Part shown: positions 1 to 64,000 of the stretch, one piece after another
Position numbering within the stretch: position 1 is the first letter of the stretch
Layout of the letters: the number at the start of each line of letters is the position of its first letter
DNA from: an uncultured Carboxylicivirga sp.
Lineage (GTDB): Bacteria > Bacteroidota > Bacteroidia > Bacteroidales > Marinilabiliaceae
DNA length: 64,000 bases
Reading direction: 5' to 3'
NCBI RefSeq assembly: GCF_963668385.1
Contig: NZ_OY764327.1
Span: 1 to 64,000, forward strand
The notes under the pieces: model-generated
The model's input: only the letters and a program-made list of their open reading frames with translations
Databases searched by the model: none
What the model was told of the DNA's origin: nothing
Translations under genes and position numbers: made by a program

Positions 1-220
1 CTAATCCGTTACCGTGATCCCAGTGTCCATGACTTAGAATAATGGTACTTACTTCTTTATACAAATCAATACCAAGCTTTGTTGCATTTTTGAGAAATAC
101 ATCGCTGTGCCCTGTATCGAAAAGAATTTTATGCTCTTTTATTTCAATAAGATAAGAAAGTCCATGCTCAGCAAGGAAACTTGCTCCTGCACAATTGTCA
201 GTTAATACGGTTAATTGCAT
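1..220 (-). CDS. MBL-fold metallo-hydrolase, partial
   Basis: This is the first 73 codons of a gene that runs off the left edge. The start ATG is at 218-220 and overlaps the end of the preceding gene by 10 bases. The translation opens MQLTVLTDNCAGASFLAEHG and then has LIEIKEHKILFDTGHS and ILSHGHWDHGNG. The last is the HxHxDH zinc-binding motif of the metallo-beta-lactamase fold. The DTGHSD and SHGHWDH motifs fit the subgroup annotated as 7,8-dihydropterin-6-methyl-4-(beta-D-ribofuranosyl)aminobenzene-5'-phosphate synthase-like hydrolases, which often neighbour NifX/ORP-type genes in anaerobes. The true substrate of that subgroup is not settled. It is the last gene visible of the long minus-strand cluster. 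Confidence 0.8.
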   Translation of the reverse strand, partial: MQLTVLTDNCAGASFLAEHGLSYLIEIKEHKILFDTGHSDVFLKNATKLGIDLYKEVSTIILSHGHWDHGNGL

Positions 221-453
221 GTAGTTTTTTCATTAAGATGAATGTTTAAAGCTTCTTCAACGAAATCAGGTACACCCATTGGATACCAGTTTTTACTATC
301 GACAAAAACAACAGTCGAAATACCCATCTTTCGTAGTAATTCAGAACGAGCCTGATGGCAATAGCTAACATAATTGGCATGGTAAACATATCCCATCTGG
401 TCAACCTCTCCATATCTGGGGCGTAATTGTATTTCGTCTGTTATCATAATCAT
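211..453 (-). CDS. Truncated YbgC/4HBT-type acyl-CoA thioesterase
   Basis: An 80-residue hotdog-fold fragment. Residues 10-45 match the N-terminal half of the YbgC/4-hydroxybenzoyl-CoA thioesterase family: RYGEVDQMGYVYHANY with the catalytic Asp at 18, then the helix with ARSELLRKMGI. Family members are about 130-140 residues long and continue with two more strands and a helix. Here the similarity stops near residue 45 and is followed by about 35 unrelated residues ending EKTTCN. The other two frames downstream do not restore the missing half. The reading frame overlaps the next gene by 10 bases and is 1 base from cobO, so it is translated as part of the cluster. It may be a decayed gene, or a short protein that kept only the substrate-loop half. 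Met3 is an alternative start. Confidence 0.6.
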   Translation of the reverse strand: MIMITDEIQLRPRYGEVDQMGYVYHANYVSYCHQARSELLRKMGISTVVFVDSKNWYPMGVPDFVEEALNIHLNEKTTCN

Positions 454-454
454 T

Positions 455-970
455 TTAAAATTCTATTCCTTTTCGAGCTTCAATGCTCGAATTATAGTAA
501 TGTTTAACTTCTTTCATTTCAGTTACCAGATCGGCAATAGCAATAATTTCTTCGGGGGCATATCGTCCAGTAATTATTATCTCTGTTTCGGGAGGTTTAG
601 ATTGCACTATTTTAATCAAATCCTTTACAGAGAAAAGGTTGAAGAAAAGTGCAATATTGGCTTCATCCAATACGATTACATCATAGGATGCTGCTTGAAT
701 AAATTTTTTGATTTCCTGTAATCCTTTTTGTGCGCTTTCAATATCTGCTTTTGTTGGCTCTTTTTCTATAAAACAACCTAAACCGTATTGTTTTAGAGTA
801 ATTGTAGGCGAAAGCTTTTGCAGTACAGTGATTTCAGAATAAGGCTTGCCTTTTACGAATTGGGCAAAAAACACCTTTTTCCCAGCGCCAACCGCCCTGA
901 TTGACAAACCTATGGCTGCGGTTGTTTTTCCTTTTCCATTGCCTGTATAAACCTGAATAAACCCTTTCAT
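455..970 (-). CDS. cobO: Cob(I)yrinic acid a,c-diamide adenosyltransferase
   Basis: The enzyme transfers the 5'-deoxyadenosyl group of ATP to the cobalt of reduced corrinoids, giving the coenzyme B12 form. At 171 residues it is the normal size for the CobO/BtuR/CobA class. It has the unusual P-loop GNGKGKTT at residues 10-17, the FVKG segment after strand 2, and VIVLDEAN as the Walker-B-like strand. The N-terminus is the shorter form without the extra helix of Salmonella CobA. No other cobalamin gene is nearby, so it more likely serves corrinoid salvage than de novo synthesis. It sits 3 bases from the radical SAM gene and 1 base from the thioesterase fragment, in one transcription unit. Confidence 0.92.
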   Translation of the reverse strand: MKGFIQVYTGNGKGKTTAAIGLSIRAVGAGKKVFFAQFVKGKPYSEITVLQKLSPTITLKQYGLGCFIEKEPTKADIESAQKGLQEIKKFIQAASYDVIVLDEANIALFFNLFSVKDLIKIVQSKPPETEIIITGRYAPEEIIAIADLVTEMKEVKHYYNSSIEARKGIEF

Positions 971-973
971 TGG

Positions 974-1912
974 CTAAGTGTTATAAGTTCTCGTGTAATA
1001 ATTAAATCCATTAAAACTCGACTTCTTTATTTTACCGTTTTGTATAAGTTGTTCAAGTACAGAGTGATCAGCGGAATCTTTTTCAAGTAATTCGTCAATG
1101 GTATCTTCCCTTAAAGGGTGAACGGATGAAATTGTAAGAATATCTGCCTGAGCATCGCCAGTGTATCCTGTGTCTGTCCCTTCAAACCCCGTAAGGGTTT
1201 CTACATTAATGTTGTGGTTTTTAAATATCTGCCATGCTTCCGCAATCCGAGCCTCCGAAACAGGTTTTACTCCCTTTTCAACAGGTGGACGAGTAGGGAT
1301 TGATATATATGCTTTATTTGGTTTTAATCCTGAAATAAATTTTGCGGTATTCTGAATATCAGATATACTATCGTTATACCCTTCAACTAGCATAGTCTCA
1401 GTGTTTAAGATTCCTTTATAATCATTGCTAAAGATTTTAATCCCTTCAAGAATTGCATCAAGATTTAGCCAAATATACGGGCGGTTAATTTTTTTCCAGG
1501 ATGCTTCATTAACCGAATCTATTTTAACCGAAACCCAATCGGCATTATATAAATCGTTACGGGTATGTTCTTTGTCTAATAAACTTGCATTGGTAATTAC
1601 CGCAACAGGCAAACCTAATTGCTGCAATTGCCTGATTAAAGTACCCAGGTTTATATCAAGGGTAGGTTCTCCATTGGCAACAATGGTAAGGTATTTCGGT
1701 CGGTGTGTAAGGTCTAATTTTTTTAAATGCGATTTAACTTTCTCGTAAATGTGCTGTGGTTTGTAAAGTTCAGTCCTGAACATCGACTTATTGGAGGTTT
1801 CTCCAACCTGGCAGTACACACAGGAATAAGAACACTGTTTTGGTGGTAAAATATTGTTAATTCCTAAACTTGTAATTAACCTTCTTGAAGGTACTGGCCC
1901 AAAAATTATCAT
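974..1912 (-). CDS. Radical SAM protein (COG0731-like)
   Basis: A 312-residue radical SAM enzyme. The N-terminal FGPVPSRRLITSLGIN, followed by the cluster motif C27-x3-C31-x2-C34 (within QCSYSCVYCQVG), is typical of the Fe-S oxidoreductase group related to wyosine-type proteins. VANGEPTLD is the glycine-rich SAM-binding strand, and KIDSVNEASWKKINRP is the later barrel segment. The C-terminal 60 residues look like a small winged-helix tail (HPLREDTIDELLEKDSADHSVLEQL). The substrate is unknown. Proteins of this type are often encoded with metal-cofactor genes in anaerobes, which fits the context. The gene is 6 bases downstream of fabF. Confidence 0.85.
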   Translation of the reverse strand: MIIFGPVPSRRLITSLGINNILPPKQCSYSCVYCQVGETSNKSMFRTELYKPQHIYEKVKSHLKKLDLTHRPKYLTIVANGEPTLDINLGTLIRQLQQLGLPVAVITNASLLDKEHTRNDLYNADWVSVKIDSVNEASWKKINRPYIWLNLDAILEGIKIFSNDYKGILNTETMLVEGYNDSISDIQNTAKFISGLKPNKAYISIPTRPPVEKGVKPVSEARIAEAWQIFKNHNINVETLTGFEGTDTGYTGDAQADILTISSVHPLREDTIDELLEKDSADHSVLEQLIQNGKIKKSSFNGFNYYTRTYNT

Positions 1913-1918
1913 AGCAAA

Positions 1919-3163
1919 TTAAATAAATCGTTTAAACAGAGAAGTAAAAATATGACCTCCAAAGCCAAAGGTGTTGTTCAACGCCGTATTTATTTCTTTA
2001 TTAACCGCTTTGTTTGGGGTTAAATTCAGGGCATTGTCTATATCAGGGTCGGTTTCGTTAAGGTTCATTGTTGGAGGGACAACACCTTCTTTAATTGCCA
2101 TAACACACGCTACTGCTTCAACAGCCCCGGCAGCACCCAATAAATGACCAATCATCGACTTGTTTGCACTTACATGTAGACTTTCCAGGTTATTGGAAAA
2201 CACATTGCAGATAGCTTTACATTCGCTTAAATCACCCACAGGGGTTGACGTTCCGTGTGCGCTGATATAATCAATGTCAGAAGGTGCAAGCCCGGCTTCA
2301 TTGATGGCATCAAGCATTGCTGTAACAGCTCCTTCACCTTCGGGATGTGGTGCTGCAATGTGATAAGCATCGGAACTAAAACCACCTCCGGCTAATTCGC
2401 AATATATTTTTGCTCCTCGCTGTTTGGCATGTTCCAGTTCTTCTAATAATAGTACGCCTGCACCTTCACCCATTACAAAACCATCACGGGTTTTATCGAA
2501 AGGACGAGAAGCCGTTTCGGGACTGTCGTTTCGCGCAGATATAGCTCTCATAGAACTAAAACCACCAATACCAGATTGTGTTACACAGGCTTCTGAACCA
2601 CCTGCAAAAATAGCATTGGCCTTGCCTAAACGAATAAGGTTAAAAGCATCAATTATGGCATTATTACTTGATGCGCAAGCAGATGTAGTAACATAACTAA
2701 CACCTTTTAAACCATAACGTATGGAGATATACCCGGCTGCCATATTAGAAATAAGCTTGGTAATAAAGAAGGGACTAAACCGTGATATCTCCGGGTTACG
2801 GTTAAAGCTAGTCACTTCGTCTTCGAAAGTTTTTATCCCTCCTATACCCGAACCCCATATTACCCCGGTTCGTTTTAAGTCTGTTTCGTCTAATTGAATT
2901 TTTGCATCAGCCAAGCATTCTTCCATAACTGCAATGGCATAGTGTACAAAAGCATCTTGTTTGCGGACTTCTGCTTTTTCCAGATATTGTAAAGGATCGA
3001 AATTTTTTACTTCTGCTGCAATCTGTGTTTTTAAATTAGAGGCATCGAACCTGGTAATCTTTGATATTCCGTTTTTACCTTTAATAAGATTGTTCCAAAA
3101 ATCGTTTACATTATTACCAATTGGCGTTAATGCTCCCATACCTGTTACTACTACTCGTTTCAT
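1919..3163 (-). CDS. fabF: 3-oxoacyl-ACP synthase II
   Basis: A condensing enzyme that elongates acyl-ACP with malonyl-ACP. At 414 residues it is full length. The catalytic triad is intact and at the same numbers as in E. coli FabF: C163 in TTSACASSN, H303 in SAHGTSTPVGD and H340 in NKSMIGHLLGAAGA. It ends with the usual NTFGFGGHIFTS motif. It is not with the acpP/fabD/fabG genes that normally surround fabF but among metal-handling genes, together with a fabH 1.8 kb away. That suggests a paralogue with a dedicated role or one under special regulation. A 114-bp gap with an inverted repeat precedes it, the longest gap of the cluster. Confidence 0.93.
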   Translation of the reverse strand: MKRVVVTGMGALTPIGNNVNDFWNNLIKGKNGISKITRFDASNLKTQIAAEVKNFDPLQYLEKAEVRKQDAFVHYAIAVMEECLADAKIQLDETDLKRTGVIWGSGIGGIKTFEDEVTSFNRNPEISRFSPFFITKLISNMAAGYISIRYGLKGVSYVTTSACASSNNAIIDAFNLIRLGKANAIFAGGSEACVTQSGIGGFSSMRAISARNDSPETASRPFDKTRDGFVMGEGAGVLLLEELEHAKQRGAKIYCELAGGGFSSDAYHIAAPHPEGEGAVTAMLDAINEAGLAPSDIDYISAHGTSTPVGDLSECKAICNVFSNNLESLHVSANKSMIGHLLGAAGAVEAVACVMAIKEGVVPPTMNLNETDPDIDNALNLTPNKAVNKEINTALNNTFGFGGHIFTSLFKRFI

Positions 3164-3199
3164 ACGTGTAATTTTTACTATTAATTGTCATATGGAACC

Positions 3200-3253
3200 C
3201 ATAAGAATTTTCATAGCCTACTTAATAAATTTAGAATGATGATAATTCTTATG
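3200..3253. promoter_or_regulatory. Inverted repeat upstream of fabF
   Basis: A perfect 10-bp inverted repeat, CATAAGAATT at 3200-3209 and AATTCTTATG at 3244-3253, is separated by 34 bases. It lies in the 114-bp gap between the flavin-binding protein gene and fabF, the largest gap in this run of genes. It could be a processing site, an attenuator or a regulator site. There is no T-run, so it is not a standard terminator. Confidence 0.3.
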
Positions 3254-3277
3254 AGTTTTATAATTCAATGTTTTGGT

Positions 3278-3655
3278 TTATACTATTTTTTCTGCCCCGG
3301 AGAAAATTTCCTGTACTTCAACAACAGCAACACCATAACCTGGCAAATCAGCTCTGTTCCATTTTTTCATGTCGTTGAACTCATCGCCTTCCGTTTTGTA
3401 ACACACGCTTCCTTTTAATTGATATGATTTTGTCTCTTTTGTAATAAATAATACAGTTACTTTTTTACTGTTTTCAATGTTTTCAAGTGTCTTTTTAAAC
3501 TTGTTATTCGCAATTAGTACTTTGTTATCATTGAATAATGCTGCCTGTGTAGCATAAATTGAATTTGGAATACCTGCCTCAGAAACTGTAGTTAAAACTA
3601 TAGCATCTTGTTTATTGCTCCATTCTTTTTTTATTAATTCCGGTATTGTTATCAT
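3278..3655 (-). CDS. Pyridoxamine 5'-phosphate oxidase-family flavin-binding protein
   Basis: A 125-residue split-barrel protein. The opening MITIPELIKKEWSNKQDAIV, then VLTTVSEAGIPNSIYA and later KVLIANNKFKKTLENIENSKKVTVLFI, match the small PNPOx-like FMN-binding family. These proteins usually bind FMN or F420-like cofactors and act as small oxidoreductases, or simply hold flavin. It lacks the pyridoxamine-specific C-terminal part, so true PNPOx activity is unlikely. It is 14 bases downstream of the DUF1847 gene. Confidence 0.82.
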   Translation of the reverse strand: MITIPELIKKEWSNKQDAIVLTTVSEAGIPNSIYATQAALFNDNKVLIANNKFKKTLENIENSKKVTVLFITKETKSYQLKGSVCYKTEGDEFNDMKKWNRADLPGYGVAVVEVQEIFSGAEKIV

Positions 3656-3669
3656 TTTGTAATTTTCTT

Positions 3670-4137
3670 TTAGTTATAATGTTCTAACTCTTTAATTGCT
3701 TTTAAAGAGTTGTGTTTATTGGTAAAGTCCTTGTCGAATAAATTGGTTACTAAACCTTCGGATAGTTTACTAAATATCATATCGTGTCCTACACACAATC
3801 CCATTGAAATGTTAAGTTCTGTTTTATGATTATTTAAAAAATCAGCCTGTCCGGCAGGATTGCATAATATACGCTTACTTTCACCTCCTAACAGCTCCTT
3901 TTTAGTTAGGTTGCCGTATTTACAATCAACAGAATATACGTTGAAATATTTTGATAAATAATCACTTAACACTTTTGCTTCGTGAGAAAAAGAAATGCAA
4001 TGAGCAATACCTATCCGTTTGAAATTAGTACTTTGAGCAAAGTTTTTTATTTCTTCAATTCTGTTTGTTCTTAATTTAGAGCAATCGGCATTTGATTGCA
4101 TGATTGCCCTAAATTCTTTCGTGTATAATCCAGTCAT
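3670..4137 (-). CDS. DUF1847 (putative metal-binding) protein
   Basis: A 155-residue protein of the DUF1847 family. Recognisable parts are FKRIGIAHCISFSHEAKVL near residue 40, VYSVDCKYG, the CNPAGQADFLN motif and the C-terminal LCVGHDMIFSKLS. Several conserved cysteines and histidines make metal binding likely. Many relatives are longer and begin with an extra cysteine cluster, which this copy lacks. Function is unknown. It lies between kduI (13 bases) and the flavin protein (14 bases), inside a cluster rich in metal-handling genes. Confidence 0.75.
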   Translation of the reverse strand: MTGLYTKEFRAIMQSNADCSKLRTNRIEEIKNFAQSTNFKRIGIAHCISFSHEAKVLSDYLSKYFNVYSVDCKYGNLTKKELLGGESKRILCNPAGQADFLNNHKTELNISMGLCVGHDMIFSKLSEGLVTNLFDKDFTNKHNSLKAIKELEHYN

Positions 4138-4150
4138 ATTTATTCGTCCG

Positions 4151-4990
4151 TTATTTTAAGTCTGTTGGTAAATGCACATCCATATCACCATAATCAAGGT
4201 TTTCGCCTGCCATACCCCAAACAAAAATATAATTAGAAGTACCGGATGCGCTATGGATTGACCATGCGGGAGAGATTACAGCTTGTTCGTTTTTCATCCA
4301 AATATGCCTTGTTTCGTCGGGTTTACCCATATAATGGCATACTGCTTGTTTTTCAGGTACTTCAAAATAAAAATAGGCTTCCATACGGCGGCTATGTGTA
4401 TGGGCAGGCATGGTATTCCAAACACTTCCCGGTTTTAATTCGGTCATGCCCATTTGTAATTGGCAGGTTTGCACATTGCTGTTTACAATAAGCTTATTAA
4501 TTCTTCGAGCATTCGATTCTTCCAATGAACCTAAATCGATACATTCAGCATCATCAAGGGTTATTTTTTTAACCGGGTACGATGCGTGTGCAGGAGCTGA
4601 ATTTAAGTAAAACCGGGCAGGTGTCTTCTTGTCAGAACTTTTAAATATAACCTCTTTATTTCCTGAACCAATATACAGCGCTTCTTTGAATTTAAGTTCG
4701 TATTCAGTTCCATCAACACTAACAACACCTGTTCCTTTTCCTACATTTATTACGCCAAGTTCCCTACGAGCTAAAAAGAATTCGGCTTTAAGTGCATCTA
4801 CTGTTTCCAGTTTCAGTTCTTTGGAAATTGGTACTGCTCCGCCTACTATAAAACGGTCGTTGTGGGAATATACAATGTATATCTCATCATCTTCGAGAAT
4901 GGTTTCAAGAAGAAATTTATCCCTGATTTTTTGGGTGTTATAACCTTCAAAATCTTGCGGATCTGTTGCGAATAGTTCTTTAAAATTCAT
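4151..4990 (-). CDS. kduI: 5-dehydro-4-deoxy-D-glucuronate isomerase
   Basis: A cupin-type enzyme that isomerises 5-keto-4-deoxyuronate to 2,5-diketo-3-deoxygluconate, a step in degradation of unsaturated uronates from pectin and related polymers. At 279 residues it is full length. The zinc ligands are visible as H197 and H199 ([13 protein letters not shown]), E204 and H246 ([10 protein letters not shown]), matching the E. coli enzyme within one residue. It is co-directional with FabH and DUF1847 in the metal cluster and not with the pectin genes 20 kb away. Either uronate metabolism is tied to this regulon or the gene is a metal-dependent paralogue placed under metal control. Confidence 0.92.
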
Positions 4991-5010
4991 CTTGTAAATA
5001 TTTTATGTAG

Positions 5011-6000
5011 TTAATTATCATAAGCCCATTTTAAGTATATCGAACCCCAGGTAAAACCGCCTCCAAAAGCTGATAAAATAAGCTTATCGCCTTTTTTTAG
5101 GTCTTTTTCAAGCTCCCACAAGCATAAAGGGATAGTGGCAGCCGTAGTATTGCCGTAACGTTCAATGTTTATTTTAATCTTATCTTTCGTTAGCCCCATT
5201 CTTTTACCTACAGCTTCAATAATGCGGAGATTTGCCTGATGGGGAACAAACCATGCCAGTTCTTCAGCACTTATATTATGTTTTTTCATCATACCAACAG
5301 AAGTATCAGCCATACTTGTAACAGCAACTTTAAAAACCGATTTTCCTTCCTGGTATATAAAATGTTCTTTTGCATCGACAGTTTCGTGTGAGGCGGGTCT
5401 GAGAGAACCTCCTGCTTTCATATACAAAAAGTCTTTTCCTGAACCGTCAATATACAAATCGTGGTCAAGTACCCCTGTTTTTTCTTCAGTGGGCTCTAAC
5501 AGCATGGCAACGGCAGCATCGCCAAATAAAACACAGGTTGTGCGGTCAGTATAATCTGTTATTGACGACATTTTATCGGCTGCCACAAGTACTACTTTTT
5601 TGTGTTTGCCAGTTTCAATAAATTGTGATGCTGTTTGAAGGGAAAAAAGAAAACCCGAACAGGCAGCACTTATATCAAATCCCCATGCATTTTTTATCCC
5701 TGCTTTATCAGCAATTAAACAGGATGTTGACGGAAAAAACATATCGGGAGTAACGGTAGCGGTAATTATCAAGTCAATTTCTTCGGCTGATGTATTGGTT
5801 TTTTGTAGAAGCTTTTTAACGGCTTCTGCACCCATATCGGATGTTGCCAGACCTTCTCCTTTTAAAATCCTTCGTTCTTTAATACCAACCCGTTTGGTAA
5901 TCCATTCATCGGAAGTATCTACCATTTCACTTAGTTTTTCGTTGGTTAATTTGTAATCTGGCAAGTATGCCTCTATTCCTGAAATTTTTGCAGTTATCAT
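5011..6000 (-). CDS. fabH: 3-oxoacyl-ACP synthase III
   Basis: The enzyme starts fatty-acid synthesis by condensing acyl-CoA with malonyl-ACP. At 329 residues it is full length and has the complete triad: C114 in DISAACSGFLFSL, H254 in WFVPHQANLRII and N284 in ERYGNTTAATIP. It is encoded 20 bases upstream of kduI and 24 bases downstream of feoB. It is not next to plsX or rpmF, the usual partners, so it is probably a second copy. With FabF and the thioesterase fragment of the same operon it might make a special acyl chain. Confidence 0.93.
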   Translation of the reverse strand: MITAKISGIEAYLPDYKLTNEKLSEMVDTSDEWITKRVGIKERRILKGEGLATSDMGAEAVKKLLQKTNTSAEEIDLIITATVTPDMFFPSTSCLIADKAGIKNAWGFDISAACSGFLFSLQTASQFIETGKHKKVVLVAADKMSSITDYTDRTTCVLFGDAAVAMLLEPTEEKTGVLDHDLYIDGSGKDFLYMKAGGSLRPASHETVDAKEHFIYQEGKSVFKVAVTSMADTSVGMMKKHNISAEELAWFVPHQANLRIIEAVGKRMGLTKDKIKINIERYGNTTAATIPLCLWELEKDLKKGDKLILSAFGGGFTWGSIYLKWAYDN

Positions 6001-6024
6001 ATTTTGTCTCCTATTGTATTTTTA

Positions 6025-7734
6025 TCATATTAGATTAAGTACCTGATTTAATATTGTTCCTACAAGTATGGCAGTAATTAGCATGATTAGAACAGACTTT
6101 AGCATATCCCTAATACCCAACTCTTTAATTAAAACAGAAAAGGTTGCTACACATGGAAAATAAATTGCCAACACCACCGAAGCCACAATGAGTTGATTAA
6201 GTTCTAGTTGTAATGGGATTAACATACCAACAGCCAGGTCTTTTCTCAACAATCCTAATATCAATACGCCAACAGCCTCTTTGGGCAATCCTAAACAGTG
6301 CACGAATAATGGAGATGCGACTTTTTCAATGCCGTGTAAAATGTTAAAAGCATATAGAACATTAGCTAGCAAAACACCAAATAACATAAAAGGGATGGCT
6401 TCTTTAATAAACCATTTTATGCGCATAAACACTTTTTTAGTAATCCCTTTAAAATATGGCAGGCGATAAGGCGGTATCTCCATAAATATTTCGGGAGAAG
6501 TGCCTTTGACCGTATGTTTTAATATGTTTCCAACAATAAACCATACAATCACAAGAGTGGTAAACACAATTAATAAACCTTTATAGCCATAACTACCTAA
6601 CAAGCCAAACAGCATTGCCTGTAGAGCCATACATGGTATTGCTATTGACAATAATGTGGCGGTAATAAATTTCTCTTTACGTGTTTCAAGAATTCTTGTG
6701 GCAAGAGCTCCTGGTACATTACACCCCAACCCTAAAAGCATAGGTATTATTGAAAGGCCGTGTATACCTGCCTTATGCATGGTGGTATCCATCATTACAG
6801 CCACCCTTGGCAAATACCCGGAATCTTCCATGAGTGCCAGAATGGTATAAAAAGAAAATACATATGGCAATACGATACCTATTGGGATATATAACCCTGT
6901 TGTAAGTAAGCCGAAAGATGTTTCATAATTTAGTACTGTATTAAACTCACCAAATAATAGTTTAGATAACAACTCATTGTTTTGAAGTAGGGCAGACAAC
7001 TTACCCAAAACAGGTGTCCACAAGGAATTAAACAACGGATTTGATATATGCTCAATTATGCCCTCGCTAACAAAACGAATAGATAAGAACATTAACACCA
7101 GGATTATAAGTAAAATAGGAATACCGGTAACCGGTTTAATAGAATAATCACGCAGGGCTTCTAAAAAAGTATGATGTTTATGCTTGATATGCTGTATTTC
7201 CTGTAATATATTTCCAATTGTATTCCAACGATCTTCATTATCAAAGTCAAAATCAGACACTTTAACTTCTTCTAATGAATTAACAAGTTTACTAATCCCT
7301 ACCCCGGTTAACGCACAGGTTGGTATGCATGTAACATTAAGAATACACTCAAGCTTTTCAACATCAATAAAAATACCTGTGTGTTCAGCTTCGTCAAACA
7401 AATTAAGGGCTGCTACAAACGGAATTTTCTGCTTTATAAGCTGAAGGGTAAGGTTTAAGCTGCGCTCCAGATTAGTTGCATCGATAACGTTAATAACAAC
7501 GTCTCCTTCTTTCAGTAATTCAACGGCTATTTCCTCTGCTTTGCAAGTAGGTTCAAGTGTGTATGTACCAGGAACATCAATAAGTTGATGCCTTTTCCCG
7601 CTACTTGATAGAAAACCACTGGTGTAATCAACAGAAGTTCCCGGGTAGTTCGATGATATTACATCAACCCCGGTAAGCCTGTTAAAGATTACGCTTTTCC
7701 CGACATTCGGATTACCTATTAGTAATATGTTCAT
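6025..7734 (-). CDS. feoB: Ferrous iron transporter B
   Basis: An inner-membrane Fe(II) transporter with an N-terminal G-protein domain. The motifs are G1 GNPNVGKS at residues 7-14, G3 DVPG at 53-56 and G4 NLFD at 111-114. A helical spacer follows to about residue 190. After it comes the membrane part with the two Gate-like segments, including SGYLPRVAVMMD and GLGCNVPGALATR, and a C-terminal PCVATFSVLIKELG. At 569 residues it is shorter than the roughly 700-770 of many FeoB proteins, mainly in the spacer and inter-Gate loops. The core motifs are present, so it should work. A 93-base gap separates it from feoA. Confidence 0.93.
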   Translation of the reverse strand: MNILLIGNPNVGKSVIFNRLTGVDVISSNYPGTSVDYTSGFLSSSGKRHQLIDVPGTYTLEPTCKAEEIAVELLKEGDVVINVIDATNLERSLNLTLQLIKQKIPFVAALNLFDEAEHTGIFIDVEKLECILNVTCIPTCALTGVGISKLVNSLEEVKVSDFDFDNEDRWNTIGNILQEIQHIKHKHHTFLEALRDYSIKPVTGIPILLIILVLMFLSIRFVSEGIIEHISNPLFNSLWTPVLGKLSALLQNNELLSKLLFGEFNTVLNYETSFGLLTTGLYIPIGIVLPYVFSFYTILALMEDSGYLPRVAVMMDTTMHKAGIHGLSIIPMLLGLGCNVPGALATRILETRKEKFITATLLSIAIPCMALQAMLFGLLGSYGYKGLLIVFTTLVIVWFIVGNILKHTVKGTSPEIFMEIPPYRLPYFKGITKKVFMRIKWFIKEAIPFMLFGVLLANVLYAFNILHGIEKVASPLFVHCLGLPKEAVGVLILGLLRKDLAVGMLIPLQLELNQLIVASVVLAIYFPCVATFSVLIKELGIRDMLKSVLIMLITAILVGTILNQVLNLI

Positions 7735-7827
7735 CTGTTTATTTAATATTTTAATTTGCCAGATATAACTTCACATAATCAAATAATTATTATGAATATC
7801 TTATTAATTATTTGGCCATGTTTCGTT

Positions 7828-8058
7828 TCATTTTACATCAACTATTATTTTTTGAGCAATTCCCGAACCTATGGCTACCTGAGTGTTTCCTAATTTCACA
7901 ACTACCGGGCCCCGTTTTGATTGTTTTGAAACCAATTCTATTTCTTTTCCTATATAAAGCGAAAGACTGTCCATTCTTGCCAACAATTCTTTACCACCCC
8001 TAATTTGCTTTATAATGCCTTTTTCAGCCCTCTGCATTTCACTAAGTATTTTTGTCAT
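7828..8058 (-). CDS. feoA: FeoA-family protein
   Basis: A 76-residue SH3-like protein that works with FeoB in Fe(II) uptake. It has the FeoA signatures: a glycine-rich segment (KQIRGGKELLARMDSLSLYIGKEIEL) followed by RGPVVVKLGNTQVAIGSGIAQKIIV. It is directly upstream of feoB in the transcript and 5 bases downstream of the DoxX-like gene. Confidence 0.88.
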   Translation of the reverse strand: MTKILSEMQRAEKGIIKQIRGGKELLARMDSLSLYIGKEIELVSKQSKRGPVVVKLGNTQVAIGSGIAQKIIVDVK

Positions 8059-8063
8059 CTCTA

Positions 8064-9200
8064 TTAATTACTGGTCAATTGTTGTAATTCTTCTTTATTT
8101 GGAAAGTCGTTATGATGCCATTTTTTGATTATTGTGCCATCCTTTATTAATACCAGACCAGGATTCGACCGCACAATCGTTTTAAGCATAATGTCATCTG
8201 CTGCATAAAAGTGAAAAGGCAATTGATATTTCGAAGTGCAAAAGTCAATTTCTTCGCTTATCGATGCTGTTGCCAAATAAAAGTTATAGTTGTGTTGTCT
8301 GCTAAAATCAAAGTTGGTCTTTAGTTTTTCCAGTCCTTTCATATTTGCTTTATTTAGTTTGTGAGAGATAGCAAGAAATACATAAGAGGAATTGTGTAAG
8401 ATAGAATCTGTAATATTTTCACCTTCGTTATTAGTAAAATAAAAATCATGAATTGGTGGGTGATATCCTCTTCTTACCAGTTTCGATTTGGTTTCTACCC
8501 ATTGCCAGGTAGAATCAATACTTGCAATATCTTCGAGGGCAAATTCTCTAAGTTGATCACCTTTTTTATACATAACAGAATATGTAAAAGAATCGGTTGG
8601 CATTCCTTCCGGAATGGTCATTGCATCAGGAATAAAAGTTCCTGTTTTATAAGGGCGGAAGTCGATATAAGGAAGGTGATGATAGGTTTGCGCTGAAATA
8701 AATAAAAACCCGGTAATTGCCACTCCTGTAATTACCCATTGTTTTTTTAACCCTAATGAACTTATTAATTTGTTTCGGTTTAGAAAAACAGGAAAGAGAA
8801 TAGCAACAATAACCAGATTTTTGAAAAAGGTTTGCCAATTAGTCATAACAATGGCATCCCCAAAACAACCACAATCAGTAACAGGATTATAAATGGCTAA
8901 TATGAAAGTAAGCGGTGTAAAAACAAGCATATACACCGATACCATCCATATAAAAAAACGTTGAAAAACACCAAATACCAAACCTACACCTAACAGGAAC
9001 TCCGACATATTCAGCAGGATTGAGAAAGCCAAAGACAGAGGTTCAAGAAATCCCAAGTTAAATGCATTAAAATAATCTATTAGCTTGTATGTTGTTCCCA
9101 AAGGGTCTATACCTTTCACAAAACCGGAAAACATAAATACAAGACCTATAAATATCCGGCAACCAATTAATAGTAAATTTAGTATGTTATTTATCCTCAT
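8064..9200 (-). CDS. DoxX/MauE-like (BT_3928-type) membrane protein with thioredoxin-like tail
   Basis: A 378-residue inner-membrane protein. Residues 1-160 hold about four to five hydrophobic helices of the DoxX/MauE type (LVFMFSGFVKGIDPLGTTYK at the start). They include the YNPVTDCGCFGD motif that is characteristic of the Bacteroidota BT_3928 family and probably redox-active. The C-terminal 120 residues look like a thioredoxin-type fold (YVFLAISHKLNKANM; SNPGLVLIKDGTIIKKW) without the CxxC active site. Such proteins are thought to take part in membrane thiol redox chemistry. It lies between ribA (9 bases) and feoA (5 bases). Confidence 0.78.
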   Translation of the reverse strand: MRINNILNLLLIGCRIFIGLVFMFSGFVKGIDPLGTTYKLIDYFNAFNLGFLEPLSLAFSILLNMSEFLLGVGLVFGVFQRFFIWMVSVYMLVFTPLTFILAIYNPVTDCGCFGDAIVMTNWQTFFKNLVIVAILFPVFLNRNKLISSLGLKKQWVITGVAITGFLFISAQTYHHLPYIDFRPYKTGTFIPDAMTIPEGMPTDSFTYSVMYKKGDQLREFALEDIASIDSTWQWVETKSKLVRRGYHPPIHDFYFTNNEGENITDSILHNSSYVFLAISHKLNKANMKGLEKLKTNFDFSRQHNYNFYLATASISEEIDFCTSKYQLPFHFYAADDIMLKTIVRSNPGLVLIKDGTIIKKWHHNDFPNKEELQQLTSN

Positions 9201-9209
9201 TTTTACTTA

Positions 9210-9815
9210 TTAAATTTCTAAAATATTATACAGATGATTCATCCGTTCCTGTTTGGTATTCATATATTTTTTATTGTATTTATTTGGTTTTATAACCAAA
9301 GGAATACGCTCAACAACTTGTATGTTATTTAATTCAAGTCCCGATATCTTTTCTGGATTATTTGTAAGCAGGTTTACCTTCTTAATCTCCAGCAGTTGAA
9401 GAATTGAAGAAGCGATGTGGTAATTTCTTTCATCGGGGGCAAAGCCCAGTTGAATATTAGCTTCAACTGTATCTAAACCCTCTTCCTGGAGTTTGTAAGC
9501 CATTATTTTGTTCATTAAGCCGATGCCTCTTCCTTCTTGTTGCAGGTAGAGGAGTAGCCCTTGTCCATTTTGTTCAATTATAGTCATGGCTTTTTCGAGC
9601 TGTTCTCCACAATCACACCTGAGCGAGCCAAATAAATCACCTGTTGCACAGGCAGAATGGATTCGGGTTAACACAATATCATTTTCCACAAAGGAGCCTT
9701 TTAACAAGGCAACATGCTCAAGTCCTGTTTGCTTCTCTAAAAAAGGAATTAACCTAAAGTGGCCATACTTACTAGGCAACTCAACACACTCTCCTTTTTC
9801 TATATTATTATTCAT
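9210..9815 (-). CDS. ribA: GTP cyclohydrolase II (stand-alone RibA)
   Basis: The enzyme opens GTP to 2,5-diamino-6-ribosylamino-4-pyrimidinone 5'-phosphate, the first step of riboflavin synthesis. Zinc ligands C56, C67 and C69 are visible in SACATGDLFGSLRCDCGEQL. QQEGRGIGL follows near residue 92 as the catalytic Arg region. At 201 residues it is the stand-alone form, whereas Bacteroidota often encode a RibB-RibA fusion. No other rib gene is near. It is more likely a paralogue belonging to this metal cluster than the main biosynthetic copy, but that cannot be decided from the window. Confidence 0.9.
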   Translation of the reverse strand: MNNNIEKGECVELPSKYGHFRLIPFLEKQTGLEHVALLKGSFVENDIVLTRIHSACATGDLFGSLRCDCGEQLEKAMTIIEQNGQGLLLYLQQEGRGIGLMNKIMAYKLQEEGLDTVEANIQLGFAPDERNYHIASSILQLLEIKKVNLLTNNPEKISGLELNNIQVVERIPLVIKPNKYNKKYMNTKQERMNHLYNILEI

Positions 9816-9854
9816 TTATCTACCAGTTTTATATCCATCATTTACTTTATATGG

Positions 9855-10700
9855 TTAGATTTTCTCAATAACCGCTTTAATGTCTGCCGGAGGAGCAAAA
9901 TACATCCATGATGTAACCAATACTTCTGCACCAGCTTTGGCATATTCAGCAGCGTTAGATGCATTAACACCTCCGGCAGCAATAATGCAAATTGATGGAT
10001 TTATCTTTTCGCATTCTTTTTTACAAATGGGAAAATCATTCGGTGGAAGCTTATCCATTTGAATTACATCAGCTCCTGAGCTTGCAATTAGTTTAGCTTC
10101 GGAAATATTATGTGCTTCCACAACTATCTTGCGTTCTTTTTGCTTGTTCCTGATTTTTGTAATTACGTTTTCAATATTTTCATATCCCCCTGAAAACAAC
10201 AGGTGTTCCCTGAAAATAAGGATTGTATCAGATAAACCTGTACGATGAGGTATTCCTCCGCCCGCCATGAGAGCCTTTAATGCAATTTTTTTTAGATACG
10301 GTGGATGTTTCCTGGTTCCGGCTACCTGAATATTCTGGTTTACAGCATGAACTGCCTCAACTAAGGAATTGGTTCGTGTAGCAATTCCAGATGCAAATTC
10401 AATCATGGCAAGCCCTGTGCGCCAAATTAAGTGAATGGCTTCGGCATTTCCTTCCGCTTCAAGCATTTTATCTCCTTCGGATAATTTTGTCCCGGAAGGA
10501 ACACTATGCATTATTTGTAAGCCGTTTTTCCGATACATTCTTTCTGCCTCTTCAATGCAGCATACAACCATGGAGTGACGGGCAAATAATGAAATACGTC
10601 CTGTTTCTCCTTTAAAATCCATTAAATAAGATGTCATATCGCCAGCAGGCACATCGTCTTCAATTAAACGGTCAATATCTGTTTCTGTGAAATAAATCAT
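9855..10700 (-). CDS. modD: ModD protein (quinolinate phosphoribosyltransferase-like)
   Basis: A 281-residue member of the NadC superfamily. The opening DIDRLIEDDVPAGDMTSYLM and the core AGTRKHPPYLKKIALKALMAG, followed by GGIPHRTGLSDTILIF, are those of ModD, not NadC. ModD is usually encoded with molybdate transport genes and its reaction is unknown. No modABC is in this window, but ORP-type proteins of the same operon can carry molybdenum, so a molybdenum link is plausible. There is a 39-base gap to ribA and a 31-base gap to the repeat protein gene. Confidence 0.82.
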   Translation of the reverse strand: MIYFTETDIDRLIEDDVPAGDMTSYLMDFKGETGRISLFARHSMVVCCIEEAERMYRKNGLQIMHSVPSGTKLSEGDKMLEAEGNAEAIHLIWRTGLAMIEFASGIATRTNSLVEAVHAVNQNIQVAGTRKHPPYLKKIALKALMAGGGIPHRTGLSDTILIFREHLLFSGGYENIENVITKIRNKQKERKIVVEAHNISEAKLIASSGADVIQMDKLPPNDFPICKKECEKINPSICIIAAGGVNASNAAEYAKAGAEVLVTSWMYFAPPADIKAVIEKI

Positions 10701-10731
10701 TTGTTTAAGTCTGTATTAAATATTTACATTA

Positions 10732-11688
10732 TTATTCGCATCCAAAACACGAAATGGGTTTATCGGGCACAAAATCTATTATTTTGTAATTCAATTCCTT
10801 GGAGACACTTTCGGTAGATTCATTAATGTTGTTAAATACCAATGAATTGTCACCAAATACTATTTTTAGGGGCGATATAAAAAAAGCATTCTCATTGCAA
10901 TAACTTGTTACAAGTTTGGGTGAAAACCTTTTGTATTCAACACTACCTTTTTTAACTACTATTTGGTTAGATGAGGTGATAACACTTTGTACAGAACCGT
11001 CTTCGTTCAAACATAAAGAATGACTTTCTGCCTGAATGCCGTTTGGGTCGGGGTCAAATACTTTTAATTTGCCAATAGGACTGTTAACGGCAAGTTCTTC
11101 TAGGGGTTCAAAGCCTTTTACCTTTCCGTTTTTATAAAAAGAAATACCCTTTCGAATAAGCATTTCGCCCATATCTGTTGTTATTTTCACATGCTCATTA
11201 GGCCAAAACAGTAAGCTTTCTAGCTCACCTGTTTCATAAAACTGCAAATAGATTGGCTTAACTTTAATTTCACCCACAGCCGTTTGTATATCAATGATTT
11301 CTGCCAATTCACATTCATTCTCTTCCGTCCAAAAACCAGTAACTTTTCCATTTAAAGGGAAGGTACGATACAAAGCACCGCTTTTATAAAATATTACCAA
11401 CTCGGATTTTATAGTTCCAACCGAAGTGGGTATTTCTGTTAACTTTTCTAAAGGCAACGATTTTAATTCACCTGTTTTATAAAATTTTACAGGGGCTTCC
11501 TTTTTTCTCCCAGAGTCATCATCAAGGGTATATCTTGGAATAAGATTTCCGACAGATGTTTCAAGAATTATTTCTTCGCCAACTAAAACGGTATCAATAT
11601 TTCCATTTTTATTCCTTGAAATTAAATGGCTTTTCGATGAAAATTGTTGTTGCATATCCATTATTTGATGTTTTAGTTCATTTATCAT
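10732..11688 (-). CDS. MORN-like repeat protein, function unknown
   Basis: A 318-residue soluble protein with no signal peptide. It has about five degenerate repeats of roughly 40 residues, each with a TSVG/TAVG/TDMG/SPIG turn followed by a strand and an FYKTGELKS-type segment (also FYKSGALYR, FYETGELES, FYKNGKVKG). These resemble MORN_2/YwqK-type repeats. It ends in ISCFGCE, a CxxC pair that could bind metal or be redox-active. Its start overlaps the stop of the DUF4405 gene by 4 bases, so the two are translationally coupled. Nothing shows a catalytic site. A scaffold role for the neighbouring metal proteins is possible but unproven. Confidence 0.55.
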   Translation of the reverse strand: MINELKHQIMDMQQQFSSKSHLISRNKNGNIDTVLVGEEIILETSVGNLIPRYTLDDDSGRKKEAPVKFYKTGELKSLPLEKLTEIPTSVGTIKSELVIFYKSGALYRTFPLNGKVTGFWTEENECELAEIIDIQTAVGEIKVKPIYLQFYETGELESLLFWPNEHVKITTDMGEMLIRKGISFYKNGKVKGFEPLEELAVNSPIGKLKVFDPDPNGIQAESHSLCLNEDGSVQSVITSSNQIVVKKGSVEYKRFSPKLVTSYCNENAFFISPLKIVFGDNSLVFNNINESTESVSKELNYKIIDFVPDKPISCFGCE

Positions 11689-12422
11689 TCCTTCATGTTT
11701 TTGCTCTCTATGTAATCTCGTATATCATTTAACTGAAAATTATATTGTTTACGCAATCTTCCCAATCTTTTATTATTGTTACCAGTAGGTACATTAATGC
11801 TTTTAGCCAGTTCATGTGCAGAAACATTGTACTTTTCTGCAACTTCATTAATAGTCATGTTCCCATATATTTCGATATCTGATTGGTGAGCATGTTTGAG
11901 CTCCGTATGATGCTCTACATCTGGTATTTTTTCTTGGTCTTGTCCTATGTCAGGTTTTGCTTCAACTTTGTTTTTATATTGCCTTTCTTCAAAAGAATAG
12001 CCTTTACCATGCTTACTATTGTGAGCATGGTTTAAGACACTTTCATCAACTTCGGGATTAAGAAAAAAAGGAACAATACCAAAAACAAACGTGAATAATA
12101 CCAATAATGAGCCTAGGATAACTCGCAATGCTTTTGCTGGTACCATCTTTTTAAAAATTCCAATAATCTGTTTCCAATGAAATACAATGTGAAGTACCAA
12201 TAAAAAGAGCAGGACAAAACTCAGGATTAAATGAATTGTTCCCCACTGGTGTCGGTCAATACCCCAATAGTAAAGTTCAACATCACGTCCATAAATATCA
12301 TTTCGTTTAAAGCCAGGAACAAGCACGTATTTAATCAGAAAACCAATACCAGCAATTGGTATCATTAACATAAACATGAGTATGTCTATTGATAAATTTA
12401 ATTTTGGTTTGTTGATTTTCAT
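11685..12422 (-). CDS. DUF4405 membrane protein with a C-terminal helical domain
   Basis: The start is taken at the ATG at 12420-12422. A longer frame from a TTG at 12446 would run into the ferredoxin gene. The protein is 245 residues long. About four membrane helices come first (IDILMFMLMIPIAGIGFLIK; IHLILSFVLLFLLVLHIVFH; VILGSLLVLFTFVFGIVPFF). The histidines (GTIHLIL, LHIVFHW) resemble the haem-ligand pairs of DUF4405/cytochrome b-like proteins. A His-rich linker (HAHNSKHGKG, VEHHTELKHAH) could bind metal. The end holds a helical domain with MTINEVAEKYNVSAHELA and LGRLRKQYNF, also seen in other DUF4405 proteins. It probably passes electrons between the membrane and the ferredoxin encoded 4 bases upstream. 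Confidence 0.72.
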   Translation of the reverse strand: MKINKPKLNLSIDILMFMLMIPIAGIGFLIKYVLVPGFKRNDIYGRDVELYYWGIDRHQWGTIHLILSFVLLFLLVLHIVFHWKQIIGIFKKMVPAKALRVILGSLLVLFTFVFGIVPFFLNPEVDESVLNHAHNSKHGKGYSFEERQYKNKVEAKPDIGQDQEKIPDVEHHTELKHAHQSDIEIYGNMTINEVAEKYNVSAHELAKSINVPTGNNNKRLGRLRKQYNFQLNDIRDYIESKNMKE

Positions 12423-12426
12423 AGTA

Positions 12427-12600
12427 TTAATCTTTAATAGCTCCAACAGGACATTCTCCTATACATAAGCCGCAGTTACGACATTTCTCATTGTTAATTT
12501 GCGCTTTACCATCAATTAATTCTATAGCGGCCATAGGACACACCTCTACGCATACACCGCAACCAGTGCATTCTTCTTTATTTACTACCGGATACTCCAT
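12427..12600 (-). CDS. 2[4Fe-4S] ferredoxin
   Basis: A 57-residue bacterial ferredoxin. It opens MEYPVVNKEECTGCGVCVEV and has two complete C-x2-C-x2-C-x3-C-P motifs, ECTGCGVCVEVCP and KCRNCGLCIGECP. It can carry two [4Fe-4S] clusters and move single electrons at low potential. The ATG is at 12598-12600 and the TAA at 12427-12429. It is 24 bases downstream of mrp and 4 bases upstream of the DUF4405 gene, so it is the natural electron carrier for this operon. Confidence 0.93.
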   Translation of the reverse strand: MEYPVVNKEECTGCGVCVEVCPMAAIELIDGKAQINNEKCRNCGLCIGECPVGAIKD

Positions 12601-12624
12601 AATTTTAATTTTTATGTTAACATA

Positions 12625-13400
12625 TTATTTGCTTATTTTATTTACCAGCTTTTCAAAAGCCTGTACAATTAATTTGCTGTTTGATGCAAATACCGTTTTA
12701 CCAGTATCACCAAGTTCGCAAACATCACTTACAAGCGGTATTTCAGCCAACAAAGGACAACGAAGCTCTTTGGCAAGTTCAATACCTCCTCCATTTCCAA
12801 ATAAATAGTATTTTTCATCGGGATGTTTTTCGGGTGTGAACCACGACATGTTTTCTACAATACCCAATATTTCAATATCAATTTTTTCGGTTTTGAACAT
12901 ATTGGCAGCTTTTCGCCCATCAGCAACAGCCATTTGTTGCGGAGTAATTACTATAATAGCCTTTGCTTGTGGCAATTTCTGTGAAAGGGTAATACAGATA
13001 TCTCCTGTTCCTGGAGGCATATCAATTACAAGGTAATCCAGTTCGCCCCAAACGGTATTTTCAAGCAACTGTGTTAAAACTTTTGAAGCCATTGGCCCAC
13101 GCCAGATTATAGCATCTTCCTTTTTCATTATCAGACCAAGCGACATGGTTTTTACACCATATCTAGAAATTGGTATAATTGCTTCTTCCTCTTCTTTTTT
13201 TCTACTTGAGGGTGTTGGTCACTTACGCCAAGTGTTAAAGGCACAGATGGTCCATATAAATCGGCATCTAAAAGCCCGGCAGAAAAGCCTTCTCTTGTTA
13301 ATGCAACGGCAAGGTTAGTTGCAACAGTTGATTTTCCAACCCCTCCTTTACCTGACGCAACAAGGATTATGTGTTTTACTTTATCTAAATAATTTGCCAT
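12625..13400 (-). CDS. mrp: Mrp/NBP35-type Fe-S carrier ATPase, interrupted by a -1 frameshift at A_AAA_AAG
   Basis: A P-loop ATPase that carries or inserts Fe-S (and perhaps Mo/Cu) clusters. The first reading frame, from 13400, gives [10 protein letters not shown] and the Walker A GKGGVGKS at residues 17-24. It stops after 82 residues at 13152. The second frame, to 12625, carries the rest: [28 protein letters not shown] and VENMSWFTP. The two join exactly if the ribosome slips -1 at the heptamer A_AAA_AAG (13194-13200), giving [18 protein letters not shown] and about 258 residues in total. One missing A in an A8 run would look the same. The usual scaffold CxxC of Mrp is not obvious. Two [4Fe-4S]-type ATPases and a ferredoxin are encoded beside it. 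Confidence 0.85.
13194..13201 (-). other. Slippery heptamer A_AAA_AAG in mrp
   Basis: On the minus strand the codons read GAA AAA AAG across an A7 run. The heptamer A_AAA_AAG is in the phase that allows a -1 slip, the same signal used in E. coli dnaX. After the slip the next codons are GAA GAG GAA GAA GCA and lead into the conserved Mrp frame. A purine-rich stretch follows. No strong downstream stem-loop was seen by eye. Confidence 0.6.
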
Positions 13401-13448
13401 AATTACTTCTACTTATCTTTTATTTCAAAAGCTATATGCTGTAACATG

Positions 13449-14063
13449 CTATCTGTATTTTAAATATTGAATGGGATAATCAGTTGGTATTTTGCCTTGT
13501 TTTATTTGCTTAAGTTTATTTCTCGTAAGTTTTTTGTTTAAAGCAGATAGATGGTCAATAAAAAGCAAACCTTTTGTGTGGTCAAATTCATGTTGAATAA
13601 CCCTTGCCGTATAGCCGGAAAACATTTTTCGATGTAAAACAAAATCTTTGTCAAGATATTCAACAATAATATCCCATGGTCGTTTTATATCTTCACTTAT
13701 TCCTGGGATACTAAGGCAACCCTCGGTCAGTTTGTTTGTTTCTTCGGAATATTCTAATATATTGGCATTTATAAAAACTTCTTCAATACCCTTGTCGCCA
13801 CAAAATAACTTCTTACGGTAATTTGTTTCCAGTTCATCATACATTAAGGTACTTTTTACAACAAATGCGTTAAGCTGGCTATCAATTTGAGGAGCAGCTA
13901 ACCCAACTCCACCTGATATTTCAAGCGTATTCCATAAATCCTCAATAAGTTTATCTACCAAAATATCCCTATCGTAGATGTTCCGGCTTTTTTGCCTCAA
14001 AACAGGATTGCCATAGGCTATAATCGGCAAGGCTTTATTTGTTAGTTTATCAATCTTTTCCAT
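13449..14063 (-). CDS. def: Peptide deformylase
   Basis: The enzyme removes the N-formyl group from nascent proteins using Fe(II). All three motifs are present: GGVGLAAPQ at residues 51-59, EGCLS at 114-118 and QHEFDH at 157-162, with metal ligands C116, H158 and H162. At 204 residues it has an insertion between motifs I and II and a C-terminal tail typical of Bacteroidota copies. It overlaps the 3' end of the upstream MinD-type gene by 22 bases, so the two are coupled. It is not with fmt, which suggests an extra copy inside the metal cluster. Confidence 0.93.
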   Translation of the reverse strand: MEKIDKLTNKALPIIAYGNPVLRQKSRNIYDRDILVDKLIEDLWNTLEISGGVGLAAPQIDSQLNAFVVKSTLMYDELETNYRKKLFCGDKGIEEVFINANILEYSEETNKLTEGCLSIPGISEDIKRPWDIIVEYLDKDFVLHRKMFSGYTARVIQHEFDHTKGLLFIDHLSALNKKLTRNKLKQIKQGKIPTDYPIQYLKYR

Positions 14064-14908
14064 ACCGTTTTGATGATTTCTGTAATTTCTGATTCAGGTT
14101 GATACTCAACAATAGTTTGCCCTAAAGTCATTGCTTCAACCATTTTCTCATCAAAAGGAATCTGAGCCAACAAGGGGATGTTATTATCATTGAGAAAAGT
14201 CTTAATTTCCTCTACAACTTCTTCGTTAATATCAAATTTGTTAATGATAGCATAGGTTTCGATATTGAACGAGTTGATTAGTTCAATAAGACGAATAGCA
14301 TCATGTAATCCTGATTTTGTAGGTTCAATAACAAGTAAAACCCTATTAGTACCCGATATTGAAGCTATAGTTGCACAACCAATTCCGGGAGGGCCATCAT
14401 TAAGAATGAAATTGAGATTAGAAGCTAATCCAATTTCCTTTGCCTTTTTACGAACTTGACTAACCAGTTTACCTGAATTTTCTTCACCCGGCCCCATTTC
14501 TGCATGAACTAAGGTTCCAAACCGGGAGGTAGAAATAAACCAGTGATTGTTTGTATTTTCAATTGAAGATATAGCATCATTCGGACATACACGTTCACAT
14601 AACCGACAACCTTCGCATTGCAGGGAATTAATATATATTTCTCCATTGTCATGCTGATGAATCGCATCAAAACGACAATGTTGTAAACATAAACTACAGG
14701 CATTACATTTCTCGCTATCAATGCTAACTGCCCACCCACTTGAAAAATCGTATTTTTCCTGTATTGTTGGATTGAAAAGCAAATGAAGGTCGGCAGCATC
14801 CACATCATTATCGCAATAAACAGCATTTTTAGCTACCGAAGCCAAAGCAGCTGCAATGGTTGTCTTTCCTGTTCCACCTTTACCACTTAAAATAGTTATC
14901 TCCTTCAT
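14042..14908 (-). CDS. MinD-type ATPase with inserted 2[4Fe-4S] ferredoxin domain (ORP-cluster type)
   Basis: A 288-residue P-loop ATPase of the deviant Walker A group: GKGGTGKT at residues 9-16 with the signature lysine. A ferredoxin module sits at residues 68-108 (C68, C71, C74, C78 and C98, C101, C104, C108). The ATPase fold then continues (NDGPPGIGCATIASISG; LLVIEPTKSGLHDA). Such proteins come in pairs, here with the gene 9 bases upstream, and in Desulfovibrio they are partners of the orange protein (ORP). They are likely to load or transfer a metal-sulfur cluster under ATP control. The gene overlaps def by 22 bases. Confidence 0.88.
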   Translation of the reverse strand: MKEITILSGKGGTGKTTIAAALASVAKNAVYCDNDVDAADLHLLFNPTIQEKYDFSSGWAVSIDSEKCNACSLCLQHCRFDAIHQHDNGEIYINSLQCEGCRLCERVCPNDAISSIENTNNHWFISTSRFGTLVHAEMGPGEENSGKLVSQVRKKAKEIGLASNLNFILNDGPPGIGCATIASISGTNRVLLVIEPTKSGLHDAIRLIELINSFNIETYAIINKFDINEEVVEEIKTFLNDNNIPLLAQIPFDEKMVEAMTLGQTIVEYQPESEITEIIKTVWKRLIN

Positions 14909-14917
14909 AATTCATGT

Positions 14918-15790
14918 TCATTTCATTAGTTTATGTGATAAATTCTCAACTATTTTTTCATAACTGAGTTTTATGTTATCAGGTGTGTTTTCAACAATAT
15001 TTCCTTTTGCGTAAATGCTTGCATAGTCCCGACTAAAAGGCAATTCACCCAAAAGTTTAATGCCTTCATTTTTTAAATATTTATATACTTCATTACTGCC
15101 TAAACCAGCTTTGTTCACAATAACCCCAAAAGGTATTTCTACTTCTTTCATAAGGTTTACCATTAATTTTAAATCATGTAAACCAAAAAGGGTTGGCTCT
15201 GTGACAAGTATCACGTAATTTGCATCGCTAATAGTTTCTACCACAGGACAGCTCGTTCCCGGAGGGGCATCAAAAATTACAATTTCATTATTTTCCGACA
15301 CTCTTTTTTTGAGGTCTTTAATCAGCATAGTTTGCATAGCAGAACCAATTTTGAGCCTGCCTTCTTTTAAGCCATTGATATTTTTTGTCCGGTATGAGTT
15401 TACCCAGCCAATTGTTTCAGGATTCTCAGTTATTGCGTTATGCTTGCAAGCAACCATACAAGCACCACAGGAATGGCACAGGCTTTTGTTTACTTCGGCA
15501 AAATTTACAGGTGGTATTACAACAATGGCATTAAACTCGCAATAATCAACACACTCACGACAAAAAGTACATTTATCTGTATCAATATGAGGTATTAATT
15601 GAAAAACCTCTTCCTGTTTTTCCTTAATCGCACCCTCAAAGAATATAAGATCATTGGGTTCTTCCACATCACAATCAACCAGTTCTATTTTATTGCCTAA
15701 TACTTTATGTAGCATGGCATATAAGTTTACTGCAACTGTTGTTTTTCCGGTTCCGCCTTTTCCACTTGCTATTGCAATTTTGTATGACAT
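14918..15790 (-). CDS. MinD-type ATPase with inserted 2[4Fe-4S] ferredoxin domain, second of a pair
   Basis: A 290-residue sister of the next gene. The Walker A GKGGTGKT is at residues 10-17. The ferredoxin insertion has C74, C77, C80, C84 and C105, C108, C111, C115. The later ATPase motifs are IFDAPPGTSCPVVE and LVTEPTLFGLHDL. The two proteins are similar in layout but clearly diverged, so they probably form a heterodimer. The gene is 7 bases downstream of the DUF89 gene. Known relatives are the ORP-cluster ATPases of sulfate reducers and archaea. Confidence 0.88.
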   Translation of the reverse strand: MSYKIAIASGKGGTGKTTVAVNLYAMLHKVLGNKIELVDCDVEEPNDLIFFEGAIKEKQEEVFQLIPHIDTDKCTFCRECVDYCEFNAIVVIPPVNFAEVNKSLCHSCGACMVACKHNAITENPETIGWVNSYRTKNINGLKEGRLKIGSAMQTMLIKDLKKRVSENNEIVIFDAPPGTSCPVVETISDANYVILVTEPTLFGLHDLKLMVNLMKEVEIPFGVIVNKAGLGSNEVYKYLKNEGIKLLGELPFSRDYASIYAKGNIVENTPDNIKLSYEKIVENLSHKLMK

Positions 15791-15797
15791 GTCAATA

Positions 15798-16640
15798 TTA
15801 ATTTAACTGAGTTACTATAAGGTCATTCATACTACACCCCAGCATTTCTGCCATTGGTTCACATTTTGCCATAAGCAGAAAAAATGTGTTTGGGTGTTTC
15901 TCGTTCATTAATCCCTCAAAATTGCCCTGGCCTTTTGAAATGATTAAGTCTGCACTATTATATGCCAGTTTAAATTCATCAGAACAAAACTCCAACAAAG
16001 TTGATGGTGCATCGAACCCATTATCAATTATCTCGCATATATTATCAATACCAACCTGTTTGGCGTCTTCTATTGTAACATCGTTAATTACAGGCGCTCC
16101 TCTTGTTACAAAAGTTACTTTAGGATGACGTATAGTTTCAAGCAGTAATCGGTCGAAAAATACTTCCCCGGCATTGTCACCTAGATATAATATCCGTTCA
16201 GCTTTATCAATAGCTTTCTTGAACTCTTTTGATTTGTCAATAGCAAAGGGAGTGTTTATTAAATCTTTTATTTGTTCCTTAATATCTCCATTTACGCTGT
16301 GCGCCCCATAGTCTATAATATTTCCTGCTACGGCAAGTCTAACTGCTGTATAAAAAGGATTATTACTGTTGTCGATATAGTTCCTCCAATACTCATAATC
16401 AGCTAATAATAATTTATTAGCACTTAGTTTCTCACTAGCATACAAATCTTTGTTATTCAACTTTTGTTTTGCAATGCGTTGAATATTAGTAGCTAATTTG
16501 GGATTAATCATACTGCGATTATCCCCCAATATTTCATGCACTGAAAAGATGAAATCCTCCGAAACAGTTTTTGGAGGATTAAACTTAGCAAGCAGATTTT
16601 TCACAGTTTTTATGTGACAAAAATAACACTCTGGTCTCAT
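15798..16640 (-). CDS. DUF89/ARMT1-like metal-dependent protein
   Basis: A 280-residue stand-alone DUF89 protein of the AF1104-like group. The N-terminal MRPECYFCHIKT has a CxxC pair. The metal-site motifs are LYLGDNAGEVFFDRLL near residue 155, VTRGAPVINDVT and ISKGQGNFEGL near the C-terminus. Relatives are cobalt-, nickel- or manganese-dependent phosphatases thought to clear damaged phosphorylated metabolites. In ORP-type loci a DUF89 protein is a repeated neighbour. It is 12 bases downstream of the NifX-like gene. Confidence 0.82.
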   Translation of the reverse strand: MRPECYFCHIKTVKNLLAKFNPPKTVSEDFIFSVHEILGDNRSMINPKLATNIQRIAKQKLNNKDLYASEKLSANKLLLADYEYWRNYIDNSNNPFYTAVRLAVAGNIIDYGAHSVNGDIKEQIKDLINTPFAIDKSKEFKKAIDKAERILYLGDNAGEVFFDRLLLETIRHPKVTFVTRGAPVINDVTIEDAKQVGIDNICEIIDNGFDAPSTLLEFCSDEFKLAYNSADLIISKGQGNFEGLMNEKHPNTFFLLMAKCEPMAEMLGCSMNDLIVTQLN

Positions 16641-16652
16641 TCAAATTTTATA

Positions 16653-17021
16653 TTAATGTCCACCACATTCATGATCTGCATCATGATTGCAATAATTAGC
16701 CGTAAAATTTAATGTGCCGTCTAAGTGTCCTTTCACTAATTCAATGGCATTTAGTTGGGGCGCACCAACAAAAGCATTTACTCCGTTTTGGTTAAACAGT
16801 TGAATAGCTTTTTGTCCCATCCCTCCGGCTATAATGTCTGTTACGCCTTTCTCACCTAACCATTGAGGTAACAAACCAGGTTCGTGTGGGGGAGGCACAA
16901 CTTTTTCTTCTGAAATAACTTTATCGCCATCGGTATTTACCAATGCGAAAAACTTACAATGCCCAAAATGAGCATCCAGTATTCCTGTTTCGTTAACAGG
17001 CAAAGCAATTTTTTTTGTCAT
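16653..17021 (-). CDS. NifX/NifB-type (ORP-like) metal-cluster protein
   Basis: A 122-residue protein of the dinitrogenase iron-molybdenum cofactor family: MTKKIALPVNETGILDAHFG, then a glycine-rich IIAGGMGQKAIQLF. The C-terminus is rich in possible ligands (ANYCNHDADHECGGH) and could hold a metal. Family members bind Fe-Mo precursors or, in the Desulfovibrio orange protein, a Mo-Cu sulfide cluster. With the second NifX-like gene at 17.6 kb and the paired ATPases it forms the core of the cluster. Confidence 0.87.
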   Translation of the reverse strand: MTKKIALPVNETGILDAHFGHCKFFALVNTDGDKVISEEKVVPPPHEPGLLPQWLGEKGVTDIIAGGMGQKAIQLFNQNGVNAFVGAPQLNAIELVKGHLDGTLNFTANYCNHDADHECGGH

Positions 17022-17026
17022 GTTTA

Positions 17027-17298
17027 TTAAATTTTTTCTAATGTATAAATGATTAACATACCTGTTAAAATCAGGCTTACTTGTGCTAAAGAATCTTTGA
17101 AATTGGTTTTTCTGTGTATTTGCGGTACAAGGTCTTCCAATGTTATATAAATAAAGATTGCTTCGGAAAAAGCCAATACATAAAGAATTGGTTTATTTTC
17201 TGCTAACAACCTACCTAAATAGGTAGTAACCCCGATAAAAGATTAAATGTCAATGCTTTTACCTTGGAATACCCGTTATTTGAATTAAATAATCGCAT
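17027..17298 (-). pseudogene. ZIP-family metal transporter remnant
   Basis: Only the C-terminal third of a ZIP transporter remains. The last 60 residues read ENKPILYVLAFSEAIFIYIT, then LEDLVPQIHRK, and end IIYTLEKI. Upstream, in another frame from an ATG at 17296-17298, MRLFNSNNGYSKVKALTFNL followed by LSG continues the same protein. The two parts join if one G is added to a G4 run (C4 at 17230-17233 on the plus strand). Everything before is lost, including the first membrane helices, and is replaced by the DUF5320 gene 49 bases away. This looks like a deletion remnant. The single-base break could also be a sequencing error. Confidence 0.65.
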
Positions 17299-17347
17299 AC
17301 CTGAAGGATACACGATTATCTAAAACTGAGTTTTAAACTACCTGAAA

Positions 17348-17554
17348 TCAAGCGTTCCCCCTTCCATTCCTTCTACCCAAACCTTTACCTGCACCTCTAC
17401 CTGTTCTTCTGCCAAACCCTCTTCCTAATCCACGAGAAGTTTCACTAACATCAATTTGTTCGGTAGTTTCCCGATTGTTGGGATTACATTTCCCCATTTT
17501 ACGGCCTGTCTGAGAACCTTGTCCTTCTGGGCCTGTTCTATCAAATCTTGGCAT
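17348..17554 (-). CDS. DUF5320 protein, small Gly/Arg-rich
   Basis: A 68-residue protein. The start is set at the ATG at 17552-17554, because MPRFDRTGPEGQGSQTGRKM is the conserved opening of DUF5320. A longer frame upstream would overlap the NifX gene. After the head and GKCNP it has a low-complexity tail of Gly and Arg (RGLGRGFGRRTGRGAGKGLG). DUF5320 proteins are repeatedly found beside NifX/ORP genes and the DUF134 regulator. Their function is unknown. It is 4 bases downstream of the NifX-like gene. Confidence 0.78.
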   Translation of the reverse strand: MPRFDRTGPEGQGSQTGRKMGKCNPNNRETTEQIDVSETSRGLGRGFGRRTGRGAGKGLGRRNGRGNA

Positions 17555-17558
17555 AATT

Positions 17559-17876
17559 CTAATTTTTAAGTTTATTAATGATATTTTCAATTGTTAAGCT
17601 GTCATCTTGTAAGATGACCATTTGAATTTCAAACTTATCCAACAGCTCTTTAGCTTTTGGGCCAAAGTCGCCTGAGATTATTTTTTTAACATTTAATTCA
17701 ATAGCCTTTTCAGCAGCCTTCGTACCTGCACCATTAGATGCATTGAGATTCACGTTTTCAATGAACTCTGCTTCTCCGGTTTGATCATCGTAAATACAAA
17801 ACCATGCGGCCCTTCCAAAACGCTTATCAAAAACCGCAGTTGTTATATTTCCAGATGATGTTATTATTGTTTTCAT
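17559..17876 (-). CDS. NifX/NifB-type (ORP-like) metal-cluster protein, second copy
   Basis: A 105-residue member of the dinitrogenase Fe-Mo cofactor family, with FDKRFGRAAWFCIYDDQTGE near the start, the ASNGAGTKAAEKAI helix and KKIISGDFGPKAKELL. It lacks the His/Cys-rich tail of the other copy, so the two may have different jobs. Its start overlaps the DUF134 stop by 4 bases (ATGA type), so both are made together as the first genes of the operon. Confidence 0.87.
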   Translation of the reverse strand: MKTIITSSGNITTAVFDKRFGRAAWFCIYDDQTGEAEFIENVNLNASNGAGTKAAEKAIELNVKKIISGDFGPKAKELLDKFEIQMVILQDDSLTIENIINKLKN

Positions 17877-18283
17877 ATATCATTTTTTAAAAGATTAATA
17901 TTAATAGATGAACATATTGCACAGCAGTGCTTGTTTTGTGTTTTAGGTATAGTAAATCGTGCATTGCATACATGGCATTCATACCAGTTTTTATCTAATA
18001 ATGCGTTTCCATAAACCGTTCTGATTTCTTTTACCTCAACCATTGCCTTTGCAATTTTTCTTCTTGCGCTTTCGTAAATTCTTGCAAAGGTTGGACGGGA
18101 AATGCCCATCACTTTTGCTGCTGTTTCGTGGTTCATAAAATCATAATCCGACAATTTTATTGCTTCGTATTCTTCATAAAGCAATTCAATAAATTCATTT
18201 TTAGAATGATTTGCCCCATAAGGTTTATATCCTTTAAATCCAGGAGGAGCAATCACTTTTCTTAACCTTCTACGCCTTGGCAT
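17873..18283 (-). CDS. DUF134 helix-turn-helix regulator
   Basis: A 136-residue DNA-binding protein. MPRRRRLRKVIAPPGFKGYK is the conserved DUF134 head, so the start is the ATG at 18281-18283 and not the upstream ATG at 18319, which lies inside an operator. A sigma-70 region 4-like helix-turn-helix follows (NHETAAKVMGISRPTFARIY, then ESARRKIAKAM). The C-terminal part has two CxxC pairs (CHVCNARF, CCAIC), likely a zinc or redox sensing knuckle. The gene is first in the operon. Two palindromes in its promoter suggest that it controls its own operon. Confidence 0.87.
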   Translation of the reverse strand: MPRRRRLRKVIAPPGFKGYKPYGANHSKNEFIELLYEEYEAIKLSDYDFMNHETAAKVMGISRPTFARIYESARRKIAKAMVEVKEIRTVYGNALLDKNWYECHVCNARFTIPKTQNKHCCAICSSININLLKNDI

Positions 18284-18304
18284 ACAGACAACTAAATATT
18301 TAAA

Positions 18305-18349
18305 TGAGAATATTCTCACTACAAATATAATGAGATATATCTCATTATA
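18305..18349. promoter_or_regulatory. Twin palindromic operators TGAGA-N4-TCTCA
   Basis: Two perfect palindromes share the core TGAGA-N4-TCTCA. The proximal one is TGAGAATATTCTCA at 18305-18318. The distal one has the core TGAGATATATCTCA and extends as a perfect 24-bp palindrome over 18326-18349. Their centres are 26 bp apart, about 2.5 helical turns. They flank the -7 box, so a bound dimer would block RNA polymerase. The neighbouring DUF134 protein is the obvious candidate to bind them. Confidence 0.7.
18322..18329 (-). promoter_or_regulatory. Bacteroidota -7 box of the DUF134 operon promoter
   Basis: On the minus strand TATATTTG fits the Bacteroidota -7 consensus TAnnTTTG. It lies between the two palindromes and about 40 bases before the DUF134 start. 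A T-rich stretch about 19 bases upstream could serve as the -33 element. The placement puts one operator in the promoter spacer and the other over the likely transcription start. Confidence 0.5.
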
Positions 18350-18416
18350 AAAATTTATTGATTCTTTTTTTTAATTCTATATTACATTGTCTACAAGTCG
18401 GTACAAAGGGAAATAT

Positions 18417-18503
18417 GTTAACCATGTTTACCTCATGTTAACCGCTAAAGAGTTGTAGTACTGAATAATAAGATATTTGGTTAACACGGTTAACATAGTT
18501 AAC
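18417..18503. repeat. Two triplets of GTTAAC-type repeats (iteron- or operator-like)
   Basis: Six short sites occur in an 87-bp stretch: GTTAAC at 18417, GTTTAC at 18426, GTTAAC at 18437, then GTTAAC at 18480, 18489 and 18498. Spacing within each triplet is 9-11 bp, about one helical turn, so each triplet would present sites on one face of the DNA. The stretch lies between the primase terminator and the DUF134 promoter. It may be a replication or partition site of the adjacent mobile-element remnant, or extra operators of the metal operon. Confidence 0.5.
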
Positions 18504-18542
18504 AAAGTTTTTAGTTCAACATCTTTTCAAGTTTAATAAGGA

Positions 18543-18570
18543 CAAAAAAAATACCGATTAAAACGGTATT
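18543..18570 (-). terminator. Rho-independent terminator of the primase gene
   Basis: On the minus strand AATACCG, a 7-base loop and CGGTATT form a perfect 7-bp stem (18550-18570), followed by a run of T. The stem overlaps the primase stop codon at 18569-18571. It isolates the primase transcript from the DUF134 operon. Confidence 0.75.
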
Positions 18571-21274
18571 ATAAGTTCAGTTCAACATCATTTATTATTA
18601 TCCCCATACTTTCGGGTATATCTTCATATTTAAACCGATAACAGCTTCCCAAAGGTTTTTTATTAATTGCCTTATCTCTCGATTTCTGTGTTGTATTTTG
18701 AATGAAAGATGTATTGCCTTTTGATGTGAGCAATGATTTCAATGAGTTCGCATCTAAATCATTAAATCCATTCTTTTTTACATATTCCTTGTAATATGGA
18801 AACAGGAGAGGAAATTTAATAAACAGGTTCTTATTTACCGGGTCTTTTAAGTAATGCGTGTTTACTTTAATCTCACTTTTTGGTTGGCTCAGTTTAAAAG
18901 CAATGGCTTCCCAAAATATGGAGACATCTTTAATGGTACTGGCCATCTCATTTTGCTTAATTGTATTCTCAATAACGGACTGTTTGTATGGTGAATAATC
19001 GAATGGAAGCTCCAAATAGTTTTGTAAAAGCTGAACAGGAGTTAGCAATAAAGCTATGTGTTTAATCTGTCGGTCAGATATTTCTGTAACAGCTGTTATT
19101 TCCGGTTTTAGTTCGTAAAAGATAGAATCAAACACCGTTTTAAACCTCGATTCAATTACATTCCGGTATTTTAGAAGTTCCCTGGTTATGTTGCAAAAAC
19201 CTTGTTCTTTTTCTTTTAAAAGGATTTTATAAGTTTGGGTGCTTTCGTCTGAAAACTTGTTGTCCTCAAAATGTAGTACAATCATTCTGGCAAATAATGC
19301 AGCTTCTGATGTGGGCAGCTCGTTACCATCTACCATACATGCAGAACTGATTTCAAGCGTTGTAGTTTTATTGTCATTGCTTTTTTGAGCCATAGTGTAA
19401 AGCTCTCCATCGTAACCAGTTTTAAACACATCAACCGTTTTCTTATCAATGGCATTGGTGTATTCCTTCAGATAATAAAGTGCATTATTTCGTTGAGTAA
19501 GCGAACGAGAAAAACCTTTATCAGTTGAGTTTAGTAATGATATGCCATGATTCGGTTCGCCAAACAGATGTAGAAAAAAGTTGACAAAATTTGATTTGCC
19601 AGCTCCCTGGTCTCCAAACAGGAACAGGAATGGGAAAAAGCCAGTCAGTTCAAGTATGAAATCACGATACAAGGCAAGTATGATGAAGGATATACCAATT
19701 GCGCCATTAATACCATAAGCTTTATAAATCAGTTCCGACCATTCTTTAAAGTTCAGGTTTCCTGCTTTGTATGTAAATTTACGTTGTCCGGAATAACTTT
19801 TATCGTCAAGGTTTGTGTATGCAAATGGAGGCAAATAATAGGCGGATTTGGCATGATTCACAATGCCGAGCTTATCAGGATAAAGCAATTTATTATCATG
19901 GGTTATTGTAGCATCTGCAAAACAATAGGTTTTTGATTCTTGCTGATAACCCAGCTGATTTACAGCAATGGCATTTTTTTCATTATCGTACAAGTAAGTC
20001 AGGATAGTGTCAAGATTTTGTGTGTTCCCAAAGAATGTTAAGCCACGCCCGGATATGCTACGAATTACCTTCTTAAACTTATCGAGGTTAAGCTCCGAGC
20101 TTGTAATTTCATTTACCGTAATCTCTCCGGTATTTCGTTGAAACTTAATCAAGCGTTTGCTTTCTTTTGTGCCATCCATTAAGTGATAAACCGAATCCAT
20201 CAGGAAGTTGGATAGCTTTCTTTCAACAGGTTTGCTTTTATGAAACTCATTGGCATAGTAGCATCCATTTTTCTTATAAAAGTTGTATTCTTCAATATCG
20301 GTCAGTTCATCAAGGCTAAATTTTGGAATAGGTTTATTAATAATATCTTCCCAAAGCAATTGGTAATTGTTCATGTTTTGAAGAAAGTCAACTATTGTTT
20401 TGTCCTGAAGTAAATCATTGGCATCCTTATTCTCTGGAAGCACCAACCTACGTAGTGATTTAATGTCAAATCGGTTGGACAAAATAAAATCTTGATAGTA
20501 CTCTGCACATTTATTTCCTGCACTATCGTTATCCATTGCTAAAACAACGATTTTCCCTTCAATATACTTTTGAAGGATTTTAGGATTCTTGATTTTATTC
20601 TCTGTGGAAAACAAAGCTATGGATGAACATCCTTTCATTGATAGAGCATTCACAACGCCCTCCTGTAAGAAAACAACATCATAATCAGGATTGTACATTT
20701 TATCATAAATGCTGCCGTTTAACGTTCCGTTATTTTTTGCTTTTGGCTTACCCTTTTCAGGATTAATCATCCTGCGGTTAATGAGTTGATTGTTGGCATC
20801 AGTAAAAACAATGGCATCTGCGTGTGAATCGTACCAATAACTATCATCAGGCAAAGCATCAATAAAACTAATTCCACGAGATTTTAGGTAATCAGTAGCA
20901 GTTTCTTTTGGATTGTTTTTTATCGCAAAAAGCATTTTTTCAAAAGCACTTGTTACATTCTTTGATGGTTGGAATGTCTCTTTAATGCCGAGATATTCCT
21001 CCTCTAAATATTTGATAGCCTTATGTTCGTTCCATCCTGAGTTTAGGGATATTAGAAAATCAATGGTGCTTCCACCTGAACCGCATGAAAAACATTTGTA
21101 GAAATTATTTTTCTTTTTAATGCTAAAAGCCGGAGACTGATTCGTGCCTTTACCGCTGCCGCAAAAAGGACATTGTTCCAGTTGATTGGTTTTATTGAAG
21201 CTAGTTCCGGTTTCCTTTTCAATAAGTGCTTTTATATCAATTTGCTTTACTTTTTCAATTGTCTGCATCTGCAA
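18569..21274 (-). CDS. CHC2 zinc-finger/Toprim primase with P-loop domain (mobile-element type)
   Basis: A 901-residue replication protein. The zinc ribbon is C35-x2-C38...C61-x2-C64 (QCPFCGSGKG; YKCFSCGSGG), typical of DnaG-type primases. The Toprim motifs are FLQEGVVNALSMKG near residue 201 and VLAMDNDSAGNK near 245. A long middle part follows, then a Walker A motif LFGDQGAGKSNF near residue 552 as in DUF927/helicase-like domains. It should make primers and perhaps unwind DNA for a plasmid, phage or integrative element. No integrase, relaxase or capsid gene is nearby, so it may be a relic. The gene ends in its own terminator. Confidence 0.8.
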   Translation of the reverse strand: MQMQTIEKVKQIDIKALIEKETGTSFNKTNQLEQCPFCGSGKGTNQSPAFSIKKKNNFYKCFSCGSGGSTIDFLISLNSGWNEHKAIKYLEEEYLGIKETFQPSKNVTSAFEKMLFAIKNNPKETATDYLKSRGISFIDALPDDSYWYDSHADAIVFTDANNQLINRRMINPEKGKPKAKNNGTLNGSIYDKMYNPDYDVVFLQEGVVNALSMKGCSSIALFSTENKIKNPKILQKYIEGKIVVLAMDNDSAGNKCAEYYQDFILSNRFDIKSLRRLVLPENKDANDLLQDKTIVDFLQNMNNYQLLWEDIINKPIPKFSLDELTDIEEYNFYKKNGCYYANEFHKSKPVERKLSNFLMDSVYHLMDGTKESKRLIKFQRNTGEITVNEITSSELNLDKFKKVIRSISGRGLTFFGNTQNLDTILTYLYDNEKNAIAVNQLGYQQESKTYCFADATITHDNKLLYPDKLGIVNHAKSAYYLPPFAYTNLDDKSYSGQRKFTYKAGNLNFKEWSELIYKAYGINGAIGISFIILALYRDFILELTGFFPFLFLFGDQGAGKSNFVNFFLHLFGEPNHGISLLNSTDKGFSRSLTQRNNALYYLKEYTNAIDKKTVDVFKTGYDGELYTMAQKSNDNKTTTLEISSACMVDGNELPTSEAALFARMIVLHFEDNKFSDESTQTYKILLKEKEQGFCNITRELLKYRNVIESRFKTVFDSIFYELKPEITAVTEISDRQIKHIALLLTPVQLLQNYLELPFDYSPYKQSVIENTIKQNEMASTIKDVSIFWEAIAFKLSQPKSEIKVNTHYLKDPVNKNLFIKFPLLFPYYKEYVKKNGFNDLDANSLKSLLTSKGNTSFIQNTTQKSRDKAINKKPLGSCYRFKYEDIPESMGIIINDVELNL

Positions 21275-21309
21275 TGTTATTGAGCCATAACCTGGCTGTT
21301 TAAATCCGT

Positions 21310-22428
21310 TTAATCTTCTTTCCCTGTGCTTTCATTATCTTCCTCAATGGTCAAACGCTGTTTTTCCTTTTCGAGATGCTGAACCATGCTGTTGGTTAGC
21401 TCTTTGCTTTCCATGCAATTGCCTATTATTGTTATCATGTAAATAGCAAATTGAATATCACTTTGCTTGAGTGCTTTTGCAGTATCATTTATGGCATTAA
21501 AGATTTGTTTTTGCTGTTCTGTTTTTGGGACTGGCACCTCTTCTACCTCAACATCGTGTTGGCTAATGGAAGAATGTCCTTGTAATTCTTCATCCTCTTC
21601 AACAAAACCCAGGGCAGCTTGTAACTCATCTTTTGATAAACCCATTAATTCAGCAGCTTTGGGGCTATTCCCAAGTATCTTGCTGCCGATGCCAGATAGT
21701 ACACCCGTTGCTACACGTTTTAATAGTTCTGTGTTTGAATACCCGGCAAGTCGGGTTTCAAGCTCTGACACCTCTGTTTTGTATGCCGTATTTGCTTTTT
21801 CTAATTCCTGATTTTGGTTTTTTAGGCTATCTCGTTCAGTAGTTATTTCATGCAACTGTTTTTTCAATGTATTGAGTTCGGTTTCCTGTTTGTAATCGCT
21901 AAGTTTTTTCTCAAACTGCATCAAGGTGTTTTCATACCGGGAATTATTGACAGCTCCCAATAATCCTGCTAAACCATTTAGAGCATTACCATTGTTTTCA
22001 TTCTCAGTTTCATTACCTGTTAATTCACCAAATAACATATTGAGGTTTTCAATACTTCCCAGTCCACCTACATTATTACTGAATTGGTATTTTTTAATGG
22101 CCATATCAACCGCCTGTTCTATTTGAGATTGATTTGTTACAGGTCTTTCAGTTTTGCTGTTATCCTCTATATCAATATTGTATCGTGTAACTAATCCGGC
22201 TTTTGGACTTTTACCACGATAAATATCTACTTTGATATTACCGCCATCTTGCTTGACAATATCTTTAGCCGATTTCATGTTCTCATTAAAAGCCTCGATA
22301 TTATTGGTTCGGGGTACAATCAGTATATGTCCTGAGTTGTCTTCGACTAATATTTCATAAGCGTAAGTTGCGTTTTCTTGCAAATTCCGATAAATGGCAT
22401 CTTGTAAATTGCTATGTTTTTCCTTCAT
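21310..22428 (-). CDS. Coiled-coil protein of unknown function
   Basis: A 372-residue protein with no signal peptide or membrane segment. Residues 1-85 form a small alpha/beta head with AYEILVEDNSGHILIVPRTN. A Gly/Asn-rich linker follows. Residues 170-235 are a strong coiled coil (TERDSLKNQNQELEKANTAY). The C-terminal half is acidic and includes ELMGLSKDELQAALGFVEED. I do not recognise the family. It is 35 bases upstream of the primase gene in the same direction, so a replication or DNA-handling role on the same element is likely. Confidence 0.6.
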   Translation of the reverse strand: MKEKHSNLQDAIYRNLQENATYAYEILVEDNSGHILIVPRTNNIEAFNENMKSAKDIVKQDGGNIKVDIYRGKSPKAGLVTRYNIDIEDNSKTERPVTNQSQIEQAVDMAIKKYQFSNNVGGLGSIENLNMLFGELTGNETENENNGNALNGLAGLLGAVNNSRYENTLMQFEKKLSDYKQETELNTLKKQLHEITTERDSLKNQNQELEKANTAYKTEVSELETRLAGYSNTELLKRVATGVLSGIGSKILGNSPKAAELMGLSKDELQAALGFVEEDEELQGHSSISQHDVEVEEVPVPKTEQQKQIFNAINDTAKALKQSDIQFAIYMITIIGNCMESKELTNSMVQHLEKEKQRLTIEEDNESTGKED

Positions 22429-22755
22429 TGTTGCATTTTTTTATGTTGTACTTAATTCTTATGGTATTATCAGCTATTGGTCAGGTACATTTTTCTACAA
22501 AAAGCTATTATGACCAACTTTGCAGCGATTATTACCTAATGTGAGCAATTAAATTCTACTAAATAGCTACTTTTCTATGTGTTGCAGCTATTAATAGTGA
22601 CTGCTCATCTATTATTTTTTAAAATTCCACTTGTGATTTTCTCTTTGACTTACTTCTAATAGACTTTTCAATACTATTGAGCAAAAGAGAGGGATTCTTA
22701 ACGTATTAGAATGAAGTTATGGGTTATTAAAAACAACCCACAGCTTACCATTACC
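22429..22755. other. Intergenic stretch, no gene seen
   Basis: These 327 bases separate the coiled-coil gene from the small acidic gene and hold no convincing reading frame. The one structure seen is a 6-bp hairpin, TGGGTT and AACCCA at 22720-22740, just downstream of the acidic protein gene. It lacks a T-run and may be a weak terminator. The promoter of the coiled-coil gene is expected in the left part, but no clear TAnnTTTG box was found. Confidence 0.4.
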
Positions 22756-22977
22756 TTACTCATCATCTTCTTCTGAGTAATCTTCGTCCAGGTCTTCTAG
22801 GTGGTCAATGATTTCAAGAATCGCCTGGCTGTTTTCCTCTGGTTCGTATTCTACTTTAACAAGGATTTCATCATCTTCATTTGTGCCAATGATTGCACCT
22901 TCAAGTTCATACTCTCCCAATAACCCGGCAAATTCAACCATCAAATCTGCCGAAACATTAAATGTTCTAATCTTCAT
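22756..22977 (-). CDS. Small acidic protein, unknown
   Basis: A 73-residue protein, MKIRTFNVSADLMVEFAGLL to the end. It has a short alpha/beta head, then IIGTNEDDEILVKVEYEPEE, and a very acidic tail (DLDEDYSEEDDE). The high charge suggests a DNA mimic, a chaperone-like partner or an anti-restriction type protein, but no family is recognised. It lies between the DUF4248 gene and the coiled-coil gene in the same direction, in the mobile-element remnant. Confidence 0.55.
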   Translation of the reverse strand: MKIRTFNVSADLMVEFAGLLGEYELEGAIIGTNEDDEILVKVEYEPEENSQAILEIIDHLEDLDEDYSEEDDE

Positions 22978-23049
22978 AATTTTAAAATTTAATTAAACAA
23001 AAAATTGACTTCTCATTTCGGAGGAGGAAGTATTGTCTAATATGGAGTA

Positions 23050-23283
23050 TTACAGCTCCTCAAACTCTTCTTGCTCAACACAAAAATGGTCGAGTATTAA
23101 TAAAAGTTGCTGTTTGTTATAGTAGTGCCGTTTGGTATGACCAGCTTTCGCAATTTGCCTTTTTAAATCAGGACATGTATCTATCTCACGCCTTAGATGC
23201 TGCATGGCAGATTTAATTGAGACACTATTAGGATATAACTTTGTTACTAACTCTTGCTTTAATATTGTTCTGCGATTTATCAT
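23050..23283 (-). CDS. DUF4248 protein
   Basis: A 77-residue protein of the Bacteroidota-specific DUF4248 family: KQELVTKLYPNSVSIKSAMQ, then HLRREIDTCPDLKRQI, then YYNKQQLLLILDHF. The fold is probably a small helical DNA-binding protein. DUF4248 genes are frequent near primase and VirE-type genes of Bacteroidota integrated elements, which supports reading this region as such an element. No neighbour tells its precise role. Confidence 0.75.
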   Translation of the reverse strand: MINRRTILKQELVTKLYPNSVSIKSAMQHLRREIDTCPDLKRQIAKAGHTKRHYYNKQQLLLILDHFCVEQEEFEEL

Positions 23284-23696
23284 AGCGATGAATTTTATTT
23301 AGATAATTGATTTTTTATAGAGGAATTGATGTTGAGAATAGAATACAACTGTAGAACCTTGATATTTCGCATAATAAATCGAAACATAAGGCAATAAATC
23401 AAAAAACACTTAGGGACTATAAACACGAAAAGCCCCTGAAAGGAGCTTGTTTTAAAAGAATCGACATGTATTTTCGGCATAATTATAAAAATTATACCCT
23501 TGACAATTAGCAAAGGCAAATATATAATTTTAGCTGAAAATTGCTGAAAGTTTTCGCTTGAATTTATTTGTAGCGGATTAATTAACATATCTCGAATTCT
23601 AATAAGTTAATCAAGTACTCCGCTACGGATTACAGTAGAAATTGCCTCTAAATCTTCAAGGATATAGTTCGAAATTTGACCGCTTGGGTTCACAAA

Positions 23697-23727
23697 AGAG
23701 GTTATCGAAAGATAGCCTCTTTTTTTG
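23697..23727 (+). terminator. Rho-independent terminator on the plus strand
   Basis: A 10-bp stem AGAGGTTATC/GATAGCCTCT (one wobble pair) with a GAAA tetraloop is followed by seven T on the plus strand. It is a textbook terminator, but no plus-strand gene is visible just upstream. The only open plus frames there are short tails. It may end a small RNA, or be left over from a deleted gene. Confidence 0.7.
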
Positions 23728-23752
23728 TTTATAAATATCACTTTTTAAAATC

Positions 23753-23782
23753 AAAAAGGCCACCCATGATTTTGGACGGCCT
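23753..23782 (-). terminator. Terminator of the pectin operon
   Basis: On the minus strand AGGCCGTCC, an 8-base loop and GGGTGGCCT form a 9-bp stem with one G-U pair, followed by TTTTT. It lies 32 bases after the polygalacturonase stop codon. Confidence 0.8.
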
Positions 23783-23813
23783 CTAGAATCGAAAAGCTAA
23801 ATCTAAAAAACTA

Positions 23814-25529
23814 CTATTTCAAAAACAATCCTTCTTTGTTAACACTAGCATCCACTTTTGTAATAGAAGCTACTTTTTTACCATTTTGTTGATTAATACG
23901 AACCTTATTGGTTAATTCACCCATTATGGCAATGGCAATATCATCATTCTGATTAAAATCAAATCCGTCCATTTCAATCGACTTACCATTGTATATCGAT
24001 AACGCATTTCCTTTATCTGCAATCACTTTTACATTTTCAAAAACCATACCTTCCGCATCCACAATGGCTATTCCTCTGGCCCCATGTAATACTGCATTTT
24101 TTAAATGAACGTTTTTAAGATTCATCTCCGGTAAACCCATAAAGAAAGCTGCATTTCCAAAACCATTAGCTGTAATATTCTCCATAAATACATTTTTAAA
24201 CGATGGAGTTTCTTCTGTTACCGGAACAGCCGCTGGTTGATCTTCTTTTTTCACCTTTTTATTTTCATCATCGGGAATTGGAGACATACCACCATAAAAC
24301 AAATTAAATCGGATTGGTTCAGCAGGAATATCGATCATATCAATATTAGAGATATAGACATTTTCAACAACTCCTCCTCTGCCCCGTGTACTCTTAAAGC
24401 GCAAACCAATATCAGTACCCATAAAAACACAATCTGACACATGGATATTTTTAACACCTCCCGACATTTCGCTCCCCACAACAAATCCACCATGACCGTG
24501 ATAAACAATATTGTTTTTGATAATCACATTCTCGGTTGGCATACCACGCTTACGTCCATCTTTATCCTTGCCCGACTTAATACATATAGCATCATCACCC
24601 ACATCAAAATTATTGTTGTAGATTAATACATTTTTACACGACTCAAGATCAAGGCCATCACCATTTTGCGAATACCACGGATTACGAACATTCAGGTTAC
24701 GCAAGATTACATCTTCACACATTAAAGGATGCATATTCCAGGCTGGTGAATTCTGAAAAGTAGGCCCATCAAATAACACCCTTTTGCAATTAACTATACT
24801 TACCAATACAGGACGTAAAAAGTCTTTAACTGCTTCGTATTCCTCAACGGTATCGTAGTATTTTACATTAAAGTTATCGCGCGCATCTCCTGCTTTTGAT
24901 TTAGCTGTAGGATACCATACTTTTCCATCATCGCTTAACACACCTCCCGATTTAAGAAGCTGTTTCCATTGACTAGACGTCATTTTACTTTTCTTAACCG
25001 GACGCCATGCATCACCATTGCCATCGAATGTTCCTTTTCCGGTAAAAGCAATATTCTCTGCATCTTTGGCATAAATTGGCGAAATGCAACGATAGGTGTC
25101 TAATCCTTCAAAACTTGTTTCGATAATAGGATATTTATCAAAATCGGCACTAAAGCAAATAACAGCACCATCTTCTACATGGAGGTTAATATTACTTTTC
25201 ATTACAATAGGACCAGTAATAAAAACACCACGAGGAACTACCACTTTTCCTCCTCCTTTGCCAGCAACCTCTTCAATAGCACCAGCAAAAGCTTTTGTAT
25301 TATCTGTCATTCCGTCGGCAATTGCACCAAAATCCATAATACTAACTATATGCTCAGCAAATACAGGTTCTTGTACTTTGGGCATATCAAACTCAATGCC
25401 ATTATAAATATCATCATCTGCAATTACTTTAGTATTGCATTCGGTATTACAGCAGGATGATAAATTAGTCAATATCAATCCCAAAGCCAATATTGGTAAA
25501 TACTTAACAAGTATTTTAAATGATCTCAT
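23814..25529 (-). CDS. GH28 polygalacturonase, lipoprotein
   Basis: The enzyme hydrolyses alpha-1,4 bonds of polygalacturonic acid by inversion. It has a lipoprotein signal with the Cys at residue 26 (LTNLSSC), so it should be anchored in the outer membrane. The pectate-lyase-like opening is SIMDFGAIADGMTDNTKAF. The GH28 catalytic motifs are NGDGLD, GDDAICIKSG, GHGGFVVGSE and RFKSTRGRGG, giving all three Asp, the His and the Lys. At 571 residues it has an insertion around residues 180-240 compared with simple family members. It is 26 bases downstream of the pectin methylesterase gene, forming a two-gene operon. Confidence 0.93.
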   Translation of the reverse strand: MRSFKILVKYLPILALGLILTNLSSCCNTECNTKVIADDDIYNGIEFDMPKVQEPVFAEHIVSIMDFGAIADGMTDNTKAFAGAIEEVAGKGGGKVVVPRGVFITGPIVMKSNINLHVEDGAVICFSADFDKYPIIETSFEGLDTYRCISPIYAKDAENIAFTGKGTFDGNGDAWRPVKKSKMTSSQWKQLLKSGGVLSDDGKVWYPTAKSKAGDARDNFNVKYYDTVEEYEAVKDFLRPVLVSIVNCKRVLFDGPTFQNSPAWNMHPLMCEDVILRNLNVRNPWYSQNGDGLDLESCKNVLIYNNNFDVGDDAICIKSGKDKDGRKRGMPTENVIIKNNIVYHGHGGFVVGSEMSGGVKNIHVSDCVFMGTDIGLRFKSTRGRGGVVENVYISNIDMIDIPAEPIRFNLFYGGMSPIPDDENKKVKKEDQPAAVPVTEETPSFKNVFMENITANGFGNAAFFMGLPEMNLKNVHLKNAVLHGARGIAIVDAEGMVFENVKVIADKGNALSIYNGKSIEMDGFDFNQNDDIAIAIMGELTNKVRINQQNGKKVASITKVDASVNKEGLFLK

Positions 25530-25555
25530 ACTATATCCGTTTTTCTCTATTTTTA

Positions 25556-26572
25556 CTAATTTTCAGCAATCTGAGACACATAATCCCATCCGTCATTGCC
25601 TTTTAATATATTTTCAGGTGTATATTTATTAATTTGATCGTTAGTTAGTTGATGCGACCAGCCAACTCTTTTCTCAGGGTTGGCACCCGGCCCAAAACAA
25701 TTATACTCGCCGTAGTAGGCTGTTTTTTCCTTATCAGCACTGCCCCAATTGTGCCAGCCTTCAGCTTTTATGTGTTTATCGAGATAACAATTGACAAAAA
25801 CAGTTTTTGCATATGGTCGCCAAGGACGGCCTAAATAAAAAGTACTATGAGAACCATCACCTTCAATTCGACAATTAAAAAACACAAAACCAAACTCTTG
25901 CTCTTCAACAGTTGAAGCTGCTGTTACATAGCCTCGATCTTTACAATAAATTTTACAATCATCAAATACAGCAACCGACCAACCAAATATAAAATCAACA
26001 GTCCCTTCTACATAGCAATTTTTATAATACTGACGACTACCTTCGCCATGTGGATATAAAGTATCCTGATTTCCTATGAAGCGACAATTTTCAAAAACAA
26101 CTTTATCCCCATCGATTCTAACGGCTACAGCTTGTCCTACAGGTCCGGCTGAGTTTTCAAAGGTGATATTACGAGCTGTAAAATCATCACCAAAAACAAA
26201 AAAGCCAGAAGAGCCTGTTGTTCCCATCTCTTCTCCAAAACGATTTTTCTTTGATGCATAATCATCATAAGTGATAATCGTTTTATTTTTATCTTCTCCT
26301 ATAAATGTGACATTGTTTTTAGAAGCAGGTAAAACAAGCTTTTCTTTATAAACTCCATTTTTGATATAGATGGTTGTTCTTTGTTTTCTGAAATCTGGAA
26401 CTGCATTTATAGCATCCTGCACCGTCGAAAAATCACCGCTGCTATCTTGCGCAACTACAAAATCATAGACCTTATCCTCTGCATAAATCGTGACATTACA
26501 AAAAAGCAATAGCAGCGATGCCACCAAGAAACTCCAATTATTTTTTTTAGCTATACTCTTATTCTTCATTTT
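25556..26572 (-). CDS. CE8 pectin methylesterase
   Basis: The enzyme removes methyl groups from homogalacturonan so that polygalacturonase can act. The start is set at the ATG at 26570-26572 (MKNKSIAKKNN); an upstream TTG adds six residues. A signal peptide ends near TIYA-ED. The family motifs are all present: VVAQDSSGDFSTVQDAI, VGQAVAVR, GNQDTLY, GTVDFIFG with the catalytic Asp, and YLGRPWRPYAKTVF with the catalytic Arg. At 338 residues it is a single-domain enzyme. It is first in the operon and divergent from the AraC-type regulator. Confidence 0.94.
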   Translation of the reverse strand, partial: KMKNKSIAKKNNWSFLVASLLLLFCNVTIYAEDKVYDFVVAQDSSGDFSTVQDAINAVPDFRKQRTTIYIKNGVYKEKLVLPASKNNVTFIGEDKNKTIITYDDYASKKNRFGEEMGTTGSSGFFVFGDDFTARNITFENSAGPVGQAVAVRIDGDKVVFENCRFIGNQDTLYPHGEGSRQYYKNCYVEGTVDFIFGWSVAVFDDCKIYCKDRGYVTAASTVEEQEFGFVFFNCRIEGDGSHSTFYLGRPWRPYAKTVFVNCYLDKHIKAEGWHNWGSADKEKTAYYGEYNCFGPGANPEKRVGWSHQLTNDQINKYTPENILKGNDGWDYVSQIAEN

Positions 26573-26898
26573 GCATTCAGAAAATTTCAATTATAAATAT
26601 GCATAAAAAAGCCGTCCGCTACAAAAGGCACATTTCCACCTTCTTATTTGATTCACTGAACATTAAGCAATCCATCTATAATATATCCACCCCTTTTAGT
26701 TAATTTACCCCCTATAATTTCCTACTATTATTAACATATGAAGCGACTATAAACGTGAAAAAGCACTGCCAAAAATCCATTTAACTCAATTCTATTTAAA
26801 AAACTTTCCACCCTTTTTTGCTGAATCTTGTAATGAAATAGCAAATTCTGTTTCTGAATGACATTTCAACATTAGCATTATTAATTATCTTTGTCACT
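26573..26898. promoter_or_regulatory. Divergent promoter region with C-rich repeats
   Basis: This 326-bp gap lies between the pectin operon and the AraC/TPR regulator. It contains TCCACCCCTTTT at 26686, TCCACCCTTTT at 26807 and TTTACCCCCTATAATTT at 26704. ACCCCCTAT recurs at 28531, before the large secreted-protein gene. These look like binding sites for the regulator encoded next door. A TATCTTTG box at 26886-26893 fits the -7 consensus for the regulator and would give a nearly leaderless mRNA starting at its ATG (26899). Confidence 0.45.
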
Positions 26899-28515
26899 AT
26901 GCACAAAGTGGTATATTTTTTAATTCTGCTAATAGGATTACAGAGCATTGATGCACAAATAGACACTCTTCCCAAATCTGCTGTTATTCAATCGCTGATT
27001 GATGAGGCAGATTCTGCTATTTCTATAACTGATACAGCAACAGCAATCACCAAATTCACCACAATACTTAATAATTACAACAGTTCTTATTCGGTGGAAG
27101 ATGCCAATGCATGCGGTTATGCAGCTCTTCAGCTCTGCAAAATATACTTTAACCTAGGCAACTATACTAATTCTCTTGACATTTCGATAAAAGGAATTAA
27201 GATTGTTGAAAAGAGTGACAATAACGCTCAATTACTTTCGAATTTGTACCTTAATGCAGGTAATATTTACTCAGTATTTGAAGATCACGAAAAAGCTCAC
27301 ATTTATTATAACGAAGGTCTAAAATACGTAAGAGAGATTAAAGATTACGAGTTGGAATCCTTCTTTTTAAACAACTTAACTGCCTTATGTTGTTACATTA
27401 AGAACATTGATCAGGCAAAGGAATTTAACAACCAAGCAAAAGAACTACCTTTAAAAGATACTATCAAGCAGTTGTACTACTACTCATTAAATAAAGGTTT
27501 TATAAATATGGCTGAAGACAAGCTGCATCAAGCGATTCTTCAGTATAAAAAATCGATTGATTATGCTTCGAAACCAGGTATGAGCCCCAAATACTTAGCT
27601 GCATCCTATTCTGAGATATACAAAATTTATGAAGAGACGAATGAGTTAGATTCAGCGATATACTACCTTGAGAAATACAAGTCTTTATCAGAGAAAGAAC
27701 AATATATATATATGTTGGTTGATAGCTACAAAACCTTATCGCGGCTATACAACAAAACCAACGAACGAGAGAAAGCCCTCTTAAACCAGGAAAAATATGT
27801 ATTACTTGCTGATTCTATGATGAATAACCGAGAATTCAATCGTATAAGAAGCAAACAATCGGCCTACGAGAAAGATAAAAGTAATAGTTACATCAATGAA
27901 TTAACCACCACCATATCGGAACAAAAACTCATACTAACAATCATCATTTCATTTTTGATTATACTCATTACTTTAGTGGTGCTGTTATTAATTCAAAAAA
28001 GAAAACTACAGAGTGCTTATCACGACATATTTGAACGCAATAAAGAATTAATCAATATTGAAGAAAAATACACAACTGCAAAAAAAACCATTTCTACTTT
28101 AAGCGAAAAACATGCTCCCACAGAAGAGCATCACAAAAGCACAGTTTTAAAAGACGAACAGCGAAACGAATTATTGAAGAAAATTAACCTAATAATGGAT
28201 GAAACAATTCATTACTGTAATCCCGATTTTAGTTTGGCAGAATTGGCAAACCTTGTTCAATCCAATACCAAATATGTGTCGCAAATCATTAATGAAACCT
28301 ACCATGTTAATTTCCGAACATTTATTAACGAATATCGCATTAAACTGTCTAGAAAACGATTAATCGACACTGAAAAATACGGTAATTATACCATTAAAGC
28401 CATTGCAGAAAGTGTTGGATTTAAATCACAATCAAACTTCATACTATCGTTCAAAAAAACAACTGGAATCACGCCATCCCTTTATCAAAACATGGCGCAC
28501 AAAGAAAAAAAGTAA
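26899..28515 (+). CDS. Membrane-anchored TPR/AraC-type transcription regulator
   Basis: A 538-residue sensor-regulator. It has a signal peptide (MHKVVYFLILLIGLQSIDA), then about six TPR-like helical repeats in residues 25-325 (CKIYFNLGNYTNSLDISIKG; IYYNEGLKYV). A single membrane helix follows near 345-367 (ILTIIISFLIILITLVVLLL), then a short coiled coil and a C-terminal AraC-type DNA-binding domain (SLAELANLVQSNTKYVSQII; IKAIAESVGFKSQSNFILSF). The layout is that of Bacteroidota regulators that sense a ligand or partner in the periplasm. It is divergent from the pectin genes and probably activates them, and perhaps the following secreted-protein genes. Confidence 0.85.
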   Translation: MHKVVYFLILLIGLQSIDAQIDTLPKSAVIQSLIDEADSAISITDTATAITKFTTILNNYNSSYSVEDANACGYAALQLCKIYFNLGNYTNSLDISIKGIKIVEKSDNNAQLLSNLYLNAGNIYSVFEDHEKAHIYYNEGLKYVREIKDYELESFFLNNLTALCCYIKNIDQAKEFNNQAKELPLKDTIKQLYYYSLNKGFINMAEDKLHQAILQYKKSIDYASKPGMSPKYLAASYSEIYKIYEETNELDSAIYYLEKYKSLSEKEQYIYMLVDSYKTLSRLYNKTNEREKALLNQEKYVLLADSMMNNREFNRIRSKQSAYEKDKSNSYINELTTTISEQKLILTIIISFLIILITLVVLLLIQKRKLQSAYHDIFERNKELINIEEKYTTAKKTISTLSEKHAPTEEHHKSTVLKDEQRNELLKKINLIMDETIHYCNPDFSLAELANLVQSNTKYVSQIINETYHVNFRTFINEYRIKLSRKRLIDTEKYGNYTIKAIAESVGFKSQSNFILSFKKTTGITPSLYQNMAHKEKK

Positions 28516-28684
28516 CAAACTACAACCTACACCCCCTATTTTATTTGTTTTGTTTCACCGATTCAAGAATCAGAAACCATTCTTTTTTTATTAAAGTACA
28601 GTACCCTCTATTTTCGCATAAATCCATTTATTAAATAATATCGAATTAATCCACCTAATTACACAAATTTAAACAGAAAAAATT

Positions 28685-31600
28685 ATGCGAAAGAATCTAC
28701 GTATGTTGATGATAACATGCCTGTGCATTTTATCATTTAATTCTTTCGGACAAAATTTAGATAAGAGTGCCCCCACTCTCATCAAATCTGTTCGAAAAGG
28801 AAATAAGATGGTTCCCATTTCTCCTAAAAAGATGACTGGAAAGCCACTTGATTCGGAAATATACCTAAGAACCTATAAGGCTCTTCCACCATCACCATTT
28901 GAGCAAGCCCAAATAGGTTTCAGTAAAATGCAAAACAATGTATCGTTGCAGCTTGCCGAAGAATTAGGCGACGAAACATTGTATGGCAACATGATTTATT
29001 CTGACACATGGTCAGATTTGGCAATACAAGAAATTCCTTACGGAATTTATTCTTTTACAGCCAGCGAGAATACAGATTTCACCATTCATTACGAAAACAT
29101 AGGACTTGATTGTAATGCAGGTGTATATGCCAACAATAAGTTTTATGGCATCCACCCCATAACGTTATTTGGTACAATGAATGGTATTGGTTATTTCGTG
29201 ATTAATACCGAAACATGGGAAACCGAGCGAAACTACATCGTTGACGATGCCGGATATGAAGATATGGCAAGCTCCATGACTTTTGACCCAACTACCAATA
29301 CTATTTTTGCTCTTCGATACAACGAAGATCTTACTGCTTTTAATTGGGCCACTCTAGATACTACTTCATTTACATTTAATAACTTAGCTAATTGGTCTGG
29401 TTCTTTTACACCACTTACGTTATCAACCACCCCTGATGGAACAATTTATTGTATTGGCATCAACGGTAATCTTTACACACTTAATAAAGAAGATGGTACA
29501 CCAACTTTAGTAGGTGCCACAGGTGTTTATCCGGCCAATTACTCTCAATCGGCCGTTTACAACGGACATACAGGTCAGTTATTATGGTGTGCAATGACAT
29601 ATACTGGATCGCATATGTATACCGTTGATTTAAGTACAGGTGAGGCCTCACGCTTATTTACATTTGAGAATGGTGAGCAAATGGTGGGCTTATTCACTAA
29701 ATCAACATCAGCAATGGATGAAGCTCCTGCAGCTTTAAATGATTTAACTATTACACCTGAGTCTGATGGTGCTTTAACAGGTACAATTAGCTTTACTGTT
29801 CCTTCAATTACCTACTCTGGACTTGATTTAAATGAGAACCTGAATGTTATTACCAAAATAGATGGTATTGTGATTGATGAACAAGAGATAGCTCCTGCTT
29901 CAAAAGTTAACCTTTCTTACAATTTAACAAACGAAAATCACACATTCTCGGTTATTACATCAAACAGTGTTGGAGTTAGCCCATTATCATCTATTACTAA
30001 ATACATTGGATACGACACTCCTGATCTTGTTAAAAATTTAAATTATAGCATTAACGAGGGAACGAGTTCATTAAGCTGGGATACTCCTACTAAAGGAGTT
30101 CATGGAGGTTACATCGATCCATCCATATTATATTATACAGTGGTACGATTACCGGATAATGTAACTGTTGCCGACCATCTGACTACTCCTTCTTTTTCTG
30201 AAACCATGCCGTCCTTAATGGCTCGTTATTCATATCAGATTACAGCTTACAATGGATCTGACAAAGAGGGTTTAACTGCTACAACCGATGAAATCATTTA
30301 CGGTAATGGCTTCCAACCTCCGTATAAACAAACTTTTGAAGATGCTAACTCTTTAGAGTATTTCAACATTATTGATAATAATGGAGACAATAACACATGG
30401 CAACTTCTTGCAAATGTAATTGCATATTGGCCTAATTATAATGAAGATATTGATGGTGATGATTGGTTAATTACTCCAGCTTTTGAACTAAAAGCAAATG
30501 TAAAATATAAACTTACATTCTCAACCAAAGCATTGTGGTCACCATCAATCGAAAGCATGAAAGTTGCGATTGGCACATCACCATCTGATGTTGAAACATT
30601 TACCAATGAAATTTGGAATAATGCTGAAATCAACTTCTACGAATACACAGATCAGATAGTAGAATTTTCGGTTCCATCTGATGGCAAATACTACATAGGA
30701 TTTTATGCTTTTTCGGCTAAGACAACTGGTACCGGTTTATACATTGATGATATAAGCTTGGATAAAATCGGAGCTTTTGAAGCCCCGGCTAAAGTGAGTG
30801 ACTTAACAGTTACACCAGATGCCAATCTCGACTTAAAGGCAACCATTTCCTTTACAGCACCATCAGTTAATTTGAACAATGAACCCCTTTCTGAAAATTC
30901 TCAGATCGATATCTATCGAAATAATGACTTTTCGAATAGTATACATACATTCACTAATGTTGCTGCCGGCGAAAACTTAAATTGGTTAGACGAAAACGTG
31001 CCTTTTGTTGGATATAATACATATACCATTATACCATCAAATACTGCAGGTGAAGGCGAATATGCAAGTGCTAATGAGTTTATTGGAATTTTTACTCCTC
31101 CTTACTCCGAAACATTCGACACCGAGTCATCAATGGATATGTATACATTCCTAAGTCTGGCAACAGAAACCAGCAACTGGAGTTATTATGAATCGGCTCA
31201 TTGTATCGAAGGTGCCAACTGGAGCAACATTGCCAATGAATGGGTGTTTTTACCTCAAATGAAATTAAAAGCCAATACGGTTTATGAGTTTTCGATGAAT
31301 TACATGTCATATGGCATGGGTACATTCGATCTAACACTTGGTACAGCTTCACAAACACGTGGACAGAAAGTGGTTAATAGTTTTCCAACAGAACCAGTAT
31401 ATTCACGCACTAATATATCAGCGCTATTTTCAACTGATGCTGAAGGTAACTATGTCCCAGCTCTTCATATGACTGCGGGCGACGACTATTATTATTTCTT
31501 TGTTGACATTGATAATATCAAAGTAACAGAGATGGCATCAACCATGGCTCCAGGCACAATACAAAACCTTGTTCTGAAGGCGGATGAAAATGGCGAAAGA

Positions 31601-34069
31601 AATGTATCTATTACCTTTAATGCTCCAACAGAAGCATACAATGGAGGCTTGGTTGAGTCAATTTCTAAAGTTGATATCTTCCATGAGTTAGAAGCTATTC
31701 CGTTTAAAACATTCGAAGCACCTGCCCCTGGAGAGCAATTAACATGGACTGATGAAAATGTACCTACGGGTTACGTTAAATATGCCTTTATCACCCAAAA
31801 CGAATATGGAACAGGAAAAACAGTATTAGATTCTGTTTTTGTAGGTACTGATAAACCACTGCCATTAACCGACATCAACATTAAAGCCGATGCTGACAAT
31901 GCTAATTCAACAATCAGTTGGAGAGCTCCATTAGGAGAAAACAATGGTTACATAGATTACAACTCATTAACTTACAATGTTTATTTATATGATGCGAACT
32001 CAGGTGCTTTCAATCTTGTAAAAGAAAATATTTCAGATACATTCTGTAGTATGGAAGAAAATATTACAGATGATTTGCAATTATTTTATTATGCTGTTAG
32101 CCCTGTATTAAATGGTTATGAAGCCGAAGCTGTAATCAATCATGTAGTGCTTGGAACTCCATACGCTGTACCTTATCACGAATCTTACAGCCAAATGAGT
32201 AGTTCTACTTCACCATGGGTAATAGCTGGTACTTCAAATTCAGAGTGGACTGCAACAAGTCGGGTTTCAACCGCTGAAGGTCTAACAGTAAATCCACAGG
32301 ATAACGATGAAGGTATGTTGTTTTTCCATAATCCATACGGAAGCGGAACAGGGTATGCCGAAATGCCTAAAGTAACTTTATATAAAAAGAATGTTGCAAG
32401 TAACAAACTACGTTTTTGGTTATATCAGAGTCCTGAATTAGCAACTGAAAATTCATTTGCTTATCTTGAGATATCTGCTGATGACAATGAATTTGAAGCG
32501 CTTACCGAACAAATTCCATTGAACGATGGCGAAGGATGGACTCCATACTCATACGATTTAGATGCTTATAAATCGGCTCAATACATAAAAATTCGCATTT
32601 ATGCATTCGTTTCAACTTACGCCGAAGCATTATTGCTTGATAATATCAATATCTACAGTGTATTTCCAGAAGATTTAGCAGCAACAAATGTTTCAGGACC
32701 AGATGCTGTTATTGCAGGCGAAGAAGCTGAGTATTCAGTAGGCTTTCAAAACGTTGGATCTAATGCTATTGTAGGAACCAACTACACTATTTCGCTCTAT
32801 AATGGAAGTCAGTTAATCGAAACCAAAGAAGGTGTTGATCTGGCACCTGATGAAGCTGCAAATGTAGCCTTCAAACTAACTCCTTCGGTAACCGAAGCTG
32901 GCAACACATGGGATTTAACAGCAAAAGTTAACTACACTGAAGATCAAGTTACTGCAAACAATACCAGTAATCATTTAAACGTAGAGATTAACGTTACAGA
33001 TCTTCCTTCTGTTAACAATTTAAGTGCAATGACATCTGGCGATATTGTTCTTAACTGGAGCGAACCTAATCTTGATTATTTAGTACCTGAAGTGGATGAT
33101 TTTGAAAATGAAACTCCATTATCAATTGACGACTTAACCAATTGGAAAACGGTTGATTTAGATGGACAATACACTGCAATTGTTTCTGGTTTAGATTATG
33201 AAAATGTTGGTGAACCAATGGCATTCCAAGTTTGGAATACAACTGCAGCTAATGCTGAAGACTATGCAGAATATGTTACACCACACTCTGGCAATCAGTG
33301 CATTATTAGCTGGACATCATCTGGTGTATTAGCTTCTGACGAATCTCCTGTTGATCCGGCAAACAACGATTGGTTAATTTCGAAAGAAATAACTCAAGGT
33401 TCTCGTTTAAGTTTCTGGGTAAAACAACCTAGTACTAGTTACGGTAACGAAACATACGAAGTTTGGGCATCATCAACTTCAGATGCGGTTGAAGATTTTA
33501 TTTTAGTTGATAGCCAAGAATTAACTACTGTAAACTGGACCTACTATTCAGTTCAGTTGCCAGCTGATGCTAAGTATTTTGCTATTCGCCATACTTCGGC
33601 TTGTTTTGCTTTAATGATTGATGATATTGAATTAATTCCGCTAAATGCTGAAGTACGTCAATACAACTTATTAGGCTACAATGTTTATCGTAACAGCGAA
33701 AAAGTAAATAGCCAGTTAGTTACTGAAACAACATACAATGATGCTCCAGCTACTAATGGTTCTTATTCTTATGCTGTAAATGCAAGTTACGATAAAGGAG
33801 AATCAGCCATATCAAACATTGTTGTTGTTGATTATATTTCAACCGGAATAAATCCAGAGGCAGCTCAAAAAGGATTAATTATTGGAGGAAAAGGTCAGTT
33901 AACTGCGAAAGATCTACAAGGTAAAAACATTCGAATTTACACGGTAGACGGAGCACAGATTGATGCTTTTGTTTGTAACAGTAATAACGAAATACGATAC
34001 CTATCAAAAGGCATCTATGTAGTTACTGTTGAAAACAACGAACTTTCTTCAAAAATAGCTGTATACTAG
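28685..34069 (+). CDS. Giant secreted multidomain protein with choice-of-anchor J and FnIII-like domains, type IX exported
   Basis: A 1794-residue secreted protein. After the signal peptide (cut near SFG-QN) comes a propeller-like section at about residues 110-345. Then follow repeated modules: FnIII-like units that open LNDLTITP, VSDLTVTP or IQNLVLKA and contain ATISFTAPS-type strands. Four or so jelly-roll choice-of-anchor J domains alternate with them (PPYKQTFEDANSLEYFNIID; YSETFDTESSMDMYTFLS). A CARDB-like unit is near residue 1340. The C-terminus (IRIYTVDGAQID, KGIYVVTVENNELSSKIAVY) resembles a type IX secretion sorting domain. There is no catalytic site; adhesion or matrix binding is likely. 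A strong terminator follows. Confidence 0.75.
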   Translation: MRKNLRMLMITCLCILSFNSFGQNLDKSAPTLIKSVRKGNKMVPISPKKMTGKPLDSEIYLRTYKALPPSPFEQAQIGFSKMQNNVSLQLAEELGDETLYGNMIYSDTWSDLAIQEIPYGIYSFTASENTDFTIHYENIGLDCNAGVYANNKFYGIHPITLFGTMNGIGYFVINTETWETERNYIVDDAGYEDMASSMTFDPTTNTIFALRYNEDLTAFNWATLDTTSFTFNNLANWSGSFTPLTLSTTPDGTIYCIGINGNLYTLNKEDGTPTLVGATGVYPANYSQSAVYNGHTGQLLWCAMTYTGSHMYTVDLSTGEASRLFTFENGEQMVGLFTKSTSAMDEAPAALNDLTITPESDGALTGTISFTVPSITYSGLDLNENLNVITKIDGIVIDEQEIAPASKVNLSYNLTNENHTFSVITSNSVGVSPLSSITKYIGYDTPDLVKNLNYSINEGTSSLSWDTPTKGVHGGYIDPSILYYTVVRLPDNVTVADHLTTPSFSETMPSLMARYSYQITAYNGSDKEGLTATTDEIIYGNGFQPPYKQTFEDANSLEYFNIIDNNGDNNTWQLLANVIAYWPNYNEDIDGDDWLITPAFELKANVKYKLTFSTKALWSPSIESMKVAIGTSPSDVETFTNEIWNNAEINFYEYTDQIVEFSVPSDGKYYIGFYAFSAKTTGTGLYIDDISLDKIGAFEAPAKVSDLTVTPDANLDLKATISFTAPSVNLNNEPLSENSQIDIYRNNDFSNSIHTFTNVAAGENLNWLDENVPFVGYNTYTIIPSNTAGEGEYASANEFIGIFTPPYSETFDTESSMDMYTFLSLATETSNWSYYESAHCIEGANWSNIANEWVFLPQMKLKANTVYEFSMNYMSYGMGTFDLTLGTASQTRGQKVVNSFPTEPVYSRTNISALFSTDAEGNYVPALHMTAGDDYYYFFVDIDNIKVTEMASTMAPGTIQNLVLKADENGERNVSITFNAPTEAYNGGLVESISKVDIFHELEAIPFKTFEAPAPGEQLTWTDENVPTGYVKYAFITQNEYGTGKTVLDSVFVGTDKPLPLTDINIKADADNANSTISWRAPLGENNGYIDYNSLTYNVYLYDANSGAFNLVKENISDTFCSMEENITDDLQLFYYAVSPVLNGYEAEAVINHVVLGTPYAVPYHESYSQMSSSTSPWVIAGTSNSEWTATSRVSTAEGLTVNPQDNDEGMLFFHNPYGSGTGYAEMPKVTLYKKNVASNKLRFWLYQSPELATENSFAYLEISADDNEFEALTEQIPLNDGEGWTPYSYDLDAYKSAQYIKIRIYAFVSTYAEALLLDNINIYSVFPEDLAATNVSGPDAVIAGEEAEYSVGFQNVGSNAIVGTNYTISLYNGSQLIETKEGVDLAPDEAANVAFKLTPSVTEAGNTWDLTAKVNYTEDQVTANNTSNHLNVEINVTDLPSVNNLSAMTSGDIVLNWSEPNLDYLVPEVDDFENETPLSIDDLTNWKTVDLDGQYTAIVSGLDYENVGEPMAFQVWNTTAANAEDYAEYVTPHSGNQCIISWTSSGVLASDESPVDPANNDWLISKEITQGSRLSFWVKQPSTSYGNETYEVWASSTSDAVEDFILVDSQELTTVNWTYYSVQLPADAKYFAIRHTSACFALMIDDIELIPLNAEVRQYNLLGYNVYRNSEKVNSQLVTETTYNDAPATNGSYSYAVNASYDKGESAISNIVVVDYISTGINPEAAQKGLIIGGKGQLTAKDLQGKNIRIYTVDGAQIDAFVCNSNNEIRYLSKGIYVVTVENNELSSKIAVY

Positions 34070-34076
34070 TAATATT

Positions 34077-34110
34077 GAAGAGGCTGCGCACAGTCAGCCT
34101 CTTCTCTTTC
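34077..34110 (+). terminator. Terminator after the giant secreted protein gene
   Basis: A perfect 10-bp stem GAAGAGGCTG/CAGCCTCTTC with an 8-base loop (34077-34104) is followed by the T-rich TCTTTCC. It separates the gene from the protease gene 46 bases further on. Confidence 0.7.
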
Positions 34111-34149
34111 CTAACCACCTCCCTTTTAATAGAAAAAAATTAAAGATAG

Positions 34150-37100
34150 ATGAATAGATTACGAAAATTACTGGTTTTTGCCATTCTGATTCAATTCTCC
34201 TTTTTGAGTCATATTAACGCGCAAATTAGCTTTGGAGGAACACCCATTAGTTTCAGTCAAGCAAAGCCATTGCCTGAGATTACCAACGTAGACATTAACC
34301 TGAATGTTGAGAAATTAAAAGCTGAAAATCTAATCAGCCGCAAAGAGTCTAATACCCCTCCTTGCATAGCAAAAGCCATTCCTGTATCATACGATATGGA
34401 GAATTCAGGTACCTGGACATCATTAGACAACGGTGGCGAAATGTGGCAGCTTCGCTTAAAAGCTGAAGGCGCCTTAGCCATCTTATTATCGTACGATAAT
34501 TTTTATATTCCCGAAGAAAGTGAGTTATATATTTATAATGCTGAAAAAACACACATAATTGGTGCATACACATCAGCAACACACCCTACTTCAGGATATT
34601 TTTCGACCGAAATGGTAGCCGGCGACGATATTATTTTAGAATATGTATCGCCATACAAACACAATCAGCTTATCGAAAATGAGGATTTTGATAACATACC
34701 AGTAATTTCTATCAATAATATCGGGTATGTTTTTGATAATGTAGTCATCAAACGATTTCCTGCTTCTGCCGGAATGCAAACCGAAGTGGGTGAATCAGCT
34801 TCGTGTATGATAAATATTAATTGTAGCGAAGGTGATAATTGGCAAACTGAGAAAAAAGGAATTTGTCAGATGTTGATGTATAATTCAAATGCAGCTTCGG
34901 GTCCCGGATGGTATGTTTGTTCGGGTAATGTGGTAAACAATACGGCTCAGGATTTAACTCCTTATGTATTATCTGCCTTTCACTGTTACGAAGGATCAAC
35001 AGAACAAGATTTATCAACCTGGCAATTCACTTTCAATTATGAAGCGTCTAGCTGTGAAGATGAAGAACCGGCCAACACACATACCATAACCGGATGTTAT
35101 TTACGCGTAGCTAGTCCTTTAGAAGGTGGTTCTGATGGTATTTTATTAGAGTTGTCACAAGATATTCCCTTGGACTGGGATGTATACTACAATGGTTGGG
35201 ATCGCCGTAATATTGTAACTGAAGGCGGAGGTGTTGGTATTCACCACCCTGCAGGCGATATCAAAAAAATATCAACCTTCGAAACTTATACCGAAGGAAC
35301 ATGGCCTGGGGATGTTTATGGTGCAACCAATGCTCACTGGAATCTACAGTTTATTGAAACTGAACACGGACATTCCGTTACCGAAGGTGGATCATCAGGT
35401 TCTTCATTATTCAATAGTAATCACTTGGTTATTGGTACTCTTACTGGTGGTAATTCAAGTTGTACTTATACAACAGGAAGCAATTACTATGGTAAATTAT
35501 GGTATCATTGGGATCAATATGGAACAGATGAAACCACACAAATGAAAACCTGGCTCGATCCTTTGAATTTAGGAGTTGAGACACTTGCAGGTACTGCTCT
35601 TAACCCATCGGCACCACGTATAAGTAGTGCCTTTCAAAAAATCGAGCTGGCTGGATCTGATGTTATTGGTGTAGCCGGAAGTGCTACCAAAGTAATTATC
35701 GAAGGACATAACCTGGATGATATTATTAGCATAACTGCCGACGATCAGTTTGAAGTTTCAACCAACAATGAAACTTGGGCCCAAACAGCTACGCTCCCTC
35801 AGGAAGGAGGAGCTTTGTATGTACGTTTTATGCCATCTTCAATAGGTCATCAAACAGGATTAATTTCATTAACTAATCCATTAGCTCCAAACTTTTACCT
35901 AAGTGTTATCGCATCTAGCTGCCCTGAATTTATCGTTGATAATTCGGAACTGCCCGTTGCAACCTATAATGAGCCTTATTCTGTTTTGGCAACCATTAGT
36001 AATTCTACAACAGAATTTGCTAACTACGAAATAACAGATGGCGAGCTTCCATTAGGTGTTGAATTAAATGGTGAAACAGGAGAAATTTCAGGTACTCCAT
36101 TAGAAGCTGGTACATTCAATATTACTTTATTAGTAACTGATGAGAATGGCTGTTTTGCTTCAATTGATTACCTGTTATATGTACAATGTGTTACCGTTAC
36201 AAGTTTTCCATTTATTGAGAGTTTCGAATATGGATTCCCTTCATGCTGGACTGAAATAGTGGAATCAGGTAAATACAATTGGACGAATCAAACCGGAGGC
36301 AACAATGGTAACGAACACCCAGACATTGCTTATGATGGAGATTTCAATATGATTTACAAAAGTGATAATTATAACACAAATGTATCGTATCTGGTTACTC
36401 CTTCATTAGATGTTACTACACTAACCAATCCGATTTTATCTTTTGCTCATGCGCAGGAAGGTTGGCTTGGCGATCAGGATATGATGAGTGTTTACTACAA
36501 AACAGCCCCTACCGAAGAATGGAAAGAGCTGGCTTCATATACCGATAATATTGCCGAATGGACTCTTGAAAGCATTGTTCTTCCGGAAGCAAGTAACGAA
36601 CTGGTAATCGGATTTAAAGCCATTGGTGGATATGCTTACGGTGTAGTTTTAGATAATGTAATGGTCGGAAGTCCGCTTATTACCCCTTCTGAAACAACTC
36701 TTGCTCTTAGCGAATTTGCCCAGGTTAATAATCAACCTTTGGCCGAAGTTAATATTGCAGCTTCATCATTAGCTGAAGATATTACTGTTACTTGCTCCGA
36801 ACCATATTTAGTCTCATCTGATGGTATTAACTGGGGAGCTACTTGCCAGATTGTTAAAGAAGGTGGCATACTTTATATCACTTATACTTCTGCTCCTACT
36901 ATGGGTGCCGAAAGCGTAATTAACTTACAAAGTACAGCTACTGAAACAAACATCACTATTACTGATACATCAACAGGTATTGAGGATACTTCTGATGAAA
37001 ATTCTAATTTCTCGGTTCTAAATCCATTTACCGATGAATTAAAAATGACTTGGACTGCAAATTACAACTCAGTAGAAATTATTGACTTGTCAGGACGTAA

Positions 37101-37233
37101 AGTATATGAATCATCATCACTTTCAGGTCTGCAATCTATTAACATTCCTTCATCAGCATGGTCACCCGGATTATATTGTGTGTATCTCAAAGGAGATGAA
37201 CAAAACAAAATAATAAAAGTGATTAAAAAATAA
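34150..37233 (+). CDS. Lysyl-endopeptidase-like serine protease, type IX exported
   Basis: A 1027-residue secreted trypsin-fold protease. The signal peptide ends near SHINA-QI. A propeptide-like part (residues 25-200) is followed by the catalytic domain. His is in LSAFHCYEGS near 277, Asp in GGSDGILLEL near 327 and Ser in EGGSSGSSLF near 415, as in Achromobacter-type lysyl endopeptidases. After it come a beta-sandwich, a putative Ig domain with GELPLGVELNGETGEISGTP, a choice-of-anchor J domain (FPFIESFEYGFPSCW) and a type IX sorting domain (VEIIDLSGRKVYES; ending VIKK). It may process surface proteins or host or plant proteins. A strong terminator follows. Confidence 0.82.
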   Translation: MNRLRKLLVFAILIQFSFLSHINAQISFGGTPISFSQAKPLPEITNVDINLNVEKLKAENLISRKESNTPPCIAKAIPVSYDMENSGTWTSLDNGGEMWQLRLKAEGALAILLSYDNFYIPEESELYIYNAEKTHIIGAYTSATHPTSGYFSTEMVAGDDIILEYVSPYKHNQLIENEDFDNIPVISINNIGYVFDNVVIKRFPASAGMQTEVGESASCMININCSEGDNWQTEKKGICQMLMYNSNAASGPGWYVCSGNVVNNTAQDLTPYVLSAFHCYEGSTEQDLSTWQFTFNYEASSCEDEEPANTHTITGCYLRVASPLEGGSDGILLELSQDIPLDWDVYYNGWDRRNIVTEGGGVGIHHPAGDIKKISTFETYTEGTWPGDVYGATNAHWNLQFIETEHGHSVTEGGSSGSSLFNSNHLVIGTLTGGNSSCTYTTGSNYYGKLWYHWDQYGTDETTQMKTWLDPLNLGVETLAGTALNPSAPRISSAFQKIELAGSDVIGVAGSATKVIIEGHNLDDIISITADDQFEVSTNNETWAQTATLPQEGGALYVRFMPSSIGHQTGLISLTNPLAPNFYLSVIASSCPEFIVDNSELPVATYNEPYSVLATISNSTTEFANYEITDGELPLGVELNGETGEISGTPLEAGTFNITLLVTDENGCFASIDYLLYVQCVTVTSFPFIESFEYGFPSCWTEIVESGKYNWTNQTGGNNGNEHPDIAYDGDFNMIYKSDNYNTNVSYLVTPSLDVTTLTNPILSFAHAQEGWLGDQDMMSVYYKTAPTEEWKELASYTDNIAEWTLESIVLPEASNELVIGFKAIGGYAYGVVLDNVMVGSPLITPSETTLALSEFAQVNNQPLAEVNIAASSLAEDITVTCSEPYLVSSDGINWGATCQIVKEGGILYITYTSAPTMGAESVINLQSTATETNITITDTSTGIEDTSDENSNFSVLNPFTDELKMTWTANYNSVEIIDLSGRKVYESSSLSGLQSINIPSSAWSPGLYCVYLKGDEQNKIIKVIKK

Positions 37234-37240
37234 TGATTAA

Positions 37241-37268
37241 AGAGGTTGTCAATTGGCAACCTCTTTTT
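37241..37268 (+). terminator. Terminator after the protease gene
   Basis: A perfect 8-bp stem AGAGGTTG/CAACCTCT with an 8-base loop is followed by seven T. It is 7 bases after the protease stop. Confidence 0.9.
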
Positions 37269-37352
37269 TTACCCATTATCAACACCAAACTATTTATATT
37301 GGCTTTTGTTTTGAATTATATACATTTATAGTATTCATTTAAGACAATAGCC

Positions 37353-38075
37353 ATGAAAACAATTTTAGCAATACTAACCATACTCCTACCTTTTAATATG
37401 TTATCAGCACAAGATCAAATTCAAACTCAAAACGGTTCCTTTACTCTTCACTTTATTGGCCACGGAACAGTTTATATCGAATATAAGGGAACGTTTATTC
37501 ATATTGATCCATGGTCAAAACTGACTGAATACTCAAAACTACCAGATGCCGATTACATATTTATAACTCACGAACATGGTGATCATTTAGACAAACAAGC
37601 AATTTCTGAGATAATTAAAGGTGATACTAAAATTTACGCTCCCAACGTTTGCAATGCTGTTTTATCAGCTTTTGATAATGTCGAATATCTAAATAATGGT
37701 GAAAATATAACGACCACTTTTGGTAATGTAGAAACCGTTCCTGCCTATAACATAATACACATGCGCAATGAAAACAAGCCTTTTCATCCCAAAGGAGTTG
37801 GAAATGGATATATATTAACCATTGACGGAACTACTGTTTATATTGCAGGTGATACAGAAAACATACCTGAGATGGAAAAGCTAAAAGGCATTGATATCGC
37901 TTTTCTTCCAATGAACCTCCCTTATACTATGACACCTGAAATGGTTGCAGAGGCTACAAAAATGATTCAACCTAAAATATTGTATCCCTATCATTATGGT
38001 GAAACAGACACCAATAAACTTATAGATCTTCTTAAAGGTTCAAAGGTTGAAATCAGAATAAGAAACATGCAGTAA
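37353..38075 (+). CDS. Secreted metallo-beta-lactamase-fold hydrolase (UlaG-like)
   Basis: A 240-residue protein with a signal peptide (cut near LSA-QD). The zinc motif HEHGDHLD is at residues 73-80. Further ligands are likely in IIHMRN, YIAGDTEN and LYPYHYGE. The short strand-rich build without an extra domain fits the UlaG/YtnP-like group, many of which are uncharacterised periplasmic hydrolases. It stands alone between two terminators, so nothing in the context tells its substrate. Confidence 0.85.
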   Translation: MKTILAILTILLPFNMLSAQDQIQTQNGSFTLHFIGHGTVYIEYKGTFIHIDPWSKLTEYSKLPDADYIFITHEHGDHLDKQAISEIIKGDTKIYAPNVCNAVLSAFDNVEYLNNGENITTTFGNVETVPAYNIIHMRNENKPFHPKGVGNGYILTIDGTTVYIAGDTENIPEMEKLKGIDIAFLPMNLPYTMTPEMVAEATKMIQPKILYPYHYGETDTNKLIDLLKGSKVEIRIRNMQ

Positions 38076-38086
38076 AACAATCTAAC

Positions 38087-38135
38087 ACTGCTCTTGTGTA
38101 TATACGGTTATATATGAAGAGCAGTACTTTTTTTA
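38087..38135 (+). terminator. Terminator after the MBL hydrolase gene
   Basis: A perfect 9-bp stem ACTGCTCTT/AAGAGCAGT encloses a 21-base loop with internal TATATA pairing, followed by a run of T. Confidence 0.8.
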
Positions 38136-38402
38136 GTTATTTAAGAAAGATTTTAATAATACCCGGTTTATCGATATAACTTCTTCTTTTATCGAATCCT
38201 TTATCATTGTAAAATAACATATCAAATTATCTCTCAAACTTTTCGAATCCTCTTCTACTGATATACAATCTATAACATTTATAAAATAATGTAGCTGCTA
38301 ATGGCTGACAACACCATACTAACAAGTTGTTTTTTAGCTAACTTTCGAATTAAATACTAATTTTGACCAAATTTTAATTGAAAACCTACATCAGTTCTCC
38401 AA
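38136..38402. other. AT-rich upstream region of the RND operon
   Basis: These 267 bases before the RND operon hold no gene. They are expected to carry its promoter, but no TAnnTTTG box at the right spacing is clear by eye. No TetR or MarR gene, the usual RND regulators, is nearby. Confidence 0.35.
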
Positions 38403-39572
38403 ATGATAGTAAAATATTATAATCATACTTTATCTAAAGTATTTTTAACCTTTCTAGTTTCAATTTGCGTTTACAGTTGCAAACAAAAAGTAGAAACTCC
38501 CCCTGTTGTTATTGTTGAAAAACCAACCAAACAAGATGTAGAAGTGTATGGCGAATACGTGGGACAACTAACAGCTAAACAAAAAGTTGAGGTCCGAGCC
38601 AGAGTTGATGGTTTTCTGGAAAGCATGCACTTTAATGAAGGGAAACGTGTTAAAGAGGGAGAACTATTGTTTACAATTGAACCTTCACCGTATCAGGCCC
38701 GAGTAAATAGGGTTAAAGCACAACTTGCACAGGCAAAAGCGGCAGCTGCCAAAGCACAAAGGGACGTTGACAGATTAAAACCTTTATACGAGCAAAATGC
38801 GGCAAGTCAGTTAGATTTGGATAATGCCATTACATCAATGGAGAATGAAAAAGCCAATATAATGATGTACCAGGCTGAGCTATCGCAGGCTGAACTGGAA
38901 CTTAGTTTTACAAAGGTTAAATCTCCACTGACAGGTTATATTGGAGAGCGTCAGGTGGATATCGGTACATTAGTTGGCTCCAAAGGAGCATCTCTACTCA
39001 CTTCAGTTTACCAGACAGATACTGTTTTTGTTCACTTTCATATGACTGCTCTTGACTATTTAAAGAGTAAACAAAGTAATGTTGATATTACTAAAACAGA
39101 TACTACGCGCATAACTTTCCAACCTACAGTGAAAGTTACCAAAGCCGACAGATCAGAATATCCAATGGAAGGTATCGTTGATTTTGCAAATCCACAGGTC
39201 GACTCCAAAACCGGAACCTTTACTCTGAGAGCTAAAATTCCAAATCCACAACGCGAATTACTACCGGGTCAATTTACACGCGTGAAAGTACTTTTGAATG
39301 TAATTGAAAATGCAGTCTTAATCCCCAAAAAGTCAATTATTATTGAAAAGGGAGGTGCATTTGTATACGTTATGCGAACTGATAGTATTGTCGAAAAAAG
39401 ATTTATTCAAACCAGCGACGAATTAAAATCTTCGGTGGTAGTAAATCGAGGACTATCATCGTGGGAAAAAATAGTAACTGAAGGCATTCAGAAAATACAG
39501 CCGGGTATAAAAGTAATTCCTACTTCCCCCAATGATTCTATTTGGATAAACAAACCAAAAATGGAGGAATAA
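38403..39572 (+). CDS. RND efflux periplasmic adaptor (membrane fusion lipoprotein)
   Basis: A 389-residue adaptor that links the inner-membrane pump to the outer-membrane channel. It is a lipoprotein with Cys at 26 (VYSCKQK). The lipoyl/barrel-sandwich halves (VEVRARVDGFLESMHFNEGK; SPLTGYIGERQVDIGTLVG) flank a coiled-coil hairpin rich in Ala and Gln (residues 105-160). Beta-barrel and membrane-proximal domains follow. It is 2 bases upstream of the pump gene. The AcrA-like order suggests export of hydrophobic drugs, bile-like detergents or metabolites. Confidence 0.92.
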   Translation: MIVKYYNHTLSKVFLTFLVSICVYSCKQKVETPPVVIVEKPTKQDVEVYGEYVGQLTAKQKVEVRARVDGFLESMHFNEGKRVKEGELLFTIEPSPYQARVNRVKAQLAQAKAAAAKAQRDVDRLKPLYEQNAASQLDLDNAITSMENEKANIMMYQAELSQAELELSFTKVKSPLTGYIGERQVDIGTLVGSKGASLLTSVYQTDTVFVHFHMTALDYLKSKQSNVDITKTDTTRITFQPTVKVTKADRSEYPMEGIVDFANPQVDSKTGTFTLRAKIPNPQRELLPGQFTRVKVLLNVIENAVLIPKKSIIIEKGGAFVYVMRTDSIVEKRFIQTSDELKSSVVVNRGLSSWEKIVTEGIQKIQPGIKVIPTSPNDSIWINKPKMEE

Positions 39573-39574
39573 GA

Positions 39575-42500
39575 ATGAAATTAGGAATGTTTATTGACCG
39601 TCCGATTTTATCTATGGTAATTTCAATTGTCATTGTATTACTCGGATCCATTGCCATTTTTGTATTACCCATCGACCAATATCCGGAGATTACACCTCCT
39701 TTGGTACGAATTACTGCCAGTTATCCGGGTGCCGGAGCCACCACCGTAGCTCAGGCCATAGCCACCCCTATCGAACAGGAGTTGAATGGAACTCCTGGTA
39801 TGATTTACATGGAATCAACTAGTTCTAACTCTGGATCATTAAGTATCAATGTTACTTTTGATGTGGGTACGGATCCGAATATTGCTGCCGTTGATATTCA
39901 AAACAGGGTAAAACTTGCCGAATCACGTTTACCTGCCGAAGTCGTTCAAAACGGAATTAAAGTAGAGCGCCAGGCAGCTTCTCAGCTGTTAACAATATCG
40001 TTGGCTTCTGACGATCCAAAATTTGATGAAATATACCTTAGTAACTATGCAACCATCAACATTTTGGATGTTCTGCGACGCGTTCCTGGGGTTGGTCGTG
40101 TTTCTAATATTGGTAGTCGTTATTATTCAATGCGTATTTGGGTATATCCCGATGCCATGGCCGGTTTTGGACTTACAGTAACTGATTTACAAAGTGCAAT
40201 AAAGGATCAAAACCGAGAATCGGCAGCTGGAGAACTGGGTTTACAACCTATTTCCAATACCGATATTACCATTCCTTTACAAACATCAGGACGATTAGAA
40301 AAAGTGGAAGACTTTGAAAAAATCGTGATCAGAGCAAACCCTGATGGTTCTATTATTAGACTTCGTGATGTGGCTCGTATCGAACTGGAAGCTTCCAGTT
40401 ACAGTCAGGAATCAGGTATGGACAATAAAAATGCCGCTATCTTAGGCATCTATCTCTTACCGGGAGCCAATGCATTGGATGTAGCCCAAAAAGTACGAAG
40501 TGCCATGGAAGAAATAAGTAAAAACTTCCCGGAAGGAATTACTTATGACATTCCGTTTGATATGACTGATTATATATCCTCATCCATAAAAGAAGTATAC
40601 ACTACTTTGCTCGAGGCTTTATTTCTGGTAGTATTGGTGGTATTTTTATCATTGCAAAATTGGCGTGCAACGTTGGTACCTATTATTGCAGTACCCATTT
40701 CCCTTATTGGAACATTTGCCTTTATGCTGGCCATGGGATTTTCCATCAACTTATTAACCTTACTGGGCTTAATTCTAGCTATTGGTATTGTGGTCGATGA
40801 TGCAATCGTAGTGGTTGAAAACGTAGAACGCTTAATGGCTGATCGCAATATTTCGGCTCGTGAGGCAACACATATTGCCATGAAAGAATTGGCCGGAGCA
40901 TTAATTGCAACCTCTTTGGTTCTGGCAGCCGTATTTGTACCTGTTAGTTTCCTTTCGGGCATCTCGGGTCAGCTATACCGACAGTTTTCGGTTACCATCG
41001 TTATATCTGTTTTGCTATCTACAGTTGTAGCCATGACATTAAGCCCGGCTTTATGTGCACTTTTATTAAAGCCTGAGACAAAAGAAAAAAATAAAATTTT
41101 CCGACTTATAAATAATTGGTTAACCACAGGTGTAAATCAATATTTAAAGTACATTAATCTATCGATTAAAAATCCGAAACGAATATTAGGCACATTCGGA
41201 TTGGTTTTGGTTTTGATATTTGTATTATTCCGGATTATTCCAACGTCATTTATTCCTGAGGAAGATCAAGGAAAATTTACGGTTGAACTTGAATTACCTG
41301 AAGGTGCAACCCTTCATCGTACCGCTGAAATTACCAAACGAGCTGTCGATTTCATACTAAAAAATCCATACGTTAAAAACGTACAGAATGTAACCGGTTC
41401 AAGTCCTCGTGTTGGAACTTCTCAAAGTCGATCTCAACTTACTGTGTTATTAAAAGATTGGGATGACAGGGACGATGCAGATGGTAAAATCAATGCCATT
41501 ATTCAATCGTTAATAAAGGAATTTTATTATTACCCCGAAGCTAAATTCTACCTTTCTAAACCTCCGGCAATACCAGGTTTAGGTAGTTCAGGTGGTTTTG
41601 AGATGCAACTTCAGGCCAAAGGTGAAGCTAGTTTCGATGATTTAGCAGCCGCTGTTGACACTTTATTATTCTATGCTAACCAGCAAAAAGAGTTACAGGG
41701 AGTTTCTTCTTCTCTTCAGGCAGAAGTTCCTCAACTTTATTTCGATGTTAATCGCGATAATGCTAAATTCTTAGGCATTCCATTAGGTGATATTTACACT
41801 TCGATGAAGGCCTTTTTGGGAGCAATGTATGTTAATGACTTTAACATGTTTAACAGAGTTTACAGGGTTAATATTCAAGCCGATGAACAATTCCGTCATC
41901 AAAAAGAAAACCTGAACTTATTCTTTGTTAGAGCTCAAAATGGATCAATGGTTCCGGTAACCGCCTTGGGTACATTTGAATACACAACCGGTCCGGGTAG
42001 TATTAAACGTTTCAATATGTTTACTGCTGCTGTTATTCGAGGCGAACCGGCTTCAGGATACAGTTCTGGACAGGCTATGCAACTAATGGAAAATTTAGTC
42101 AGAGATAAGCTGCCTGAAAATATTGGTTTGGAATGGAGTGGATTATCATACCAGGAAAAACAAGCTGGAGGTCAGACCGGATATATAATGCTTTTAGTGA
42201 TATTATTCGTATTTCTGTTTTTAGCAGCGCAATATGAAAGCTGGAGTATTCCAATTGCCGTAATGTTATCTTTACCCATTGCAGCTTTGGGTGCATTATT
42301 GGGCATTTGGGTTACAGGACTTGAAAACGATATTTATTTTCAGATTGGATTGGTAACTTTAATTGGATTGGCTACTAAAAATGCCATCTTAATTGTTGAA
42401 GTTGCTAAGCAACAAATCGAAAGTGGAGCATCGGTACTGGATGCAACTTTAAAAGCAGCCGAAATGCGTTTTCGTCCTATTGTAATGACATCACTGGCCT

Positions 42501-42688
42501 TTGTATTAGGTATGATTCCTTTGGTTCTGGCCACAGGCCCAGGCTCTGCCAGTCGTCATTCTATTGGTACAGGTGTATTTTTCGGAATGTTGGTGGCAAT
42601 TACAGTAGGTATTGTATTTGTGCCTTTCTTCTTCCACCTTATCTATTCGTTTAAAGAAAAACGTAAAAAAGAAATCGTAAGCAAATGA
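39575..42688 (+). CDS. RND efflux permease (AcrB/HAE1-like)
   Basis: A 1037-residue proton-driven pump. The start is the ATG at 39575, just after the adaptor stop and preceded by GGAGGA; a TTG further up is not used here. The opening FIDRPILSMVISIVIVLLG and the IDQYPEITPP motif are those of AcrB. There are twelve membrane helices and two large periplasmic loops. The proton-relay Asp pair lies in GIVVDDAIVVVENVER, and the second Lys/Thr region is in GLATKNAILIVEVAKQ. It overlaps the OMF gene by 4 bases. Confidence 0.94.
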   Translation: MKLGMFIDRPILSMVISIVIVLLGSIAIFVLPIDQYPEITPPLVRITASYPGAGATTVAQAIATPIEQELNGTPGMIYMESTSSNSGSLSINVTFDVGTDPNIAAVDIQNRVKLAESRLPAEVVQNGIKVERQAASQLLTISLASDDPKFDEIYLSNYATINILDVLRRVPGVGRVSNIGSRYYSMRIWVYPDAMAGFGLTVTDLQSAIKDQNRESAAGELGLQPISNTDITIPLQTSGRLEKVEDFEKIVIRANPDGSIIRLRDVARIELEASSYSQESGMDNKNAAILGIYLLPGANALDVAQKVRSAMEEISKNFPEGITYDIPFDMTDYISSSIKEVYTTLLEALFLVVLVVFLSLQNWRATLVPIIAVPISLIGTFAFMLAMGFSINLLTLLGLILAIGIVVDDAIVVVENVERLMADRNISAREATHIAMKELAGALIATSLVLAAVFVPVSFLSGISGQLYRQFSVTIVISVLLSTVVAMTLSPALCALLLKPETKEKNKIFRLINNWLTTGVNQYLKYINLSIKNPKRILGTFGLVLVLIFVLFRIIPTSFIPEEDQGKFTVELELPEGATLHRTAEITKRAVDFILKNPYVKNVQNVTGSSPRVGTSQSRSQLTVLLKDWDDRDDADGKINAIIQSLIKEFYYYPEAKFYLSKPPAIPGLGSSGGFEMQLQAKGEASFDDLAAAVDTLLFYANQQKELQGVSSSLQAEVPQLYFDVNRDNAKFLGIPLGDIYTSMKAFLGAMYVNDFNMFNRVYRVNIQADEQFRHQKENLNLFFVRAQNGSMVPVTALGTFEYTTGPGSIKRFNMFTAAVIRGEPASGYSSGQAMQLMENLVRDKLPENIGLEWSGLSYQEKQAGGQTGYIMLLVILFVFLFLAAQYESWSIPIAVMLSLPIAALGALLGIWVTGLENDIYFQIGLVTLIGLATKNAILIVEVAKQQIESGASVLDATLKAAEMRFRPIVMTSLAFVLGMIPLVLATGPGSASRHSIGTGVFFGMLVAITVGIVFVPFFFHLIYSFKEKRKKEIVSK

Positions 42689-44037
42689 AATTAATCCATA
42701 TTATATTTCTCTCATTGGTTTTCATTTTTGTTGGCTGCAAAATAGGCAAGCGTTATGAAGCTCCTGAGATAAAAATGCCTGATACTTATCAATCAAACAT
42801 TTCTGATACTAGTAACATTGCAAATCTTAAATGGTGGGATGTTTACAACGATTCTATTTTGGTTAAATATATTAATCAGGCCCTTGAGAACAATCAAGAC
42901 TTGAAAATAGCCATATCAAGAGTGGAAGAATATCGTTCGTTACGACGAATTTCGGAGAGTGATTTATTACCTTCTATTAAAGTATCTGGTGAACGTGAGC
43001 ACGAGGTAAGTTCCGGAAACATCAGTGAAACAGATAATGAATTGGTGGCTGAACTAAACTGGGAACTTGATTTGTGGGGACGATTAAGATGGCAGCGCGA
43101 AGCCGGTATTGCTGATTACAGAGCTACTGAAGAAGATAAAAATGCAGTGTTTCAATCTTTAATTGCAAATGTTGGAACTACGTATTTTGAGCTGATGGCA
43201 GCTAAAAGAGAATTGGCGATTATTGAGCAAACGGCCGAATCGCGTGAAGAAGGAGTAAAAATTGCTGAACTTAGGTATAAGGGGGGACTAACATCAGAAA
43301 CACCTTTGCAGCAAGCTCAGGTTGAATTAGCAAAAACGCTTACTTTAATACCGGAAATTAAATACACCATCCGAAAAAAGAATAACCTTCTGTCCACTCT
43401 AATGGGCCAATTCCCCGAAAAAGAATTATTATCGACATTGTTATTGGAACATAAACTTCCAGATAGCGTGCCGGTTGGTATTCCTTCTGACTTATTAACG
43501 CGTAGGCCCGATATTCGTAAAGCTGAACAAGATGTAATATCAGCCAATGCTAAAGTGGGTATGGCGCTAACTAATATGTTTCCTAAAATATCGCTATCTG
43601 CCGAGTATGGCTACGAAAGCGAGGCATTATCTGACTTATTCAGCTCTCCTTACAATTATTTATATGGTCAACTGTTAAGTCCTATTTTTAACGCCGGAGC
43701 CAATCGTGCACGTCATAAAGCGGCCAAAGCTGTGTTGGATCAAAAGGCTCTTACCTACGATAAAGTGGTTCTAAAAAGCTTTGAAGAAACCAGCAATGCC
43801 TTGGGCAATGTTACAAGAGCAAAATCGGTTAGAAACTCACTTATTAAGCTTGAAGAATCATCGCGAACATACCTCAAATTAGCAAACCTTCAGCATATTA
43901 ACGGAGTAGTAAGTTACATTGATGTATTAGATGCTCAACGTTTATTATTTGATGCCGAAATTAGATTGAACAATGCAATTCGAGACGAAAAAATTGCATA
44001 CGTTCAACTATATAAAGCATTAGGTGGAGGCTGGTAA
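42685..44037 (+). CDS. TolC-like outer-membrane efflux lipoprotein (NodT family)
   Basis: A 450-residue outer-membrane channel that completes the RND pump. It is a lipoprotein with Cys at 18 (FVGCKIG). The conserved segments are NLKWWDVYNDSILVKYINQA, ELNWELDLWGRLRW and PSDLLTRRPDIRKAEQDV, ending in ALGGGW, all typical of NodT-type OMF proteins. Start and stop overlap the pump gene by ATGA. Confidence 0.92.
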   Translation: MKLIHIIFLSLVFIFVGCKIGKRYEAPEIKMPDTYQSNISDTSNIANLKWWDVYNDSILVKYINQALENNQDLKIAISRVEEYRSLRRISESDLLPSIKVSGEREHEVSSGNISETDNELVAELNWELDLWGRLRWQREAGIADYRATEEDKNAVFQSLIANVGTTYFELMAAKRELAIIEQTAESREEGVKIAELRYKGGLTSETPLQQAQVELAKTLTLIPEIKYTIRKKNNLLSTLMGQFPEKELLSTLLLEHKLPDSVPVGIPSDLLTRRPDIRKAEQDVISANAKVGMALTNMFPKISLSAEYGYESEALSDLFSSPYNYLYGQLLSPIFNAGANRARHKAAKAVLDQKALTYDKVVLKSFEETSNALGNVTRAKSVRNSLIKLEESSRTYLKLANLQHINGVVSYIDVLDAQRLLFDAEIRLNNAIRDEKIAYVQLYKALGGGW

Positions 44038-44052
44038 AAACAATCCATAAGT

Positions 44053-44090
44053 ATTGCCTATTTGAATTAATAACGTAAATTTGACGTTAT
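44053..44090 (+). promoter_or_regulatory. Promoter and operator of the Nudix-type regulator gene
   Basis: TTG at 44053 and TAAATTTG at 44076-44083, 20 bases apart, fit the Bacteroidota -33/-7 promoter. The inverted repeat ATAACGT-N7-ACGTTAT (44070-44090) sits over the -7 box, so a bound regulator would block transcription. It points to autoregulation of the gene starting at 44103. Confidence 0.65.
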
Positions 44091-44102
44091 CAATTCATCG
44101 GT

Positions 44103-44741
44103 ATGGAAGAAAAGATTCTCAATTTATCAGTCGACTGTGCTATTTTCGGATATGAGAATGGCAAATTGCAATCATTATTGATAAAACGAGATAAAGAACC
44201 CGCTCTTAATCAATGGTGTTTACCCGGCTCGTATGTTTACCTCAATGAAACAGTTGATGATGCAGCTCGTCGCATTTTATTTGAGCTAACCGGCATCGAA
44301 AAAGTATACCTCTCTCAAGTTCATGTTTTTGGAGAATTAAATCGTTACCCAAGTCATCGTGTGGTTTCTGTTTTATATTGTGCCCTAATAAAACCCGAAC
44401 TGTTTCAGCTATTAGCCGGATCGCATGCCAAAGAAGTAAGCTGGTTTGATATTAAAGAAATTCAGGATCTACCATTTGACCATACGGAAATGATTTCGGT
44501 GGCATCTAATTGGTTAAAAGAAGAAATTTGGCGCAAACCAATCCTTATGAATCTCCTGCCCGAGAAGTTTCCTCTAAATCAGCTTCAAGATGTTTATCAG
44601 GCGATATTTAAGGAAGAAATTGACAATCGTAATTTCCGTAAAAAAGTAATTACGATGGACTTGGTTGAAAAGTTAGATGAGAAGACCAAAGGAGGTCAGC
44701 AACGTCCGGCATTTTTATATCGACTCAAAAAATCAATCTAA
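44103..44741 (+). CDS. Nudix-domain transcription regulator (NrtR/AraR-like)
   Basis: A 212-residue protein with an N-terminal Nudix fold (residues 1-140; LPGSYVYLNETVDDAARRIL and FELTGIEKVYL) and a C-terminal winged helix (LPLNQ-type LQDVYQAIFKEEIDNRNFRK, KVITMDLVEKL). The Nudix box is degenerate, as in regulators that bind sugars and not in hydrolases. In Bacteroides such proteins (AraR, BT0354) control arabinose genes. Here the target genes are those for glucuronate use directly downstream. The same AACGT motif lies in both promoters. Confidence 0.85.
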   Translation: MEEKILNLSVDCAIFGYENGKLQSLLIKRDKEPALNQWCLPGSYVYLNETVDDAARRILFELTGIEKVYLSQVHVFGELNRYPSHRVVSVLYCALIKPELFQLLAGSHAKEVSWFDIKEIQDLPFDHTEMISVASNWLKEEIWRKPILMNLLPEKFPLNQLQDVYQAIFKEEIDNRNFRKKVITMDLVEKLDEKTKGGQQRPAFLYRLKKSI

Positions 44742-44762
44742 AAAAAATTTACACAAAATAGT

Positions 44763-44780
44763 TAACGTACATCTAACGTA
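44763..44780 (+). promoter_or_regulatory. Putative regulator site before the SDR gene
   Basis: TAACGTA occurs at 44763 and again at 44774, 11 bp apart as a direct repeat, ending 2 bases before the SDR start codon. It is the same half-site as in the inverted repeat over the regulator promoter at 44070-44090. Confidence 0.5.
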
Positions 44781-44782
44781 TT

Positions 44783-45601
44783 ATGAATAATCCAATGTTT
44801 GATTTATCAGGAAAAGTTGCCGTTGTTACAGGCGGCGGCGGTGTTTTAGGCGGAAGTATCGCCCGCAGTTTAATTGAAGTGGGTGTTAAAGTTGCCATCC
44901 TTGATATCCGCGAAGAAAACCTCAACATACGGGTTGAAGAATTAAAACAATTAGGCGGCGAAGTAAAAGGTTTTGTATCCAATGTGCTTGATATGGATAT
45001 CCTGAAGAATACACGCAAAGAAATTCTGGATGAATGGGGACGCATTGATATACTTATCAACACTGCCGGAGGTAATCTACCGGGTGGAACTTTGGAAGAA
45101 ACACAAACAGTGTTCGATATGAAGATTGAAGACTTCCAACGTGTAACCGATCTAAACCTCAACGGAACCGTTTACCCTAGTTTGGTATTTGGTAAGGCCA
45201 TGGCCGATCAGGGCGAAGGAAGTATTATTACCATTTCATCAATGGCAACCTATTCAGCCATCACAAGGGTTCCGGGATATTCTGTTGCCAAAACAGGTAT
45301 CAATATTTTCACTCAATGGATGGCCATGGAAATGGCTTTGAAATTCGATGAAAAGATTCGTGTTAATGCCATTGCTCCAGGATTCTTTATTGGCGATCAA
45401 AACCGAAAAGTATTGATTAACCCGGATGGAAGTTATACCGAACGTAGCCAAAAAGTAATTGCACGTACACCTATGAAACGTTTTGGCGACATCAAGGAAC
45501 TAAACGGCGCCGTTCAGTTTTTATGTTCCGATGCTGCCTCTTTTATTACAGGTGTTATTCTGCCTGTTGACGGAGGTTTTAGTTCATTTAGTGGAGTATA
45601 A
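44783..45601 (+). CDS. SDR-family D-mannonate (fructuronate) oxidoreductase
   Basis: A 272-residue short-chain dehydrogenase. The NAD(P) motif is TGGGGVLGGSI at residues 17-27, and NTAGG follows. The catalytic Ser/Tyr/Lys are in SSMATYSA and PGYSVAKTG. It ends in the LPVDGGFSSFSGV tail typical of the family. SDR-type fructuronate reductases replace the classical UxuB in many Bacteroidota. The position 68 bases before uxuA and under the Nudix-type regulator makes fructuronate to mannonate its likely reaction. Confidence 0.85.
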   Translation: MNNPMFDLSGKVAVVTGGGGVLGGSIARSLIEVGVKVAILDIREENLNIRVEELKQLGGEVKGFVSNVLDMDILKNTRKEILDEWGRIDILINTAGGNLPGGTLEETQTVFDMKIEDFQRVTDLNLNGTVYPSLVFGKAMADQGEGSIITISSMATYSAITRVPGYSVAKTGINIFTQWMAMEMALKFDEKIRVNAIAPGFFIGDQNRKVLINPDGSYTERSQKVIARTPMKRFGDIKELNGAVQFLCSDAASFITGVILPVDGGFSSFSGV

Positions 45602-45669
45602 CTTAATATTAATGAGGGTTTAAATCTAAATACGACTGCCTTCTGACTTAAAACTAACAATCTAATAAT

Positions 45670-46872
45670 ATGGCTTTAGAAAAAACATGGAGATGGTTCG
45701 GCGAAAAGGATCCGATAACTCTTGATATGTTGGTGCAAATGGGTGTTGAAGGTGTAATTACGGCTCTACATCACATTCCAAATGGAGAAATCTGGACGAT
45801 TGAGGAGATTATGAACGTTAAGACTCAGATTGAAAGTCGTGGGCTGCGATGGAGTGTAGTTGAAAGTCTGCCGGTGAGTGAAGGAATTAAAATCTGTAAC
45901 GACGATCGTGCGCGTTTAATTGAAAATTACCAGCAGAGCGTTCGTAATTTGGGAGCGTGTGGCATCGATACCATCTGCTATAACTTTATGCCTGTGCTGG
46001 ACTGGGCTCGTACCGATTTACATTATAAACTAGCAAACGGAGGCGAATCGATGTATTTCGACTTCCCTACTTTTGTGGCTTTCGATGCTTATATATTAAA
46101 ACGTCCCGGTGCTGAAAACGATTATCCTACTGAAATAATAAAGAAAGCCAAAGAAGTATTTGCTTCGATGAGTTCCGAGGAAGCAGAGGAACTGGCTTAT
46201 AATATTATTGTGGTTACTCAGGGCTTTATTGATGGAGTGATAGACGGAAGTGTGCCTGATCCGAAAAAGTTGTTTCTCGAATTTATCGATCGTTATAAAG
46301 GCTACGATAAAAACAAAATGCGCGAGAACCTAAAGGCATTTTTGGATGATGTTATTCCGGTAGCTGAAGAAGCAGGTGTAAAACTGGCCATTCACCCCGA
46401 TGATCCTCCTTTCCCGGTACTGGGCTTACCTCGTATTATTGGTCAGCTTGATGATTACGAGTGGTTATTTAACGCCAATCCCTCTCCTAACAACGGCATT
46501 ACTTTTTGTGCCGGATCGCTTTCTGCCCGAAAGGAAAATAACCTGGTGGAGATAATTGAGAAATGCGGTGAGAAGATTCACTTTGTGCATTTGCGAAATA
46601 CACAACTTTTGCCCGATGGCAGCTTTTTTGAATCGGGGCATTTGGCAGGTAGCCAAAATATGGTTCAAATGATGACGGCCCTACTAAAAGAGCAGAAGAA
46701 GCGTATTGCCACAGGACGAAAAGATATTCGATTGCCTGTACGCCCCGATCATGGTATTAAAATATTGGATGATTATAAAAACAAATACAATCCGGGATAT
46801 CCGCTTATTGGACGATTAAAAGGTTTAGCCGAGTTAGATGGATTAATGGCCGGAATCAGTAGCTTTATTTAA
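45670..46872 (+). CDS. uxuA: Mannonate dehydratase
   Basis: The enzyme dehydrates D-mannonate to 2-keto-3-deoxygluconate, the step after the SDR enzyme. At 400 residues it is full length. The family signatures are LEKTWRWFGEKDPITLDMLV, GVITALHHIPNGEIW, KLAIHPDDPPFPVLGLPRI with the metal ligands and HFVHLRNTQL, then RPDHGIKILDD. It needs Fe(II) or Mn(II). It is followed 10 bases later by the esterase gene, so side-chain removal and uronate breakdown are co-expressed. Confidence 0.94.
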   Translation: MALEKTWRWFGEKDPITLDMLVQMGVEGVITALHHIPNGEIWTIEEIMNVKTQIESRGLRWSVVESLPVSEGIKICNDDRARLIENYQQSVRNLGACGIDTICYNFMPVLDWARTDLHYKLANGGESMYFDFPTFVAFDAYILKRPGAENDYPTEIIKKAKEVFASMSSEEAEELAYNIIVVTQGFIDGVIDGSVPDPKKLFLEFIDRYKGYDKNKMRENLKAFLDDVIPVAEEAGVKLAIHPDDPPFPVLGLPRIIGQLDDYEWLFNANPSPNNGITFCAGSLSARKENNLVEIIEKCGEKIHFVHLRNTQLLPDGSFFESGHLAGSQNMVQMMTALLKEQKKRIATGRKDIRLPVRPDHGIKILDDYKNKYNPGYPLIGRLKGLAELDGLMAGISSFI

Positions 46873-46882
46873 ACTTTGTGAC

Positions 46883-48820
46883 ATGAGAAGCTTCAAAATC
46901 ATTTTGATACTATTTATTTGGTCTTCACTTTCAATTACCGCTCAAGTACGATTACCCAAACTTATAAGTGATGGAGTGGTATTGCAGCGCGATAAGGAAC
47001 TGACTCTTTGGGGTTGGGCCTCACCTAATGAAAAAGTGGAAATTGATTTCAAAAATCATCAATACAAAACCATTACTGATTCGGATGGCAAGTGGCAGAT
47101 TCAACTCCCCTCACAATCTCCCGGAGGGCCTTTTAAAATGAAGATCTCAGCTTCGAATCAAATTCTGATTAATGATATATTAATTGGAGATGTTTGGCTT
47201 TGTTCGGGGCAATCCAACATGGAACTTCCCATCAGCCGTGTGGAACCCAAATATCGTAAGGAGATTAAAAGAATTAATACTACAGGTGTTCGTCAGTTTA
47301 GAGTGCCTTATAACTGGGACTTTAACCAAAAGCAGGCTGATTTAAAGGGTGGGAAATGGTTAGCTGCAACGCCCGAAAACATCATGAACTTTTCAGCTGT
47401 AGCCTATTTTTTTGCCGAAAAAGTTCAACAAACGCAACAGGTTCCCATCGGCATTATTAATGCAAGTATGGGCGGATCGCCGGTTGAAGCCTGGCTGAGT
47501 GAAGATGATTTAAAACCATTTAAAGATGCATATAAGGAGCTTCAAAAGTTTAAGGATTCCACTGTTATTAACGCTATTGAAGCTAGCGACAAACAAAGAT
47601 CGGATGCGTGGTTTAGCCAATTAGCTCAAAATGATAAAGGCCGAAAAAACGCAGATTGGTCTGCTACTGATTTAAATGATAACGACTGGCAAACAGCCAA
47701 TGTTCCGGGATATTGGAAACAAGATGATCTTGAAAACCTGAATGGAATTGTTTGGTATCGAAGAAGCTTTAGTTTATCCGAAAAATCAGCTAATCAACCT
47801 GCCGAACTGGATATGGGACGCATTGTTGATGCCGATTCTGTTTTTATCAACGGATCTTTTATCGGAAATACAACTTATCAATATCCTCCTCGCAGATATA
47901 AGGTACCTGAAAACACATTGAAATCAGGCAAAAACACCATTGCTGTTAAAGTAATTTCGCAGATTGGAACCGGAGGTTTTGTGCCTGACAAACCGTATGA
48001 GTTACGCACTGGTTCCGAATCAATCAACTTAAGCGGTATGTGGAAATATAAGATCGGAACATCGATGGCGCCACTGGAAGGTCCCACCTTTATCAGATGG
48101 AAACCCGCAGGATTATACAACGGGATGATTGCACCATTAACCAACTTATCAATTAAAGGCGCTGTTTGGTACCAGGGAGAATCAAACGTTGATAATGCCA
48201 GCCAATACGAAGAGCGATTATCTGCTATGATACAAAACTGGCGCCGCGAATTCAACGAGGGAGAGCTTCCTTTTGTAATTATTCAGCTGGCAAACTATTT
48301 AGAACCTGATAGCTTGCCCAAAGGTAGTGATTGGGCTGTATTAAGAGATGCACAATTTAAGGTTGCGCAAAAAACAGAGCATTGCCAGAGTGTTAACATC
48401 ATCGATTTAGGAGAATGGAATGATATTCATCCTCTTAATAAAAAAGAGGTGGGTAGACGCACTGCTTTGGCTGCTGAAAAAGTAGCTTATGGTAAAAATG
48501 TTGATTGTAGCGGCCCTGTATTTGACAGTTATTCAATCAATAATTCAAAAGTTGAACTCAGCTTTAAATATGTTTATAACGGGCTTCGAATAAAAGAAGG
48601 AAACATTCTTCATGGTTTTGCCATTGCCGGAAAAGATGGGCAGTTTATTTGGGCGCATGCCGAAATAAAAGGTAATAAAGTAATGGTTTGGCACGAAAGT
48701 GTTGATAAACCCACCGCAATAAGATACGCCTGGGCTAATAATCCGGATCAAGCCAATCTCTATAATACAGAAGGATTACCTGCCGTTCCGTTTAGGTTAG
48801 AGATACGAAAGGCAAAGTAA
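46883..48820 (+). CDS. Sialate O-acetylesterase-like SGNH carbohydrate esterase
   Basis: A 645-residue periplasmic esterase with a signal peptide (cut near SITA-QV). A small beta-domain precedes the SGNH motif GDVWLCSGQSNMELP, nucleophile Ser111. The second part of the catalytic domain (IKGAVWYQGESNVDNASQYE and later LGEWNDIHPLNKKEVG) comes after an inserted galactose-binding-like jelly roll at about residues 245-390 (DWSATDLNDNDWQTANVPGY). The split is common in this family. In a xylan locus it most likely removes acetyl groups from xylan or its oligosaccharides. Confidence 0.88.
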   Translation: MRSFKIILILFIWSSLSITAQVRLPKLISDGVVLQRDKELTLWGWASPNEKVEIDFKNHQYKTITDSDGKWQIQLPSQSPGGPFKMKISASNQILINDILIGDVWLCSGQSNMELPISRVEPKYRKEIKRINTTGVRQFRVPYNWDFNQKQADLKGGKWLAATPENIMNFSAVAYFFAEKVQQTQQVPIGIINASMGGSPVEAWLSEDDLKPFKDAYKELQKFKDSTVINAIEASDKQRSDAWFSQLAQNDKGRKNADWSATDLNDNDWQTANVPGYWKQDDLENLNGIVWYRRSFSLSEKSANQPAELDMGRIVDADSVFINGSFIGNTTYQYPPRRYKVPENTLKSGKNTIAVKVISQIGTGGFVPDKPYELRTGSESINLSGMWKYKIGTSMAPLEGPTFIRWKPAGLYNGMIAPLTNLSIKGAVWYQGESNVDNASQYEERLSAMIQNWRREFNEGELPFVIIQLANYLEPDSLPKGSDWAVLRDAQFKVAQKTEHCQSVNIIDLGEWNDIHPLNKKEVGRRTALAAEKVAYGKNVDCSGPVFDSYSINNSKVELSFKYVYNGLRIKEGNILHGFAIAGKDGQFIWAHAEIKGNKVMVWHESVDKPTAIRYAWANNPDQANLYNTEGLPAVPFRLEIRKAK

Positions 48821-48881
48821 ACCCCTTAAGAGCTCTTGCAACAAAATTGCTAATCATCATAAAAAAGTAAGTACCCAAGCT

Positions 48882-49160
48882 AAAAGGATTGACTGCGCGA
48901 TCATTAGGATAGCATGAGAGCTTATCAGGATAAATTGTTATTACATCAGGTTAGACTGGGGACTTATCAGGATAGATTGTCGTGGCATCAGGATAGACTG
49001 AGAGCTTATCAGGATGGATTGTCATTGCATCAGGATAGACTGAGAGCTTATCAGGATGGATTGTCATTGCATCAGGATAGACCGGGAGGTTATCAGGATA
49101 GATAGTTATTATATCAGGATAGACTGAGAGGTTATCAGGATAGATTGTCATTGCATCAGG
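48882..49160. repeat. 21-bp tandem repeat array, 13 copies, two alternating forms
   Basis: Thirteen consecutive 21-bp units plus a 6-base remnant run from 48882 to 49160 with no indels. Each unit begins ATCAGGATAG and ends either ATTGTCATTGC (form A) or ACTGAGAGCTT (form B). The forms alternate, giving a 42-bp higher-order repeat. The first two and a few inner units are degenerate, while the middle ones are nearly identical. The period equals two DNA helical turns. Open frames on both strands result from the period being a multiple of three. It lies between two convergent transcription units. Confidence 0.9.
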
Positions 49161-49167
49161 AAACCTT

Positions 49168-49201
49168 TAATACAAAAGAAGCTGGTCCATCGACCAGCTT
49201 C
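49168..49201 (-). terminator. Terminator of the symporter gene
   Basis: A perfect 10-bp stem GAAGCTGGTC/GACCAGCTTC with a 4-base loop (49178-49201) is followed by TTTT on the minus strand. It ends the minus-strand xylan unit just next to the repeat array. Confidence 0.8.
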
Positions 49202-49256
49202 AAACACTACTGTTTCCAACACAATAACCCTCTCGTTTATATTATTATATTTTAAT

Positions 49257-50711
49257 TTATGACTTCCTGCGTTTTATCAGATCCTGTTCAATCTGCACTT
49301 CCATCGACTTATTAATTTTGTAAAAGAAAAGCAACACAACCCCTAAAAAGAACGGAATAGCAGCAAAAACACTGATTAGCATTTTTGCGCCATGCCTTAC
49401 TGTATCAGGCTGAATTAATTCGCTTCCACCACTAGCAGCAATATTTACATAGCCGTATAATCCCAAAATCCAGGCTACCAAAGCTCCGCCAATGGATAAT
49501 CCGGCTTTAAGGCCCATCATCATAGCAGAGAAAATAATGGCAGTGGCTCGTCGGTTGTTTTTCCATTCCGAGTAATCGGCCACATCAGCAATCATAGCCC
49601 AAAGAAGTGGAGTGGTAATTCCATAAAAGAAACCATGAAAAACCTGAGACAAAAACATCAGACCTACACTTTGAGGAGGAAAAAACACAAAGGCCAGTAT
49701 AAATAAGGTTGATATAAACAAAGCCACACCAAATACATCGCGCTTACCAAACCTGTCGGCTAGTTTTTTAGAAAAACCAATACCTATAAGCATAAATATG
49801 ATACCACCGGCATTAAATAAGCCAAAGCCAGCCGAGGTAGGATCTGATCCAAAGAAGTTCATACCCACACTATTGAAAAACCGTAAAATAGGATCGATAA
49901 AAGAAGCCAAGGCCGCTTCATCAACATAGTAATTGAAGTAATAAACATACGACCCACCTTTCATGGCAAGGGTAACAAAAACCAGAATGGTAAGTGTTAA
50001 CATGATGATCCATGGTTTGTTGCGAATCAAATCCGACAAGTCGTCTTTTAACGAAGATTTCTGCTCGGGTGATGGAATCACACGTTCTTTGGTAGTGAAA
50101 AAAGTTGTTAACAACAGGATGGTTCCGATAATGGCCATCCAGGTAAGCACCTTTTCGATACCCACGGCTTTATCGCCTCCACCTGCATACTCGATGATAG
50201 GCAGCATAAAAACCTGCACAAAAAACTGGGCAAACAAAACCGCCACAAAACGAATGGATGAAATACTGTTTCGCTCGGCCATATCGCCCGTAATAACACC
50301 ACTTAAGGCCGAATATGGTAGATTATTACCCGCATACATCATTAATAGCAATGAGTAGGTAGCAACCGCATAAATTAATTTGCCTTTGTACGAAAAATCG
50401 GGAGTACTAAAAGCCAGCAAAGCCATTAAACTCAATGGTAAAGAAGTATATAAAATCCACGGACGAAACTTACCCCATTTCGATCGGGTTCGATCGGCCA
50501 AAATTCCAATAATCGGGTTAAAAGAAAAAGCGGCTACCAATCCAACCGAAAGCATAATGATTGAAGCATCATTAGGATCCAGTCCGTATATATCGGTATA
50601 AAAAAAAGCGAGATAAGTTATAAGGGTTTGGAAAACAAGGTTGGCAGCCAAATCGCCCAAACTATAACCAATTTTCTCTCCCAATGAGATTTTTTGTGAT
50701 TCTATATTCAT
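49257..50711 (-). CDS. GPH-family sugar:cation symporter
   Basis: A 484-residue inner-membrane transporter of the glycoside-pentoside-hexuronide family (XynP/MelB type). The opening KISLGEKIGYSLGDLAANLV, the loop GILADRTRSKWGKFRPWIL and MIADVADYSEWKN are conserved signatures. It should import xylo-oligosaccharides or aldouronic acids with Na+ or H+. It is the last gene of the minus-strand locus, 20 bases after the GH35-like gene. Confidence 0.92.
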   Translation of the reverse strand: MNIESQKISLGEKIGYSLGDLAANLVFQTLITYLAFFYTDIYGLDPNDASIIMLSVGLVAAFSFNPIIGILADRTRSKWGKFRPWILYTSLPLSLMALLAFSTPDFSYKGKLIYAVATYSLLLMMYAGNNLPYSALSGVITGDMAERNSISSIRFVAVLFAQFFVQVFMLPIIEYAGGGDKAVGIEKVLTWMAIIGTILLLTTFFTTKERVIPSPEQKSSLKDDLSDLIRNKPWIIMLTLTILVFVTLAMKGGSYVYYFNYYVDEAALASFIDPILRFFNSVGMNFFGSDPTSAGFGLFNAGGIIFMLIGIGFSKKLADRFGKRDVFGVALFISTLFILAFVFFPPQSVGLMFLSQVFHGFFYGITTPLLWAMIADVADYSEWKNNRRATAIIFSAMMMGLKAGLSIGGALVAWILGLYGYVNIAASGGSELIQPDTVRHGAKMLISVFAAIPFFLGVVLLFFYKINKSMEVQIEQDLIKRRKS

Positions 50712-50731
50712 TATTTTTAAAATTTAGCTCT

Positions 50732-52357
50732 TCAATAGTTATATAACTTTAGTTTTTGGATGGAATACTCATACATGGGTATTCTCACATGTCGTCCCTG
50801 ATGACTTTGATCTCCATTCATCCTGCGTTGCGGCACCCACTTACCATCTATGTAGCTTCCTTCATCAATGGATTCAATTCCAGCTTTTGCATTTTTTTGC
50901 TCACTTAAGAAGTTAAATACCAAACCCGATCCAGCCACAATGTATTCGCCCGGAGCCGTACAAATAATCAAACCACCAGCATAGGGCCACTCCTTGTTTT
51001 TAGCTTCGGCGCTCCAGCCCAAAGTATAATCATGCCTGGCAATTAAGGTATAACCACCCAACGAAATGGTATCTGCCAAAACTTCTTTATTCAAAAGAAA
51101 TCCAGCCATCTGGTCTTTTCCCTGATGCTTTAAAATTTCGTACTGCAATTGTTGAATCAAAGCATAACCTTTAACAACCGGTTCTTTTTGCGGATCGTTA
51201 GTTGATTCAATGGAGAAAGGACAAAACCCCATGCAATCGTGCTCTCCAAAAGCATACAACATTTTAGCTCCTACATCTTTCTCGAAGCGTGCTTCGGGAA
51301 TAAACACAGCATTGCCACCCCTATTATACAGCTTTATCCATTTGGAAAAATCAGGAAAATAAATATCGGGTGCTAAAAAATCGACAGACGGTGCTCCCGC
51401 TCTCCAGATATCCATTAAGTGAGGAAGCGGACCAGCACTTGGATATTCGCCTGGCGCATATCCAATACGATTAAGCGCAGCATTAATATACATGGGCAAG
51501 TTGTATTGCGCCTTGCCTCGTGCCGTAATTTCATTGGTGTACTTTGCAAAGTACCAGGCTTGAAAAACCTCTTCGGTTTGTTTGGATGAACCAAAAACCT
51601 GCTCCCAGGTTCCTTTGGTTTTTCCTCCCTGAGTTTGCCAATAATCTATAAACTCAGGCATTAATTCTTTTTTATTTTTTTTGAGATAGGATAGTAACTC
51701 TTCGGGTACATCTGTCTGGTATAATTTTTCGGCGTCCTTTCCGTAATCACGGGCATCGGGCAACATTCCAATTTCGTTCTCAACCTGAATCATTACCACC
51801 GTATTATCCTTCTCATCAAATGCTTTAACATGTGCCATTAAGGCTTCGAAAGCCCTGGCATCGGATTCGAGATTATTCTTACTGAAAGGACTTAATATTT
51901 CAACCCTTTGGCCAGCTGCATTTATTGCTCTTGGGAATCTGTCAACATCCTTTTTCACCCAAGAAGGAACATAGCACGACATGCTGTTTTTCCAGCTCCC
52001 AAACCATAGCAATACTAATTTTATCTTACGTTGACGGGCGCTTACAATTAAGGAATCGACCAGTTCGAAATCAAACTGACCTTCCTTGGGTTCAATCAAT
52101 TCCCAGTAAACAGGAACCAAAAGAGTATTCAAATTCATTTGCTCCAATGTTAGCCATATCTGATTCATATAAGCCATGCTTGATGAACTTGAATTACCTA
52201 GTTCACCTCCCATCATTAAATAAGGCTCATCATGCACATACAGCTGAGTAGCTTTCCCTTGTTTTTTAAGATAAGGAATTGAATTCTGAGCAATACATTT
52301 GAAAGGACTAAAAAGTAGTAGTATTAGCCCAATAAATATTATTTGATATCTTTTCAT
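50732..52357 (-). CDS. GH35-like glycosidase with DUF5597 domain
   Basis: The start is the ATG at 52355-52357, where the signal peptide MKRYQIIFIGLILLLFSPFK begins (cut after CIA). A longer frame would start inside the upstream terminator. The barrel has LNTLLVPVYWELIEPKEGQF, the likely acid/base Glu in VMIQVENEIGM near residue 191, and the likely nucleophile in FIPEARFEKD near 353. The C-terminal DUF5597-type beta domain includes GYTLIARHDYTLGW. At 541 residues it is the standard length of this group. In a xylan locus it may remove terminal galactose or another side sugar from xylan oligosaccharides. Confidence 0.82.
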   Translation of the reverse strand: MKRYQIIFIGLILLLFSPFKCIAQNSIPYLKKQGKATQLYVHDEPYLMMGGELGNSSSSSMAYMNQIWLTLEQMNLNTLLVPVYWELIEPKEGQFDFELVDSLIVSARQRKIKLVLLWFGSWKNSMSCYVPSWVKKDVDRFPRAINAAGQRVEILSPFSKNNLESDARAFEALMAHVKAFDEKDNTVVMIQVENEIGMLPDARDYGKDAEKLYQTDVPEELLSYLKKNKKELMPEFIDYWQTQGGKTKGTWEQVFGSSKQTEEVFQAWYFAKYTNEITARGKAQYNLPMYINAALNRIGYAPGEYPSAGPLPHLMDIWRAGAPSVDFLAPDIYFPDFSKWIKLYNRGGNAVFIPEARFEKDVGAKMLYAFGEHDCMGFCPFSIESTNDPQKEPVVKGYALIQQLQYEILKHQGKDQMAGFLLNKEVLADTISLGGYTLIARHDYTLGWSAEAKNKEWPYAGGLIICTAPGEYIVAGSGLVFNFLSEQKNAKAGIESIDEGSYIDGKWVPQRRMNGDQSHQGRHVRIPMYEYSIQKLKLYNY

Positions 52358-52374
52358 TGAAGATTGTTGTGTGA

Positions 52375-52410
52375 AGAAAAAGTAAGCTGCCGGCATTAGA
52401 ACCGGCAGCT
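52375..52410 (-). terminator. Hairpin after the xylanase gene
   Basis: AGCTGCCGG (52385-52393) and CCGGCAGCT (52402-52410) form a perfect 9-bp stem, followed by TTACTTTTTC on the minus strand. It lies between the xylanase and the GH35-like gene and may be an attenuating terminator that lowers expression of the last two genes. Confidence 0.6.
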
Positions 52411-52418
52411 GAAACAGA

Positions 52419-54575
52419 CTAATATTCTAAACCACCTTTAAAATCTTCACTAACATCTTTACCAGCCAAACCATCGGCTGCTCCTTTATAAGCATGCTTA
52501 CGCTCATAATTTGCATTCCATAAATTGGGTGATTCATCCGGAAGCCAATATTCATGCTCCTGAGGATGATCGGCTATTCCCCAAATAGTAATTCCGTATT
52601 GCTGAGCTGCCGGAATATATTGCTTATACATATCAATTACATAACGATACATATCTGCCTGTGCAGCCATTTGCTCATTGGTTGGATTAGCAGTTCCTAA
52701 ACGAACATCTAACTCCGATACCTTAATAAGTTTACCAGTTGCTGCAAGTTTTTCAAACATCTGGGCAATTAAATCTTTATCGGTATCGGCCGAAATATGC
52801 ATTTGTGTACCTATACCATCCACTTGTGCTCCATTCTGCTCAATGTATTCAACATAGCTGATTAATCCATCCAGCTTAGTCATGTTTATTTCCAGATTAT
52901 AATCGTTGATAAACAAGATATCGGTTGCATTACCATACTGACGAGCCAGATTAAAGGCTGTAACTGCATAATCTTTGCCCAAATACTTTTGCCAGTAAAA
53001 CTCATCGTCAGCTAAATCAGAAACATTACCATCACGAACTTCACCATTCTCGCGCATTGGTTCGTTTACCACATCCCAGGCAAAAATTTCAGTCTTATAA
53101 TGGCCTACCATTTGCGAAATCCAGTCTTCCATGGCATCACCAATAATTTGAGTCTTTTCTTCATCTGTTTTTTCAATGATGGTTGGACCAGAACCTCCAC
53201 CAGAAGAGCCATCTGTTAATACAATATCATCGAAATAATAAGTAGCTGCAGTACCTCCAAAATCGATAACAAACTTAGTGCGATCAGCTGTTGTTGGTGT
53301 CATGGTTAATGATACCTGAGACCAGGCCGCTCCAACTTCAATACCCCCAAAATAATTGGCACTGTAATCGTCGCTTTGTAATTGTATTTGAATAGATGCT
53401 GCCGAAGTAGCTTTTACCATAAAGGTACAAGTGTATTCTTTATCTTGCTCCAATGGTGCGTCGAAAGTATAAACTTGCTGTGCACTCCATAAGTCAGCAT
53501 CTGATGGATTGGTTAATACCATGCTATAACCAGTATCGCCAAATCCCTCGCCATCTGCAGAAACTTCACGGGTTGAACTATTACCCCATCCACCCCAAGG
53601 GTCGAGTGTGGCATTTTCGAAATCACCATTTGAAATGAAGTTAACAACCTCAGAAGGGGCATCCTTATCAATCAATTCAATTTTATCGATATAATATGTA
53701 CCAGAAACAGCACCAATATCAATACTTAAACCTGATTCGTAACCTGCTCCAACAAAATCATAAGTAAAATTCTGCCACGCAGCACCAGTTGTTTCATCAG
53801 CAAAATAATGGACATCGCTATAGTTACCTTCTTCAAGGTTGGTTGTCGAAAGTCTGAAGGAACCAACTCCTTCCGAACGCACATAGATGGAAATCTGATA
53901 ATTGGTACCTTCTGTTAGCACATATGGGAAAGCTGTTTGAGCCTGTGTTTTCCACTGCTCCGATGCATTATCATTGGTATTAATAATCTGAAAGGCACCT
54001 GCTCCTTCTAATGCATCCTCTACTCCCACATGAGCAAATTCGCCACTTCCCCAATACGACCAATCGTCCAGTCCTTCATTAAAATCACCATTGGTTAATA
54101 TGTTAGATCCCCCCGAACCCGGTATAACGGTTGGAGCAATCAATCCATTTAAATAACTGGCATTTTGATTAGTGTGCCACACCAAGGTATGGCCATACAC
54201 GCTTTTACCAGCTTCCTGCGACTTTGCCATAAAAGCATCGGCTGCCGTAAAATTAACTTCTCCCGTTGAGGTTACCATTGGCCCATGCTTCATGGCATAA
54301 CCAACCGTTAACTCATCAAAATTTTCGTCAGCTAGTGTACGATAAGTATCATCAGTCATATATAAATTCATACCTACTCCTACTCCAAGGGTAAAATCGG
54401 TATAGGAATTTAATTCCTCATAACGACTAATTTTTTCAGCGAGCTCCAACGGAAGCTCATCAACCGTTACATCGCCGTGCGAGGGATCTTTAGACCACTC
54501 CATAATTTGGTCATCACATGCTCCTAAAAGCAATGACGATAAGGCGATAAGTGTAAATATCTTATTGTATTTCAT
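52419..54575 (-). CDS. GH10 endo-1,4-beta-xylanase with two CBM4/9-like modules inserted in the barrel
   Basis: A 718-residue lipoprotein (Cys20, LLLGAC). The start is the ATG at 54573-54575. The barrel starts with GVGVGMNLYMTDDTY and HTLVWHTNQNASYLNG. It is then interrupted by two tandem beta-sandwich CBMs (SNILTNGDFNEGLDDWSYWG; FISNGDFENATLDPWGGWG) spanning about residues 160-460. The barrel resumes with the acid/base Glu in AWDVVNEPM near 505 and the nucleophile in KVSELDVRL near 621, ending TIWGIADHPQEHEYWLPDES. Such insertions are known from gut Bacteroidota xylanases. The gene is 51 bases downstream of the surface-binding protein gene. It should cut xylan at the cell surface. Confidence 0.92.
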   Translation of the reverse strand: MKYNKIFTLIALSSLLLGACDDQIMEWSKDPSHGDVTVDELPLELAEKISRYEELNSYTDFTLGVGVGMNLYMTDDTYRTLADENFDELTVGYAMKHGPMVTSTGEVNFTAADAFMAKSQEAGKSVYGHTLVWHTNQNASYLNGLIAPTVIPGSGGSNILTNGDFNEGLDDWSYWGSGEFAHVGVEDALEGAGAFQIINTNDNASEQWKTQAQTAFPYVLTEGTNYQISIYVRSEGVGSFRLSTTNLEEGNYSDVHYFADETTGAAWQNFTYDFVGAGYESGLSIDIGAVSGTYYIDKIELIDKDAPSEVVNFISNGDFENATLDPWGGWGNSSTREVSADGEGFGDTGYSMVLTNPSDADLWSAQQVYTFDAPLEQDKEYTCTFMVKATSAASIQIQLQSDDYSANYFGGIEVGAAWSQVSLTMTPTTADRTKFVIDFGGTAATYYFDDIVLTDGSSGGGSGPTIIEKTDEEKTQIIGDAMEDWISQMVGHYKTEIFAWDVVNEPMRENGEVRDGNVSDLADDEFYWQKYLGKDYAVTAFNLARQYGNATDILFINDYNLEINMTKLDGLISYVEYIEQNGAQVDGIGTQMHISADTDKDLIAQMFEKLAATGKLIKVSELDVRLGTANPTNEQMAAQADMYRYVIDMYKQYIPAAQQYGITIWGIADHPQEHEYWLPDESPNLWNANYERKHAYKGAADGLAGKDVSEDFKGGLEY

Positions 54576-54626
54576 TATTCTTAGTTTTGGAACCATACTT
54601 TTAATTCTTCAAATTGTATTGTTCTT

Positions 54627-56039
54627 TTATTCCTCATCAGGAAAATCGCTATACGATGGAGTATCTAATGGTACTATACGCCAGTTATCGGTATATACAT
54701 CAACAGAAGTAGCTGAAGATGTAAATTCTATTTCTTCATCAGACTTTTCTCCTGTTATTTGGCCGTAATTGAAATCTGTATTCTCGAAATAAAAACCGAA
54801 ATTTCGGTAGTTAGCATTAGCTCTTATATCCAACACATCCTGAAAAGTCCAGTCTTTCCGATCTTCCTCTTCTAAACGATCGTTATTAAATCCATAGAAT
54901 TCGGTAAATGGAATTGTTACGGTAGTCCAACCGGTTGTTTGATAAGGAATTGATTCTCCCTCAAATACCCATGGCACATAATTATAGCAGTATCCAGCCC
55001 ATTCGCCTCCGTTAAAGCCATTAACCAAACATACTTTTAAATATCCTGTTGATTCCCATGCTACCGGTACGTAAACATCAAACTGAACAGCAACTTCACT
55101 AAGAGGAGTGCTAACAGGAATATACGGAGTTAACTGTCCAAGCCAGTCATCCACATCATTACCTGCCGTCCACACTTCAGAACAACGAGTGGAAGCAGCA
55201 GCAAAACTTGCCAAACGTGCAGGACGGTGAGGAACATAAATACCTTGCGAAATATTTTCAGTACCAATGGTTGATGATTCTAAATCTTCATCATTAATCA
55301 TACTACCATCTTCACTCCAACTCCAAAAACCTTGTGAACCACTTCCGTCAAAATCAAGAATAACACATGGTTTACGATTGAAATAAGCGGGTGAATAAGC
55401 TCCTCCATTGGCACAATCGATAAAGATTGAACCTCCTTCAGCAGACACACCTTCGGGCATTGCTACCGTAAAAAACTCACCTTCTTCATCTGATGTTATA
55501 CCGGTTGTTACTTCCACATCGCCCGGAAATACCACTCTATCCACTTCCAACAAACCGGTTCCATAAACAGTAATCATCTCACCAACTAAAGGAAGAGTAT
55601 GCGATATATTAGTAATGGTTGGAGCGGCTGCTCGTATCTCAAAATCAATTTTTGCCTCACTTCCATCGTTTGCTAACCGAATGGTATTTCTAACTTCAGG
55701 ATCAGCTTCAATAATAGGTGTCTCTCGCGAAACAGCCACCAACATTGAATTATCCGAAACCATTACCGGATTAAAATACATGGATGCACCATTGATATAC
55801 ACTCGTTTTAAATCGGTAAAACCCGATCCTTCAATACGAATTAACTGACCCAAGCGAGCAAATTCTACTTCACGGTCGGGTACCGACGACGTAGCATCCT
55901 GCAAGTACACTTTACTAATGGTTATCGGACCACTATAGGTTGAATCGTCTTCGCAAGAAGTGAATAACAGCATAAGCGTCATCACACCCATAAAAGCTAA
56001 AGACATCCAACGATTTATATATTTTCTTTTATTCTTCAT
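54627..56039 (-). CDS. Surface glycan-binding lipoprotein with IPT/TIG domains
   Basis: A 470-residue lipoprotein (Cys29, LLFTSCEDD). Two IPT/TIG Ig-like domains (EFARLGQLIRIEGSGFTDLK; VGEMITVYGTGLLEVDRVVF) are followed by a jelly-roll glycan-binding domain at about residues 225-470 with many aromatic residues (GSQGFWSWSEDG; GFNGGEWAGYCYNYVPW). It is the usual third gene of a susCD locus and captures xylan at the surface. The gene is 29 bases downstream of susD. Confidence 0.87.
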   Translation of the reverse strand: MKNKRKYINRWMSLAFMGVMTLMLLFTSCEDDSTYSGPITISKVYLQDATSSVPDREVEFARLGQLIRIEGSGFTDLKRVYINGASMYFNPVMVSDNSMLVAVSRETPIIEADPEVRNTIRLANDGSEAKIDFEIRAAAPTITNISHTLPLVGEMITVYGTGLLEVDRVVFPGDVEVTTGITSDEEGEFFTVAMPEGVSAEGGSIFIDCANGGAYSPAYFNRKPCVILDFDGSGSQGFWSWSEDGSMINDEDLESSTIGTENISQGIYVPHRPARLASFAAASTRCSEVWTAGNDVDDWLGQLTPYIPVSTPLSEVAVQFDVYVPVAWESTGYLKVCLVNGFNGGEWAGYCYNYVPWVFEGESIPYQTTGWTTVTIPFTEFYGFNNDRLEEEDRKDWTFQDVLDIRANANYRNFGFYFENTDFNYGQITGEKSDEEIEFTSSATSVDVYTDNWRIVPLDTPSYSDFPDEE

Positions 56040-56068
56040 GTCAAATGATATTTTACGATTGTAACAAC

Positions 56069-57700
56069 TTAGAATAAGTCTGTAATTCGATCTTCGGTAA
56101 ACTCATATGGAACAGGATCAGCCTTCAATAAAGGATTCTGAACCACTTCCGACTCAGGATAAGGAAGCAAAAAGATGCTTTCATCGATATTACCAATTGA
56201 TCGTGAACTTCTGTCGCGTTCGGTATCTTCAGTTGCAGTATTGGTTTCAGTATCGTACGTAATAGGAATGATGGTTCCCCTATCCTGACCGATGATGTAA
56301 TTAATCACTTCTTGTTGTTGATAATACGCACGACGAACCAAATCGTACCAATACTGACCTTCCATACACAATTCAACCCTACGTTCGTGAATAATATCCT
56401 GATATGTAATGGAACTTTTAGAGTCAACTCCAGCTCTGGTACGAAGCTCATTGAAATACATTAAAGCGGTTGCATCATCGGTACTACTATTATTACCCAA
56501 AACTGCTTCTGCATAATTCAAATAAACCTCAGCCAAGCGCATCATATAGGTATTAAGAGCCGAGTTCATACGTGAGACATTCGAATTGTCTTTGTTAGAA
56601 CCAACCACACCTTTTTTTACGTTACAAGCCTGATCGGTTTTATCGTAGGTATAACCACCATTGGCCACATTAATTTCAGGATAGAAATCATCGTAGCCCA
56701 TCCAGGTTGCTTTACGGCGAATATCAGTGGTTTCGTATTCCATCAATATATCGTACGAAGCTCTAGTCCAATAGCCCCAGGCTGCATCATCACCGGTTAT
56801 TTCCGATCCTGCAGCAAAATAGGCCTGTTGAGTATTATTATATCCATAATCGCCATTAGGAACCCATTGCAATGCAAACATCGATTCTGAATTATTGTTA
56901 TTCTCAATGGTAAAGAGATCGGCATAATCTTCCATTAACTCATACGGACCTTCTTCAATTACCTTCATAGCAGCTTTTTTAGCTAGTTCCAGATAATCAG
57001 CATCGCGTGTTCCACTGTTTGGATTATCGCTATAGCCGGCATACGAAAGATAAATACGTGATAACATTCCGTATGCACTGTAAGAAGTCAATCGACCTGC
57101 CTGCCCAGATGTTGATGGAAGATATTTAGCTGCATATTCCATATCGCGCATCACAAATTCATACACATCATCCAAAGAATTAGTATTAACAACCGGGTTA
57201 GAAACCAATTCATCAGGATTTTCGCAAATAATTACGTTACCCCATAATGAAGCCAGATACCAATACGCTGTACCACGCATAAAACGAGCTTCGGCAATAT
57301 ATTGTGCTTTTAACTCTTCATCAACACTGCTTCCAGTAATTCCAATAATTACCTTATTTGATTGTTGAATTACATTATAAAACGACTGCCAGGCAGACAC
57401 CAACGGACCTGTTAAGCCGGTTTCTGTCAAATCCGAAAATGGATAAATATAATCAGAATAAGGTGCATACAGATTGTACGAACGACCGTCACCTAATCCG
57501 TAGTAAAACTTATCGTTAAAGTCGAACCAGACAATATTATACAAAGCTGCTGTTGCTGCTTTAAAGTCATCTTCAGTCTGATAAAAATTCTCCTGTGTAA
57601 TTAAATCATTGGGTTGAACTTCCAGAAAATCGTCACAACTTGTTACTCCCAACGAAAACATTACCAGCAGAAGTGAATATATGATATTATTTCTTTTCAT
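56069..57700 (-). CDS. susD: SusD/RagB-family outer-membrane glycan-binding protein
   Basis: A 543-residue lipoprotein (Cys22, LGVTSCDDFL). It forms the lid of the SusC pore and binds the glycan. It has the SusD features: FLEVQPNDLITQENFYQTED at the start, TPR-like helices (AEARFMRGTAYWYLASLWGN; YLNYAEAVL) and the C-terminal IIHERRVELCMEGQYWYDLV. It is 19 bases downstream of susC. Confidence 0.94.
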   Translation of the reverse strand: MKRNNIIYSLLLVMFSLGVTSCDDFLEVQPNDLITQENFYQTEDDFKAATAALYNIVWFDFNDKFYYGLGDGRSYNLYAPYSDYIYPFSDLTETGLTGPLVSAWQSFYNVIQQSNKVIIGITGSSVDEELKAQYIAEARFMRGTAYWYLASLWGNVIICENPDELVSNPVVNTNSLDDVYEFVMRDMEYAAKYLPSTSGQAGRLTSYSAYGMLSRIYLSYAGYSDNPNSGTRDADYLELAKKAAMKVIEEGPYELMEDYADLFTIENNNNSESMFALQWVPNGDYGYNNTQQAYFAAGSEITGDDAAWGYWTRASYDILMEYETTDIRRKATWMGYDDFYPEINVANGGYTYDKTDQACNVKKGVVGSNKDNSNVSRMNSALNTYMMRLAEVYLNYAEAVLGNNSSTDDATALMYFNELRTRAGVDSKSSITYQDIIHERRVELCMEGQYWYDLVRRAYYQQQEVINYIIGQDRGTIIPITYDTETNTATEDTERDRSSRSIGNIDESIFLLPYPESEVVQNPLLKADPVPYEFTEDRITDLF

Positions 57701-57719
57701 AATCTTATCTTATTTTCCG

Positions 57720-60700
57720 TTAGAATGTTACATTAACTCCAAAAGTGTAAATACGAGGTGAAGGATAGCGTGCATTATCAATACCTGTTAACAATGCATT
57801 TTGATCCATCGATCCAATTTCAGGATCGTATCCTGAGTATTTCGAGAAAGTATAAAGGTTTTGAAGGTTAGTGTAAACTTTCAGGTTCTCAACACCAAAT
57901 TTCGAAATCCAACGGCGGGGAAGATTATAAGCGAATGATATGTTCTGAATTCGCAAATAAGAACCGTCTTCTACAAACTTATCGCTATACCTGTAATTGG
58001 AAGTTGATGATGCCGATGATGCTCCGATACGAGGCATATAAGGATCGCCACCAACAATATGAACGTTTCTGTAGTCGTTAGGTCCATTTGGATCAATCAA
58101 TTCTAATTGAGCATATCCCAACGCATCTTTCAACAGATTGGTATTTTCTCTAGGATTTTCTAACCAACGACGCTGATAATTGACCACCTCATTTCCATAT
58201 GATCCGGTTAAGAAAACATTTAAATCAAAACCTTTATAGCTAAAGGTATTACCTATACCAAAAATAAATTTAGGCTCTGGATTACCAATATATGTACGAT
58301 CTTCTTCGTTGATAACTCCGTCTTTATTAATGTCTTCAAAGATGTAATCGCCAATCCATACACTGTTTTCGCCAATCTCCATATCTTCAGGCAAAGCTGT
58401 TGGAACAATGTTGCCATTGGCATCTTTATAATAGAAATCGGTAGCAGATTCGAAACGACCAGTCACTTTATAACCATAGAACTGGCCAATAGGTTGATCA
58501 ACAGCAGTTCGGGTAACAATAGTCGTTTCCGAACCTTGACTTAAGGTTTGATCAATAATACTACTTTCGGTGTTTAGCGATAATACTTTATTGCGGTTCA
58601 TCGAATACACAAAATTTGATCGCCACATAAAACCTCCTTTATCAATATTTACAGTATTCAATGTTAATTCAATCCCTTTATTTTCAAGCGAACCTATATT
58701 CACCCAAGGTGCAGAGGTTGATCCCTGACCTGACGTTCCCACATAAGCAGGTAAAGGAAGCATAAGCAATAAATTCTCTGTTTTCTTATAATAAACATCA
58801 CCTATAAACTCTATGCGATTCTGAAATAAGTTAATATCAATACCAGCATTGCTCGAGTAGGTTGTTTCCCATTCTAAGTCGGGGTTAGCAGTATTTAAAG
58901 CTCGTAATGAAGTTCCCCAGTTGGCGGTAGCTCCCGATGTATATGTTGATGTATAAGCATAAGCTGTACCCGGTATATTTTCGTTACCAACTGTACCCCA
59001 ACCTAAGCGAAGTTTTAAATTATTGATTACAGGATTATCTTCTAAGAAACTTTCGTTTGAAACTTTCCATGCAAAGGCTGCAGACGGGAAAAATCCCCAT
59101 CTATTATCTTCATGAAATTTGGATGATCCATCATAACGAAGAGTAGATGTAAGCAAGTATTTATCGTTAAACGAATAGAACAAACGGCCAAAATAAGAAC
59201 TAAGCGATGATGTATTACTACTGTTATTATTACGGGCAGTTGTTGCATCACCCATATTTAAATCGGTTGAACTGTTGGTTAGATAACCAGAACGGTATCC
59301 ATAGAGGTATTCCCAATGTGATTCCTGCATTTCCTGCCCCAGCATCACATTTAAATTATGTATTCCAAACTCCTTGTTATAAGTTAGGATATTTCTCCAT
59401 GTCCAAAATTTATTATATGATTTAGAACGTGATCCTTCACGCACATCGTTAGAAATAGCACCAAAATTATACGACGGATTAAAAGTGTATGTATTACCAA
59501 CACCATAATCAAACGCATATTCTGTTTTGAATTTTAAACCCGAGATGATCTCTGCTTCAGCATAAGTGTTAGCACGGATATTCATATTCTCATTCCGATT
59601 ATCCTTTATCATAGCCAATCCAACTGGATTATTCTGAACATACTCATCTGTATCTGGTCCATCAAATGTTCCATCGGCATTTCGAACCGCAACATTAGGC
59701 GTTTGTTTTAAAGCTGTAATAATCAAATTATCATCCGAAACAGTAGTATTTTGTTTTGAATTACTAAAAGCAAAGTTAATTCCCATTTTCAGGAAGCTTT
59801 TTACCTGAGAATCAAATGTTCCTCTCAGATTTAAACGTTCAAAACCTGAACCAATAGCAATACCATCCTGATCGAGATATCCAACACCCATTGCATAGGT
59901 ATTATTATCAGTTCCTCCTGAAACAGATAGGTTATGACTTTGCATCATGGCTTGGGTAAACATTTCATCCTGCCAATCAGTTCCTTCTCCTAATAAATCA
60001 GGACGTACAAAATTATTATCCGATTGAACAATACCCATTTCGGCACGGGTATTCTTATGAATTGCATATTCCTGCAAGTTCAATAATTCTAATTTCTTTG
60101 GCATTTCCTGCCAGCCCATATAACCATCATAGTTAATGCGGGCATCTCCTTTTTCCCCTTTTCGTGTAGTAATAATGATAACTCCGTTGGCTGCTCGCGA
60201 ACCATAAATAGCTGTAGCGGAAGCGTCTTTTAAAATATCCATTGATACAATATCGGCGGGATTAATAGAGGATAATGCGTTGGAACCACTGGATCCTGTA
60301 TTACCATCAATAATAACTCCATCGATTACAATGATAGGTTCGTTAGAACCATTTAAAGAGCTGATACCTCTAATACGAATAGATGATCCGCCACCTGGTT
60401 CACCACTATTTTGTTGAACCTGAACACCGGCAGCACGACCTTGTAATACTTGTTCTGCCGACGTGGTTACCGTTTTTTCAATGGCATCACTGGCCACAGA
60501 TACTACAGAACCAGTCAGGTCGGTACGTTTCATTTGGCCATAACCAACAACAACGACTTCGGATAATTTGGCCATATCATCCTGAAGAGTAATATTAACC
60601 TCTTTTTGATCTGTAATGGTAATTGTTTGTGTTACAAAACCAATAAAATTAAACGTTATCTGACTCCCCGAAGGAACAGTAAGTCGATAATTTCCTTCAA

Positions 60701-60884
60701 AATCCGTTATTGTTCCCTGTGATGTGCCTACTATTACAATATTAACACCTGGTAATGGCTCCCCACCGGAATCCGTTACTTTACCTTTTATTGTAATGTT
60801 TTGTGCCCAAGTTGCCAGAGGCACTGAAATTAAGAGAAAAAGCATCCAAAGAAACCTTTTCCTTTGTCCATAGATTATTTTCAT
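57720..60884 (-). CDS. susC: SusC/RagA TonB-dependent glycan transporter
   Basis: A 1054-residue outer-membrane pore. After the signal peptide comes a carboxypeptidase-like regulatory domain at residues 29-112 (NITIKGKVTDSGGEPLPGVN), then LSEVVVVGYGQMKRTDLTGS as the start of the plug with the TonB contact. The plug has GRAAGVQVQQNSGEPGGGSS and RIRGISSLNGSNEPIIVIDG. The rest is a 22-strand barrel ending YTFGVNVTF. It imports xylan oligosaccharides together with SusD. There is no HTCS or sigma/anti-sigma gene beside it, so control is probably by a distant regulator or the Nudix-type protein. Confidence 0.95.
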   Translation of the reverse strand: MKIIYGQRKRFLWMLFLLISVPLATWAQNITIKGKVTDSGGEPLPGVNIVIVGTSQGTITDFEGNYRLTVPSGSQITFNFIGFVTQTITITDQKEVNITLQDDMAKLSEVVVVGYGQMKRTDLTGSVVSVASDAIEKTVTTSAEQVLQGRAAGVQVQQNSGEPGGGSSIRIRGISSLNGSNEPIIVIDGVIIDGNTGSSGSNALSSINPADIVSMDILKDASATAIYGSRAANGVIIITTRKGEKGDARINYDGYMGWQEMPKKLELLNLQEYAIHKNTRAEMGIVQSDNNFVRPDLLGEGTDWQDEMFTQAMMQSHNLSVSGGTDNNTYAMGVGYLDQDGIAIGSGFERLNLRGTFDSQVKSFLKMGINFAFSNSKQNTTVSDDNLIITALKQTPNVAVRNADGTFDGPDTDEYVQNNPVGLAMIKDNRNENMNIRANTYAEAEIISGLKFKTEYAFDYGVGNTYTFNPSYNFGAISNDVREGSRSKSYNKFWTWRNILTYNKEFGIHNLNVMLGQEMQESHWEYLYGYRSGYLTNSSTDLNMGDATTARNNNSSNTSSLSSYFGRLFYSFNDKYLLTSTLRYDGSSKFHEDNRWGFFPSAAFAWKVSNESFLEDNPVINNLKLRLGWGTVGNENIPGTAYAYTSTYTSGATANWGTSLRALNTANPDLEWETTYSSNAGIDINLFQNRIEFIGDVYYKKTENLLLMLPLPAYVGTSGQGSTSAPWVNIGSLENKGIELTLNTVNIDKGGFMWRSNFVYSMNRNKVLSLNTESSIIDQTLSQGSETTIVTRTAVDQPIGQFYGYKVTGRFESATDFYYKDANGNIVPTALPEDMEIGENSVWIGDYIFEDINKDGVINEEDRTYIGNPEPKFIFGIGNTFSYKGFDLNVFLTGSYGNEVVNYQRRWLENPRENTNLLKDALGYAQLELIDPNGPNDYRNVHIVGGDPYMPRIGASSASSTSNYRYSDKFVEDGSYLRIQNISFAYNLPRRWISKFGVENLKVYTNLQNLYTFSKYSGYDPEIGSMDQNALLTGIDNARYPSPRIYTFGVNVTF

Positions 60885-60943
60885 AAATATTTAGATTTAA
60901 ACTGATTAATCAAACACATCGGAACAATTCCATTTTTAAGAGC

Positions 60944-60984
60944 ATAAAAAAAGAGTTACTGATATGGTTTGATCAGCAACTCTT
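60944..60984 (-). terminator. Terminator of the small type IX protein gene
   Basis: AAGAGTT (60951-60957) pairs with AACTCTT (60978-60984), with further pairing CTGAT/ATCAG inside. A run of seven T follows on the minus strand. Confidence 0.75.
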
Positions 60985-60994
60985 ATTTAACAAG

Positions 60995-62005
60995 TTAGTT
61001 TTTAATAAACTTAACGGTACTATTAGAGGTTTTTATGAAATATATTCCTTTAGCTAAATCAGCAACTCCAACCTGAGTTAAAGAATTTGTAATTGTTTTG
61101 GTTTTAATTAATGAACCTGATGCACTGTAAATCATAACAGTTTCGCCTAAATCGGCTCCTTCGATGGTTAACATATCCTGAACAGGATTGGGATACAGAT
61201 TTAACTCCTCAATTTTTTTATTTTCAATGCCCGTTGCAGCAGATATAGTAATATCATATTTGGTACTAATGCCTAACCATGCCCAATTTTCTCCTGATAC
61301 TCCAACCTCAATTACATACCTTTGTCCGTCCTCTAATTCGCTGGATAACTTAAAATCAGCTGGTATCGACAATTCATAAGAATCATCTATATATCCCTCA
61401 AGTGGTTGTCCATCAAAATTTTCTACCCAATGTCCTATTTCATCACTCACATAGGTGTCACCATTGTAAACTGATAAGGCAACTTTTAAGCAAAATTTAG
61501 CATCACTTTCAACTCTGTATCTATAGTTTAATGTTGCCGCCTCTCCTGGTGCAATAGATGCGGGTGGTGTAGATGTTAACTCAGCCCAGGTATACGGAGT
61601 TGTGGTTTCTGCTACCGATAATATATTTCCATCAAAGGTTCCTACTGAATAATCATCGAATTCGAGAACTAATAAATAATTAATATTTTCATCTAAATCA
61701 TCTGAATTTAAACGTGGAGGAATGTTAATTGAGATTGTGGCTTCAGCATCTGTTCCAGCAGTAATAGTTACTTCGTTATTAATCCAGGCCCATTGCTTGG
61801 ACCAATCTACTGTAACACCATCACTTGTAGAAGAATAAATAGAATAAATTAGTCCTCGATCTGTATCGGAAGTATACTGTATTCCAACACTAAGACTTTC
61901 ACCTGCAGTTCCATCCGGAATATTGGTTACTGTAAGATAGTTATCTGCAAAGGTGTTAGCAGAACAAAAAACTGCTAAAACAACAATTAGTAGATTTCTT
62001 TTCAT
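60995..62005 (-). CDS. Secreted protein with type IX sorting domain, unknown function
   Basis: A 336-residue protein. The signal peptide (MKRNLLIVVLAVFCSANTFA) is followed by two Ig-like beta-sandwich parts (LTVTNIPDGTAGESLSVGIQ; ASIAPGEAATLNYRYRVESD). The C-terminal type IX sorting domain is complete (LNLYPNPVQDMLTIEGADLG, KGIYFIKTSN, ending VKFIKN). No catalytic motif is seen. It lies 110 bases upstream of susC in the same direction but has its own terminator. It may bind glycan at the cell surface. Confidence 0.8.
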   Translation of the reverse strand: MKRNLLIVVLAVFCSANTFADNYLTVTNIPDGTAGESLSVGIQYTSDTDRGLIYSIYSSTSDGVTVDWSKQWAWINNEVTITAGTDAEATISINIPPRLNSDDLDENINYLLVLEFDDYSVGTFDGNILSVAETTTPYTWAELTSTPPASIAPGEAATLNYRYRVESDAKFCLKVALSVYNGDTYVSDEIGHWVENFDGQPLEGYIDDSYELSIPADFKLSSELEDGQRYVIEVGVSGENWAWLGISTKYDITISAATGIENKKIEELNLYPNPVQDMLTIEGADLGETVMIYSASGSLIKTKTITNSLTQVGVADLAKGIYFIKTSNSTVKFIKN

Positions 62006-62283
62006 AAAAATAGATTTTAGGATTTAAATAATAAAGCTGATTTAGTGGCAAACGAGTTACCATCAACGATCCTAAAGTACTATATGTATGTTTTTTACAT
62101 TTTTCTATTCGTTACAATAGTTTTAACAATGGTAACAATTAACAAAATATACATATTCAATTATCATTTTGATACGAGAAGAAAAAAACATGTAACAAAC
62201 AGTAAAATATCATAGATTGAAAGCACTAAAAAAGCCGATAGAAAATTTCTACCGGCTCAATATTTAATGACCTATTATTATTT
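62006..62283. other. Intergenic region with the alcohol dehydrogenase terminator
   Basis: These 278 bases hold the promoter side of the small type IX gene and, at 62230-62258, the terminator hairpin of the alcohol dehydrogenase gene. There AGCCGATAGAAA pairs with TTTCTACCGGCT, and T6 follows on the minus strand. No gene is seen. Confidence 0.5.
62230..62258 (-). terminator. Terminator of the alcohol dehydrogenase gene
   Basis: On the minus strand AGCCGGTAGAAA and TTTCTATCGGCT form a 12-bp stem with one G-U pair, followed by TTTTTT. Confidence 0.85.
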
Positions 62284-63447
62284 TTATAACTGGGTCTCTA
62301 AAATCTCTTTAACTTTTTCAACAGTAAGATCTCCCTTTTCTCCCAAAGCATTTACTCCTCTTTGTTCAAATCGTTGACAAACTTCGGTTACTGTATCTTC
62401 TTTTAATTCGTAATCAGCTCCTCTGGTCTGAATTCCAACCGATTCGAAGAAATCAACAGTCTTTTGAATGGTAACTTCAACTTTTTCTTCTTCAGTACCA
62501 GTAGTAACATCCCATACTTTAGCACCATACTGAAGAATCTTTTCTTTTTTGTTGGCTAACATCACCTTCATTACTCCCGGAAGAACGATGGCTAAGGTTC
62601 GTGCATGATCAATACCATGCAAGGCTGTTAATTCATGTCCAATCATATGCGTACTCCAATCCTGAGGTACACCCGTTGCAATTAATCCATTTAATGCCAT
62701 GGTAGCAGCCCACATAAAATTAGCAGCAGAATCATAATCAGTAGGATCTTTCAACACTTTAGGTCCTTCCTCAATTAAGGTACTTAAAATACCTTCAGCA
62801 AAACGATCCTGAATAGGTGCATTAACCGGATAAGTAAGATATTGCTCCATCACATGCACAAAGGCATCAACAATACCATTGGCTATTTGTCTTTCGGGTA
62901 AAGAAGCAATTACAGTTGGATCTAAAACTGAAAACTGGGGCATCACTAAAGGCGTTCCGAAAGCCAATTTTTCTTTGGTTTCAATTTTCGAAACAACTGA
63001 GTTACCATTCATTTCGCTTCCTGTTGCAGGAAGAGTTAACACAGCTCCTATTGGAAGTGGATTTACAATACCAGCTACATCTCCTTTTGCAAGAATATTC
63101 CATGGATCACCATTGGGATAATGAGCTGCAGCTGATACAAATTTAGTTCCGTCAACAACAGAACCTCCACCCACAGCAAGTAAGAAATCAATATTCTTCT
63201 CACGAACAACCTCAACAGCTTTCATTAATGTTTCGTACTTTGGATTAGCTTCAATTCCTCCAAATTCAGTAACATCAAAACTACTTAACTGCTCTGAAAC
63301 TTTATCGTAAACACCATTCTTCTTAATACTTCCTCCACCGTATAGCATCATTACTTTTGAACCAGATGGTATCTCATCTTTAAAATTTGAGAGTTCACCT
63401 TTTCCAAACAGGATCTTTACAGGATTATGGAAATGAAAATTATTCAT
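62284..63447 (-). CDS. Iron-type alcohol dehydrogenase (YqhD/butanol dehydrogenase-like)
   Basis: A 387-residue NAD(P)H-dependent reductase of aldehydes to alcohols. The cofactor motifs are MMLYGGGSIKKNGVY and AVGGGSVVDGTKF. The metal site is in GIVDAFVHVMEQYLT and GHELTALHGIDHARTLAIVL, where the histidines bind Fe(II) or Zn. The full length and FHNPVKILFGKGE opening match YqhD. It probably detoxifies aldehydes or recycles NAD(P) in fermentation. A TATCTTTG box at 63473-63480 on the minus strand fits a -7 element. Confidence 0.92.
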   Translation of the reverse strand: MNNFHFHNPVKILFGKGELSNFKDEIPSGSKVMMLYGGGSIKKNGVYDKVSEQLSSFDVTEFGGIEANPKYETLMKAVEVVREKNIDFLLAVGGGSVVDGTKFVSAAAHYPNGDPWNILAKGDVAGIVNPLPIGAVLTLPATGSEMNGNSVVSKIETKEKLAFGTPLVMPQFSVLDPTVIASLPERQIANGIVDAFVHVMEQYLTYPVNAPIQDRFAEGILSTLIEEGPKVLKDPTDYDSAANFMWAATMALNGLIATGVPQDWSTHMIGHELTALHGIDHARTLAIVLPGVMKVMLANKKEKILQYGAKVWDVTTGTEEEKVEVTIQKTVDFFESVGIQTRGADYELKEDTVTEVCQRFEQRGVNALGEKGDLTVEKVKEILETQL

Positions 63448-63472
63448 GATTGATCATTTTTTAGTTTACTCT

Positions 63473-63480
63473 CAAAGATA
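63473..63480 (-). promoter_or_regulatory. -7 box before the alcohol dehydrogenase gene
   Basis: TATCTTTG on the minus strand matches TAnnTTTG and lies 26 bases before the start codon. A clear -33 TTTG is not seen. Confidence 0.35.
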
Positions 63481-63624
63481 CATTAAATTGATGAACGATG
63501 TGTCGATGAATCGATTACTAATTATTCAATTGGTCAATTATCAATTCATTGAAAATTGAATTATCCAACTGTTATTTTGACAATTAAGACATTTAAATAC
63601 TGACCACTGACAACACACCATTAA

Positions 63625-64000
63625 CTAATCCTGCATTCCCTCAATGGTTTTGATTGTACCATCTTCGTTGTATTCCAGTTCAACTACTTTCAGGCTTCGT
63701 AACCAGGTTTTACCTCCGGATGGAACACAATCGTGATGAAACAAATACCATATGCCTTTGAATTCAACAATTGAATGATGCGTTGTCCAACCTACTACTG
63801 GTGTAAGAATTACTCCCTGATAAGTAAACGGTCCGTATGGATTATCGCCAATTGCATAACACAACAAATGAGTATCGCCGGTTGAATACGAGAAGTAATA
63901 TTTGCCTTCGTATTTATGCATCCATGAGGCTTCAAAAAACCTACGTTCATGATCTCCTGCTTTCAATGGCTCACCGCTTTCGTCCAAAATAATCAAGTCT
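63625..64000 (-). CDS. GH43 glycosidase, C-terminal part
   Basis: The last 124 codons of a five-bladed-propeller enzyme whose start lies beyond the right edge. The catalytic-domain segments are HERRFFEASWMHKYEGKYYF with the likely acid Glu, SYSTGDTHLLCYAIGDNPYG and GWTTHHSIVEFKGIWYLFHH with the conserved His. GH43 members are beta-xylosidases or alpha-arabinofuranosidases; subfamily cannot be set from this part. It would finish xylan or arabinoxylan breakdown in the same locus. It ends 177 bases from the alcohol dehydrogenase gene. Confidence 0.85.
   Translation of the reverse strand, partial: DLIILDESGEPLKAGDHERRFFEASWMHKYEGKYYFSYSTGDTHLLCYAIGDNPYGPFTYQGVILTPVVGWTTHHSIVEFKGIWYLFHHDCVPSGGKTWLRSLKVVELEYNEDGTIKTIEGMQD

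Follow-up and report, generated by a model that had tools for sequence, protein, structure and literature searches.

An ORP-like NifX/MinD gene run is carried by a serine-recombinase integrative element in marine Bacteroidota

The first 18 kb of the window (the whole 64,000-nucleotide stretch of Carboxylicivirga DNA analysed) raises the question of how a long run of NifX, MinD and iron-uptake genes came to be there and what it might do. The ORF list and Pfam matches for the window revealed 27 densely packed minus-strand genes headed by a DUF134 gene (Table 1). From the MBL-fold gene, which is cut by the window edge, to DUF134, 24 of 27 gaps are shorter than 50 bases and five overlaps occur, when the two Mrp halves are entered separately and DUF4405 is started at its ATG. 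These counts agree with the initial annotation, which had described 1..18349 as a minus-strand run with short gaps and several overlaps. Its order of DUF134, NifX, DUF5320, NifX, DUF89, two ferredoxin-MinD ATPases, Mrp and ferredoxin was likewise borne out by ORFs and Pfam, and ORFs and profile matches place FeoA, FeoB, ModD, MauE/DoxX, DUF4405, radical SAM and CobO on the same minus strand next to this core, as it had stated. It had not named peptide deformylase (PDF), RibA, KduI, FabH, FabF, DUF1847, PNPOx, the 4HBT thioesterase, a 318-aa protein or the MBL-fold gene. The same-strand run extends left of the window through genes for ModA, a CoADR-like flavoprotein, an ACR3-like transporter, a Fur/PerR-like protein and peroxiredoxin, up to a serine recombinase. 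The ACR3-like protein reached 93 bits where the cut-off is 282.8; the PerR and CoADR assignments were likewise below cut-off, as was a weak cytochrome b561 match of the DUF4405 protein. Three genes are damaged in the window copy: Mrp is divided between two frames, an internal stretch is missing from the thioesterase, and the ZIP transporter survives as a C-terminal remnant alone. In a simple scan, promoter-like matches (69 vs 73.7, sd 9.8, in shuffles) and terminator-like matches (16 vs 12.2, sd 4.5) were close to the shuffled counts, so neither is above chance. The hairpin judged most convincing, on the minus strand at 18570-18550 with a run of six T after it, is located in the interval that separates DUF134 from the primase gene. 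Small gaps and the lack of a strong internal terminator would fit transcription of the run as one long unit.

Table 1 Features of the gene run and adjoining element backbone, in window coordinates (bits are given against the profile cut-off).
Feature	Position	Strand	Basis
MBL-fold metallo-hydrolase	1..220	-	PF00753; full ORF -577..220, spans contig origin
YbgC/FadM-type 4HBT thioesterase, internal in-frame loss	211..453	-	intact 142-aa G187 copy: TIGR00051 103 bits vs 68.7
CobO/CobA corrinoid adenosyltransferase	455..970	-	PF02572; TIGR00708 170.8 bits vs 167.75
Radical SAM protein	974..1912	-	PF04055; NCBIfam matches all below cut-off
FabF-like ketoacyl synthase	1919..3163	-	Pfam
PNPOx-like protein	3278..3655	-	PF01243
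DUF1847 protein	3670..4137	-	PF08901
KduI isomerase	4151..4990	-	NF002091 425 bits vs 250
FabH-like ketoacyl synthase III	5011..6000	-	profile matches
FeoB ferrous iron transporter	6025..7734	-	TIGR00437 345 bits vs 315.65
FeoA	7828..8058	-	PF04023
MauE/DoxX membrane protein, BT_3928 family	8064..9200	-	NF045576 454.5 bits vs 250
RibA GTP cyclohydrolase II	9210..9815	-	TIGR00505 245 bits vs 205.85
ModD (QPRTase-like)	9855..10700	-	TIGR01334 224 bits vs 178.85
318-aa orphan	10732..11688	-	no Pfam/NCBIfam match at E 0.001
DUF4405 membrane protein	11685..12422	-	PF14358 47 bits vs 26.7; start taken from sequence
Ferredoxin, 57 aa, four CxxC	12427..12600	-	read from sequence
Mrp ATPase, frame broken near 13200	12625..13400	-	Pfam P-loop families
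Peptide deformylase, extra to chromosomal copies	13449..14063	-	PF01327; copy counts
MinD2, MinD-type ATPase, two Fer4 motifs	14042..14908	-	Pfam
MinD1, MinD-type ATPase, two Fer4 motifs	14918..15790	-	Pfam
DUF89/ARMT1-like phosphatase-family protein	15798..16640	-	PF01937; NCBIfam damage-control phosphatases below cut-off
NifX2 (Nitro_FeMo-Co)	16653..17021	-	Pfam
ZIP transporter C-terminal remnant	17027..17209	-	PF02535 27 bits, cut-off 35.1 not reached
DUF5320	17348..17590	-	Pfam
NifX1	17559..17876	-	Pfam
DUF134 predicted regulator, two C-terminal CxxC	17873..18319	-	PF02001
Toprim/DUF927 primase-like protein, element backbone	18569..21274	-	Pfam
372-aa protein, element backbone	21310..22428	-	no Pfam family
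Right end of element	23670..23694	.	edge of shared block

The gene run belongs to the cargo carried by an integrative element of about 32.8 kb, which reaches from -9087 to 23,694 in window coordinates and spans the contig origin. Its left end adjoins the 3' end of a tRNA-Arg(acg) gene at about -9087 (C1:6262003), and its backbone includes a large serine recombinase (Resolvase/Recombinase domains; phrog_95 integrase) and a primase-like protein. ARAGORN placed tRNA-Arg beside 8 of 13 recombinase sites and tRNA-Ser beside one in G134, while no tRNA was found at the G007 insertion site or at recombinase sites in three further genomes (G388, G335 and G030). An integrase at the end, an att site and a relative's apparently empty site were all found, the last for the copy in genome G048 only: G049 has a fitting tRNA-Arg(tct) site, with similarity over 149 bases at 81% on the left and 528 bases at 74% on the right. 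For the window copy, comparison recovered the right flank in G007 and G009 but nowhere the left flank among the stretches examined, and an empty site is therefore not demonstrable; the G007 flank gave no clean empty site. The same backbone carries NrfHA/Hcp-type genes in a second element of the window genome (G000), at tRNA-Arg(ccg), and a different cargo in G008. A recombinase at one end, an att site at a tRNA end, an apparently empty site and swapped cargo are features shared with serine-recombinase genomic islands; the present elements differ from these in their cargo of metal or nitrogen-oxide modules and in that the backbone ORFs scanned contained no recognisable gene for a relaxase or for conjugation; the 372-aa backbone protein could be assigned to no Pfam family. 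MinD1 had no match in the phage collection, and DUF89 matches on nine plasmid records reached an identity of at most 38.7%.

Element copies were found in four genomes, G000, G007, G048 and G187. Two other species carry the element as a single sharp-ended block with a DNA identity of 97.9% and 98.6%, whereas the rpoB loci of these species are only 78.2% and 89.5% identical to that of the window genome; another family of the same order holds a diverged copy. The near-identical copies occupy other places in the two further species, and the flanks differ among G000, G048 and G007. These comparisons indicate that the element has moved recently between marine Bacteroidota species. The 318-aa orphan is about 100% identical in a different genus and was found in 3 of 71 family genomes, in a single genome of the 393 from the order, namely the window's own, and at two loci in the genome-contig search; among these 71 and 393 genomes it is confined to the three near-identical copies. 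Its single-sequence structure prediction was discarded at a mean pLDDT of 31.7. Mrp is broken in two of the four copies (window and G007) and intact in G048 and G187 (264 aa in G187), and the thioesterase is broken in all but G187, where the recombinase is interrupted and ModA, ModD and ACR3 are missing. Against G187, dN/dS was 0.03-0.24 in all 26 comparable genes of 33 tried, with MrpN, the thioesterase and ZIP left out, overlapping genes not separated and some dS values above 1; judged from these ratios, the cargo is under purifying selection. DUF89 occurs in G000 and G007 in the element copy only, the element being the sole source of the DUF89-marked core in these hosts, and G048 holds an additional, separate chromosomal copy. 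The element apparently provides some hosts with a metal-sulfur handling module that they otherwise lack.

Chromosomes of the order also commonly contain a DUF134-NifX-DUF89-MinD-MinD core together with recurring accessory genes. We compared 54 non-element loci from 15 of 18 family genomes with DUF89 and 39 further order genomes; many stretches end at contig ends. None of the 54 had a gene of the element backbone between -4 and +8 kb. G000 and G007 (element only) and G026 (a 63-residue fragment) were left out of the family set, and 33 of 75 order genomes with DUF89, all weaker matches, and the G187 copy lie outside the 54. The core order is kept in 27 of the 54 loci, confirming conservation in relatives, and DUF89-MinD1-MinD2 follow one another in this order in 34 of 35 loci having both MinD genes on the same strand. 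Neighbours were counted by tblastn (E 1e-5, strand ignored) with the window's proteins and six G187 proteins, so that distant family members are counted too. By this measure accessory genes were commoner near DUF89 than in 33 control stretches, a non-random set in which many surround related recombinases or flank the element, and from which L067 was dropped because it is on G187's contig. Peroxiredoxin was near DUF89 in 14 of 54 loci and a CoADR-like protein in 11, versus 0 of 33 controls for either, and radical SAM in 13 of 54. Across a wider map, identity was only 28-35% for 6 of the 15 peroxiredoxin matches and for 10 of the 14 CoADR matches, which may therefore be other members of these families. 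The chromosomal clusters share with the window the core order together with Mrp, peroxiredoxin, thioesterase, radical SAM, CobO, CoADR-like, MBL, ZIP and PDF genes. The suggestion that extended forms are lacking in Bacteroidota is not supported: the order's chromosomes repeatedly hold clusters that include Mrp, peroxiredoxin, thioesterase, radical SAM, CobO, MBL and other genes, although FeoAB, ModD, RibA, FabH, FabF and KduI came only with the element, and these, like ModA, ACR3, PerR and the orphan, had matches in 0 of 54 non-element loci. Among the papers listed, titles and abstract openings described such a cluster neither in Bacteroidota nor on a mobile element; an apparent mention of DUF134 in work on an iron stimulon (PMC10434189) was rejected, as the passage concerned DUF1349.

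The conserved chromosomal order could mean that the run is a vertically inherited Bacteroidota operon lost by most relatives. We regard this as very improbable, since the identity of the element across genera far exceeds that of its hosts, its shared ends lie at different chromosomal sites, the G049 site looks empty and G048 holds its own separate chromosomal copy. Assembly contamination behind the near-identical blocks would be compatible with three of the four copies (G007, G048, G187) lying in draft genomes, but is hardly credible: the flanks of the copies differ, the right flank in G048 matches the same-genus genome G049, and the window genome is a single 6.27-Mb contig.

The cargo bears a likeness to the orange-protein (ORP) locus of Desulfovibrio, whose core the initial annotation had considered a match. 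Passages of two reports describe the D. vulgaris locus as comprising Orp3, Orp4, Orp5, Orp8 and Orp9/MrpORP, arranged in divergent sigma54-driven operons with the activator DVU2106 and a two-domain MrpORP of P-loop NTPase and Di-Nase (PMC6345978, PMC3897727). Each of the two loci brings together a pair of ferredoxin-type MinD ATPases, proteins of the NifX fold and an Mrp ATPase, and MinD1 and MinD2 each have two Fer4 stretches, just as Orp3 and Orp4 are described in the former as MinD-type ATPases with two ferredoxin [4Fe-4S] motifs each (PMC6345978). Unlike the Desulfovibrio locus as described there, the window genes run in one direction with DUF134 at the head, lie in a mobile element and are accompanied by DUF89, DUF5320, PDF, FeoAB, RibA, FabH/FabF and others. 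The Mrp has no Di-Nase domain, its halves matching P-loop families and not Nitro_FeMo-Co, and no CxxC was found in either half or in the G187 Mrp, although a passage on Mrp/NBP35 Fe-S carriers gives CxxC as their cluster-binding motif (PMC6345978). The core resembles the Desulfovibrio ORP locus but lacks several of its defining features, so that the match proposed in the initial annotation is not supported; what holds of it is an ORP-like core headed by DUF134 and joined to iron-uptake and redox genes.

That the run is nevertheless a true ORP system, making a Mo-Cu-S cluster and acting in cell division as proposed for Desulfovibrio, is suggested by the paired ferredoxin-MinD ATPases, by ModA and ModD, and by a match of NifX1 to the D. 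gigas ORP (2wfb, E 1.8e-8). The match is about equalled by that to 1eo1 (MTH1175, E 1.6e-8), with a further one to 1rdu (E 7.4e-8), NifX2 matched four other family members with 2wfb not among its matches at E 0.01, and ModA and ModD are absent from the G187 element and the 54 other loci; together with the missing MrpORP fusion, the Mrp without CxxC, the single-strand layout and DUF134 in place of a sigma54 activator, this makes such a system unlikely. Alternatively, the island may have been selected for redox, metalloid or peroxide stress through its ACR3-like, PerR-like/peroxiredoxin, CoADR-like and MBL proteins, with the NifX core as sensor or helper. The enrichment of peroxiredoxin and CoADR-like genes near DUF89 agrees with this, but with many of those matches distant, the profile assignments below cut-off, and ACR3 and ModA missing from G187, we hold it to be rather unlikely.

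As a whole explanation we favour a mobile-element cargo that forms a self-contained anaerobic metal-sulfur module, which we consider probable. DUF134 would control the module, and the NifX-type proteins with the ORP-like ferredoxin-MinD ATPases would carry or assemble a metal-sulfur cluster, probably joined by Mrp and ferredoxin. FeoAB would supply Fe2+, ModA and ModD may handle molybdate, and the DUF4405 and MauE proteins could provide membrane electron or thiol input, while the peroxiredoxin, PerR-like and CoADR-like proteins and the extra enzymes would protect or replace redox-sensitive functions. From this gene content we infer cluster assembly or repair under redox stress. Counted against this explanation are FabH, FabF, RibA and KduI, whose connection with a metal cluster is not obvious, the interrupted G187 recombinase, the broken Mrp and thioesterase copies, the Mrp without CxxC, the equal nearness of NifX1 to MTH1175, the tRNA-less sites and the lack of a recognised relaxase.

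The mobile form amounts to a near ready-made natural gene set for ORP-like NifX/MinD clusters and names the genes that travel together: the core, iron uptake, peroxide defence, PDF, FabH/FabF and RibA. Natural carrier and non-carrier genomes are available for comparison. More tentatively, and with slightly less than even confidence, we propose that a serine-recombinase element family, mainly targeted to tRNA-Arg, serves as a cargo-swapping vehicle for anaerobic physiology modules in Bacteroidota, bringing ORP-like metal-sulfur cargo, together with iron uptake of its own and replacement enzymes, to hosts without it and NrfHA/Hcp-type nitrite/NO cargo in the same genome, the cargo outpacing the vehicle through backbone recombination. 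This would show a mobile element moving anaerobic physiology and not resistance genes. Between copies, the cargo at 1-14 kb is about 99.8% identical, whereas the primase end at 19-23 kb differs by 2-10%, which points to recombination between backbones.

The window begins at base 1 of the 6.27-Mb contig, and the run of 27 minus-strand genes (Mrp as one) at its left spans the contig origin. The open reading frames and family assignments bore out the gene list of the initial annotation, and the run is real and conserved; it had been partly misread, being a mobile, extended module that resembles the orange-protein (ORP; Mo-Cu-S) locus of Desulfovibrio, so that what is new is a variant form of a kind already known. 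From the MBL-fold gene to DUF134, 24 of 27 intergenic gaps (Mrp halves as two genes) are shorter than 50 bases and five are overlaps. Both promoter-like sites (69 against 73.7, sd 9.8, in shuffles) and terminator-like sites (16 against 12.2, sd 4.5) occur in the run at shuffled level, and, of the minus-strand hairpins, the one judged most convincing falls in the gap that separates DUF134 from the primase gene. The gaps and scans fit a single transcript from DUF134 onward, with which they are compatible without being proof.

Features of the element and related loci (window positions unless a contig is named; negative positions lie left of the window start, across the origin of contig C1; G-numbers are genomes of the family and order sets)
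Feature	Position	Strand	Content
Integrative element	-9087 to 23,694		about 32.8 kb
Left-hand genes	left of window	minus	ModA, CoADR-like flavoprotein with rhodanese domain, ACR3-like transporter, Fur-family PerR-like protein, peroxiredoxin, large serine recombinase (ACR3, PerR and CoADR assignments score under NCBIfam cut-offs)
Recombinase frame	C1:6261906-6263567 (about -9184..-7523)		runs across attachment site
Gene run, first half	from 18319 down	minus	DUF134, NifX1, DUF5320, ZIP remnant, NifX2, DUF89, MinD1, MinD2, peptide deformylase, Mrp, ferredoxin, DUF4405
Gene run, second half	down to 1	minus	318-aa orphan (10732..11688), ModD, RibA, MauE/DoxX, FeoA, FeoB, FabH, KduI, DUF1847, PNPOx, FabF, radical SAM, CobO, thioesterase, MBL-fold
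Mrp frame break	13190-13210		A-run
MinD2 patch of G048	equivalent of 14042-14908		
Right of cargo			primase-like protein, then 372-aa protein
Pectin-type genes	23814-26590		adjoining element; GH28-like, pectinesterase-like (by sequence reading)
Second element	C1:2189849-2233015		at tRNA-Arg(ccg)
Further Mrp-like gene	near C1:2180001		
Recombinase matches	G030:C45:168922-170397; G388:C208:9868-11343		

A single block of about 32.8 kb, stopping sharply at both ends, is shared by the window genome with Plebeiobacterium marinum D04 (G048; 97.9% identity) and Marinilabiliaceae bacterium A049 (G007; 98.6%), whose rpoB loci are 78.2% and 89.5% identical to that of the window genome. Recent transfer of the element is the only reasonable reading of these sequences. 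Among 71 family genomes the 318-aa orphan is found, at about 100% identity, in three, one of them of another genus; of 393 order genomes only the window genome has it, and a scan of the contig collection gave two records, those of D04 and A049.

The left end of the element adjoins tRNA-Arg(acg) in the window genome and tRNA-Arg(tct) in G048. In G187, from another family of the order, a diverged copy lies next to tRNA-Arg(tct), with its recombinase gene interrupted and the contig stopping within the primase gene. In G049, of the same genus as G048, tRNA-Arg(tct) is joined directly to sequence that in G048 follows the element on its right side, the arrangement expected of an empty site; the right flank matches at 74% over 528 bases and the left over only 149 bases (81%), mostly tRNA. 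An equivalent empty site for the window copy was not found. Among 13 related recombinase sites searched by ARAGORN, tRNA-Arg adjoins eight (two in the window genome, and G048, G187, G074, G134:C67, G008 and G038), tRNA-Ser one (G134:C52) and no adjacent tRNA four (G007, G388, G335, G030). The last ~30 recombinase residues are encoded by host DNA, the antisense strand of the tRNA at tRNA sites, and vary between insertions; in a circular form, as predicted, the right end of the element would supply the tail. This insertion-dependent tail may act as a switch for the recombinase.

The same vehicle carries other cargo. The recombinase, primase and 372-aa protein of a second element in the window genome are 97%, 96% and 89% identical to those of the first, and its cargo includes NrfA- and NrfH-like cytochromes, ResB and cytochrome c assembly proteins, a Crp-type regulator, a hybrid-cluster (Prismane) protein, DUF438, PAS/hemerythrin proteins and what, by sequence reading, look like, and likely are, type I restriction system genes. 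G008 combines this backbone with yet another cargo. Recombinase matches occur in 13 of 393 order genomes (E <= 1e-60) and 6 of 71 family genomes (E <= 1e-150), the window genome counted. Those in G030 and G388, from two different families, have equal scores and the same two in-frame stops, a likeness that would reflect either recent spread or contamination.

Over the 13,000 bases aligned from 1 to 14 kb, the window copy has 23 differences from G048 and 21 from G007. The cargo farther left (-5 to 1 kb) has 2-23 differences per kb against G048 and 0-22 against G007, and part of the recombinase side, too, is near-identical to G048 (0-1 per kb, -8 to -5 kb). In the four bins of 19-23 kb there are 56, 56, 93 and 103 differences per kb against G048 and 18, 58, 71 and 66 against G007. 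Primase dS is 0.24 against both, and that of cargo genes 0-0.07 except for MinD2 against G048 (0.35). The simplest reading of this pattern is recombination between related elements, with cargo moving faster than vehicle. The G048 MinD2 forms a one-gene patch amid near-identical cargo, which suggests local recombination with another cluster. Against G187, dN/dS was 0.03-0.24 in all 26 comparable genes (33 tried), and therefore these genes are upheld by selection.

Of the 71 family genomes 18 have DUF89, as do 75 of the 393 from the order. Around it (-4 to +8 kb, either strand), 54 fetched loci outside the element contained NifX2 (43), DUF134 (38), MinD1 (38), MinD2 (36), NifX1 (34), DUF5320 (30), Mrp (17), peroxiredoxin (14), thioesterase (13), radical SAM (13), CoADR (11), ZIP (9), CobO (8), MBL (8), DUF4405 (6), DUF1847 (5) and PDF (4); 33 control stretches contained none of these except Mrp (2), radical SAM (1) and CobO (1). 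Mapped over -6 to +16 kb, the 15 peroxiredoxin matches divide into nine at 74-80% identity and six distant ones (31-35%), and only 4 of 14 CoADR matches were close (72-80%). These counts indicate that the extended form, earlier thought undescribed in Bacteroidota, is ordinary in this order, its exact make-up being variable. FeoA, FeoB, FabH, FabF, RibA, ModD, KduI, ACR3, ModA, PerR and the orphan occurred at none of the 54 loci, nor at any of the 36 whose downstream sequence reaches 12.8 kb or more. All four element copies share FeoAB, MauE, RibA, FabH, PNPOx, FabF, PerR and peroxiredoxin; the G187 copy lacks ModD, the orphan, KduI, DUF1847, ACR3 and ModA. In the DUF89 tree the four copies group as a single clade (100/99), whose neighbours are G165 (99/85) and chromosomal copies of the family, and G048's own chromosomal copy sits with G046. 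Since the window genome and G007 have no DUF89 outside the element, it is their sole source of the core.

As described in PMC6345978, the ORP complex has ferredoxin-type MinD ATPases and NifX-fold proteins as metal-binding partners, to which the two-domain MrpORP hands Fe-S clusters. The element core, which the initial annotation had matched to this locus, does resemble it, and NifX1 matches MTH1175 about as well as it does the D. gigas ORP 2wfb. However, its Mrp is without the Di-Nase domain and CxxC, and the run is headed by DUF134 and laid out in one direction; the cargo is therefore ORP-like, not an ORP locus. We propose that it is a metal-sulfur assembly or repair module that would bring its own source of Fe2+ together with redox input and a defence against peroxide. 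In the weakest step of this proposal, additional PDF, RibA, FabH and FabF copies may stand in for redox- or metal-sensitive host enzymes. All four carriers have 2-3 peptide deformylase genes, one being the element's.

Some cargo genes are damaged. The ZIP gene is a remnant in the window copy, and in three copies an internal stretch of the thioesterase has been lost in frame, the G187 gene being whole. The Mrp frame is whole in G048 and G187 and carries the same break in the window and G007 copies, because of which Mrp may be dispensable or host-supplied. The A-run at the break resembles a known -1 slippage heptamer. Pectin-type genes adjoin the element, and KduI is a pectin-pathway isomerase; this neighbourhood is probably chance, because KduI is also present in copies at other sites.
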